From Taenia hydatigena (Eukaryota > Platyhelminthes > Cestoda > Cyclophyllidea > Taeniidae), in contig JADWOT020000006.1 in assembly GCA_036345935.2 (NCBI GenBank), forward strand, positions 6,980,519-7,044,518: a stretch of DNA of 64,000 bases, given 5' to 3'. Shown here piece by piece: positions 1 through 64,000 of the stretch. The notes under the pieces were generated by a model. The model saw nothing but the letters and a program-made list of their open reading frames with translations. It was not told where the DNA came from and ran no database searches. A program made the position numbers and the translations under genes. Numbering within the stretch: position 1 is the first letter of the stretch; every line of letters starts with the position of its first letter.

Positions 1-387
1 CCAAATCTGACAGCACAGTCACTACAAATTACCAAATCTTTCAAAAAGGCTCAAAATTATGACTGACACTAAACACTAAACACCCATTTTGAGAGCTCAG
101 GGACGGTTTTGTGTATAATTGCATTTGTAAATCAGTATTTTAATTAACGCCTATTTGTAAAATTTGCTAACAATTAACAAACCGAGTGCCAACTTGTAGG
201 TTAACTCAAAAATAGAAAAGGAAAACAACGAAGCGAAACCCCTAGTTCTTGATAATTAGGTTTCCTAAATCACAAAAGTCGGTCAAATTTTAGAATATTC
301 CACAGTCAATTTAAACTGTAGGAAAGTACACCACTTTTATGTAAGTAATTGTTTTTAACGCATTGCGACCGAAGTCTAACTTTAAGG
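1..387. other. AT-rich intergenic DNA, no gene seen
   Basis: This is AT-rich sequence with frequent stops in all frames. I see no coding exon, RNA gene or clear repeat. It ends where the small inverted repeat begins. Confidence 0.6.
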
Positions 388-982
388 AATTATCTTATGT
401 GTGGGGTTGGTGCAATGGATTTCATGCAAACCATTCCAGTCCCAACGTGATCCCAAGTACTCCTGTATTGTCAGTGGGGACCAACTTGGCCATGACGATT
501 TTGTTACCTACATTCATCGCACAAAGCCTCCAAATCACATCATCACGCAGCAGCCTCGCACATGCCTCTGTGGTAGTGTAAGGCTGCACAACAGCACGCA
601 AGGAGGAGAGGTGGCTGTCGCACACCAACGGCACTGGTGGCGACACCGATTGGAGTCTTTTCGTCCAAAGTAGGGGATCTGCACTGTCCGCACACCCAAC
701 GACTAATCGTTTGGTTGCAGTCGAGAGCTGACCGCATTTCAATGCCCTTTGCTGCGACTCCTTCATTTGCATAACCGACAAACCTGAGCACTCACCTTGT
801 TATCATGGTGTTCGTGGTTGGTGTGGGAAAGACTTCTCATCATTTGATAACCACTGACTGTCAATGGAAGCATAGTGGAGGTCTCGAGAAGTGATACACT
901 GAAGATGGGGCCATTTCAGAAGTAGGTGCACCACGCCCATCTGTTCAACAGAAATCCGGCGCAGTTGTATTGCGAAGGTGCA
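388..982 (+). repeat. Left arm of a ~0.57 kb inverted repeat
   Basis: This arm is the reverse complement of 3463-4035, and paired positions in the core sum to 4403. The core, about 440-905, is almost identical to the other arm: both arms encode the same unrecognised open frames (minus strand 422-781 and 543-791 here; plus strand 3622-3993 and 3612-3863 there). Compared with the other arm, this one lacks about 22 bp just after position 430. It also carries about 55 extra bases near 925-960, after which the match resumes at a GCAGTTGTATTGCGAAG block. Homology fades through scattered mismatches at both ends (for example 388-400). No terminal motif or target-site duplication is evident. It could be two inverted copies of one dispersed repeat or a decayed foldback element. 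Confidence 0.85.
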
Positions 983-3462
983 TATGTCTTCTGATTTGTA
1001 ACAACACTATACCGCGTAATTGTAAGGGCATTTTCATTGAAATGATGACTTTTGTTTACCGATTTTTCGTATAACCTGGTTTTCATAGCCTCTGAACACA
1101 GGAAGGCGCCAGTTGCTACTGTTTACACGCCCACCATCAATTGTTGACAAAGGTAATCGGCAAAACATCTCCAGAGGCATTTGTAAAGTTGATTAACTAG
1201 TTGCTGAATCATTTGATGAACAAATCTCATAACCAAATCTCACTCCGGTCACCTTTTATTCGGCAATTAATAGAATTGAAATTAAAACGTTCTATTTGAT
1301 AAAAAGTAGATGTAAAATGCTGTCTGATTTCGCTTTTAAGTGGCTCAAAATATGTAAAGTTGGTTGCATAATAAAAACTTAGCCGAAAGTTTAGCATTTC
1401 TACGCAAGTCTTTGCATGAGTGACTATTTTTGAGCTTAAAAAAGCATTTCTAAATGACAGGTAGATGTGGAGTTTTGGATGCAGATTGTATCCTTTCTGC
1501 TTTTAGCATTTCGACCCTAAACGTCTAAAATTTTGGAAAGTAGAAATCGTTTCGAAACAACAAGATGCCTGTTTGTTTATTTATGCGATGACGGTGCGAA
1601 ACATAACAATTTCACCCAGACGTTTGTAAGTTGGCTTTGTATTTATAAAATGTCTTTGAATAGACGTGTCAGTTATTGCGAGGGTCTAGAGCTGCTTAGG
1701 GGATCGGTTCTGCACCCGAGAGTAGGATTAGCTTACTGACCGCATTGTCTGTCTCCAATTGAGGCAGGGAGCTGTGGACCAAAGAATCGGAAAATGAGAC
1801 ATTTCCCTCGTTGGGTCTTTGCCGGATGCGAAGCAGATGGTGGGATTGGGCTTGCTTGTCATTGGCTCAGGTTGCGACTGCCTTAAGATAAGGGTATTTT
1901 ATGTGGCATATAAATAAACTATAAATAGGTATTAAGTCCTACAAATGTGAGATAGATTAATTACAACCATTCAGAACGGTTGAGACATTTGTACAGCAGC
2001 TGACGTGAAGATTGAGTACCGCTGTGAGCACCAGCTAACAGCATCATTTCACACCGACCCGTTTGCCACAAAGCCATCAGTTAGTAACAAAGCAGACGTC
2101 AACAGGTTGGTTCAGCCAAAAAAAACAAAAAATTACTGGCTTGAACTTAGGTAAGAGGGTGAGAGAAAGCTGAATGCATAATAGGTACAAATTATGCTAC
2201 AAATCTTATCCACATACCTTAAAGTCACTTCGGTTCAGGCGTTTTATCCTTCTGTCCTAAAATTGCCTACCGTTGAAATTTGAGTGTTATTATCCTCAAA
2301 GATCACTTTCATAAGTGCCGCCTCGATGGGATTCTCTCATATTTCAACTATGGCAAATCGAGGTTTCATTGGAACACGATCTGGTTCCACTTTCGTGGCT
2401 CCTGTTGTCAGCATTAATTAAACTTTCACGGACCTTTGCAGTGGCTTGGTGTCTGAATTCACAGGTCACTTTTCATTGTATTCAAGCTTGCAACTTAGCT
2501 TTAAATAGTTAACGACCCATATTTCGCTCCTGGAATCTGTTTGGGCGGTTGATTATGAAAACAAAATGAGGACTGTTAAAATTTTCCATGATTTTAGATT
2601 CCTAGGTGATTGTATTGTAGGAACGGTTCAAAAAGCTCCATCTAAGGAAATCACAATTTTGCAACCAACAAACGACTATGTAACGACATAAGCGTGAGGA
2701 GAATACTAGATGGATAGTGCTTTGTTGTTGCGGAACTACATTCCATCTCACCTCAAAGAGACGAAGAATCAATTCAACTGACTTATCGTTTGCACCGTGA
2801 GATGAGCAATTGCTCATCTTTAGTTTAACTAAGGAGTAGTGAGTGCGTAGATGACAATGCCCAAACGACGACATCTGAGCCAGGCACGTGACCACGGCAT
2901 TCTGAGGGAGAGGAATTGCATTGACAGCTGGTGTTTACCGCGGTTAGCAGGTGGAAACATTGACCACAAATGCACTCTAAAACTGTCAATTATTTATTCA
3001 TTCACGAGGAGATAAAAATTACTGGAATATTTAAGGGCCAATATTTAAAGTACCTGGAAGTTTGAATGGGTAATAAATAGGTTTTTTCATGTTCCGTCTG
3101 ACCAAGGACCAAACTTCCTGATTTAAGGTTACCCAAGCAATGCAAATGATTTCATATGGACTTCGAAAATAAATACAGCAGTCACCTTTCTGTATGTATT
3201 CTCAACAAGAAATCGTAAAATTAAACGTTTGCAATTCTAGAAATAATGGAAAATTGGTGTTCATTTTGCAAATATTAATAGCCTTAATTTTTAATATTCC
3301 GGTTTGCTTTTTGCGATTTACTGTTGGTAGTATTTAAAGCGGGTGGATTTGCATTGCATTGTAAAATAATTAGTTGTGCAGCAAAATCGACCTAAACTCA
3401 AGATGACCCCAAACAATGCTTGCAATCATATGATCCGATATGACGAAAACGTGGAAGGCGTG
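983..3462. other. Spacer of the small inverted repeat, no gene seen
   Basis: About 2.5 kb of AT-rich sequence lies between the two small arms. The open frames are short (under 100 codons), lack coding character and have no convincing splice sites. I see no transposase-like motif. Confidence 0.5.
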
Positions 3463-4035
3463 AGCATCTTCGCAATACAACTGCGAAGATGGTCCCATCT
3501 TCAGTGTATCACTTCTCGAGACCTCCACTATGCTTCCATTGACAGTCAGTGGTTATCAAATGATGAGAAGTCTTTCCCACACCAACCACGAACACCATGA
3601 TAACAAGGTGAGTGCTCAGGTTTGTCGGTTATGCAAATGAAGGAGTCGCAGCAAAGGGCATTGAAATGCGGTCAGCTCTCGACTGCAACCAAACGATTAG
3701 TCGTTGGGTGTGCGGACAGTGCAGATCCCCTACTTTGGACGAAAAGACTCCAATCGGTGTCGCCACCAGTGCCGTTGGTGTGCGACAGCCACCTCTCCTC
3801 CTTGCGTGCTGTTGTGCAGCCTTACACTACCACAGAGGTATGTGCGAGGCTGCTGCGTCATGATGTGATTTGGAGGCTTTGTGCGATGAATGTAGGTAAC
3901 AAAATCGTCCTGGCCAAGTTGGTCCCCACTGACAATACAGGAGTACTTGGGATCACGTTGGGACTGGAATGGTCACTTGGGGAGGCGATGTAGGTTTGCA
4001 TGAAATCCATTACACCAACCCCACACATGAGATTA
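3463..4035 (-). repeat. Right arm of the ~0.57 kb inverted repeat
   Basis: This is the partner of 388-982. Relative to the left arm it has about 22 additional bases at about 3971-3992 and lacks about 55 bases near 3485-3500. The longest open frame is 3622-3993 (plus, 123 codons), with a second frame at 3612-3863 over the same bases. I do not recognise either product. Both frames are also largely open in the left arm, which may only reflect recent common descent. The sequence is noticeably more GC-rich than its flanks. Confidence 0.85.
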
Positions 4036-4681
4036 TTCTTTGATTTCACTCTGCCTAGCAAATTAGATTAAACCCCAAATCACACTAAAAAGGCATGTGA
4101 TTTAAAAGCAACTCTTTGCCTGCGGTGTAAGCGGGACGCCCTGTAATTTACCTTCTACAGATGCGAACATCTAATTTGCATCAATTCGGTGACTGCGTTC
4201 TGTTGAATTCATTCCAATCGATCTTCTAGTAAACTAGTAACTATTCGCTCATTTTGACAGTTAAAGTGGTGGGAAGTTTCCAGTAAGAACTTATGCTTAA
4301 GCTTTTTGGGTTTTTGCAGTTAATTTTAGAATAATCACTGTCTTAAAGACTTATCATTGTGTTTTTTGTTTTATAATATGGAAAATTTTTGACGAAATCG
4401 AAAAGTTTGGAACTGTTTGCTATTTTGGCAATCAAACAAGGCGATTTTGATCTGCCAACTTAATTCTATTATGGCATTTTGGAAAACGTTGCTCCGTCAA
4501 CATTTTGCAGTGACCGGAATGCGACACGAATTTCAGCTTCGCCTTAAAGAATGGATAGTTGGACGCAATCGCATCGTTTCCGTGTTTAAAGAGTGTTATT
4601 TTATAAGATCCGCGACTTATTATTTAAGCTCTCAATCATGTTTGATGGTTAAATAAAATTGCGTGATGTTTTTTGTCTGAA
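4036..4681. other. AT-rich intergenic DNA, possible 3' region of the minus-strand gene
   Basis: There is no supported coding sequence. For the minus-strand gene ending at 4682 this is the 3' flank. On the minus strand an A-rich AATAAT-containing stretch near 4617-4630 could serve as a variant polyadenylation signal, but that is weak. Confidence 0.35.
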
Positions 4682-5423
4682 TCATCCTGAAAACAAACCA
4701 TTCCAAAATCTACGCGTACACCCACAGTGATAAATATCTGTGCCAGATTCTACAACACAATCGTCACCAAGCAAGCAATTTAGGTTCTTATAGAGCTCCT
4801 CATCCCCACTCGTAGGCATACATCCTATGCAACCACACAAGACTACTCGCCGAAGGGTTTTATTAATTGGGCGTTTGGATGGAAAGGTGTCTAGGTTGGC
4901 GGTGACTGTCCGGAATAGACTACGCATTCTCGCTAAGCCATGGATCGACGTCAATACGTAGGAACAATTGTCATTTTTACCAATAATGGAAGTGAGCAAG
5001 TGTAATAGTGACGCTGCTACTGACACTGTCACCACCAATGCCAATGTGACGCCCAGTATTTGGAGTTTGCTATAAAATCTTGAGGGCAAAAATTAGTTCT
5101 TGACCCACTGCAACGCGTGACTTTAGTGGGAAGCTTATTTTTATGCATCAGTGGGAGCTTAAAGGGTTGGTTTAAGAACTAAAAGTGATACTTTTAAAAT
5201 CGAATTATGTACCTCCACTTTAACGTCACCTCATGCGCGCATCGATCTGACGCTCTGCAGAAGAGTTAGTGCTGCCATGGTGCATAAATAAGCGACATAC
5301 AAGTCCAAGCATGCCCATTATACTAGCGCCAAATAGAAGCGAACAAGGGCTGGACTGAAACAAACCGCAGCAAAATAACTTAATCGACTTCCTATTCAAT
5401 GAGTGGTAAGGGGAGCAAGTCAC
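4682..5423 (-). CDS. Predicted two-exon small membrane protein, family not recognised
   Basis: I assemble two exons on the minus strand: 5423-5230 (from ATG) and 5078-4682 (ending in TGA), with an intron of 151 bp. The donor reads AG|GTGACG and the acceptor CCCTCAAG|A. The phases match (AG + A makes Arg), giving 196 residues. Two hydrophobic segments are visible at about residues 27-47 and 72-97. The C-terminal ~100 residues are Cys-rich, with a CGCIGC-like cluster and a final HCGC. There is one N-glycosylation sequon (NKT). This suggests a membrane-anchored protein with a disulphide-bonded extracellular domain, loosely like part of a tetraspan protein, but I see no diagnostic CCG motif. An internal acceptor (TTTCAG) at about 5355 could mean the first exon starts at 5354 and that earlier exons are missing. 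The open frame across phase-matched splice sites plus hydrophobic segments is the main support. Confidence 0.5.
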
Positions 5424-8400
5424 ACTGTTTTATCGAGTGCGGGGCCTTGGCTTTCGCCTAAAAATTTGGGGCTGTCGTCTGTTCTCCCCAAGTGCGCCCT
5501 CTCCAGGCGAGCCGACCGCTCGTCTCGGTCCTGTTTGTTGTGTGTGCACCTCTCAAAAGGGTTAATGAAGCATTGGCGATGCCTTGACTGCCCCGTCCCG
5601 TAACTGGAACTGTGTGCGTGAGGGTCGTGTGAAGGGGAACAGGTGTGACTACTTGGAGGGGGCTTAGGAACTGCCAAATGTCAACTGCCTCGCATATGGA
5701 GCCCTCAAGAGCTTCGTCGTGTGGACAACAAAGTGATAATCACACCATACTTTGATGGGGCCTAAGATCATTTCACTTAAGTTCATTTAACAAACTCTTG
5801 TCGCCTTCTACCCAGGAAAATTTCAAGAGGCTCATTTCACGCATATTGCATTAAGGTACTGTTAGATTATAACAGATAAAAACCTACGAGGTGACGGCAT
5901 GTAGACAGTCGCAGTTTAAACCTACTTGGTTAAATATTGGCCCATGCAAAGGAAATACCTAAATTTATCTCAAAATCAAAAAAGGGCAAATTCAATAGAA
6001 GCAATTCTTTGTTTAGAAGGTATTGTGCCCTCAATAAAGAATGTGAATAATCCAGACACAGAGTGAATACATTCATCAACGGGACGCAAAAATGCCAAGC
6101 ACACACTACCGGGTGTCGAAAATTGAAGCGATGATCTCTGTGCTACTTTTCTTTACTGTTTTTCTACAAAATATGCAAATGAGTCTAGATTTTTCATCAA
6201 TAGCTACCATATTATTCTTTAATTCTCTATATACGTAGACCGATTTAGGCCCGAAATTGAAAAAAAATAGTAAGTTTTATGTGGAAATTAGCTCAAATCT
6301 TTGGGGAAGCGAATTGTGTGCAGGAGAAAACTGCCAGTCCATCCATGGATTCCATAGTTTGCATGTGTTGACATATTGGAAGAATTATATATTTTGACAA
6401 TTAACAGCTGAGGCGTTTTGCACTTCAGATCCTAATTTGCGGGCCCCCTCACAAGTTTAAACCGGTCCTCTATACAAAACTTGAAGCCTGTGGACTCCGG
6501 TAAAATTGTCCGTTTCGTTTTGTGGCACATGACGTATTTAAGTCCTAACAGGTGCTATCAAACTATTTACCCACTCTGAGATTTTGATGCTGCCGTCACT
6601 AATGCTCAGTTTATGCCGATAACTCATTTGTCCACGCATTGCCGCTTCCATCCATAATCGAGTACTAAACTCCATCTTCACAGACACCACCAACGCGATC
6701 GCACAAGATCCATCGCCGTAAATTGGAAATTCTGATGTGCAGTTTGACCACCATATTCCTGAGGTCAGCTATCTGTCCAGTTGAGTTTGTAAAAATGCGC
6801 TTCCACCTAGGCTACAAAAATATTTTCCAAGACGGATGTCTTTGCACACAGCTTGTTTTGTAAGCTCATTTACATCCAATTATGCAAGAAAAGGGATCAC
6901 ATTGAGAGAACTTGAGATTTAATACTTTTGCCCGGTATTTATTCTTTTCGCCTAGGAATTATAGTCTTCTTCTAAGGAACACAAGCAATAATGAAGGTCA
7001 GCACATCAAAGACTAACTGCCTCTTTAAAGCCACTGTTCGGAATGAACTAAATCTGGCCAACTCTTAGTTGCGTCTTCAGTCATCAACTCGACTCCGCTG
7101 TCCATCCAGCATAGCCGATATTAGCGATGCTTTCAAAGGGCTGTTAGGTGGTCTCGCAACCGTTTCTCTATTAGATGTATGAACAAACAGAGTTCTATCA
7201 ATTGCTGGTCAGTGAATGCCAAATGTTCTTCCATTTGCTGATTTACTCACTCGCTTATTTTCCACTTCCCCTTACTAGGGAATCATAAGCCAATTGAATG
7301 CTGGAAAAACCAAACAGGATGAGCTCACTGTAAATCTTAACAGTAGCTGCTAGTGACAAAGTGGTTAAATTGCTGTTGAGTTGAAACTCCCCACATCAAG
7401 TTGACAATGGATTACATACTTTTATTTTGTTGTTTCCTGTGAGGTCGCACAGATAAAGCAGAGCCTACCTCTTCCCGCCTAACTACAAACCGCTGTCCAT
7501 CAGTTCCTCGTCCCTAAGGTTTCCAAAATTCGCAAATGCTCTTCATTCAACCAATTGAAGCTTTGGTTTGTTGTTAATCACGTCGCGACGCCGGTGACAG
7601 CATATTCGTCCAATCAGAACCGATCAAATCAATAAAAATATGCTTCACTGTGCTTCTTCTTTCATGCCAAAGCCCCAACGACGGCTAGGCAGTGCCTTGC
7701 ATTGCCGAGTGCGTTGGCTTTGGCAGCGCAATAAGGTCTATCCCAATAGCTTCTCCTTTCGCAAAGAAGACCAAAGCTTTTGTTGGTCCGAGTCACTCAG
7801 GGACAAGACGCCTGCTTTGGATGTCTGAATTCAAGGCGTTAGCACCTACCTTAACCTTAAGCTGGTTTCTCTTATCACCAAGACAACCTAGTTCTCCAGA
7901 ATCAGGGTCCTCGGATTGTCGAAACGTTATTAATGCATGGTTTTGGAAGAAAAAGTAATAATATTTTGAGTGGTAGTCACGGTTAGATGGCATCAGTGAC
8001 AGCTTACGCGACCGCAAAAACGGAGGAAAAAATTCCAACCAGAATGGGTGACATCGTCTTCTTAGAGTGTAGATGGTATATGTGCGCCTTCCCCCATGAC
8101 CAAGACAGTAAATTGCTAATGGAAGCTGGATAAACAAGCCGATCCATTACTTTTCTGGTAAAACTCACTACTCTCACTTCTGTTTCCGCTTACTCCACCC
8201 GAAAGTGAATGAATAGGGTAAGATTAATAATGACCATCTAGCAGACGTTCCCATTTGTCGACGTACACGAAAAAGAGCCAACTTACCTCGGTTCAAAATA
8301 CAATGATTTCTCGCATCAATGCTCTTAAGTCCTTTAAAAGGGGGAAAAAACAAGGTATGTTGTTTGAAGTGTGCTTCTGTGAGAATTGAAGATAGCTCCT

Positions 8401-10730
8401 GATTAAAATTTGTTGCAATACCGGAAACGTGAAGGGCCGAATATCCTATTTTTCTCATTTTGTCCAAAACACAGGTACTCATTTCTTTATTCTATGAAAG
8501 GGGTGTATTTTCGAAAAATTTGCGTTGTTCACCATTGATAGCAAAAGTGAAACATGAGTGTGGAATTAAGCAGAGCCAAAGTTGGCCTATTCATGTTGCA
8601 TACGTTGACAAAATTGAAAAAAAAAACATACACAGACCTGAGCTAGCGTAAGTTGTCTTGATAGAAGCTTGCCCTTGGCTTCTAATATCTGCCACATGAG
8701 TCCTGCGGGGCGTTGGGGTTCCACCCCTCGAAAGACCTCAACATTATCTCCATCTGATTGGATGCTAGCTACGTGTCAGTTTATACAGGGGCGAATGCAA
8801 CAACGCGACAACTCGGACATTTATGTTGATTGTTGCGCCTCTGAGTCACTCCCTACGTTGAGAAAAACCGTCCTATATAAGGCGACTAGGAAGAAGAGAA
8901 AGCTAAAGGTGTCTCAAAATGGAAAGGAAACGAGGGGAGTGGTGGGAGTTTTCCGACTGCATCTTTGCACAGCACGCGCAAAATAAATGGAAATTGGCAG
9001 AATGGCTACTGAAAAAGGAGACCTGACCACAACCATAGAAGCAAATGTGATCCACTCTGGTCCCCTCTGGCTTATAAGATAATGGGTAAGAAGAAAAAGG
9101 TGCACACATACATGCACACACATACTTACACACAAACTTGTGTCTATGCGCAAACAATGTGCATGTTTTAATTATATTAATCCTTATTAGACTTGTTTAT
9201 TCAAGTGGAAATTTGGAAAGACGAATCAAGTAGTAACGTGTACTGGGGGAAGGGAAATTCACCTGACTGGACACAGTTGACTTCGGATTCTGTTAGTACA
9301 AATGCGTTTATGTTGGCGTGGGATCAATAAACGACTCGTTCTTGTCATTGAGGCCAACATTTAGGTGACCCGAAATTCAATCGCATTTGGCCAGTAGTAC
9401 CTGAGCGCCTCCCTCATTTTCAAGTAATACATCATCTCGGCTCCCTCCGACCAGGAAAAACTGTTGACTTTATTTAAACTTGATGTTTCGCCTTTAAACA
9501 GGCGAAATTAGAATGAAATCACAAAGACTCCAATAAAGGCATGATCCTTATCATGTGATCGTGCCAGAGATCTCAATGCGTCTTTATATGACCTAAAGTG
9601 AATCACAAACTCTGTAAGCACTATTCTAAAATGGCAATTTTTAAATAAGGACGCCTTTACATCACACCTTCGAACACTGATGAATCTCCACTACAATGAC
9701 CTCCATGATGACTCATGACTCAGCCTGTTCAATGGTAAGGTTCATTAAATTATTAAGGTCGCTCTACGATGAAGGTCGAGACTTGTGCGCATTCATTTAT
9801 GAACTGCACGGATTCCTAGAGCACAGCTCTAATTTATAAACAATTTTATTTCCAATTTGCCACTCTTCGTGTTTGAAAACAGTAAGATATTCATGTAGTA
9901 CTACGCAAAAGAACGTGGAATTAATAACGGCAAGCCAATGTCAATTAAAACATGTAATTTGGTGTTTAAAATTGGGTAGTACTTGTACGAAAAACTAAGA
10001 GGACTCTATGTAAGGAACAAGTGCTTAATGTAAACCCTACAATAGGTTCGACGGTTTAAAGTAACCAAGGTATGCTGACCTGCGAGTAAAACTTGGAGAT
10101 GCGTACGATTGGAAAGAGGACAGCACTCGCGAAATGAGCGAACTTCAAGCTGTTTTAGCTGGGATTGAGGCTATCGATTAATCGATAATGCATCACCTTT
10201 GCACGTGGCTGGGTTCGTGAGATCAGGAGCTCACCGCTATCGCTGATTTCATAGGTGTGGGACAAAAATGGGAGAGCATTTTCCAATAGAAGTGTTACTA
10301 GCGTAATTCAAGCCTTAAACTTTATTTAAATGTCAGCAAATTCTTGACATCGGCTCCACTTTTTTTGCCCACATATTCGTGATCCCAAAAAGGCCTTTGA
10401 AACGTTGGCACTCCATCTGCGTTTCCATAAGATAAACTAATCCTCACAACAGTTGCCACAGCATTTCAATGTGCGTTCGCCCTCGCCAATACACCATAGA
10501 TCACGTCAAAAAAATAGCCACTGCGCTTACCCAAGACTGTAAGGATATTTACGACTTCTTGGTAATATAAGCGTCAATAGCATGCCCTTTGAAAATTTTT
10601 GCTCTTGCGTTTACATCTGACAAGCCAATTGCATTTCATAAATTGAATATTTAAAAGTTGCCTCAGGACGTAGTGAGTGGAGTAAACAAACTAATGTGCT
10701 TGTGCTAAGAGATGACGGCAATTTACTCAC
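5424..10730. other. Gene-poor intergenic region
   Basis: About 5.3 kb in which I find no supported gene. A GC-richer patch at 5420-5680, with a minus-strand open frame of 85 codons rich in Pro, Ser and His, lies just upstream of the predicted membrane-protein gene. It may be its promoter, 5' UTR or an unassigned upstream exon; a GATAAAAC sequence on the minus strand near 5433 could be a TATA-like element. The rest is AT-rich with short frames only. The 16-bp palindrome at 10172-10187 is described separately. Confidence 0.4.
10172..10187. promoter_or_regulatory. Perfect 16-bp palindrome TATCGATTAATCGATA
   Basis: The site is perfectly self-complementary and contains two ATCGAT half-sites around a TTAA centre. 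ATCGAT-type cores are bound by Cut and Onecut homeodomain proteins, and TATCGATA is the Drosophila DRE core. Occupancy in this organism is inference. The surrounding 18-mer GGCTATCGATTAATCGAT (10169-10186) recurs at 54978-54995. Confidence 0.35.
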
Positions 10731-10855
10731 CAAATTATCATTTGAACAATCCATGCCACATACAGTTGCACCACAGTTATTCAAACATGGGTTAGCACTC
10801 TTAAAATGACAGTCATATTGTAGGCTTTCCCTTGAAAACTTAATGTTAGACCTCG
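10731..10855 (-). CDS. Possible Cys-rich internal exon
   Basis: On the minus strand an open frame ends in a strong donor (TTG|GTGAGT, exon end 10731) and can start at an AG acceptor after 10855 or 10865. The stretch encodes about 41 residues containing NPCLNNCGATVCGMDC-like Cys spacing, which resembles a small disulphide-rich module such as an EGF-like fragment. I do not recognise a family, the polypyrimidine tract is poor, and I could not find phase-compatible partner exons. Treat it as a candidate only. Confidence 0.25.
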
Positions 10856-12059
10856 CTTCAGTAAGCTTTGAGGTATCCCAAACCAAAGAGATCATGCCAA
10901 TAGACTCTTAACTCGTTGGGAATTGTGTAATTCTAGTTAAACTATCGCCCAGACCCGGGAGGGCTGCATGCGAGGTTAATAGCGCAGGTGTTATCATATT
11001 GTTCATTTTCCACTGAACTAGTAGCAGTAACAGCGGAGGCTACAAATCATCCATTCTGTGTAAAGGCCGACGATAACCCTTGGGATCGACTAAAGTACGA
11101 GTTGACCCCAAAACTTGCGTGCGATTGGAACGTGTGCAAGCCTGTATTTGTGACCAACATGAAACGCTTAATCACAAAAACTACTTGTATCCATCACGCT
11201 CCCAACCTTGAACCAATCAAACTGCAAGTGCGAAATTGGTTGGGGTTGCAGACCAGTGTTAACGTCGCTGGTCCGGGTGAAGAGGTTTAACAGACAAAAA
11301 AGGCGGACTTAATTGGGCATCAGAAGTCCCAACGAGTGGAAAGCGTAAACAGCTCTGATACCCAGACTTGCTTTTATGCCACACCGGCCACAGCAGTTTC
11401 GTAGTTCTATGTGAGTGACCTTAACTTCGAAAGGAGCAAGGTTCTTGCTTACCATAGAGGATGTCTCAATTGCCTTCAAAACGTTTTCATCAATAAACTA
11501 GGATTTGCTGGTTATTTTGGCCTGTATTTTTCACAAACCAATAACGTTCGATGCAGGTTGTAAATACATCGCACCTCGGCTCACCATCTTGATAACCTTT
11601 ACTTGTAAAACCTAAAAATATTGACCCCAGATTTTTTCTGGTAGCATAATTATTTAATAACTTATTAAAAACAAACTTTCACGCCTCCTTAGTACGGCCA
11701 CACACCTTAGATTTGCCAAGACAGTGAAAATGAAAGCTTATACATCTTATTAGTGGAGGTCTTCAACAGCAAATAAGCGTATAACCAGTGACTGCTATCA
11801 CGAAACAACCACTTGGATCTGTTGAGTCACCGGGACACACAGCATCAAGATTTATAATTGTGCAATGCCCTGTTTTTGAAACAAATTCTGGGTCTTCAAA
11901 GGGTAAAAGATGAAGTTGAACCGAGACTGCTATCCAAAAAGTGCACTTTGGAAGAATTCGGCTTGGAGAATCTGGGAATTGAAGGAATTGACTTTTAGCC
12001 TTTCAAATCAGTTGTCTAATCGCCAAAGTGCATCGCACACGCGTACCCTCGTGCTTCTG
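10856..12059. other. Intergenic region, nothing clear
   Basis: An open frame of 100 codons at 10988-11290 (plus) has no recognisable motif or splice context and is probably chance. The remainder is AT-rich, without repeats or RNA genes that I can see. Confidence 0.4.
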
Positions 12060-12190
12060 ATTGGTTGAGACTTAAACCAATGTAATCACGAGTTAACGAA
12101 GAATGACAACGCAATAACCAATGGTATTGTACCACCTGCATATGTGTGTATAGGCGTGCAGGTAGGCCATAAATACGCGTGCATTTCAGT
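12060..12190 (+). promoter_or_regulatory. CCAAT/TATA promoter region
   Basis: Three CCAAT boxes stand in a row: ATTGG at 12060-12064 (reverse orientation), CCAAT at 12077-12081 and CCAAT at 12118-12122. They are followed by an E-box (CACCTG, about 12132) and a TATA-like CATAAATA at 12168-12175. A start site about 30 bp further on would fall near 12195-12205, giving a 5' UTR of about 25-35 bp before the ATG at 12229. A TCAGTC initiator-like sequence occurs at about 12187. The ordered spacing ahead of a GC-rich open frame makes this the most convincing promoter in the window. Confidence 0.55.
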
Positions 12191-12228
12191 CTGGAGATCA
12201 TAGTGTTGCTCTTTTTCGTCCTCGCGGG

Positions 12229-12630
12229 ATGTTTTCGTTCGTTGACCCACGGTACGATCTGGAGGTAGAGTATGCGGACAGCGGCTTCTGCGAGGAGTAC
12301 CCTTCGGAGTGGGAGTGCTACTTCGACTGGATTCCTCCTCTGAACAGGAAGCGGCGTCCCGCTGGAGATGGCACCTTCTGCAGTTCATCCAACTCCCTGA
12401 AAGAAGAATACAAAGATCCTCTCTCCATACAATCAGAACCTCAGTTACCACGGCCTTCAACGTCAACGCCGTCACCATCAGTGCCAATTTCATCGACCTC
12501 TCGGTCTGCGTCTTCTCTACCTCCTTCCGCGCCTGGAACGGAACCTCTTGGCGCATACCTTCTACGGAGATTTCTAGATGGTAGCGGCGCCAGCGCTGTT
12601 AAGCAGCCTGGTGCGTCTCAGGTGGAGTGA
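12229..12630 (+). CDS. Apparently intronless gene for a 133-residue acidic/Ser-Pro-rich protein
   Basis: A single open frame runs from ATG 12229 to TGA 12628-12630. The N-terminal ~45 residues are acidic and aromatic (MFSFVDPRYDLEVEYADSGF at the start, then a Cys/Glu/Trp-rich stretch). A basic NRKRRP patch follows at about residues 39-44, which could be a nuclear localisation signal. Residues about 70-105 are Ser/Thr/Pro-rich low-complexity sequence. The C-terminus has a short LGAYLLRRFLDG segment that could be an amphipathic helix. I do not recognise the family. The CCAAT/TATA promoter at the right distance, the GC-rich coding style and the lack of introns resemble a compact inducible gene. 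The open frame could also be a first exon, but an AT-rich tail with AATACA near 12773 looks like a 3' end. A 156-codon antisense frame (12556-12086) overlaps it and is taken as a shadow. Confidence 0.6.
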   Translation: MFSFVDPRYDLEVEYADSGFCEEYPSEWECYFDWIPPLNRKRRPAGDGTFCSSSNSLKEEYKDPLSIQSEPQLPRPSTSTPSPSVPISSTSRSASSLPPSAPGTEPLGAYLLRRFLDGSGASAVKQPGASQVE

Positions 12631-12848
12631 GTTCAGCTGATCGGTCTACACGTGCTAGCTCTTTCTTCAGCTACTCTCCCCGAATCGTACCTCACTCTCC
12701 CTTCTCTGGCCTATTATATAAAGAATTCCCCGTGTTATGTAAATATCTTTTAATCTTACTTTTTTAAAGTTCAATACAGTTTGCACGCATGTATGCGTAT
12801 CAAAAGGGTTAGCATACCCGAAGGTGGTTCCTCTCTGCTCAGATGCTA

Positions 12849-12870
12849 GTCAGCCGGTCGGCTGACGTCA
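12849..12870. promoter_or_regulatory. Inverted repeat fused to a perfect CRE (TGACGTCA)
   Basis: GTCAGCCG (12849-12856) and CGGCTGAC (12859-12866) are perfect 8-bp inverted arms two bases apart. They overlap TGACGTCA (12863-12870), the consensus full CREB/ATF site. The element sits about 230 bp downstream of the 133-residue ORF. Function is inferred from the motif only. Confidence 0.35.
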
Positions 12871-14157
12871 CTCCTCTGGGTGCGTGTCCGGGCTAAGGAC
12901 GTTAGTTTGTGAACCATGTAGGGTAGTCAAGAGCATTTTCTAAATTGGCTGTCGGATTGTGGTTCCCAAGTTGGGTACGGGACTTGCGTACGTGAGCTAT
13001 TTTTGTGCTAACAGTGACGGAAGTGTGCGGATATTCGTTTATCGGTGCTATTGGCAAAGTGATGGTAGTCGAGTTGGTTACACGTTGACATTTGGCTCTT
13101 TAAGAGATTGGGAGTTGGGATTTGGTTTGGGGCGTGGCGTCCCCAAGCTTATTTCGCCGGATTGGCAGCAGGAAGTAGAGTCCTGTGCAGGGAGTTAGCC
13201 GTTCACTCACGGAATGTCTGATCATTCACCCTATCCTCGCACACAGTTGTACTTTCCCCAGGTAGGGCGATTTTGCAGCAGACACTGAGCTTCGAAGATT
13301 CGGACTCACCAGACACCATTATCAAGAGAGATCGGTAGTGCTCTTACTACTTTTAGCCCTTAGATGAATTCCTCTAAGATTCGTTCGTTTGAGTGTAAGT
13401 GCAAAGAGTAGTCTTCCGATTAAATTGCCACTAACATGAAGGCTTTGGGCCTAGTCTTGACCCGAAAGCGAAATGAAAGTTTGGTCGATCATACGATCTA
13501 TGGCAGTAGAACCACTTATGATTACTTGGATTACTGGCTAAATGAGCAACGAAACAATTAGTTTACTCATCGAAATTACGCATATGTAGGTCACCCAATG
13601 CGAGAATTCGCGAGAGGTGTCGATGGATCCGTTCGACTGACGGGACTCAATACTGTCGTTCAGGCATGGGTTACATTTCTGCTCCTCAGGCGCCTTCCTC
13701 GTGCTGTGTGAGTATCGTGATACTTATTTCTACAAGTCAAGAGCTAAATATTAGGTGTGAACTCCATTTGAATAAGTCAAGTAAGTGGAATAATCGCATT
13801 CCTAAATAATGTTGAATGTGCGCCGACGTCGAAGCCCTTTTCTTGTGACACACCCTATAAGTCGCTAGTAAGACAGGGTTGCGTATTAGCGCATCTCGAT
13901 TCCGTACTTTTTACGGGAACATGGAGCGACTATTGTCATTTGATGTTTACGTGATAATTATACGAAAACAAGTGCATCGCGAGGTTCTGGGTATTTTATC
14001 CATATTGTTGGTGCATTAAAAGGCTACCTAGTTCGTTAAATTGAATAAAAGTTGGGGGTGGAGAGTCGCTTTCGGCGGTCAAAATTTTCACAAATGTGGA
14101 AGGTGGCACAATTTGATTGAAGGCGTATGCGCACACATCCATTTGTCATATCAAAAA

Positions 14158-14176
14158 GGGAGGGGAGGGGGAGGGG
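14158..14176 (+). other. G-quadruplex motif
   Basis: GGGAGGGGAGGGGGAGGGG has four G-runs separated by single A residues, an ideal short-loop G-quadruplex pattern on the plus strand, in otherwise AT-rich DNA. Confidence 0.5.
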
Positions 14177-17100
14177 CAAATAAATTGGCATGGGCGTGTG
14201 CATATTTAATCGCATGGATCATCAGCTGCACTTGTTTATCAAAATGACTCCATTTCCTTCATTACAATCAGGGGGACTGTATCAATCAATCAATCCAAAG
14301 GCGTGGTTAGGCTGTTACACATGTGCCAGGTCGGGAAAATAGCGTAAGCCTCAAATTCATCCCAAATCGTTAATTATTGCCCTGGCTGTTGGTGAATGTT
14401 GGCGTAGAGGCGCGTTCTCCGTTTGGTGTTTCGCCGCACCTCGCAGTCGATCGATGGCGGATCCGGGAGCCATTCGTTAGTCGGCGGAAATCGAGGATTC
14501 ATGCAATAGGATCCACATCCACGAGATGATCCGAACACAACCACGCTAACAATTAGCAAATTTCACAATTTATAAAGGCCAGCCGTGAACACAAAGTGTC
14601 GGTCTAGGTGCTAACCCGCCCCCGAGGTGTACAACGCAGGAGCGCGCAGTTGTGAGTGTGCACATCCTGAAGAAGGCATTTAAATGCTCCCCAAGCTACG
14701 ACAACGGAGATTTATTTTGTGCTATCTTCTATGATAGTGCAAGAAGTTGGTAGGTATTTGGGGAAAGTCTGTTTCGGTGAATAAAATGGACAAAATATAG
14801 AATTTTAATATGGGTTTGGACGGGAGCTTCTGCATTTAGTGTTCGATATTTGTGCTGGTAAGCCGATGCATCGCGCTTTTATGACAACTGAAACTAGAAC
14901 TCGATTTGTGTCACAAAGTAGGCAGGGCAACAACAGGAATGAAACAAAGTATAGTGTGAGCCACAAAATGAAAATTTTTAACTGTGAAACTTTTTTCGAC
15001 TGAAACAAGAACGATAGAAGAGTCGGATGGCATGTCAGGCAGTTACAGAAGCAGTATAACAATTAAATCGGGGTTTTGACAGACTCATACCTAACAAATG
15101 AACAAGTCGTATTTTATTTGGCCAAAAGTGTCGAAGGATTGTTACACCCAGTGAGAAATACTATCACAAAGGTAGAGTAGGGTGAGGACTTAAGGCCTTA
15201 CTATGCCTCGTATCAAAACTCCAAAAGCAATAGCTGGAATAAGAAGTGACATTATTCAATTAAGCTTTTTAGAGTTGAAATGGTGGGATGCGGTAAACGG
15301 CGCAGATCACATTACGGGCTCAAGTTATGACTCAAACGCTAATACTGCAATGGCAAGCACAGAACTAGTAGCTCCCTCAGAAATAATCACTTCACAAAGA
15401 CAAGAATTCACCACACTTCAAATGCATTTTTTGCTACTAACGCCCATTGGTTTGATAGGTCTTAAAAGACTAGGCAGATTTTAAGTTGAGGCATAAGGCT
15501 GGGTCAACTCGGTTCACTCAATGACTGGGATGGGATTGACGAAATGTATGTTTTCACTTAAAGTCGATTTCAAAAAGCGTAATTTTAAATTGTAGGGGCT
15601 ATCAAAAGTTTCGGAGAAATGATAACAGTGCATAATTAAGACCACGTAATGCCATTGATGTTAGAAAATACCGGCTCATTTTGGTTCACAATTTGAACTT
15701 ATGCATGGGAAAGGGACATGTGTAAAGGGAAGCGATCGTTTTAGCGTTACTGATGTTGACTGTTACTGGCCGCCGCATAAGTCGATGTGCTAGTGGTACC
15801 AAGGTGATTATTAGAGCACATACCGAAACTGAATTTCAGAAGGTACCTCAATTCACCATAACAAGTACATGGATTTACACTGACAGTTGAAATTCCTTCA
15901 TGCACCGCAAATTAAGGTCTCGCCATCGTAACAAAAACAAATCCTTTAAAGCATGCTTAGCATCCGGTAGCCAAAATTAGTAACCACTGCTCTCCCAAGA
16001 GTCATCACGAATTCAGACCAGATATGAATCATGCCATCATTTCAAAAGCATAATTGTTTTGTAGAATTCGTCGGTCTGATGGGTAATTTGTCTTGTCTAG
16101 ACGCAGGTTCATTCATCTTGGAAGGTTTTAACATACATTCTGACATTTTTAAGGAAAGGAAATAACATCGACGAAAAATAGGTGGCGAAAGAGATTGTGC
16201 TTACAAAAGACATGTGATTGATGATGTGTCTAAGGTAAGCGAATCCACATCAGAAGTAGTGAACCAACTGCATGGATATCCAGTTAATTATCTAGGCGTA
16301 CAACTGCGCATCAGGCAGCGAGAAGGTCAAACTGCGCTAAGAGCTCGCCAGTCACCACCGAAGGGTCGACAGAGGAGAGAGAGGGAGGCCCACATTTCAA
16401 AGTCCATTTTGAACTATCCCCTGGGAATGCAAACACTCGAGAACGCATATGACAGAGTTAAGTGTCAAGATTTCACAGGAGAACAAATGTGAACGTGATT
16501 TTTGAAATCTCAATGCAATTGTACATTTTAATCACGTACTATTCTCTACTCTTGAAAACATCCGTTTTGCTTTATTCCCAGGCTATGACCGGCTCGCATT
16601 ACTGATTCTAATCAACTGATCTTCCCCACATTCAATTGTGCAGCATTAATGCCCACACAACTGTGATGAATGAATGATTGGTCCAAAATCGAGGATTGCG
16701 TGCGTTTTACCATCCCAGACTGAAGCTCTTGGAGGCTGCTCATTTTGCTTTAAGCGTTGCATCTTTTTTTGCTTAGAAAGAAAGCTTTACTTGCATGCCG
16801 TGATTGTCATACTAAGAAACGCCACTTCCTCTGCTAACGCGTCGTCAGTGTTCACTTTGACTTGTGACACAGCAAAACGATGGGTAAACGCGGGTGATTA
16901 ACTGAGATTAACGGATAATTAGCACTATAATCACAAGTTATCTGCCCTCTCTAACCATATGTGATCCGCCTTGATTCGTGCACATCAAGTATTTTTGGAG
17001 AAAATTTACTCTAAATAATTAAGTTTCAAAAACACTTCTATGGCTTATTCGAATGGCGCCATTTAATAGTCACCTCATTTTTCTCAGGTATGAGGGCTGT

Positions 17101-20100
17101 CGTAATAAACAAGAAAAACTCTGCTCTCGACCACCGGCTTGTCATCACTTTCACGGTTTACAATTAAACAAAGGCATTCTACTTATCCTTTTTACAAATT
17201 GCTACAATTTAGCGTCATCATAATCATAATGAATTCGCTTCTGGATATGCAAGACCGTATACACAGATTAGAAGAATTGAAGAGGAGGTAGCTTGCACAA
17301 TGGACAAGCAAAAGAAGACTGCGAATTACCTGCGCTACCTTACGCGTATGAAACGGTCAACGGAATCGTAGCTCACAACTTTAGGCAAAGCTCTTAATTT
17401 TTTTCGTTTTTTCAACGAATTCGAAATGTAGCACAATGTACGATGAAGGTGGAAATGTGCTTGAAAAGTATCGACTGGCCATAAATTTACTTAGCATGCC
17501 ATCAAACCGAACATGCAATCAAGAAGTGGTAAGGGCGTCACACGGCGGCGACCTTCTAGAAAGCTGTGCGTCCGCACACTAATTCGAATCACTTAGGATC
17601 GGTGTTTGACTGATCGAGGCCAACAGGAAGTGTCCGTCCAAAGTCCCTTCGGATATGTCATGGCTTTTAGTTGTCCTATATTGCAGAATACATACATCCA
17701 ACGCTTGAAAAGCAGACGAATTTGGATACAATCACAGGTCTTATCCAATTTGGAGTCACCCCCAAAATCCTTTTGGATAAACCAATGCATTCAATGTATG
17801 ACGATTGAGCGGGATGCTAATACAATCTAATGGAGCAGGTATTTTATCCATACATGTGTGGTATTCACCTTCGAACAAATTCAAAAAGTCTAAACACCAG
17901 TGCAGTCAACATTGCCAAATTTTGGAGGCAGAATCAGTGGAATGTGACTTTTTGCCCACTCAAAGAGCGAAGTCACAATCGGCCTCTGAGATGAGTGTGG
18001 AATTGTTAGTTAGAGACGCAAAACAAGACTTCAAAGCGGTCTTCGGGAAACCCAAAGCCACGCATAGCCGGAACCTCGTTGCATGGTTGATTGAAGTCCT
18101 CCTATGCATTGACCTTCAAGCGTGGTTCTGCGTGCATTCATTGGAGCGACAAGCCTTTTTATGAAGCTGTAAGGCAGATTTTCTATAGGTAGGCCAAATT
18201 TTGAATGCTAATTTCTAGCTCCTACAAATCAGAAAGCCAACCTTGAGATGATCAAGTGACCGGAACAGCCAAATGGTATCGCAAAATAAACAAAGTAGCT
18301 GACAGCCAAACTCATTAACGAACATAAAAAATTCACACCACTCAGAGCGACCTTGTCTTATGAGCTTTAATAAACGATAAACTGCGATCCGATTTAAAAA
18401 ACCCGCATGCTTAAGTGGTACAATTTTAAGCAAACGCAATTACAAAGTGAAGGGTTTGTTTTGGACTGAAATATCAATTTATGCTCAGAGATGGCAGAAA
18501 ATATAGATCTAGCGAATGAGAGACATTATGAGGAACTACTTTTCACGATGCGTCTTTAAGAGGAATTTATTTGCCGGTTTTGAGAACACACAAAATCAGC
18601 ATTTCATATTCGGGTTCAAAACCCCTTTGTGAACACTTTAACTCAATTTTATATTTATTAAATGGTAAAGCGAATCACAATTTGTCACAAGAAGCAGTGG
18701 CATGACCTTTTGTTAGCGTGTGCGCCCTGGAGACCCCAGCGTTGCACAGTAGAGCGCGCGTGATTATTCCATGCAACTGACATTCCAAAATCCCGATTGT
18801 GAGCATATTTCGGACGTACTCTCTGGCCTTGTGTCGTCATACGCGACCGTTCTGTGGCAGTTTAAGTTATTTGATGCAATTCTGCTTTGGTTTGAGATTT
18901 TCTCCAATTATAAATAGGATGATAGACATCCTCATCAGTCTTTCAAAACTACTGGCCTGAGTTAGCTGCACATTTTCAACGATTAGTAGCTCGCTAATGA
19001 ATGTGAAGCCTTGATTGCAAACAGCTGCAGTTCACCAGGGAAATTTTGCACCAAAGCCACTCGGGAAAATTCCACTATTATAGAGAATTATGAAAACTGA
19101 ACTGGGATGAACTTCAATAGAAGAAAAAGAAAAGTCAGATCTTTTTCAGGGTTCGATCATGTACGAATGTTGAATAAGCGATATGCTCTTACGGGAACGG
19201 AAGGCCATTTTGAAGACTAGGCAGCCTAAGGTCGGTGAAACTCCAGCTAATCCTCTATTCCTTTAACAGGTTCGACTGTTTTTGCATCCTCTAGGCGACT
19301 AGCGATCAGGCCTTTTTCATCCGTTTTGAGGCTTCTCTGCAATCTACTTCCTCTTGACCCTGTGATATGGGGATTAACGTCAGTGCTTAGTCCAAACAAT
19401 AAATTCGTTTGTCTGCCAAGTTAGGTGTTCTTGTAGAATTTTTGGTCTTTTTGCTCACCAATTTGCTACAAGTGTGGATTAAGATCTATGGGGTCTCGTT
19501 ATAACTGAGTCACTAACTGCTTATGCAGTGGAGGTTCTTCGTTTGGGAGTCGCCTGGGTCCCACCAAACCTTAAAGTGATCAATCAAAGGACAAGACTTC
19601 GGTACAAATATCCATATTATTGCCGCAGTGAGAAAAAAAAGCAATCAATGTAGAAGCCCATCGGTTGGAGGACTGTGCGTTGGTGGCTCCAGCTACGCCT
19701 TCTTGTAACAACTAATTTACGGTGATCCCCGATTGGTTATTGATATACTCAAAGTAAACCTCTGATTGATTTGCATCAATCAGGAAGGAGTGGGGGAGAA
19801 CACGACTCTAAAATGATCGGAGACCATATAACGTGGGCAGTTCTAGAAAACTGACCATGAGTGCTTTTCTAGGGTTGCAACCACCTTCAGCAGATTTATG
19901 CTAAAAATTACAATTTCTCTAGTTTACCCTATTGATTTCTGTATGCCTACAACTTTCCCCACAAAGTACACGCCTTTCCACGATCCCAATCCCTAAGTAA
20001 GGTCATAAACCATGTCAAGGTATGTGAGACCCTCAGGTTCGTTAAGGCCAGTCAATCCACGTTCAGACTCAGCTACCGTTACCTTGACTGAACAAGTGGT

Positions 20101-21194
20101 GACCAAACCGTAGTTTCATCTGGTCAATAAGATACCACATCTCCCAGACTACTTTTAACGCAATCTATTTTGACTTGATTTGCCGCCGCCATTTATCACA
20201 AAGTGATAGAAAACAGACCGCATACTTGTTATGCAGGACCTAAGTAGGCAACCAAAAAGGTGTCACACTGGTGAAGTACGTGTTAAAAACGCACAAAACT
20301 ATATGAAACCTAAAAAGCTACGGTGCTTTGCGCCGTAAAATCGTACTAAAAGCCTTCTTAAAATACTTGCTTACAAGCTGTTTGTGTTTTTCAGCACCGC
20401 AAAAAGTTACAGAAAGGAGGACAGAACCTACACTAACCACAGGTTCACAGCTCCAACCGTGATACTTCAAAACTGACGCACCTTTAGCACTGCATTATTC
20501 TTTGATGCAATTAGTTCTTGCGCACATAAGGCCTAAAAAGTCTGCCGTGAATAAAATCGAGATGGCTGCTACAAAATCTCGGCATACGGATGGTAGCCTT
20601 GCGAATTGGCTTAGTGTTTTCGAGCCGAACATCATACACAAATCCTTTGTTGTGCCTGCACGAAAGGACAGGGAGACATTTGCTGTTTCGAATCAAGGGA
20701 GCTGGTTCACATTGTCCAGGACTTCATTCACTATAACGGCGGCACGGTCATCTGCCCACACGTAGCCTCCCGACCTCCCTGTGCATCAACAGTAAATCTT
20801 CCTTTCATACCGGTGCACCTTAGTACGACCTAAGGAGAGACTTCAGTTGCAAAATACATCTTTAAAGTAAATATTTCTACCTATTTTCAAGTTGATAATA
20901 CACCACACGTAATTGCAGTCACGTCTGTTAAGAGAACTTTGGGATTCGAAAAAATATTAAGCAGCCATCGTCATCAATGAAGCGTTCTAATTTAAAATAT
21001 TGTTGGACAATGGACAAAAACGATGGTAACATTTCTGGTCAAAATGCTATCAGAGATTGAGAGGGACCGAAAATCATCTCCCCTCTTAGGCTGACATGGG
21101 TAAAATAAGCCATAATCCAGAAATTCAGCACGGAGAAAGCTGGAGTGTCGCTGCTATCAGATGGACTGCTGCAAAGCCAGTGCAAAGTCAGTCG

Positions 21195-21204
21195 GTCACG
21201 TGAC
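21195..21204. promoter_or_regulatory. CLEAR-type E-box palindrome GTCACGTGAC
   Basis: The 10-bp palindrome equals the CLEAR consensus bound by TFEB/MITF-type bHLH-Zip factors and contains a CACGTG E-box. It lies in a GC-rich patch (about 21120-21320) that has no convincing gene. Chance occurrence cannot be excluded. Confidence 0.3.
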
Positions 21205-24200
21205 GGAGGGAACAGGAGACGCCTGCATGGGGGGCACCCTCGCACCCACGCAGCTGACTTGGTGGAGGGGGGGCGAGGTGGGGAGATCTGATGCCGCCTG
21301 TCGCAAAGACAATGACGCATAGCATGCTCGCTTCACTAATTGTCATGTGACTAAAATGCGCCCCACTTGCCTATGGACAAAGTGGAATGGCAGCCAATAC
21401 CTAAAGTGGTCACCGCTTGCCGATTGTTCGTTATGGGCTTCAGAAGCCTCAGTTCGTGTTAAATTCGTTGGGATCAGACCTTCAATTTCGTCGTTATTAG
21501 TCGTGCTAATTTGCAGCTACGCTGTTCTAGCAATGTATCCATCTCAGTTGGGCAGACCCCGTGACATTGGTTAAATTTTGCACTAAGTACAGCGTATATT
21601 CAGTAAGGCAGTAAAATGCTATTGGACGTCATTCAGGTGCAAAAAAAGAAAAAAGTAAATGAGTGAAATCCCCGTTTCGCACTAAAACCGAATCAAATTG
21701 TTGCTAGCAGATCAAACAAGAAATGCTGCTTTGAATGACGGAACCATTTAGTTTGTTGTGATATGTAGGTCGCACAATTGTTGCGTGGCAAATTCAACGA
21801 AAACCATGATATGAAACTAGCAACAGATTTCATTTCTGTGGCTTCCAGGTGCTATTCCATATTAGCGATTTAGGTTTCACGACAAGTAAAGCCTTTGAAA
21901 GGGTGTAAGATGGATAAATGTATATTGTTGAATGAGTCCGTTTACAATCAACCTCATTGCGATAACTCTCGATTTTTGTATTGAACAAGCCATGGAAAAC
22001 TGGCTAGTGTTTATTGAAGGAGTGTCAATGAACCAGCCATTATTCTGACATTGACAAATGAGGTGAGAAGCATCTCGTCGAATTGTGTCGCCACACAAGT
22101 CAGCCCTGAAGCTGTAATGGGGCATAGCAATAAAAGAGCATGACTTATTATTAGCCTACAGAAGGACTAAAAGGCAACAAACACGGAGAAGTACTGTGTC
22201 ATCAAAGTGGTGGTAAAGCCTGCCAAAACTGAAGAGAGCAAGTTGTTAACAGTGCATTTGTGCAAATATAACTCTACTAAATGGCCTCTATCGGTTTCAA
22301 AGGCAGGAGGCTGTGAGGATATCATTGAGAGAGGCTACGGCGCTTACCATGGCGACCCACCTAAGTGAATTTTAAGCATCTGGGAAGTGCAAGTGCTAAA
22401 TGGCATTGATTTTAGCTGCGACTCCTATATGCTTGGGTGTCGCGCCTTTCCAAGACGAAGTGGATTGGAGCAACGTGAATTTCGAGGTTTTAGCACTGAT
22501 GACTAAACGACGTTCTGCTGCAGCAAGCGAATCCTATGCGCGAATTCATAAAACTAAATATACGGGGAGAAGTCTATTTTAATTTCGTAAGACCTAATTT
22601 AACCTGGTCGCGACCGTTGTACCGAACTCGGGATTGAAGTTAGCCAAAAGCCGATGACACTTCAGCTCCTCCACAGTGAGTCTCTTCAGGTTCAGCCTTC
22701 TTAGGTAACTTTTGGGTTTCGAATGCAACCACCCCGAATCTAGCTTTTAGTCATTTGGACCAAAGAAGTAATAAAACATGTCAGTATAACAAAAATAAAT
22801 TATAAATCGCATGCAAAGGGGCTAAGAATCGTCATGACGACAAGAAATTGAAGACCCCCCTGTTATCAAACGCAAGATTGATACAAGTTCCGTTGTAAAA
22901 CACAAAACATTTAAAAGGTACCATTTTTTGAATATCACAACTCCTATTCAATTTAACCTTTAATTAGCTTCCAGATGTGAGTAGTCCGGTGTAGATCTAC
23001 CTACGCACTGTCCCCTCCGCGATCAACTGAGTGGAGGGTTAGCATAGTTTAAACTTGACAGTAATCAATCCATAGCGGGGCAACGCCCTGAATGACTGTT
23101 CAAATGACAGCAGTACACTTCACCGTGTTCCTGATTAGACAAAGAAGTTTGATAATGAATGAGATGAACTGGAAGTTGTGGCATAAATACCGAAGCAATC
23201 ACTTCGCAATCCAAAGTTTAAGCACTGAAATACACTCATTCCACCAACGACCTACGTTGTTTAGCTGAAAATGCATTGAGAATATAAACTATAAATAATA
23301 AAATCTTTTAAAAAGGCATTTAGGCATTTAAAGCACGAGCCAATCTACTACCGATTACAGTGATGTTAAAAATCCATCTATTTAAAAAGTAATAAAGTGT
23401 ATCAGCAAATAAGTACACAGAATAAACACCATTCAGTAAAAAATATTTCCACCAAAAACGTAGACCTAAATGAAATAGCGCTAAGATCCATGCTAAGGAA
23501 AATCGACAAGAATTTCGGTAAAGAGTGGAAGCCTTCTACTATCTGATTAGGCCGTTTACTTCCTTAAATAGCCCTTTACAAACGTAAAGGTTTTAAATCA
23601 ATCCTATAAACTAAACATGGACAAGCAAACTTTATTTGTAAAGCGGTAAAGCATCTAAGACATGTGATGAGGAGGCCTCAACCAACCGACAATGGCTGAA
23701 ACGGAGGGATCAAGACGGTGGTAGATTTTGTTAACCAGTTCCGCTTCCACAATCATCTAAATACATGAAGAGTGAATTACTTTACGACATTTTGACGCAC
23801 AGCATGCAGATACAGTGTTTTTTATTCCACCCGATAGGCAGTAGCAACTGAATTAGTTGAATCAGGCAAAGTGATGCACAGTAATCAAAAGATTTTCCGT
23901 AAGTAGTGGATCCGTGTTCTTCAGAATTACCACAGGGAGATGATTGCATCCTTGGGAAAAAAATAAGCATCTGTGAAACGCATTCTTTTTTGAAGACTTC
24001 TGTGTGGTAATTTACCCACCACAGGGCTGCTCCATTGACCTCTCCCCAAACACGTGATCGTGCCATTTTGGTGATCTGAAAATAAAGCTGCCCTTACACA
24101 CGCTGTTAAGCCACGCGCCAACAGTCAGTCCGCACCATGTCACTTTCCCCCTGCATGCATTGTTTGCAGGCTAGATTGGCTTAGAGCTTTGCAAACGCCT

Positions 24201-27200
24201 CAGCTAAGCTGTTAATCTCCCCGACCTCCCACCTCTTATCAACGATTTCCAAATGCCTCATGGGTCTTGGAGCTAGAGTGGACTCTGAAGTTTCCCTCTG
24301 ATTGTGACTAAGCACACATTGCGCATTCACACTTGGAAGATATCACGGTAGTTAAAGATTGCTTAACGTGGCACACACACACACTACCAAAAAATACTCA
24401 TAATCACCCCTCAGAACAAACCACAAAAAACTACACTTTGAACAAGCAAAGGTTGACTTTGCTTGCATTATCTCCAAAACACGCTACCCACCACATTTGA
24501 CCTGTCATCCGATTCATTTGATGACCTTCATATGCACAGGATATCACACCACCCCTTGACCCCGAACTGAAAACCGTCCGTAAGGATGAATCCACCTTCA
24601 GGTTAAATGCAAATTGCCTCGATAATGCGCTCCTAGAAGCACATGAAAACGACATTTTCGTAGTTCACAAACTTCGCGTCTGCAGCACAACACTGACGAA
24701 TCTCACCCTCTTCCTCCGAGCGAAAATCGAACCGCATGCGTCCCAAATTAACCCATCCTCTATAAGCGTGTCCTTCTTGTTCATCGAGAGCCTTGCATTA
24801 AAGCGAATGACGGGTTAGTACGATCCGCAGCCAACAACGGAGGGGGTAGCATTCCAATTAGAACGGTTCAGTCACCCAAACCGTGGAACCACATGCAGGC
24901 ATTATCAGCCTGACACCGACGAGCATTTGTTCGTGTGCACGGCGTGGTTTGAGATTGTTAATTTGGAGTGAGGTAAAAGTGCCGTGGAAAGCACCCAATG
25001 CCACAGACTGTCCCATCCTTCTTTCAAAGGAGCGTGAATGTCACCATATATTGATTGGCGTTTGAAGTCACCTGCATGACACGCTCAGCGATTTTCCCCT
25101 CAGGAGAAGTAACTTCTCAGTTTGAACAACACACCCCTTCGATTAGCCAAATTTTGGAATGTTTGGAGGAAACAACTTCTCTTGCCCATGAGCCGCATTT
25201 TGACATTGAGGATACCCTGGCACGAAATGAAGGCTCACTGCTTCATCTGCCTACCTGAAGTGATTTCGCGTAAAAGCTACATTAACGGCCACTTGAGCGC
25301 TTCTGCCTACAGACCATCACGATCCCATCCCTACATTCTAACCACGTTCATGTCAATTGCAAGCAGGTTAACGTCCACTCAATTCCTTTGTATTTCCCGT
25401 CGCCTTTGTGCCACATGCACACCATTGACATCACCCGATTTCTTCAAGCCGAAAATACACATTCGTTGTTAACTACGGGTTCTTGTTTTTGTGAGCATCC
25501 TTCGAGGCACATCCCAACCCACTATCACACTGTGGACAGATCATTTGTCTCGTAAAATTAACCCTGAAGGTGGAAGCAAAGCCTCCACATCAGTCTTCTG
25601 GGGTCTACTGTGCTAATGGGTGGCGTTTTCAAGTTTCTGCGTCGATAAGATCCTCGTAAACAGACAACGTCAAATCGCACCTCATCGTTAGGCTTAGTTT
25701 GCATGCCAACAACACTGTAATGCCGCTTGCAACGCCTCTTCATCGGATGATGGTAATATCTTCATCTCAACTGAGTGTCAATGACACAAATCCCATGAGC
25801 ATGACGCGACCGCAGCGTGGAATCAACCACTGCAGCAGCTACCACATCGGCTCCCTCATTTCATGCAACTACTTTATGAGGACCTCACACCCCTACACAC
25901 CTCCATTCTTCATGAAAGCGAATGTGAATAATGACCAGTGGTGATAGTAATGCCAAATCATGGCATGATGACTGGGCAGTACAATGAGATGACATGAGGC
26001 TCAATCACGGAGTATTCCATAAGCCTCGGTAGAATTTCAGCAAAATCCACGTGCAGCAGATGTTCATGGAGTTTCCTGTGGTTTTCAGTGAGCCTCGGTA
26101 CAATGACTTGTTGTAACTTGTGAGCACTCAAACAACTGCATGCCATTGTTTACTTGCATGCGTTGTCAAACAGTGACATGCGTCAGTCTACCATCGGCAC
26201 GGTATTCCACTCCGCTCCCGATTGTACTGCACCCCTCTAAACAGAAACACTCACGTTGTGCTACGGCCATGAAGCCAGCCTGATGGATGTGGTTCGCTCT
26301 CTTCCACCCTACCAGACGCGACCGACCCGGTTGAGAGGCTGCGGAAGCCAGCTTCCTCACATTCAATTGCGTCCCAACTGGTGAGGGCGAGGTGCTGCAA
26401 CAATTTGAGTGTGTTGAGTGGTGAATCACCACAAGGTGATGCATGCAGTTCAGGAGGACGTTTCGTTATTTACACTTGATAGCAATGCTGAATCGCGTGA
26501 CCAACTGTCATGTGGTGGGAAATGACCTTTCTTTTTTAATTTTGCACCTCGAACCATCCACTACCTACCCACACTTCTGAGCCACGTGCCACTCCGTCCT
26601 TGGAAGTCGATGTGCGTGTGCGTGTGTGTGGGTGCCATGAACTGCAGACGCAACACTCCATTTGCAATATGTAAGGGTGCGAAATGCCGAGCCATATTTT
26701 CAACGTCTTACTGATTTCCTCGTTAAACTGGTCAGATTGAGCCCGATGTACGCCAAGTGGTTGAGGTGCGTTTCTTAATCCCAATAAATGGGAGATTTCG
26801 GTGCTTCACTTACTCTCTGCAAGTGTTCTACAACGCAAGATGCTTTTAAGGCAAGCCTAGTGGTGCATGATGACGTCTACAACGTGCGTTGCTTCCTCAC
26901 CTTGTCGCTCACACTGCACAGGTGGGAAGCTGTTTTGCCTCCATGCTCGCAGCGCATGCAACTTACCAGTCTCAATTTAATCGTGCCTTAGCATTCTCTT
27001 ACACATGGCGTGCTTACATTACTTTTTCTCTCCCAAGCATTGGCAGCAAGTTGGGTCAATGACTCCCTAACACTCTAACAGGAATTCCCATATTCACCGC
27101 AATTGCAAATGGAAAACGTGGCCATTAGAACCGACTGCGCTTACTACAGTTCACGTTCCCATGTAGACAGAGACACGTCAACTCCTACGTCTCCGAGTCA

Positions 27201-27213
27201 TTGCTATAATTGC

Positions 27214-27234
27214 TGTTGTTGTTGTTGTTGTTGT
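27214..27234 (+). repeat. GTT microsatellite, left arm
   Basis: About seven tandem GTT/TGT units. The mirror copy in the right arm (42865-42885) has the same length. Confidence 0.9.
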
Positions 27235-27553
27235 AACTTTGCATCCGCACCAGCAAGCTCATGGAGGACACATTCGACGCACCTCATCCCATTCAAACAT
27301 TCAGCCAAACCATCCCACGAATATTGTTCACCTTTGAGTCACATTAGAGTACCCACCAACTGCTGTAAAATGCACAGAAAGGGGAAAGGGCAGACGCCTC
27401 TACCTTAACCTCGATAATGGCAGCTGGCATTTCGTCTTCTGTCCTGATTCCTAATCGATGGGTGGGTTGTGTGTGCCGGTCCAGCCCGCATTTTGAATAC
27501 GATGTCATGAATCCAGACACCATCGGTGACGTGATATGCAGTAAGTGCCGAAG

Positions 27554-27580
27554 CACACACACACACACACACACACACAC
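27554..27580 (+). repeat. CA microsatellite, left arm
   Basis: A 27-bp uninterrupted CA tract. Its mirror in the right arm (42519-42545) has exactly the same length, which is notable because such tracts usually change length quickly. Confidence 0.95.
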
Positions 27581-30500
27581 GTGACAGTCACAAAATTGAA
27601 AGACGGTGTCAGTGGTTCCCGTCTGCGCCGGTTGGATGTGGATCAGCCAGAGGTCTAGTGTCATGGCAACAATGCAGGAGGCATGCGTCACAATGCTGGG
27701 TAAGCAAGTCGTCACATCCATTCATTGTCATCTAATTTGACGTGCTGTGCATTTGGCTAGCAGCGGATCACATGCCGCAATTCGCTCCCGATTATTGCTA
27801 GTTGAGGCCTCTCCCCACTTCATGCTCATCAAAGTAGCCTGAACAGCCAGCCAGTAATCACTCAGCGACGCAGTCATCAACTTCTCTTCCAAGTCATCAG
27901 CGTTGGTCTTGGTCCAATACAGTCAAGTTGATGTGTCTTTCCCACAGTTGGGTAAAATCGGGAACCAAACAACCCACTTGCACATGTGTATTGTGGACAC
28001 GATGTCTGCGACTCGCAAACAAATCACCACAACCAATTGGTGTCTAGGAGTGCTTACTTGAGTCCCATGCTCCCAGTCACCTCGAGGCAATGCGATGCAT
28101 CATGCGTCACCACCGTGATACTACTCACTCGGTTACGAACCGACTACCACGTGTGTGGTAAATAAATTTTACCAAAACTGATTTCACCGAAAGTACTCTG
28201 TGGAGTTGTTAGTTGAGGCAGTGACACTGAACTCGTCCTGGAGCGAGGTGAGGTGCACCATCAACTGTCACAAATCAAAGGCACGACGGTTCTTACTACA
28301 TGAACCTTCATATCACCGAATGGGATGAGGCACTTTCCACCACCAACGAATGCTACTTCCCCTGTTGAGTGTGCATGCAGACAAGTTCGTGTCAAACTTC
28401 ACTGCGATTTGTTGTTGTCTCTAAGCTCCCGCAGTCAGTTGAGGCACCAGTTATGCAGCATATTCGTAAAGCACTTAAACGGCGACCGTAGCTCAGACCA
28501 TTCTTGCTAAAGTCGGCCAAGGCACCCACGCTGACACTCACTTTGGCGGTGGTTGCAACAATAGCTTGGTATTAGGATGAATGACAAAAGCGAATAAGGT
28601 GGTTGTTGAAGCAGTGTTTCAGAAAGAGCCACAAGAGATAGAGGGAGGAGGAGAGGGAGGGAAGTTGCACCATGGCATTGTTTAGAAGTTGAGGAGTCCA
28701 GAATAGACAGTGATACTTGCACATGCTGTGTGACACCATTGGTCGTGCGTCTGTTGGTGACAGCCCCCAATGCCGTGATTCCCATCTCATCACTACAGTG
28801 GTCGTTCCTGTGAGCATTCAGTGCGTGGAACGTTAACAAATCTCTACACCACACCAGACGTGGTCCTAGCCACTGGGCTTCGGAAAACACATCCGACGTC
28901 AGACATCGTCTTGTCCGCACATCAGAGTCTGAAGAGTCTGCTCGCAACTTGACACAAAAATGCAAAAGGTAGTCGATGAACGGTGGTGGAAAAAGCCGCA
29001 CCGAGTTTGCGAAAGAAGATGTAGATGTCATCATAGCACAGTAGTCACACCTACAATGCACCATTACCACAGCAGAACAAAGACAGATTGATTTAGTGAT
29101 GGAGGATGAAATAAAGCACCAACATTCGACGAAATGGCGATAACACTCGCTGTGAGGTGTTTTGAATTGTCGCCATCGCCGTCATGTGCTGCCATAACGT
29201 GGGTATTAGTTGAGAGGGTCCACATCATCACATCATATCTGTGCCTGTCCTATGCACACCAACAAACCTCCCAATCCCACTGTAATTTCACCTCGAAAGC
29301 GTACTCTCGTTGACAAGGCGCTTGTCAACACGCGTGTTCCCCTCTTCGCGTCAAATTTCAACACGGTGCAACTACACTCTGTGATTCGTTCGGACTCAAA
29401 GTTGTGCACAGTGGACTCGTCGTCTCGCGAGCAATAAAGCAGACCCAAGGAGACGCCGAACTGCTGGTATGAACATGACAAATTCGTTTTCATCGCCCAT
29501 CCCCATCACCACCTGTCACCTCACTTAACCGCACGCAAATGGGTCGGCGTGCGAATGCGACATTTTGGCAGGTTTCGTGGGGCCACTGAGGATGAGGTGC
29601 TAGCAAAGGAATGCGTCGATGGGGCAAGTCAGTGGTGTGGCTAAGACGTGCACAATCCAAAGGGGCAGTGGTGGTCATGTGCTGCCAGAATCGAGGTGCA
29701 AGCCAATGGAGGGTGTGCTCGTGAATCATTGGTCGCGATGTGGACGCATCCTCGCTGCCATCAAGATGAATTTTGAAGCCGCAGAATGTGATGGCTTGGG
29801 AGCCACAACCGTGCCAAACTGAGAGACGTTATATTAATGAAGCAGAACTTCGTCTTAGCTAGTCCAAATCTCAAGACGTCAATGCCAATGCCAGTTTGGT
29901 TGCAACTCAAGTGGAGCTAATTTACCACCTCTGTGTAACCATTGCTAAACACTCAACTTTTAAATTCAATTTAAAATGCATGTGCTAAAGCTTTACTTCT
30001 AGCAAGCCTTAGAAAGCACAAGTTTTGCCAGGATGCTTGGCGTCGTAGGCGGGAGGGATGCGACTGCTCGCTAGAAACAGAACACAGATTCATCCAAGTG
30101 ACATCAAGAGCTACTCTTGACTTCCGCGTCCCAATCAAAGGGGATCGTGGTTTGTCGACACCAACAAGTAATGCACTTTCCCTTTGCAGTGAACTCCAGT
30201 TGGGCTTTCGGTGTATACTGATTGGTGTAACCGATGGTGCTTGGCTCGCATGCTTCAATTTGATTGCATTCATCTTTCTGGCGCATGAGGGACCGAACGG
30301 AGAAGTATCCAGGAGCTGTCCTTGAATGTACCAAGTGTGCTTGCCAGTGAGGTCGCGCAGAAGGCACACAACCATATTGGTTAGTGGCCAGCAGTAGAGA
30401 GGACTCTGCGGCTCAAAGAAAGTAGAACACGTTTCCACAAATGAAAATGACGAACACTAAAAGTAGACTGCCTCCATTATTTTGTTTCATGCAGATTTTA

Positions 30501-32130
30501 GATGAACTGTAAGCTTTGCCCACTCCTTAAACAGACCAAATCAGCTTATTTCCCCTACGGCGTCATCCTCAAACCGATGTCTGCGAGAAGCTAGCACAGT
30601 CTCCAGTGCTTTTGAAATCAACCAAACACCACAAGGAGTGTGGCCTCTCCTGAACCGACCTCGTGGATTCCCGTGATCTGGTGAGGCGAAATCTCGAGCT
30701 GGCTGCAGTCGCATGTGGTAGTCTACGCATTGCAAAACTTCTCCATGAGTATTGTGCATTGCCACAAACCACCACCAACATCTCAAACACGGGTCCCTGA
30801 TGTGAGGATGGAGTTGCAGTACTAACATAGGATTTTGGCGCAATGGGTGGGTGTGAACTACTCAGCTTCGAAATGAGGCTTGCTAACTCAACACCGCACC
30901 TCCTAGTCCGACTGAGAGCGATTCAGGTAAGAAGCACCTGATTTGCAAAGCCATTCTTACACGAAGAGATGATTGGTTTTGCTTCTATACCCTTAACCTT
31001 CGGCCGGTAGTTAGACTATTCTACTCTCCGTGATTGTTCCATTAATCGAGCCGCCCAATTACTCCAAGGTTACACTTTTGTGTCTTCAATGAGTGCTACC
31101 TTCAAAGTTGAAAACCAACAAGAATTGCTGAGACCGATTTGATCCATCAAAGTTGTCGCAGTATTGTCAAGGTGGCGATCATGCTTCGAGATGGAGAGAA
31201 TGCGCTGAACATTGACGGGATTGGGAGAGTGCACGTCCGACTAGCTGCGTTGACGAATTGTCCACTATCGTTCATGTGGTAGGTAAGACCCTGTTATAGG
31301 GAGAGGCAGAGGTCGCACATTGCGCAAAACAGGAGCGTTTGGGCTGTCTTCGAAGCACGTTATAAAAGCACGCAAATGTCGACACGGATTTTTGATCTGC
31401 ACAATGCGTCGTTTGTGTCGACGCCACTTCGAAGTCTCTGCCACGGTGAACACGCGTCGAAAGAGGAAGTTGCGTACGAGGAGGTTGAAGGAAGGACTGC
31501 ATCTGGGCGATCCTCATACACTGACAATTTCTGAGTGAGTAATAGGGAGGACGAAGAGGTGGGGAGAATGAATTAGTTCCACTGAAGATTCTTAAGTGAA
31601 AACAAGTCAACCAAAGGCGACCAAGTCAACCCTCAAAACAGTCCCATGAAAACGGCAATCACACTTTTCTAAGAATAAACCTCGCAACATCAGTGTTTGC
31701 ACAAAGTAAAACCCACGACAATGAAGTCCGACTCCTCAAGGCTCAAACTAATAAATGATAGTGCTGCTGCCATAGCATTTACCGACCAAATTGACTCCAG
31801 GGTTGGCATTTGTACTTCACTGGTGGCGCAAACGTTCTGCCACTTTTGCCTACTTTTGGCGTACGGATGAAGAGAACGTCACTTCTGTGACTTCTTGAAG
31901 TCCTACCATCCAGGTGCTCATGCAATTTGTTATGACCCAACATGGGCCATTGGACCAAGTCTGTGGCGTTGCAATCGATGAGTGTTTGATAGGAGGATGG
32001 GTTAGTTAGTCGAAGGTGGCCGATTTCCAACAGAATGGTAGAAAATCATCGAGATCTCGAGTGCTTTGCTTTAGTACTGCCAAGAGAGTAGAAGAGCGGA
32101 CAATTCGTGAACTCCAGTGGTCATTCAAAT

Positions 32131-35100
32131 GATCAGTTCTACCACCGAACCTCCTTTCGTCACTTTTGAATCCCCTTTGAAGAGGTCAGTGGTTTACTGC
32201 GCTTTCATGATACAGACTTTTTACGCTCATTTGATGTGGTTTTAAGGATAGGCGCGTTCGAAAACAGTGGATATTAGGAAGTTTCTGAATTGAAGTGAAG
32301 GTAAAGACTATTATCAATTATTCGTAAACGTCGTTAACGCAAAGTACCGTTGCATTTGAGTACCTTTTAACTTCACTAGAAAACATCTTACCCTTGATTA
32401 AAGAAAACACTTTTCAAAACAAATGTCTTTTTAGGCTATCCATGTTTTACACAAATTTTTAATTGATTAACGAGAGGAAAGTTGTCTTTTTGCTAAGATT
32501 CAGACCGGTGGATTGGTTCGAAAAGCTGACTACGTACTATGTCAGATAGGTGGAAAATAGCAAGGATTTTTCCGAAGGAACCGATAAGTGGCATTCATTT
32601 TCTGCAAACAAGTTCATACGGAATTTTATTAATATTTGCGTCATGGTTCACATAACGATGAACAGTGTATCCAAACCTTGAAGACACAGTTACTGTTCAC
32701 TTCAAGGGATCGTGAAGGAGGTGTGCCATATTTGGGGTATAGTGCCTTGACTACCGCGGTTACGTGTTTGATTCAGACACCCTCTATGCTTGAATGGCAC
32801 ATTTACGTGTCGCTAAATGGAACGCTTGAGTCATGCCATTCGTGTTGACAACCTGTGTGCCACACCTACACGAAGCGGCTCCGTGCCTGATTGAGATTCT
32901 TTCACCTTTAATTGCCTGCGCTCAAGAGTGGATGCTTCGCCAAAGTGCCTTTCCACTTGTTCCATCGTACCTTGACTTCAGTCAGGTGGACTGCCTCCAG
33001 TTAACTTAAAAATCGCTTTTCACCTGTGATTCGACTGTACGTTTACATTGCTACACATTAGCCGATCTCAAATAATGGAATGATTACTTTTCCCCCATCG
33101 TTAAGTATTTTTTTCAGTTGGCTAACAGAATCTAAAAATGCTTGGCATGGCTTTGTGCATGAGTTTTGGAAATTCAGCAGAGCAACTGCCACGCCAAAAC
33201 TTGACATTTATCCAAGTAGTAGATCGAATTCGGAAAATTAAAGCTAAACTTATTGAAAGTTAATTTGCGTTTGCACGTTTTTTGATAGGGTAAATTACTC
33301 ATTCACTGGCACCATCTCTTAACTTGTTGTAACCAAACTGCCACTGCGCATTTTGGTGGATGTGGAAATTGCCTCCATCATCTGTTCGCACGATTCGCGT
33401 GCATACCAGATTGTGGAACCGATCAATTGAGCGTTGGAGAGGACAGTGATTAGGACTTGACGATTTGTCCCCTGGTAAGGCCTTACTCGAGATTTTGAGA
33501 ATGTTTCTTTTAAGCTTTTGACTAGAGGGAGGATGACGATATTACGGAAGCCATTTCTGGATTGAGGGAAAAGTAATTGAAGGAAGAAGTTTTGCCTCGA
33601 AGCATTCTTCATAATTAATATGCGTGTCTGAAAATCCCATGTTTCGAATAGAGACCACATGTTTCAACACAACCTTCTTCCAATCCAGATCCAAACGAAA
33701 CAGAGAGAGGCAGAGTTTGTGCATTTTGAGTACTCCAGAAGCTAAGAACAGAAAGGCTAAACTTCAAGGAATCGGAGAAGCGCCAATGATATAGAATGCT
33801 AAGATAATGGTAACAGAGACGATGGAAGTAACTGATGGTTCGTTATCTCACCCTTCTCTCATGACCTGAAGCATAAACTTGGATGAATCGAATTAATTGC
33901 TTAGTAGTCAGACATAATAATAATGATATGTGGGTGATCATCCCATAGTACATTTGCAAGATCAAACGCTATCAAGCCAATCACTACTGAAGTATGAAAT
34001 GGCAGGGATTATCATGCCAGAATTGTCAGGTAAAACCATTCGTAAAGCTAATGGTAGGCAGAACAAATGGCGGCATCGATTGTTTCGGCAAAAGGTTATT
34101 CTCCAAGTCTTAACCCAGAATCACATAAAAGTTTAGAATTATTGAACTGATGAAGTCTGGTGCTTAAAATTAACGCCTCTAAGGGAGACACGGGAAAAAT
34201 TGGACCACCTTGTTGCACTTTATGGAATCTGCAGAGATACAGCTTCAATCGAATTGCTTAACCGGATTGTTTGGTCCTAAAATCAGCTTGCAATTCCCAC
34301 CAGAATACAACAATGGCGCCCGGTTGTGCAAAAGTGACGCTTGCGTTGCCTTAGAGGTTTTGCTGGTCGAGGGGATCCAAAATTAAACTTAGAAGAACGT
34401 TAAGTAAAGTGAGTATCGCTGAGATCAAAGCAAGCCATAACTACTGTCAGTGTAAGCAAATTACTTATTCCATTTCCCGAGGTTACAAATGATTGGCCTA
34501 TTCAAAACGAAATTCTCAGGTGAAATTCTATATTATGCTACAAAACACCATTTCCAGCAGTCAATTTTGAGTTAAAACGGGTATTGTTCATTCTTATTCA
34601 ATCCTTGACAAACGGTTCTTTCTTACTGATGGTGGGATGAAAAGGCGACAGTAGGACATGTCGCTGGTGTCTGTGTCGGGAAAGGATGCTCTAAGGCAAA
34701 AAATCCCAGTTCGCTCATAAGAAGCCGAGTTAAGTAGGCATGGAGGAAAAATAACTCACGGCTTTTCCATAGCAGACCTGCTTGTTGATTTGGGCGGCAC
34801 TGAAGATGTGATTGCGGATTAACCTCTAAAGAAGTAAGAATGTTGAAGCTGTTATTTTGGATACCCAGAAGAGAATTTTATTTATTAAGGAAGCATTTCT
34901 TAAAGCCATTCGCCCCCATTGAATGGAAGGGATAAGTTTAAAGTCAACATACTGCCATTTATTGCCACGAGCTTGCGTGAGTGATCATCTGCCACAGGGC
35001 AATAAATTTTACGCTTTAAATCAGCAAAGTTTGAAAAGCTAATACACCTTCACAAATGTTGGAGAAATTTAATTTATTAAGCAAAAGATGACTTAATTTC

Positions 35101-37968
35101 CATTGCTGAAATTTGTTAAGAGGCGAGAACGGAGAAACAGAGGAGCCCTGGCGTTTCGCAGGGCACTAAGAAGCACTTATTTCAAGCAACTTTACCGTTT
35201 ACCTTGTATCTGTTCATTTAAGTTACATTTTCAAGCAATTCGCAGTGCTAATGTGGAATATTTTGCGGTATGAAAGTTCAGTGGAGCAGATCTTAGCCAC
35301 GTCTCATCGATTGGGATCATTCTGATTGGCTCCTCTAACACATTGGTCACGCTTGTTACCGCATTTAAATTCAAAAGGTGCAACTGACCCTTGAGGGGGA
35401 CGAGGAAAGGCCGCGGATCTCGAAGCCTTTTCACAACGGCTAAAGACTCTTATTGAATTAGACTTAACTCAAATGAGCATCCTATTTTATAACAATTGTT
35501 GTTTTTTGTTCACTCATGACATATCAGTTCCTAGTTAATTTACAAATACAAATTTTCTTATAACAGAGTGGTACAAATGATGCATTTTAACGAGATTTAC
35601 TATGATTAGAAAATCATTTCTGTACAGGACGAGATTCGTGTGGCTTTGAAGTTTGGAGATATCAACTGAGGACCACTGTTACCATCTTGCGGAGTGGTGG
35701 CGGCTTTTGATTGGCCGTTGATGTTCCACCTTCTCGTGACTCGGGCTGCCCATTTCAAGTGGTTTGCCTTAAGCTATGCACAGTTGAAAAGTGAACCAAG
35801 TATACGCGATTTTTTATTTAACAGCATTTTGCGATTTTTAATTACAAAAAGCCTTTTTTGCACTGAGTTTTTGGAATGAAATGTGCATCACTGACCAACG
35901 AGTTTCGTCTCATGAAATAAAAGCTAAAATTTATCCGAGCAGCAATTGAGGCATAAATCATTCTAAATGAAATAATTCACGATTCGCCCATGATGCAGAA
36001 ATTGTCAGCTATGGTTTGCTTGTTATCTAGGTGAGTGTTTCACTGACACATGCAAGTGTTTGAGCGATCGTAAGTTTGGGGATCATGATGTGGCAATCGC
36101 GTGGGCCCGAGACCCGGACAAATTTTACGCCCCATTTTGCACTCCACCTCCAGCCCACGGAGTCAAGTGGGTAAACAGCCAAAGGGACATTTGCCACAAT
36201 TTGGTTTATTGATTTTGTGTTGTTTTCAAGTGAACTAATCAATCGAAGTGTCACCTTTAGGCTCTAGAAGAAATTTTGTATCTGAAAATGCGGTTTAAGC
36301 AACTGTGAATTTCAGCGGTTGTGAATATGCCATTTGAAAAGCAGAATTGTGAAAGGGCGTGTCATTATCTGCCTTTGTTGTTCGAAAGATTCCTCATGTG
36401 AGGAGATTTTATTGATATGGAATTGATGTGTTTATAGTAGTTCACGCCTCCCTTTTGAGTGTCGACTTCTGATTCTGTTTTTGAGATAAAGTATATTGCA
36501 TTAATTCCAAGTGGTGTGGAATTTTTGGCTTTGTAAGACTTGATTAAGATCCTTCAACTGAAATTCTGTTAAAATCCAGTCGTGGACTTAAGATTTTTCT
36601 TTTCCTGTTAATTTATTATGAATTAAAATTCGAAACGGTAATTGCATTCCTGGCAAAACACAGATTATTAGTTTTCGAGGTCACTGCCTTGGAATCACAT
36701 GCTCTTAAAAAATTCCATTTTTCCAATGAAATAATAAATTTTTTCCTTTCGACAACTTTTTAGTAAACGTTTTAATCATACAACACTTGCCATAGTGTTT
36801 GGGAGAGGTGTCATGCACCAGCTTATTGCCCTACCGGTCACTGAGGCGAACCGAAAACACATCATTAGCCCTGTGACAGATTACTGCCCATGCAATCTCC
36901 TGACGATGAATGGCAGTGTTTTGAACATAAACTTATTCCCCCGTTCGACGAGGGCGAATAACCTTAAGTAATGCTTCTTCAATAAATAAAATTCCCCTTC
37001 TCTGTGGCCCAGGCAGCAATCCCGACATTGTCGTATACATTAGAGTTAGATCCAGACCAATCAGCATGTACTCCACCTACCAAGTCAAGCGACTCTTTGG
37101 CTGGCTGGTTCACAATCAGCACCATGACAGCAGCTATGGCGCCCATTCAAGGTCACTTTTGGCCCAACTATGTCGTGTCCATAAACAACCATGTTTACGC
37201 ATTTTCGGTGATTTTATGCATGTTAACGACATTTTGCGCAGCAAAACCCAACCCGTTTGTTCTCTTTGCTGTGCTTTTGTGCAAAGCATTTATTTTAATG
37301 GTGTATTAGGCTAAATTTGGTTCTGCAAGCCCCAACTAGGGCATGTTTTTTTGTCTTTCCTTCCTATGTTCGTACATACAAAGGCATTTCTTGATTAAGC
37401 TATGCTGTTCCATCAATTTGTGCTTTGTGGATGGGAAGTCGTATAATAGTTGAACGCCTCTGTGAGGAGGTTCCTTTGCGGAGCGATTTTTGAGATTGTA
37501 GACTTACGTGTATCTGTCCACCATCTCGAGATTCGCACAGCATGATGATGCCAGGTAATTGCCCCTTATCTCAGTCTTTCTGTAAGTTTATAGAGTTTAC
37601 TATTGCAATTTTATGATAAAACCATGTTTTGACTATTCATTTATCAAAAATTATCCTCTTGGGGTAATTTTCTTAAAATTATTGCATTACTGACAGACCA
37701 GAATTCTTTACATTCATATTTTACTTCACTAAACCAAAATTTTATCTTTTCGTTCAAGGCTAATGGAACACGTAAAGACTGAGATAAATCCAAAGTTATT
37801 CGTCAAGAGCACAGCAGTATTTAAAAAGGCCTAAATGACAGTTTTTGTAAGAGGTTTCCCTGGCACACTTAGTTGTGAAAATGTCAAATAATATTTTTAT
37901 TAAAAGTGTAAACGACATTCAATCAGGATTGGTCAACGAAATGCAAGGAGGAGTGCAAGCAAACTACA
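32131..37968. other. Single-copy spacer of the giant inverted repeat
   Basis: About 5.8 kb of AT-rich sequence resembling the general background rather than the arms. I find no supported gene. The longest frames (33660-33319 minus, 113 codons; 37004-37309 plus, 101 codons, hydrophobic towards its end) have no recognised motif. A stretch at about 34150-34280 (plus) reads as a protein-like segment ending in a stop but lacks splice partners. If the arms recombine with each other, this spacer would be inverted. Confidence 0.6.
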
Positions 37969-40900
37969 ATTTGAATGGCCACTAAAGTTCACGAATTGCC
38001 CGCTCTTCTACTCTCTTGGCAGTACTAAAGCAAAGCACTCGAGATCTCGATGATTTTCTACCATTCTGTTGGAAATCGGCCACCTTCGACTAACTAACCC
38101 ATCCTCCTATCAAACACTCATCGATTGCAACGCCACAGACTTGGTCCAATGGCCCATGTTGGGTCATAACAAATTGCATGAGCACCTGGATGGTAGGACT
38201 TCAAGAAGTCACAGAAGTGACGTTCTCTTCATCCGTACGCCAAAAGTAGGCAAAAGTGGCAGAACGTTTGCGCCACCAGTGAAGTACAAATGCCAACCCT
38301 GGAGTCAATTTGGTCGGTAAATGCTATGGCAGCAGCACTATCATTTATTAGTTTGAGCCTTGAGGAGTCGGACTTCATTGTCGTGGGTTTTACTTTGTGC
38401 AAACACTGATGTTGCGAGGTTTATTCTTAGAAAAGTGTGATTGCCGTTTTCATGGGACTGTTTTGAGGGTTGACTTGGTCGCCTTTGGTTGACTTGTTTT
38501 CACTTAAGAATCTTCAGTGGAACTAATTCATTCTCCCCACCTCTTCGTCCTCCCTATTACTCACTCAGAAATTGTCAGTGTATGAGGATCGCCCAGATGC
38601 AGTCCTTCCTTCAACCTCCTCGTACGCAACTTCCTCTTTCGACGCGTGTTCACCGTGGCAGAGACTTCGAAGTGGCGTCGACACAAACGACGCATTGTGC
38701 AGATCAAAAATCCGTGTCGACATTTGCGTGCTTTTATAACGTGCTTCGAAGACAGCCCAAACGCTCCTGTTTTGCGCAATGTGCGACCTCTGCCTCTCCC
38801 TATAACAGGGTCTTACCTACCACATGAACGATAGTGGACAATTCGTCAACGCAGCTAGTCGGACGTGCACTCTCCCAATCCCGTCAATGTTCAGCGCATT
38901 CTCTCCATCTCGAAGCATGATCGCCACCTTGACAATACTGCGACAACTTTGATGGATCAAATCGGTCTCAGCAATTCTTGTTGGTTTTCAACTTTGAAGG
39001 TAGCACTCATTGAAGACACAAAAGTGTAACCTTGGAGTAATTGGGCGGCTCGATTAATGGAACAATCACGGAGAGTAGAATAGTCTAACTACCGGCCGAA
39101 GGTTAAGGGTATAGAAGCAAAACCAATCATCTCTTCGTGTAAGAATGGCTTTGCAAATCAGGTGCTTCTTACCTGAATCGCTCTCAGTCGGACTAGGAGG
39201 TGCGGTGTTGAGTTAGCAAGCCTCATTTCGAAGCTGAGTAGTTCACACCCACCCATTGCGCCAAAATCCTATGTTAGTACTGCAACTCCATCCTCACATC
39301 AGGGACCCGTGTTTGAGATGTTGGTGGTGGTTTGTGGCAATGCACAATACTCATGGAGAAGTTTTGCAATGCGTAGACTACCACATGCGACTGCAGCCAG
39401 CTCGAGATTTCGCCTCACCAGATCACGGGAATCCACGAGGTCGGTTCAGGAGAGGCCACACTCCTTGTGGTGTTTGGTTGATTTCAAAAGCACTGGAGAC
39501 TGTGCTAGCTTCTCGCAGACATCGGTTTGAGGATGACGCCGTAGGGGAAATAAGCTGATTTGGTCTGTTTAAGGAGTGGGCAAAGCTTACAGTTCATCTA
39601 AAATCTGCATGAAACAAAATAATGGAGGCAGTCTACTTTTAGTGTTCGTCATTTTCATTTGTGGAAACGTGTTCTACTTTCTTTGAGCCGCAGAGTCCTC
39701 TCTACTGCTGGCCACTAACCAATATGGTTGTGTGCCTTCTGCGCGACCTCACTGGCAAGCACACTTGGTACATTCAAGGACAGCTCCTGGATACTTCTCC
39801 GTTCGGTCCCTCATGCGCCAGAAAGATGAATGCAATCAAATTGAAGCATGCGAGCCAAGCACCATCGGTTACACCAATCAGTATACACCGAAAGCCCAAC
39901 TGGAGTTCACTGCAAAGGGAAAGTGCATTACTTGTTGGTGTCGACAAACCACGATCCCCTTTGATTGGGACGCGGAAGTCAAGAGTAGCTCTTGATGTCA
40001 CTTGGATGAATCTGTGTTCTGTTTCTAGCGAGCAGTCGCATCCCTCCCGCCTACGACGCCAAGCATCCTGGCAAAACTTGTGCTTTCTAAGGCTTGCTAG
40101 AAGTAAAGCTTTAGCACATGCATTTTAAATTGAATTTAAAAGTTGAGTGTTTAGCAATGGTTACACAGAGGTGGTAAATTAGCTCCACTTGAGTTGCAAC
40201 CAAACTGGCATTGGCATTGACGTCTTGAGATTTGGACTAGCTAAGACGAAGTTCTGCTTCATTAATATAACGTCTCTCAGTTTGGCACGGTTGTGGCTCC
40301 CAAGCCATCACATTCTGCGGCTTCAAAATTCATCTTGATGGCAGCGAGGATGCGTCCACATCGCGACCAATGATTCACGAGCACACCCTCCATTGGCTTG
40401 CACCTCGATTCTGGCAGCACATGACCACCACTGCCCCTTTGGATTGTGCACGTCTTAGCCACACCACTGACTTGCCCCATCGACGCATTCCTTTGCTAGC
40501 ACCTCATCCTCAGTGGCCCCACGAAACCTGCCAAAATGTCGCATTCGCACGCCGACCCATTTGCGTGCGGATAAGTGAGGTGACAGGTGGTGATGGGGAT
40601 GGGCGATGAAAACGAATTTGTCATGTTCATACCAGCAGTTCGGCGTCTCCTTGGGTCTGCTTTATTGCTCGCGAGACGACGAGTCCACTGTGCACAACTT
40701 TGAGTCCGAACGAATCACAGAGTGTAGTTGCACCGTGTTGAAATTTGACGCGAAGAGGGGAACACGCGTGTTGACAAGCGCCTTGTCAACGAGAGTACGC
40801 TTTCGAGGTGAAATTACAGTGGGATTGGGAGGTTTGTTGGTGTGCATAGGACAGGCACAGATATGATGTGATGATGTGGACCCTCTCAACTAATACCCAC

Positions 40901-42518
40901 GTTATGGCAGCACATGACGGCGATGGCGACAATTCAAAACACCTCACAGCGAGTGTTATCGCCATTTCGTCGAATGTTGGTGCTTTATTTCATCCTCCAT
41001 CACTAAATCAATCTGTCTTTGTTCTGCTGTGGTAATGGTGCATTGTAGGTGTGACTACTGTGCTATGATGACATCTACATCTTCTTTCGCAAACTCGGTG
41101 CGGCTTTTTCCACCACCGTTCATCGACTACCTTTTGCATTTTTGTGTCAAGTTGCGAGCAGACTCTTCAGACTCTGATGTGCGGACAAGACGATGTCTGA
41201 CGTCGGATGTGTTTTCCGAAGCCCAGTGGCTAGGACCACGTCTGGTGTGGTGTAGAGATTTGTTAACGTTCCACGCACTGAATGCTCACAGGAACGACCA
41301 CTGTAGTGATGAGATGGGAATCACGGCATTGGGGGCTGTCACCAACAGACGCACGACCAATGGTGTCACACAGCATGTGCAAGTATCACTGTCTATTCTG
41401 GACTCCTCAACTTCTAAACAATGCCATGGTGCAACTTCCCTCCCTCTCCTCCTCCCTCTATCTCTTGTGGCTCTTTCTGAAACACTGCTTCAACAACCAC
41501 CTTATTCGCTTTTGTCATTCATCCTAATACCAAGCTATTGTTGCAACCACCGCCAAAGTGAGTGTCAGCGTGGGTGCCTTGGCCGACTTTAGCAAGAATG
41601 GTCTGAGCTACGGTCGCCGTTTAAGTGCTTTACGAATATGCTGCATAACTGGTGCCTCAACTGACTGCGGGAGCTTAGAGACAACAACAAATCGCAGTGA
41701 AGTTTGACACGAACTTGTCTGCATGCACACTCAACAGGGGAAGTAGCATTCGTTGGTGGTGGAAAGTGCCTCATCCCATTCGGTGATATGAAGGTTCATG
41801 TAGTAAGAACCGTCGTGCCTTTGATTTGTGACAGTTGATGGTGCACCTCACCTCGCTCCAGGACGAGTTCAGTGTCACTGCCTCAACTAACAACTCCACA
41901 GAGTACTTTCGGTGAAATCAGTTTTGGTAAAATTTATTTACCACACACGTGGTAGTCGGTTCGTAACCGAGTGAGTAGTATCACGGTGGTGACGCATGAT
42001 GCATCGCATTGCCTCGAGGTGACTGGGAGCATGGGACTCAAGTAAGCACTCCTAGACACCAATTGGTTGTGGTGATTTGTTTGCGAGTCGCAGACATCGT
42101 GTCCACAATACACATGTGCAAGTGGGTTGTTTGGTTCCCGATTTTACCCAACTGTGGGAAAGACACATCAACTTGACTGTATTGGACCAAGACCAACGCT
42201 GATGACTTGGAAGAGAAGTCGATGACTGCGTCGCTGAGTGATTACTGGCTGGCTGTTCAGGCTACTTTGATGAGCATGAAGTGGGGAGAGGCCTCAACTA
42301 GCAATAATCGGGAGCGAATTGCGGCATGTGATCCGCTGCTAGCCAAATGCACAGCACGTCAAATTAGATGACAATGAATGGATGTGACGACTTGCTTACC
42401 CAGCATTGTGACGCATGCCTCCTGCATTGTTGCCATGACACTAGACCTCTGGCTGATCCACATCCAACCGGCGCAGACGGGAACCACTGACACCGTCTTT
42501 CAATTTTGTGACTGTCAC

Positions 42519-42545
42519 GTGTGTGTGTGTGTGTGTGTGTGTGTG
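42519..42545 (+). repeat. GT microsatellite, right arm
   Basis: The mirror of the 27-bp CA tract at 27554-27580, identical in length. Confidence 0.95.
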
Positions 42546-42864
42546 CTTCGGCACTTACTGCATATCACGTCACCGATGGTGTCTGGATTCATGACATCGT
42601 ATTCAAAATGCGGGCTGGACCGGCACACACAACCCACCCATCGATTAGGAATCAGGACAGAAGACGAAATGCCAGCTGCCATTATCGAGGTTAAGGTAGA
42701 GGCGTCTGCCCTTTCCCCTTTCTGTGCATTTTACAGCAGTTGGTGGGTACTCTAATGTGACTCAAAGGTGAACAATATTCGTGGGATGGTTTGGCTGAAT
42801 GTTTGAATGGGATGAGGTGCGTCGAATGTGTCCTCCATGAGCTTGCTGGTGCGGATGCAAAGTT

Positions 42865-42885
42865 ACAACAACAACAACAACAACA
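42865..42885 (+). repeat. ACA/CAA microsatellite, right arm
   Basis: The mirror of the GTT tract at 27214-27234, with the same number of units. Confidence 0.9.
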
Positions 42886-45800
42886 GCAATTATAGCAATG
42901 ACTCGGAGACGTAGGAGTTGACGTGTCTCTGTCTACATGGGAACGTGAACTGTAGTAAGCGCAGTCGGTTCTAATGGCCACGTTTTCCATTTGCAATTGC
43001 GGTGAATATGGGAATTCCTGTTAGAGTGTTAGGGAGTCATTGACCCAACTTGCTGCCAATGCTTGGGAGAGAAAAAGTAATGTAAGCACGCCATGTGTAA
43101 GAGAATGCTAAGGCACGATTAAATTGAGACTGGTAAGTTGCATGCGCTGCGAGCATGGAGGCAAAACAGCTTCCCACCTGTGCAGTGTGAGCGACAAGGT
43201 GAGGAAGCAACGCACGTTGTAGACGTCATCATGCACCACTAGGCTTGCCTTAAAAGCATCTTGCGTTGTAGAACACTTGCAGAGAGTAAGTGAAGCACCG
43301 AAATCTCCCATTTATTGGGATTAAGAAACGCACCTCAACCACTTGGCGTACATCGGGCTCAATCTGACCAGTTTAACGAGGAAATCAGTAAGACGTTGAA
43401 AATATGGCTCGGCATTTCGCACCCTTACATATTGCAAATGGAGTGTTGCGTCTGCAGTTCATGGCACCCACACACACGCACACGCACATCGACTTCCAAG
43501 GACGGAGTGGCACGTGGCTCAGAAGTGTGGGTAGGTAGTGGATGGTTCGAGGTGCAAAATTAAAAAAGAAAGGTCATTTCCCACCACATGACAGTTGGTC
43601 ACGCGATTCAGCATTGCTATCAAGTGTCAATAACGAAACGTCCTCCTGAACTGCATGCATCACCTTGTGGTGATTCACCACTCAACACACTCAAATTGTT
43701 GCAGCACCTCGCCCTCACCAGTTGGGACGCAATTGAATGTGAGGAAGCTGGCTTCCGCAGCCTCTCAACCGGGTCGGTCGCGTCTGGTAGGGTGGAAGAG
43801 AGCGAACCACATCCATCAGGCTGGCTTCATGGCCGTAGCACAACGTGAGTGTTTCTGTTTAGAGGGGTGCAGTACAATCGGGAGCGGAGTGGAATACCGT
43901 GCCGATGGTAGACTGACGCATGTCACTGTTTGACAACGCATGCAAGTAAACAATGGCATGCAGTTGTTTGAGTGCTCACAAGTTACAACAAGTCATTGTA
44001 CCGAGACTCACTGAAAACCACAGGAAACTCCATGAACATCTGCTGCACGTGGATTTTGCTGAAATTCTACCGAGGCTTATGGAATACTCCGTGATTGAGC
44101 CTCATGTCATCTCATTGTACTGCCCAGTCATCATGCCATGATTTGGCATTACTATCACCACTGGTCATTATTCACATTCGCTTTCATGAAGAATGGAGGT
44201 GTGTAGGGGTGTGAGGTCCTCATAAAGTAGTTGCATGAAATGAGGGAGCCGATGTGGTAGCTGCTGCAGTGGTTGATTCCACGCTGCGGTCGCGTCATGC
44301 TCATGGGATTTGTGTCATTGACACTCAGTTGAGATGAAGATATTACCATCATCCGATGAAGAGGCGTTGCAAGCGGCATTACAGTGTTGTTGGCATGCAA
44401 ACTAAGCCTAACGATGAGGTGCGATTTGACGTTGTCTGTTTACGAGGATCTTATCGACGCAGAAACTTGAAAACGCCACCCATTAGCACAGTAGACCCCA
44501 GAAGACTGATGTGGAGGCTTTGCTTCCACCTTCAGGGTTAATTTTACGAGACAAATGATCTGTCCACAGTGTGATAGTGGGTTGGGATGTGCCTCGAAGG
44601 ATGCTCACAAAAACAAGAACCCGTAGTTAACAACGAATGTGTATTTTGGCTTGAAGAAATCGGGTGATGTCAATGGTGTGCATGTGGCACAAAGGCGACG
44701 GGAAATACAAAGGAATTGAGTGGACGTTAACCTGCTTGCAATTGACATGAACGTGGTTAGAATGTAGGGATGGGATCGTGATGGTCTGTAGGCAGAAGCG
44801 CTCAAGTGGCCGTTAATGTAGCTTTTACGCGAAATCACTTCAGGTAGGCAGATGAAGCAGTGAGCCTTCATTTCGTGCCAGGGTATCCTCAATGTCAAAA
44901 TGCGGCTCATGGGCAAGAGAAGTTGTTTCCTCCAAACATTCCAAAATTTGGCTAATCGAAGGGGTGTGTTGTTCAAACTGAGAAGTTACTTCTCCTGAGG
45001 GGAAAATCGCTGAGCGTGTCATGCAGGTGACTTCAAACGCCAATCAATATATGGTGACATTCACGCTCCTTTGAAAGAAGGATGGGACAGTCTGTGGCAT
45101 TGGGTGCTTTCCACGGCACTTTTACCTCACTCCAAATTAACAATCTCAAACCACGCCGTGCACACGAACAAATGCTCGTCGGTGTCAGGCTGATAATGCC
45201 TGCATGTGGTTCCACGGTTTGGGTGACTGAACCGTTCTAATTGGAATGCTACCCCCTCCGTTGTTGGCTGCGGATCGTACTAACCCGTCATTCGCTTTAA
45301 TGCAAGGCTCTCGATGAACAAGAAGGACACGCTTATAGAGGATGGGTTAATTTGGGACGCATGCGGTTCGATTTTCGCTCGGAGGAAGAGGGTGAGATTC
45401 GTCAGTGTTGTGCTGCAGACGCGAAGTTTGTGAACTACGAAAATGTCGTTTTCATGTGCTTCTAGGAGCGCATTATCGAGGCAATTTGCATTTAACCTGA
45501 AGGTGGATTCATCCTTACGGACGGTTTTCAGTTCGGGGTCAAGGGGTGGTGTGATATCCTGTGCATATGAAGGTCATCAAATGAATCGGATGACAGGTCA
45601 AATGTGGTGGGTAGCGTGTTTTGGAGATAATGCAAGCAAAGTCAACCTTTGCTTGTTCAAAGTGTAGTTTTTTGTGGGTTGTTCTGAGGGGTGATTATGA
45701 GTATTTTTTGGTAGTGTGTGTGTGTGCCACGTTAAGCAATCTTTAACTACCGTGATATCTTCCAAGTGTGAATGCGCAATGTGTGCTTAGTCACAATCAG

Positions 45801-48800
45801 AGGGAAACTTCAGAGTCCACTCTAGCTCCAAGACCCATGAGGCATTTGGAAATCGTTGATAAGAGGTGGGAGGTCGGGGAGATTAACAGCTTAGCTGAGG
45901 CGTTTGCAAAGCTCTAAGCCAATCTAGCCTGCAAACAATGCATGCAGGGGGAAAGTGACATGGTGCGGACTGACTGTTGGCGCGTGGCTTAACAGCGTGT
46001 GTAAGGGCAGCTTTATTTTCAGATCACCAAAATGGCACGATCACGTGTTTGGAGAGAGGTCAATGGAGCAGCCCTGTGGTGGGTAAATTACCACACAGAA
46101 GTCTTCAAAAAAGAATGCGTTTCACAGATGCTTATTTTTTTCCCAAGGATGCAATCATCTCCCTGTGGTAATTCTGAAGAACACGGATCCACTACTTACG
46201 GAAAATCTTTTGATTAATGTGCATCACTTTGCCTGATTCAACTAATTCAGTTGCTACTGCCTATCGGGTGGAATAAAAAACACTGTATCTGCATGCTGTG
46301 CGTCAAAATGTCGTAAAGTAATTCACTCTTCATGTATTTAGATGATTGTGGAAGCGGAACTGGTTAACAAAATCTACCACCGTCTTGATCCCTCCGTTTC
46401 AGCCATTGTCGGTTGGTTGAGGCCTCCTTATCACATGTCTTAGTTGCTTTACCGCTTTAGAAGCTTCAATGAGTTTGCTACAACTTGAATGCATGACTTT
46501 CCCAGTATTTTTGTTTTGAATTTAAGATATTTTGACAGTTTTTCGAAGGCGTAGACGAAGTCAAACACTTACAAGACATGCGTGTACATTTATGTGATAG
46601 CATTTTAATATTATGAAACGAACGGTATTGAACTTTAATTTGCCTCTTTTTTGAAACTAAATTATTTTTGCGTTAGCATCGAATTTTTAATAAAGAAAGA
46701 TACAAATTACTCTTAGGGAAATGGTCGGCTAGTTTTTTGAGACGTTCTTGAGATGATGCATTTCTTTAGCAAACACCGAGGGTAGTAAATGAACTGTTTT
46801 ATTATCTGCTGCCATTTGGTATATCAGCCAATGCGGCAGGCGCGGAATCATTATAGGCTGTAGGCGAAATTAGGCAAGCGCTAGATCTAAAATTTTCATA
46901 GTCGTAAGTGCTCACGCTGTCGGAAATTTAGGTGAGAACGCAGCGCCGTCAAAGTGTTAAATCTCAGTGCCATTTTAAAGCTCGTTGAGTAATATGGCCT
47001 ATTGATGCTTTCTGGTGTTTGAGAAAAGAAATGCTGTCCATTCTCGGGATTCTAATTTGAATGAGAAATGGAACTCATTGGGCAGTTTTATTGGCTCTGT
47101 AAATCACTGTTCGTGGCCCACAATTGCATGCATATGGTGGGTCATGGCGACGCTTTATAGTCTCATTGTCAATCCATTCGTTCTATCATTTTTTTGCATT
47201 AAAGCGATGCATAATTTCGCTCTGAACGCATGTGGTTCGCATTTGCGAACAATATAAACAAGCATCTTAAAAAAGAGCTGTGCAAATGCTGGGAAGGTCT
47301 TCCCAATGGGCCTAGGTATCTTTGAATAAACGACTGTTGCTTTTCGGCAGTTAGTAATAGTAGTGGTGAGGAAGGCATAGTTTGCCAATTCTTTGCACTA
47401 TGTGCTGCGCATTCATTTATAAGAGCATCTGGATTCAACTGAACGGTTGAGTGAGAATGTGGCATAAAATGTTAATTTCAAAAAATGTTTTTGGGCCTGC
47501 AAAACAAACAATCATTTTCTTTAATCATGTACCACTAATGTGAGGCTGCACTTTTAAGGTTCTTGAGGAGCAAATAAACCTGGACTATTTAATCGTTTTT
47601 TTTGAAAACCAGCATTCCAGAGTCGAGGCTGTGCGTTTCTACTGAGGTGTATACAACCCCAAAAAACGTTCCCATTATGACGTCTCTGAAGTTTTTATTA
47701 GAAACCTTCTTTGCACCACACTGTTGCTTGTCTTACGGTTAGCTAACGTTTCGTGGTGATATTATCTGATTGTGTTAGCATTTCATTTTCGATCCGAGGT
47801 CAGAGTCGACGCAATTCGTGTATTAAGCATGCTCAACGGAGCACGCAGCGCTTTGGACGGTGCTCCTAATTTAGCCACTAGAGGCCTCCGCTCCAAAGTC
47901 TTCTTCTTTTAGAGCCTTCTAGTTGGAACCTCAATTGGTAAGCGACAGACGCCTACCCCCATGTCCGTAGTCACGTATTAGCAGGTAAAAGTATCGCGCA
48001 AACGATAAACAGTATTTATTAAGGTACCAATTTATTATATTCAAATGAAGGGAAAATATGGCGTGCTTTGGATAGATGGGGAGGGATAATTTTGTAAAGA
48101 TCTACTTAGTTTTTAACGTTTCAATTTAAAAATCTCTGTGTGAATACGCAAATCACGCAAATAACTTTGCATTTCGGCCCTGAACTGCCCTTAGATGTCT
48201 TGGGAGAAGTTTTCATTGAGTGGTCAATTGGTATTTCAGTTAGAGTATTGGTAAAGAAAACTAACGGTGACCTACTAGGAAGCTACTCATACCAGGGTAG
48301 TTAATCGGCATGACGTTTCGTTGCTCCCTTGTCAGCATTGGCGATTTATGTTTATGTATACTCATGGAGTGGTTAAGTACGGCCACTAAGATGGAACATT
48401 GAGAAGCCCTTGAGGTGATAACTAACGGTATGTTTGCGTGATGATTTTAGTTTATTTTGGTTTGTTTTTGGAATTAAAATCGGCTTCAATCGTGGTACTT
48501 TTTCTCGACTTAAAACAGGCCAACCTTCAATGATTTACTTGGTCGACCGGGTTGAGTTATGAACCTTCGACAACTTGCCGCCTCAAGGGGTGAACATTTT
48601 GAGTTCTTAGACAAAAACTTAGTGCTAGGGGGCTGGTAATCCAGTACTACTGTGAGATCACAAGTGTGCGACTAATTTGACGCTTTATCACTTAGGGACG
48701 GGTTAAGTAATGTTCTTGTTGGGATGTTAAGCTAAATTAAGTCTACAGCTTGTGCTTGCGACATCGATATAGCCTAACACATGGATTGCACCGCTAATGC

Positions 48801-48944
48801 TTCTAAAAAACATTCTCCCAAATGATTCGCATTTAAACATACATTTTAGTTGGATCCAAATCATTAATAGGACCTGAGCCTCGAGTGTTATAAGGCCGAA
48901 CGGATTTCACGAAAAAACATTGGTGTAATACGTCGTTTGTTTGA

Positions 48945-49100
48945 CTGCCGGTCTTAGTTTCAGTCACTTGGGGGCGGCCATATTACCTTGTCCGGGTTGG
49001 CTTGCCTCCAAGCCCTGGCAACAGCCACATTCCGTCTGTTTGCTAAATATATATATATATGTTCCGCCCTAGTATTTTGCCTTCTTTTGCCTTCAAGGAA
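48945..49100 (-). repeat. Dispersed repeat family, copy C (minus)
   Basis: Read on the minus strand, this copy starts with AAGGCAAAAGAAGGCAAAAT and has a (TA)n tract (about 49048-49061). It continues through a GGTAATATGGCCGCC block and ends in a CGGCAGTCAAACAAACGA tail. The same order of blocks occurs in the copies at 55553 and 56272 on the plus strand. The minus-strand open frame across it (49196-48960) is presumed incidental. Confidence 0.65.
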
Positions 49101-52100
49101 GTTTCTAGACGTTGCAGTCGGTTTAAGAATGGCTCTTCCCTTCCTCTCCATTAGTGCATTTTGAATATTTTGGCTGCTTCCTTTAGCAGCATGCACACAA
49201 TATACGACTTTGCAATTTATAAGCTGTTAAGGCTAGTAACTGTACCTATTTCAATTAAACAGCGAGGGCCAACAATTAAGAGCTAAAATTTCTCAGTGAT
49301 TTCGCAAAGTACACCGAATGCATTTTTTGTAGATGAGAACAATGTCATGGCACTAGCAAAGAAATGTCCATTAAATTCTCGTAGAACAGCCTAAAAACTT
49401 GCAACTATAACCGCGTGGGCATTTTCTAAAACATCGGTGTCACTTCGTTGTAGGGATCGTAGGGTGCCAACCACACGTTTGGCATTGCATATTTATGTGA
49501 GGCTTCACTAAAAGTCCTCTATTGCACCCACCAAGAACAAATCGCTGCTTCTACTCAAAAATTAATTCGATGTATGTAGCTTTTGCTCTTCGAGGACTTA
49601 CAAATTGCGCCTGAGATTTGACTTGCGACAGATTCAATTCGATGTCGGGCGCAGCTCGAAATAATTCCCTCACCCGTCAATGTGTCAACATGGTCATCCA
49701 CATTCTTGAACCAATGTCAAAATTGCAAAACTAACAAAAAGCGCAGACGAAATTTAGAATATCGATATCATACATAAACCGATGAAAATAATTACCGATG
49801 GAATTTTTCCACTAAAAGTCGTCAAAGCGCTAAAAATAATTTAGTACTGGAAGGGGAAGCGTGAGGTCGGGGAACTTTTGCTATAACCCTTTTGGCACTT
49901 CGATTGTCGGCAAATTAGATCCAAATCCACAGTTTGTAGTTGACCTTAAGTAATGCTACTGTTTTTTCCTGAGGTTGTTTTTTTGGAAACCATGCAGCAT
50001 GCAAGGACCCAGGATTTGAACAAATCCGGATGTGATACGTAACTCTAAAGCAACGTCATCATTCTCCTCCAAACAATGCGGAAAGATCCAAAATGCACAC
50101 TTGGAGACTTGCAGAACAAAGGGAGACATGTATCTCCTTCCTTTGTAGTGCAGCGCGATCATTAAGGAGGTTATTAATCAACACAGATGGCACTTTATCT
50201 CGGGCTCACTTTAATGCATTATCTGGCTATATGCTTTATGCTTTTGTGGGCTTTGTTAGTAAGATAAATTATTGTCATCTTGATATTTTGTTTACGTTCC
50301 AATGTTAAAGTACACACCTTCTAAGGCGGAACCATACTAAATTTAATAATGTTTCAAATGTCAAAAACATTTCCGTTTGTTCAAAACATCACTTAATAAA
50401 ATTACCTGCTTCAACCGTGTTAAGTGTATGTAGATACTTAACTGCAGGCAGCAACTTTAAGTTCACCCTCAGGCGTCTGTGCTCCACGATCTCCTACCGT
50501 TACTAAATAACTTCATATACGTGCCCCAATATGGCCAACTTGTTCGTTCTCTGGGCAGCTAGAGTAAGGAGGACATGAACGAAGAAGGTGCACGGAGAAG
50601 GACCGATCTGCTTCCAACAAGAATGCTTCAAACAAAATGCTGCGACACCAAGATGTGGACAAACACAAAACTTGAGCAATTCGTCCTGCTACGAGATAAC
50701 GCAAAGCCGAGTTCCCACAACTCCCATTTTATGTGCACTAAAACCTTCGGTTGCTTTAGAATTTCCATTCCAAAAATTTCAACAACATCAATAAAAGACA
50801 ATTTTTTCGAGGTGATCGTCAAAAGTCCTATTTAAAATGATGTCTCACTTTCGAAATAAGCCTTCATGGTTCGGTTTGAAGTCAATTCTGTTTAGTTCCC
50901 GGCTCACATCTATGGTATTGAGAATCCAAACTCTCATCATCGTCTAACCTGATAGATGATTTCGACAGTGGTGGGAGAGGAAAAGGATACAGATGATGAC
51001 AAAAGCTGCAAATGTTTTTGCTGTTTATTCACTGGGGCGGATGCGCAATTAGCGAAGCTAACATCGTTAACGTCTTGCTGCAGTAGACTTCAATCAACGG
51101 TCCAGTCATCAGTCGCCAGTCTTGTTAGGAATCACATCCTCATAGTGTAATTATGCCTAGTTAAGTGACATACGTTATCCTAATGCAGTCGCCAAAGCCA
51201 CCCATTCCTTATCTGGCTTTAGAATCTCACGTGTTCTGTCAGTTCATCAGGATTGGTTGCACCAAAGGGTTTCCACGTTTTGTGCCTTTCTCGTTAACGG
51301 TCTCGTCGATTTTCCGGGCAACGATACCTTCGAGTCTAAACACTTGCCTACAATACTCCACCAATGTAGTACATCTACAAAAGCTGAGTGAACTCAATTT
51401 TTCGCGAGAGCAGGCAACGAAGCCTGAAGGAGAGTTGAGTTGTCAAAAAGCATGAACCATTGCATAAGCTAGGCGTAGAAATAACGTAGACCCTCTTGTA
51501 CAGATTGCAAATACTGTAAAAGCTTTATAAACTACGCCGATGTCTATTCACGTTTATTCCAGCGGCTATTCGAAACCCTACTAAAGGTAATTGTAAAACT
51601 TTTTATCATCACTGCTCGATCACACAGCAATACAGATACAGAATCGTTTAGTTGCCCCAAAAGGAGAAACTATTACACCAAAAGCGATTTACCTTACAAT
51701 TAGTTCAAAAACTGTGGTCCGAAAATAGCCAGACCTGATGCCAAATGAAGAAAAGCATTACTGTGATGTTTGTTTTGCTGCTTGATCCTATAAAAAAGGG
51801 AGAAAAACAACACAGACAAGGAGGAGCGTTACATTTCTATCTCCTCAGTGGTTTCATGTGTGTGGCTGCACGTTTTGCTTTATGGCGGCTCCTTTGATCC
51901 GCCAGACTAAGGAATTCGCATAAGTCCAAATCTCTCAGGCGCCGATCTTGGCACACAATTATACACGTTCAAGTTAAAACCTACCCCCAATCAAGGAAGT
52001 TTTTGCATTTATTTAGGGAATATAGTGCCTTTAAGATAGATCTGGACGGGACCACGTATACTTCGAAAAGAATTTAGGTTACTTGAGGCGGAACCTTGAA

Positions 52101-54966
52101 AAGAACTTTACCAAAGGGCAAACAAAGAGAGGTGAGCAGGCAGGGCCGCAGCATGGGTGAACGGAAGTGTAAGTCAAACGTTCTATTTCTAGCCGGCATG
52201 ACAAGACAACTTTTACGCAATGGTCTCAGAGGGCCAACTGGTTCTGAGACTACAGCATTTCAGTGGGACTATTTGCATTTAGCACAAATCATTACTTGAT
52301 CTCCCTGAATAACGCACATCTTAAACCTTGCAACTCTAAGGCATCGGACATTAGCGTTGAAACACCCTTTTTACGTCCCTTTACCACTGTCTCTTAAAAA
52401 TGATGAAAATGTTTCTGCAATCATTTTTAGCTAAACAATAAATTAGGCGTAAAAGTAGTTAGAACGGAACTTTTTTATTTTCGCCATCAGACTTTGGAGT
52501 TGCAAAAGGGGTAAAGTTGTCGAGCAACTTTTTTAGGGAAGAAAATAAAAAATTTTGCGTAAATGTTGAATCACAAATATACTCGAGTAAAGCGAGCATT
52601 CCAAAACGCAAACGAACTGAGTTTCCAAAGAAAATGTGCTTTGTGAGGAATATCATATATGGAGCTCTGATAAATGGGTAAGAATGAGGAGAAAAAGTAG
52701 CAGCCTAGTTTCTGCTTAGGTGATTGTGCCTGAGTGTGGTAGGGCACGTCTCTCGTTAATGACTCTTTTGACCGCCCAGAAGATCGTACTACTTCGTTAG
52801 AAAGTGGATCGAATTTATGTACGTCGTTGGGCCTAATTTCCTGCTTACGTGGTGCTCCCAGCACAACATCCATAAGCTCAAGTGTGTAGAGCAAAGCAAA
52901 ACAGACGCCCATCTATCAAATGCTTGAGGTAAGGCGAATTTTGAACCAGGGCCGTTTACAAAAGGCTGCTCCCAATTTCATCAAGCCATTTGTCATTCTT
53001 AAATTACATTAAGTTCAAGATCTAAGCATCAAGACGATCCGAGTCGGAGGAAGATTTTGTTAACGAGTCTATGCAAAAACTGCGCCAAATACTGCCGTCG
53101 GACAGTAATTGCCTGGGTAACCTTATTTTAGGTCCATCCCAAATTTTCCCAAATTCCATGAAAGGACGTAGGTGTGTTGGTGATTACTCCTTGACTGCAT
53201 TAGAACGATTATACTGCTACTGTTCTAATGTCACATGCCATCTGCTTCAAGGATACGGTGTACACCTTTACGGATGCAATTGAGGATGAGAAAGCTCGAC
53301 AAAATGCATTTCGACATTTCAAATGAAAATCTTGGATGAATTTGACCATACCCTAAACTGTGAGCTAATTAAGTTGCAAATTGCGGCTGTTTTAATTGAC
53401 AATGTTTTAAATATAATTGAAATTTATTCATATAGACAGTGTGGTAGACAATGGACTTCAAAATATGTCAAGCAAAAATTTTACATTGCCCAATATGTTC
53501 ATCAGTAAAGGCGAGAAATTGTCTGTAGTTTAACCAGTGGCTTCTTTGATCAGCAAACGTTGATGATGGAACAAAATTCGGTCGAGTGGCACACGTGTCC
53601 CGACCATAATTCCTCAATTACATGATTCCTTCCGTGTGGCATGTGCAAGTCAATGTGCATTCAAAAGAAGAACAACCTTTGCTCGCAATCGAAATGGACA
53701 TGAAATCGATTTAAAACTCGAGACAGTTTCACATTTTTAATGAAAAATAAGCCACTTCGTTTGAGGTGACATGTTGCAAAACCTTTGCCATAGTTTATTA
53801 GGTGCTCGTAAAAGGGCAGAAAAATTATAGGCAAGCGGAATGGAAGATGAAGAGCGTAAAACACGTGCTGACTTTCGAGTTCATAAGAGGAAACAACTTT
53901 GAAAAGGTGGACTGGGAAAAAAGATCGTTTTTTGAACTAAGTCGTTAGCAGCGGGTAGGCGGTTTTTTTTTTCATACTAAATGCATCGCTTTTTGGATTA
54001 AATATTGGTCTACTTGATGATTATTAAAGCTCATGCATTCGATTTCTCGAATATTTCACGAGAATTGTGACCTATTATAACGCCACAAATATAAATTCTA
54101 TTTTGTTTAAGAATTGAAAGCAGCATTTGTTTAACTAACTTATGGGTGTAAATATCTGCGGAAATTTGATACAAGCAAAAGTAATGTGTTCTGTCACCGT
54201 TAGTTTGAACCAGGACATTAGCCATGAATGGTGCACCAACTATAAATGAGCCGAAATAGACTTTAAAGTAAAATATACGACAATTTAGAAGTAAATGGGA
54301 TAATTATGGGTAATGTGTTAAGCTATCGGAGAAGATTTATATCAAGACGCTTCTCTTTTGACACATGGAAACGCTGAAATAATCCCAATGGATTGAGAAT
54401 ACCCATCTATCACCTATATAGAGGCCGAAATGGCAATTAAAATGCTAAGACAGCGATATATTGTTACTAAATTTAACTCACATCTCGAAGCAGCATAAAA
54501 TTACAGTAATGAGAGTTGATAGTTCAAGTCCAAAAAGGTAGTTAGAAACGCATATTTGGATCCCTTTAACGAGGGGAACAATGGGAGTATTGTAAAGTAA
54601 TGAATCAATTGGATGAGTAGTTTGAATTTTCTTGAAAGAGACAAGCAAAAGTGTGAGATAGCAAACTTGCCGTCCTGAGAGCTTCTGTCGCCTTATGCAT
54701 TCAGGTGAAGAAGACAGGGCAATCGAATCAGCAACATAGGCTGATTTAGGGTACCAAAATTGGTAATTTCCCCAGACGGAGCTGTTTATAAGGTGTTTTC
54801 ACATGAAACCACATTCCTCTCATTCCAGAGCATTTAAAACTTCTCATCAAAAAACATAAGGTAACGCTAAGCAAAATCAGTAGTCATATTAAGTCGACCT
54901 GCTGGCAGATGGTTGAAACTCAACCCTGCAATGCGCACTTGGCTTCGAATTCCGCAGGTGCCGCGT

Positions 54967-55050
54967 CAGGTGCGTGTGGCTATCGATTAATCGATGGAAA
55001 ACGGTTTTCTGAATAACCAGGCTACCGACGGCCACGCACCTGCAGCTGTA
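54967..55050. promoter_or_regulatory. Candidate cis-regulatory cluster with inverted E-box arms
   Basis: CAGGTGCGTGTGGC (54967-54980) is nearly the reverse complement of GGCCACGCACCTG (55030-55042), so the segment can form a 12-13-bp stem with one bulged base and a loop of about 50 bases. Between the arms, next to the first, lies the 14-bp palindrome ATCGATTAATCGAT (54982-54995). CAGCTG follows at about 55043. Having E-boxes CAGGTG, CACCTG and CAGCTG together with a Cut/Onecut-like palindrome within 85 bp is suggestive of an enhancer. Its target gene and function are inference. Confidence 0.35.
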
Positions 55051-55552
55051 GCTGTCAGGCCAGAAAACGAGGTGGCAGGTGGCAAGGGAGGGAGGATCAA
55101 ATAACTTTATCACTAATTGTGGCAACTTTTGATTAGACTAAAAGATTTCAATATAATATCCTTTTTTATTTTCTGTGATTATTGTAAGCCACTACAAACA
55201 GTTGCGGCTGCCTTTTTTCCAAACGGTGCTTGCTATCATTCGACCATAGCGGTAATAGTACGCGTCCATTCCGGAATGGCCTTGAGTGTATTGTTAGTTA
55301 ATTTAAAGTAGACCTATTTTAATAATTACACAGTGATATCTTCATTTCGAATCGGTAAAGTTGCATTACTAGGTTAACTGCGCCATGTTTCAAGTGCTTA
55401 GAGTGCAGAGACCCACGTAACGCGCGGGTAGAAGGTACAATGGTGGAGCCTCTAAGTGACCCCTTTACCGAAACGCAATGTCGTCCCCGGAGTTTCCTTT
55501 TGCCAACTTCTTGCGTCAGCCATCGCAATGTACTCGCTACTGTAAGGCGACA

Positions 55553-55710
55553 TCCGTGTAGCGTCCCAAGGCTCCTGCGAAGGCAAAAGAAGGCAGAATG
55601 CTAGAGTAGAATGTATATATTCAATGTATATATATTCAGCCTACGCAGCTAATGCAATATGGCCACCTTTGTCACCCTGACCAAAACCGGTATTTCAAAC
55701 AAACAAAGTA
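55553..55710 (+). repeat. Dispersed repeat family, copy A (plus)
   Basis: The block order is TGTAGCGTCCC, GAAGGCAAAAGAAGGCAGAA, a TATATATTC-rich tract, then GCAATATGGCCACC, ACCAAAACCGG and CAAACAAACAAAGTA. It shares its start (TGTAGCG-CCC) and end (CAAACAAACAAAGTA) with copy B. The middle differs in length, as expected for a decayed, short non-coding element with a simple-sequence core. Confidence 0.7.
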
Positions 55711-56271
55711 CTATATCCACAATCCAACGATTCTGCTGAATCCGGAGTTTCGTTTTGGTTCAAAAACTGGTTTCAGGGACAAGGACTTCTGCCAGACATC
55801 ATGCATTTTATAGCCAAACGATTAAACACTGACCTAAAAGGAGATTTATGCCACAGAGAATAAGGTTTAGCTCAGTTCCTTGGAGTAGAGATTTGCGCCT
55901 GTTCCTCCCTGCCATGTTGTTCTCATCTCAAAGCTGCCTAGCCATATCTATTTGGAATTTATCCAGCTGGTAGAGACGTGGAAAAAAACATCACACGTTT
56001 ACTTAATTGACACATTCATGCAGGTACTATAGACGACTCCGTACTAAACGTATTCCAGATGGTTTATGACTGGTGTCAATTCCGTTGTTCATATTTTTTT
56101 CTGCTGAATACGAGGTTGGGGTAGTTGCCGAGAGTAGACGTCACTTTCAGTCCTTCTGTTATGGATTGCTACCGATTCTTCCGTCCATTAAACGTACTTC
56201 TTCCATTCTGCTAAGGTTTATCACTCAGCAGCATAAAACAGTATGGAAATCCTTTCCATTGCCATCAGTGT

Positions 56272-56450
56272 AGCGCCCCAAATTTTTGCGTAAGACGAAA
56301 GAAGACATAGCGCAAGGACAGAATATGTATTCATCAAACAGAGGGAATGGACTGCTGTCATGGTCCGGAGATCAGCCCATCCGGCTAGGGCAATATAGCC
56401 ACCCATGTGACCATAGCCAAAAACCGGCAAACAAACAAAGTATTACACAA
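56272..56450 (+). repeat. Dispersed repeat family, copy B (plus)
   Basis: The block order is TGTAGCGCCCC, AAGACGAAAGAAGAC, GGAATGGACTGC, CAGCCCATCCGG, GGGCAATATAGCCACC, AAAACCGGCAAACAAACAAA. It contains central blocks missing from copy A but matching copy C (GAATG-GGCTG, CCAACCCGG-like). It lies about 390 bp upstream of the CCDC66-like start codon. Confidence 0.7.
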
Positions 56451-56839
56451 CTAGCCTATTTGCCATAACTCAACCTTGAGCATGGATGACATCGGTTCCG
56501 CCGCTAAATATTTGTTCACATTAAGTTTCTCGCTTAAAAGGTGCATTCAGATAAGCACGTATTACAAGAAGATGGTCTCCAGCGCAACAGTTGCGTTACT
56601 AGCCTAGGTCAACTATAAATTAAGGACATAAACATTTTTCACCACTTTAAAGAGTAAGCCTAATTAAATGAATTTAGAATCCGAAATTACTATCGTGGGG
56701 TGATATTTAATAGGCAATCAAATTATTGGAAAGAGTTGTCACATGCCATTGCCATGGACGCAAACCAAACAAATAGACCAATGATGGGATGATAGGTTGA
56801 GGCGGCTTCTTCGAAAGCTCTGGGTTGTGATCCTTATAG

Positions 56840-59800
56840 ATGAGCTCAAGGACCTCCAAAGCACGCGAAACGGTTGAGGCGCGAGCACGTCAGGAAAGAT
56901 TCAAGACCAAAAAAGACAAGAAGGCGAACAACTCTAAAGTGCTCGATGCTGGTGCTGGTCAAATTTCAAAACAGAAGTTGTCTGCTGTCTTGGGCAACGA
57001 TAAGCAAGTATGGTGACATTAGACTACAAAATATTTGACATTTCTGAGTTAGGTTTTATGTGAAGTTGCTTTTTAATTTAGGATGGGGATGCGTCTTCTA
57101 AATTGCAAAAGTTGGACCCAGTGAGGGAATCCAATTCAGTGAAGAGCATGAAAGCCGAGGATACTTCATCATCGTCGGAAAATTCTGATGTTTCATCGTT
57201 AATGCATGAAGAATCAATTGAAAAGGCAGTTCAAAGACTCATCGAACTTAACAAGGATAAGCTTTCCGACTCCCAACTTGTGGATTTAGTCGCTTCATTT
57301 TATCTGGTAACAAATCAGTGTTTGAAAAGTGCGTTAGCATACAAACACAGTATTTTGCAATTTTGTGCATCGTAGATTATTTTTGTTCTCATAGGAAAGT
57401 TATTTGAGTCTTGATCTACTAGGGTGCATCATTATTAGGGCAAATGTTTGACATCTCTTAGTCACCCAAGGGCAGATAATTAGATTTTGAATTTAACGAC
57501 CCTGTAGTTAAGGTCGAACGCGTCACATATCCGATCACTCTATTGTAGAGTGTAAAACTGATTCATCGGCTCAAGTAAAACAGGGATCCGTGGAAGCGAA
57601 CCCAAAGATGACTGAGGAAAGGAAGCAGGACAACCTTTCCCAAAATGCGGATGCAAGCACTGAGGAAGATGAGAAATTGACATCAACTGAGCGGCCTATT
57701 TCACTGTTAGAAAGAAAACGCCTTCAGTGGCTACAAGAGCGAGGTAGATTTAAAAACAAATTCCCATGTTTGGAAAATTGTGCTGTCTAGAAGTTTTTCC
57801 TGTCCACGGTACAGCAATAAGTATATCGGCGATTTTGTGTTCAGTCTGCTATTCCATACCGTTTGTCTGGTGCTGGATAAACTGGCTAAATTTATGTTAA
57901 TAGTTGCGATCAATTTTTGCCCTTTCAGAAATTTGCTTGGCCTGTAATTTTAATTATTAGCAGCTTAGCCTGTTGAAGCAGCCACGTGTATTCATGCCAG
58001 ATTTTTCTGACAAAAAGTAGCACTGTTTGAGCTTGCTGTCAAGTGGTTTTACTGATGTGCTTATTTACGTATAATCTTGATGTTAGTTATTCGAAAAAGT
58101 GCTAGTTTCAGTCTAGTCTACCACAGTTTTCAAGAACTGTTTGATATTACAAATCGTGAGTACGTCTTCTTGTACGGATTTATGAAAAAGCATTTGTCCG
58201 CACACAGGTGCACAAAATGTTTCATGAATTCTCGGATGCACTGCTTTCCTTTAATGTGCTGGATTTTAGGACCGTTTCATTCTGAGATCAAATGAAACAG
58301 ATGGCCTATTATTCAGAAGGAAAGCTATTTTTCAAATGGCAACAATATTCAATAGCACAAAGCGGCTTTGTGTCTTAATATGATATCACGAACTCTAATT
58401 TAATCCAATCTTGATTTTAAATGAATGGTGGATGTTATGCTAAGTACACACGTGACTGGTCAGATTCATCATTATTCCTCCAACCAATTAAAATAAACAG
58501 AGGCAAACATGTACGCAAGAATAATATACTGTTTATTCAATTTCACGACTAAGCGGAAATTGAGCTTCTGGAAAGGGATCGAGCTAAGTCCGTGATGGAT
58601 TTGAACGCGGGGACGGATAAAAATGGTGGGGAGACGCAGTCCACGGCCGCCCGACCTGTGCTCTCCGCCAAGAACCATCACCGCTTTCAGCGCTGTCACT
58701 ACCTCGCCGGATTGCCCGTGGGTGAGGATCCTCGCACTGAGGCAGAGTTGAAGGTAGCTTGGGTGTTTTTTTAGCCCTTTTTTTAAGGAAAAGTGGTCAT
58801 GAAACTTGCGAGACTTAAGCGATGCCTCAGGTTGCTTCATTAAGTGATGAATTATCGACAGATCCGATTATATAATCGGCATGAGGTTAGAATCTTGCAC
58901 TTTCCCACTAATTTGTACAACAAAAAATCTCTCGTTTTACTTTAAACGTTGGCTTCGAAATCATAGCTTTTTGCATCTACAAGTCTGTGCTGTTTTTTTA
59001 TGAAGCAAAAACATTCTCCATGCCTATGGTACTTTGTTTAAAGTCGCAGTCCAGCTTTATTATTTGAATCGAGTGACGAAAACTTCGGCCTTAAACGGAT
59101 TTTACTACAGAATTTCCGAGTGAATATGATGGCTTACATTTGTGTTTTCTGTGCTACAAACTGGTTCCTTGCTCTGATGCATAGGAAGTACTGCTAATGT
59201 TCGCAACTTTTTTGTTTTGGACGTTTGCAGAACGCAAGCGACAGCTTTTTTCATGGTTTTGTTTTGGCCTCCAGGTTAATGCGGAATCCGACCGAACATA
59301 GCGCCTTCGCCAGTGCTCACTTTTGTGAATGGACGTAGTACAGTATTGCGTAACTCTCCTAGAATCTCACGTGTCGTTTTGACAAAAGCAATTTTGTGCA
59401 TATCCTCGGTGCGTGCCTGGAGAATGAGATGAACTGAGTCGATTTAACCACTGGTTAACCAAATATCGGCTGTAATGGCATTGTCGCGCCTCTAGTCTTT
59501 TCTAAATTTGACAGATTTGTTAGCTTCATTATTAATAAGTACTGAGAAGCTATATATGTGCTCGAAATGCCGCATCCTACTTTAGTTGAGGAGTGGGTCT
59601 ATTAACTAATAATTGCTAAAACTTAAGGGGAATTTCACCTTTTTTCGAATGGAAGCATAGCTGCCGAACTCGATGCGACACGTTTTGCATTACGCTTCAA
59701 AAGCACATTCTTTGTTACTAGTAAATCTTACGAAACTTCACCTTGCTGAAATGCTTTGTCGAATCGTTTGAACTATTGGCATCCTCCTGAAGCCCTGATA

Positions 59801-62585
59801 GAGAGAAGTCAAAGCTGCTAACAAAAAGGGTTCCCTGTTTGCCTGCGAAGCAGAGCTCACATGCTGAGTGTATGGTCAGTCGATGGCAGTGACTTACTCA
59901 GGTTGCTTCTCACGCGCGCAACCTCCCTAAAATCGATCGATCGGCCGACTTGAGCGTTATTCACGGCCATTTCGCATTCACTCGTGCTACTACTGCTTAG
60001 TCCGGAAGCGCACATTCCAACAAAAGTGGTTAGGTGGGACGACCTCGAATCCCACTGCCAGAAGGAGTTCCCTTCTCATTGTCAGGAACAGCAGCGACGT
60101 CAGTGGCTGGCGGAGTTGGACCGTCAAGTGGAGGAGCGGCGCGTGGCACGGGAGCGTGAGCGCCTCCAGAGCCTCTCCGTTGAAACTGCAGATGACATTA
60201 AGGAGGCAGCGCGTGCAATGGGAGTGGAGAGAGAGAGTTGCGCAGCCAAATGTGACGTAAAATCCGCCAGCTTTGGCAGGGGTCGCGGATTGGCAGACCT
60301 GCTCGGCAAGCAGAATACTGACTCCGCTGCGAAGCGTCAGCAGCAGCTAGAATTACAGGTAGGGTAGAAATTCGGGAGTGCACCTTTTTTTTACTGAGAA
60401 CGGTTATTGCGAATAATGTGCTGTCACATACCATCGTTTTTGAGCGAGTGTCGATGCCAAAAGCAAACAGATTTAACCTAATCATTTGATCCCTATGTTC
60501 AAGCTTTTTCCACAAATGACACATAGTTCTATGCATAATTTAAAAAGTACATTTAAGCATGTATTTTAATTTGCCTACATGGTAATGTACTGCACAATTA
60601 AGATGTCCTGGATGCAATCGATATGCTTTATTAATTCCAGAAACCAACATTCAACACGAAGCAAATATTGATTGACTGAGTTTTCCTTGAACTTGCAACA
60701 ATACTCCGATGCTTAAACGGTTTATTTTGCGAATTTAGGTTTCAGTGAATTCGATTGCATTACCGTTAATTGGTTTCTTCGACAGGGATTGATTAAACTA
60801 TAGGTGTTACGACGAAAATATCTTAATCATTGAGGGAGTGGCAATTAAGGCAATTACATTTAAACAGCGAAAGGTTTATTACACGAAACAAGACTACCAA
60901 TTATTATTGGTCTAATTGTCTAAATTCATGGTTCTATCTCATGTTCATACTAGACCTTACTAGCTAGATAATAAGCGTTTCACTCCTCCCTACAAAAAGG
61001 TGGCGTATGCAGAGCAGATACGCGAGCGCGCGGAGCGCCGGCGCCAAGAGCGCGAAGCGGAGGCACGAATAGAGGCAGAGGAAGCTGCGCGTCTCGAGGC
61101 AGACTGTGCTCGTCTTCGCCAAGAGCAGGAGGCCGAGCTTGCGCGTCGACGTGAAGATGAAGTAAGGGCCTCCCTTCCTACTGCTAAGGTAGACGATGTC
61201 GCTATACGTATGAAGGCTTCGATTTCCATTCAAAACCGAGGTGTATATCTATTTCGCCGGCATAATTGATTGAATAAAACCCATAAAATTTCATTATCAT
61301 ATCACTTTAGGCAAGGCAAATGTTCACATTCTTTGTTGAGTCCACTGGTTGGAAAGTTTGCAAAATGGAGCTCAAATTCTGTAGGCGACAAAGCGTGCAG
61401 CAGTGATGGAGGCTCGGGAGAGGGCTCTCAGGGGGGTGAAGGTATCAGAAGGCGAAATGGCATACAAAAAGCGTGCCCAAGGAAGTGACCAACGTCTCTC
61501 GCGCAACACCAGTCGCATTCCTCGACCCTCGAATCGGGTGATTGAGAAGAAACATACCTTTTACTTATTTTCACTTTAGTAAACACGCCTTTCTAGAAAT
61601 GCCATTCTCTCTGTAGACCTCGTCCCATCAGAGAAGCACAGCTGATGGTGGCGAAAGGATGATGAAATCCAAGTTTGGAAGTACCTACACGCTTCCAAAT
61701 CGGGGTAAGTGTGATTGTCTTTGTTGAGCATCTAGACACTCGCCCACTAAAGTGGTTCCATTCTCAAATGATCGGTTGCTTCAGATCATCTTGAAGATGA
61801 AAACCTTCGGACTAAGCAGTATGTTCCAAAATGTTTGTCGGTGGTACACACTGAGTCAACCCTCCCGCCTGCTCCGATCACCACCAATGCCATCACCGCT
61901 TCCGCCCACCCCACCTCCGACTTCCTCTCCGCCATTACAGACCCCGACTTTGCCTATCCTCAGGTGCTTCAATCTCCTCTGCTCCACTTAACTCTGGTTT
62001 TTGGAGTCTAAGTATGGTAGTGGGAGTTGTCTCATCCCGAAACAATCTCATTACTAACCTTGCTTTACGTCGAACGGGATAATAGGCTTGAACGACTGCT
62101 CGCTGACAATTCGTAAGTTCACCTCGCGGGATGAGTCACAGAGGTGCTTAAATGGTTGTCGGTTCTCCATCCTCAGAAGCCTATTCTGATTTTCATTGGA
62201 ATCAGCATGGTAAATTCCATAATTGTTTATCTACCTACTGTATCTGATGAGATTTCGCACAATTTTTGCATTGGACAATGACTGATACACAGGCTTTGGA
62301 GAAAATTATGAGGAACGTTGCGTTGCATCAATCTTTACGGACAATATCAAGAATTCCCCAGCCTTTTTTTCACTTGAAGAATTTTGCATTACCCACCTTC
62401 AGCTGCTAACAAATAGAACTGCGTAGTCATCTTTCCTCAACGGAAATGTATAAAATAACGTCTGCCGTTTTCATTGGTTCGCATATTAACCAAACAATTT
62501 CTTCTTGTTGCAGGCCTCACGTGATTCCGCACTTCGACAAGTCTCTCGGATCAAGGAGGTTCGTCCTGTACGCATCATTAGCTAG
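56840..62585 (+). CDS. CCDC66: CCDC66-like coiled-coil protein, ten-exon model
   Basis: Exons by splice consensus and phase: 56840-57007, 57082-57306, 57551-57743, 58554-58721 (doubtful), 60009-60358, 61000-61161, 61385-61537, 61617-61704, 61785-61963, 62514-62585 (TAG). They sum to 1758 nt, or 585 residues (529 without exon 4), and all phases agree. The ATG is directly preceded by an AG and an in-frame stop, so a spliced 5' end is possible. The N-terminus is Lys/Arg-rich. Exon 3 ends with ERKRLQWLQER. Exon 5 carries QWLAELDRQVEERR and FGRGRGLADLLGKQ followed by AAKRQQQLELQ. Exon 6 is an almost pure Arg/Glu/Ala coiled coil. This order of W-L-E motifs, an LLD-like box, KRQ-Q-LE-Q and a charged coil matches the conserved CCDC66 domain. 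In vertebrates CCDC66 is a microtubule-associated protein of centrosomes, centriolar satellites and cilia. The vertebrate protein is longer, so this is a compact orthologue. The exon 4/5 junction is the least certain part. Confidence 0.75.
58554..58753 (+). other. Doubtful CCDC66 exon 4 overlapping a possible tRNA-related SINE (minus)
   Basis: The plus strand is open from an acceptor at 58553 to a donor at 58722 (G|GTGAGG, phase 1 in and out, 56 codons) or at 58754 (AAG|GTAGCT, which breaks phase with exon 5). The same GC-rich patch read on the minus strand has a good pol III A box (TGGCGGAGAGC, 58670-58660). It is followed 53 bases later by a perfect B box core (GTTCAAATCC, 58606-58597), the layout of a tRNA-derived SINE. 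No poly-A tail or target duplication is clear. It may be a genuine exon, an exonised SINE, or only a SINE in an intron. Skipping it keeps the frame from exon 3 to exon 5. Confidence 0.45.
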
Positions 62586-63202
62586 GGGAACGGAGTTAGG
62601 TACTGATGGGACCGATTTTTCTTTGCAGAGTCTTGCACAGCGCCAACACGAATTGCGCTCGATGCAGAATTTCTAGAGATGAGGATCGGCTTTTGACAAT
62701 TATCATGTACACATCAATTAACAAAATGACTCTCAAAATCGCATCACGTTTGCGTCACTTCTTTTTTGACCATGGGTCCCTTCTTGATTCAGCTTATTCA
62801 ATGCCTCTGAGGAGCAATTTGTAGAATGTATGAAAGAAGGCTGGTGCCCTCGGTAGGAACTCTGACTACCGAACTGGAGTCTCACCTTTATTTTCCGTCA
62901 ATTTGACGGTAGAGAGTAGACCCCACCACCAATTAGTATAAACTAGTAAGTCGCTACTATTTACTTTTCACCTGCAGCTTCTACTCATCAAGTCGAGTTT
63001 CACCCGGCACTAATAGTAATGGTTTTAATCACCGATGCCCAATCTGTGTTGTAAACTGCTTCACGCAACATTTAACTTCCTCCGCAACAATGATGCTACG
63101 CAACCAACACTGATAGATGGTCACAAGTAACAGCATTTTGGCAATCGGGCGACGATGCACAGGTCCCGTCAGCGGCACTTATTTACACCAAAAAGAGGCG
63201 GT
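62586..63202. other. Convergent intergenic region between CCDC66 and UXT
   Basis: About 620 bp separates the two stop codons, so it must hold both 3' UTRs. I do not see a canonical AATAAA on the plus strand close to the stop. No coding sequence is evident. Confidence 0.5.
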
Positions 63203-63440
63203 TCAGGCAAGAACGTCGTGGAAGTCAGGTCGGGGCTCCATGTCGAGAGTCTGAAGTTCGCGTAGGCCCTGCAAACACACCTTGATGCGCGCACGGATCT
63301 CGAAGGCCTTCTGGCGAAAGAGCTCTGCCCTCGCGGTAAGCAGTTCCACGCGCTGACGCACAAAGTCCAAGGCCTCGACGCGCGTCAACTCCACGTGAAA
63401 GCCCAAACCCACGTCCACGTAGAGGCGCTCCAACAAGGGA
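63203..63440 (-). CDS. UXT: UXT (prefoldin-like subunit), C-terminal exon
   Basis: The last exon on the minus strand runs from an acceptor (TTTTGAAG|TCCC, exon edge 63440) to TGA at 63205-63203. The translation begins PLLERLYVDVGLGFHVEL and continues EALDFV, ending after LQGLRELQTLDMEPRP. It aligns with the C-terminal half of UXT: the PDTSRIYV-type strand, the GYGF-LELT turn, the EAL-FI helix and the final GLRELQ helix are all recognisable in order. UXT is an alpha-type prefoldin of about 157 residues that works in the URI1/R2TP prefoldin-like chaperone complex and in transcriptional control. About 79 residues are covered here, so the N-terminal coiled-coil helix must lie in exons at higher coordinates, partly beyond what I can define. 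It converges on the CCDC66-like gene. Confidence 0.8.
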
Positions 63441-63502
63441 CTTCAAAACCAATCAACAATGTCAGCATCGCTTCCAATACAGATCTAGTCTTGATAACCT
63501 AC

Positions 63503-63552
63503 TTATAAATGATAGAGCCTTTAAACGAAGCAGCCGATCCGTACAATCTCCA
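63503..63552 (-). CDS. UXT: Possible penultimate UXT exon
   Basis: A 50-nt minus-strand segment between an acceptor (CCTGAAAG) and a good donor (TATAA|GTAGGT) ends in phase 2, which fits the next UXT exon (AA + T makes Asn). It would encode WRLYGSAASFKGSIIYN, in the position of the VDLG-NFF hairpin of UXT. Similarity is weak, and another frame of the same bases reads VEIVRIGCFV before a stop, so the assignment is tentative. Confidence 0.35.
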
Positions 63553-64000
63553 CTTTCAGGTGCCAAAATCTGCCGTGTACACATAGCTACCCTTGGTTTA
63601 TGTTGAAAATATCCTGTAACTAACTACCCTTTGGTTTACCTTAAAGAGAAATGAACAAGTGACATAGCTCGCGCAGCTTTTCAGCGCGAGCTGGATCGAT
63701 GGCAGTTTCAGGCTGGCAGTGTTCGGCAGACAACTTTAGCATTCAAAGTAAACCACACGAGGAATCTGAGTTGCGATCATGATATGTTTGAATTTACTGT
63801 AGAGAAGGTGAAGAGAACATGCAAATTAGCAGCAATATAGTTCGACATTAACGGCAATGGGGTCAAGAGAGCCAATTAGGAACGCAGAAACGAGCAGAAA
63901 AATCCACATTTTCAAGCAAGGGCAAATGGGTGGTTGATAAATTTCACCTAGAATGACTACAACTACGACCTGGAAATGCTTGAGCGTAACTAATGGCTCA
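63553..64000. other. Upstream part of the UXT locus, exons unresolved
   Basis: On the minus strand a strong donor (AAG|GTAAAC, exon edge 63640) follows a GC-richer stretch up to about 63745. One frame, from ATG 63744, reads KLSAEHCQPETAIDPARAEK and on to a TAA two bases before the donor. Another stays open through the donor but looks less protein-like. I could not decide which, if either, is a UXT exon. The rest is AT-rich and runs off the window. Confidence 0.3.

Follow-up and report, generated by a model that had tools for sequence, protein, structure and literature searches.

A probably polymorphic large palindrome in the genome of Taenia hydatigena with signs of arm-to-arm gene conversion

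Is a near-perfect inverted repeat in the T. hydatigena assembly a structure of the chromosome, and if so, how do its arms stay alike? The window analyzed here (64,000 bases) comprises positions 1 to 64000 of a gap-bounded contig of 66,000 bases on scaffold C6 (C6:6980519-7046518), which is flanked by runs of N. Self-comparison of the window places the left arm at 23636-32130 on the plus strand (8495 bp), with 99.82% identity to the reverse complement of the right arm at 37969-46462 on the minus strand (8494 bp). The match is far above chance (blastn, E = 0). Between the arms lies a spacer at 32131-37968 (5838 bp, GC 0.396), and a 3-kb probe from it (33500-36500) matched itself and one inverted piece of 127 bp at 77%, inside the spacer. 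An earlier note on this DNA had described 8.49-kb arms around a 5.84-kb spacer, differing by 11 substitutions and one indel. The inverted repeat and the single indel are confirmed, with slightly shifted limits, and substitutions number 13 from 23639 on. Over the full arms, global alignment gives 14 substitutions and a 1-bp indel at 25451/44647. These differences are concentrated at the arm ends, with three at 23638, 23654, and 23669, at most 34 bp from the outer edge, and four within 32100-32121 at the inner end. The palindrome is shown in the assembly as given, and we read it as a real and probably polymorphic inverted duplication of the nuclear genome.

Two features go beyond the earlier note. 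One is a smaller inverted repeat at 384-914 and 3489-4041; the other is that almost all of the window is present a second time on the same scaffold. The entire 66,000-base contig except 32282-38041 recurs in inverted orientation at C6:8197541-8257801, 1.2 Mb away, within 128 kb of N-free sequence. The second copy holds the same palindrome with the same outer arm boundaries and 222 bp of spacer remaining. The missing stretch (5760 bp) takes in 5687 bp of the spacer plus the innermost 73 bp of the right arm; its junction carries a 2-bp microhomology, so we take it to have been deleted from the second copy.

As the palindrome occurs in both copies, it does not look like a single joining error. 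That the assembly folded back on itself or wrongly joined two haplotypes, with no such structure in the chromosome, is very improbable: the scaffold does contain an apparent haplotig, but the two copies share their outer arm boundaries despite differing in variants and in 5.76 kb at the centre, and the window arms are separated by 5.8 kb of unique sequence. A fold-back of the scaffold on the megabase scale was rejected, with probes at 6.90 and 7.10 Mb matching only themselves. Six further 1-kb probes had no match in the pieces compared, a result weakened by indel drift and by the lack of a mirror piece for two of the six (L016 and L021). The worry about an assembly artefact voiced in the earlier note seems not to fit the palindrome itself and is in part apt for its 66-kb contig, probably a leftover haplotig between N gaps.

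The window is most likely an unpurged second haplotype, since its contig minus 5.76 kb recurs within N-free sequence with 0-1% SNPs per bin. The whole contig is contained in a longer sequence at allelic identity and ends at gaps. The 146 SNPs between the copies comprise 103 transitions and 43 transversions, like ordinary polymorphism. Judged by these sequence comparisons, the two copies would be alleles. Alternatively, C6 could carry a true inverted segmental duplication of 66 kb or longer, with its copies 1.2 Mb apart and four paralogous arms converting preferentially within each locus. We consider this unlikely, though deserving of attention, as both copies lie on one scaffold in opposite orientation. 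Ends of segmental duplications are also frequent contig break points. Against a duplication, the homology reaches exactly both N-bounded contig ends and is contained in a longer N-free sequence, as in a haplotig, and the round length of 66,000 bases suggests a scaffolding cut. A 1-kb arm probe run against the 306-Mb genome, which gave at least two pairs of arms and one 73% fragment, also speaks against it. With the window contig probably a haplotig, counting copies on this scaffold may give numbers that are too high.

Comparison of the two copies bears on how the arms stay alike. The part shared by all four arms (23636-32057) contains 19 variable sites, whose counts rest on the assembly sequence and on the comparability of the two copies. 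At seven of them both arms of one copy are alike and unlike both arms of the other copy; these comprise five SNPs, a 1-bp indel, and an 18-bp CA expansion. The CA microsatellite (27554-27580 on the plus strand of the left arm) has equal length in both window arms, while each arm of the second copy carries 18 bp more. Left and right arms are distinct in both copies at four sites, and six are singletons. At the remaining two, position 24420 and the indel at 25451 (plus strand), the arm assignment is swapped between the copies; these could be phase errors, or may reflect a rare inversion as in the human Y palindrome P6. The small palindrome, with a left arm at 384-914 (plus strand) and a right arm at 3489-4041 (minus strand, 22 bp longer, 94.6% identity, GC 0.499 in each), has 11 variable sites, 10 SNPs and one indel, of which two are arm-concordant and copy-specific.

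Inverted arms of over 99% identity around a unique spacer, with arm-shared variants that differ between the copies (7/19 and 2/11), are what a gene-converting large palindrome presents. The 7/19 pattern suggests arm-to-arm gene conversion, which is favoured because each of the seven sites would otherwise need the identical change twice. Polishing or consensus mixing could also have evened out differences between the two arms of a contig. Under conversion, the arms would stay near-identical through intrachromosomal exchange, with repair presumably templated by the mirror arm. Gene conversion had been raised before as a possibility, and it is now supported by the recurrence of this palindrome in a second stretch of the assembly, where it has variants of its own and a spacer of another length.

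The arms might instead be alike through very recent duplication. Consistent with this, arm-to-arm substitutions are few (0.16% in the window, 0.07% in the second copy), and SNP density between the copies is equally low in the right flank (0.02-0.16%). However, the seven sites are arm-concordant yet different between copies, and the copies diverge more in the left flank (0.28-0.68% in four bins, 4042-23635) than the arms do from each other. The GC difference described below would also be slow to arise. As the palindrome is present in both copies, it is older than their split, and youth of the duplication is an improbable account of the likeness.

GC-biased conversion would raise the GC content of the arms above that of flanks and spacer. 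The large arms have a GC of 0.476, the flanks 0.417-0.420, and the spacer 0.396 (500-bp blocks; arm vs flank p = 6e-7 with 16 and 74 blocks, arm vs spacer p = 2e-5). None of 1060 overlapping 8495-bp windows from 190 kb of other sequence reaches the arm value. Arm GC is thus raised relative to the flanks, but the first 0.4 kb inward from the outer end of either arm still has 0.38-0.42, so that the rise and the arm boundary do not quite coincide. GC bias in the conversion is probable, and we infer that this bias would account for the GC difference. Taken together, we put at about 0.72 the probability that the large palindrome is real and polymorphic, homogenised by conversion that is probably GC-biased, with its other haplotype at C6:8.20-8.26 Mb lacking the centre.

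The 128 kb of C6 around the second copy contains three more palindromes (553 bp, 5.06 kb, and 1.15 kb). Their arms are GC-richer than the intervening and surrounding sequence, in keeping with GC-biased conversion, though the GC of the smallest is unexceptional, being reached by 84 of 1852 windows. Palindrome frequency was gauged on a small control, 70 kb from C1 and C2 plus about 64 kb from elsewhere on C6. Among the inverted pairs listed, the best in 50 kb of C1 reached 80% identity, 20 kb of C2 gave none above 85%, and the C6 pieces gave none above 71%. Counting against GC bias, direct repeats can be GC-rich too: an 86% pair on C1 (GC 0.514/0.529) and a 185-bp pair on C6 at 95% (GC 0.535/0.568), each with equally GC-rich sequence between its copies. 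An open frame showing a codon signal is present in the 1.15-kb palindrome and in the segment of the 5-kb one that overlaps it, and their high GC may therefore be due to coding. The frame in the 1.15-kb palindrome, which may be antizyme-like, matched no Pfam family and had one chance-level match in the PDB. As a tentative reading, held at somewhat less than even odds, C6 at about 8.2-8.3 Mb would hold several clustered palindromes that arose independently and are partly nested. Conversion between arms would have homogenised them and driven their GC up, with no large gene families involved, and GC-rich islands in this genome would be the marks of existing or former palindromes.

No gene was found in the large arms. 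The 150 frames scanned, of 299 in the window and with 31 in the left arm, matched 11 families; E was below 0.001 for prefoldin (2e-6) and Spec3 (1e-4) only, the matching frames not being specified, and a weaker match was to NeA_P2, a plant-virus polyprotein family (0.022). When six arm frames were rescanned singly, one sub-threshold match appeared (TagF_N, 0.016), and among the frames scanned no domain at E < 0.001 is attributable to the arms. A codon signal was absent from eight arm frames, by a measure that also missed one of the five exons on which it was trained and scored. Among 10 frames taken from C6 pieces nearby, five matched gene families. As the large arms yielded no gene, a selected function is not required. 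Searches for other elements led to the rejection of a phage relative (25122-28000 had no match in the phage collection), a known RNA family (none at gathering scores in the window), and a tRNA (none found with the bacterial setting).

Could the arms stem from a single mobile element or provirus that inserted twice, in opposite orientations? A length near 8.5 kb and a base composition that differs from the flanks would suit one, but neither arm region holds direct or inverted repeats of 30 bp or more, including the direct repeats of an LTR element or provirus. Nor do the 11 families speak for one, with only prefoldin and Spec3 below 0.001, and the matches of the 1-kb arm probe listed in 306 Mb, a lower bound, were the four arms and the 73% fragment. 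On these repeat, frame, and probe searches a paired insertion was rejected and is scarcely credible.

If a converting palindrome is the correct reading, this locus offers an example where one assembly allows the two alleles to be set side by side, including a microsatellite expansion shared by the arms and a spacer deletion. Should C6 not be a sex chromosome, GC-biased palindrome conversion would extend beyond sex chromosomes. If the cluster reading also holds, both alleles from one individual would directly show conversion, inversion, and spacer loss.

Four known systems invite comparison. Palindromes in an invertebrate are shared with the springtail Folsomia candida, where 11 palindromic blocks, gene blocks with a wide Ks range, are described; unlike our reading, its authors hold that concerted evolution does not explain the blocks (PMC5490193). 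The willow W carries two adjacent palindromes with arms of about 20 kb, and arm-concordant differences from a relative were taken as conversion, as here; unlike the present palindrome, they lie in the sex-determining region of a plant, alongside genes and LTR elements, and the words "GC content" are absent from the text of that paper (PMC7023750). Primate X palindromes undergo GC-biased gene conversion, with arms over 99% identical and spacers unstable between species; median GC in human is 46.3% in arms and 41.2% in flanks, similar to our inverted arms of over 99% identity with 47.6% vs 42%. Their arms may be longer than 1 Mb, and genes are present in 10 of 12, unlike the 8.5-kb arms here with no gene found and a conversion bias that is unpolarised (PMC8981503). 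In human Y palindrome P6, variants turn alike in both arms over multi-kilobase tracts, with rare inversions, much like our arm-concordant variants and swapped sites that may be an inversion; that study followed 378 Y chromosomes of known genealogy, compared with two copies here (PMC3723533). The conversion mechanism is already known from sex-chromosome palindromes, and the likeness suggests that the arms of the T. hydatigena palindrome overwrite each other in the same way.

The giant inverted repeat that the earlier note had described in the window was recovered nearly as claimed, with arms at 23636-32130 and 37969-46462 around a spacer of 5838 bp. The single 1-bp indel between the arms also held, though there are 14 substitutions rather than 11. 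The differences cluster at the arm ends (23638, 23654 and 23669; 32100, 32114, 32115 and 32121). A diverged (76.6%) 128-bp inverted pair, 34873-35000 and 36868-36994, is found inside the spacer.

The genome comprises 306 Mb in 1354 contigs. The window (C6:6980519-7044518) begins directly after a run of 5650 N (C6:6974869-6980518) and its contig stops at base 66,000, followed by 100 N; the unlike gap lengths perhaps mean that one gap was size-estimated. Open frames of the window matched prefoldin and Spec3, and five of ten open frames scanned from nearby pieces of the same scaffold, C6, had Pfam families (MTPAP-like, ICMT, HMG-box, ATP_bind_1 and Frag1). Together these matches suggest an animal genome. 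Searched against the whole genome, a 1-kb arm probe found at least four arms and one 73% fragment. By alignment the 66-kb contig, minus 32282-38041, is present again, inverted, at C6:8257801-8197541, in sequence that is N-free from 8185001 to 8313000. Probes from C6 at 6.90 Mb and 7.10 Mb matched only themselves. Per bin, SNP density between the copies is 0.00-1.04%; it is higher at the left (0.28-0.68% in 4042-23635) and low at the right (0.02-0.16% past 46462), with 103 transitions and 43 transversions. As the contig is contained up to both gap-bounded ends and the divergence is allele-like, the best reading from sequence is an unpurged haplotig, with a true inverted duplication as a less likely rival. 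Arm bases 26137-26496 have a 73% relative at C6:8268326-8268700 (pieces L005 and L012; GC 0.51), some 10 kb beyond the second copy; it may be what is left of an older arm copy.

In the second copy the large palindrome has arms at C6:8217084-8225522 and C6:8225745-8234182, separated by 222 bp. Among the 5760 bp missing there (32282-38041) are the innermost 73 bp of the right arm, and 2 bp of microhomology mark the junction. Sequence matching the arm is hardly to be expected from an insertion in the window copy, which would make a deletion in the second copy the simpler reading. A perfect 12-bp palindrome of the right arm (38039-38050) has its centre within a few bases of the junction.

Aligning the four arms gave 19 variable sites in their shared part, 23636-32057. 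At seven (25939, 27553, 28457, 28496, 29019, 30597 and 30772, with 27553 an 18-bp CA expansion and 28457 an indel) both arms are alike within each copy while the copies differ. Because the palindrome is present in both copies, this class requires seven double mutations or transfer between the arms. Left and right are distinct in both copies at four sites (23638, 23669, 24045 and 26471). These are confined to the outermost 2.8 kb, and the arm-shared sites lie inward of 25.9 kb, with 0.5 kb of overlap, as expected if conversion is weaker close to the outer edge. Two sites, 24420 and 25451 (an indel), swap arms between copies, which may reflect inversion, ectopic exchange or phase error. The other six sites are singletons, of which the window's left arm has five (23654, 23881, 26093, 27879 and 29528) and the second copy's right arm one (28974). 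Near the inner edge, the two left arms agree at the four sites of 32100-32121, where the second copy has lost its right arm. In the sequence as assembled, this pattern shows copying between arms. A small palindrome at 384-914 and 3489-4041 (531/553 bp, 94.6% identity) has 11 variable sites: two arm-shared, six left/right (five SNPs and a 22-bp indel) and three singletons.

The large arms are also rich in GC, at 0.476 vs 0.417-0.420 in the flanks and 0.396 in the spacer (500-bp blocks, p = 6e-7 and p = 2e-5, respectively). The step coincides with the arms' inner edges; on the outer side it comes roughly 0.4 kb into each arm. None of 1060 overlapping arm-length windows from 190 kb of other sequence reached the arm value (maximum 0.447). 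Beyond base composition, the arms are short of TA and have an excess of CA/TG. Observed/expected TA is 0.54 in 23636-32130 and 0.45 in 384-914 (flank and C1, a control sequence of the same genome, 0.74); CA/TG is 1.39 and 1.55 (flank 1.14, C1 1.24).

Two further palindromes lie on C6. One of 5.06 kb, C6:8275927-8280976 and 8293953-8299009 (L013:927-5976, L035:953-6009; 99.6% identity), lies 18 kb past the end of the second copy; its arms have a GC of 0.489 (0.472 without the nested repeat) vs 0.413-0.442 around and between them, and none of 1402 control windows (5050 bp each) reached the arm value. The other, of 1.15 kb (C6:8280039-8281182 and 8285497-8286648; 98.5%), overlaps it, leaving about 0.95 kb in three copies, and has a GC of 0.555 vs 0.43-0.45 (0 of 1792 windows of 1144 bp). 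The small palindrome, at 0.499 vs 0.391 between its arms, adds little to the GC case since 84 of 1852 control windows reach its value. In 50 kb of C1, diverged inverted repeats (68-80%) have a GC of 0.34-0.48. GC-rich direct repeats were one 86% pair in 50 kb of C1 and a 185-bp pair on C6.

The GC of the large arms does not seem to come from coding sequence, as a Pfam search of their frames found no convincing domain and codon scores of eight frames were low (-0.20 to 0.09). Four of five training exons scored 0.20-0.27 and the fifth -0.03, a contrast flattered by scoring the training set on itself. The 1.15-kb palindrome carries identical 192-codon open frames, L013:5358-5933 (+) and L025:746-1321 (-), with a strong codon signal (0.334) outside the training set. 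The frame may be antizyme-like, but it matched no family in Pfam.

The likeliest mechanism starts with a break or a stalled fork in one arm. Repair would then use the mirror arm, on either that chromatid or its sister, as template and copy tracts of kilobases, with G/C favoured by mismatch repair; with time the arms would remain alike and grow richer in GC. We infer the route, repair from the mirror arm; the G/C preference is suggested by analogy with primate X and human Y palindromes (PMC8981503, PMC3723533). For the springtail Folsomia, palindromes are reported with concerted evolution unsupported (PMC5490193). The large palindrome would work like the sex-chromosome palindromes of mammals and willow (PMC7023750), a kind of system already known. 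Unusual here are the largest palindrome's lack of a recognised gene, the clustering of palindromes and an assembly that likely contains both alleles.
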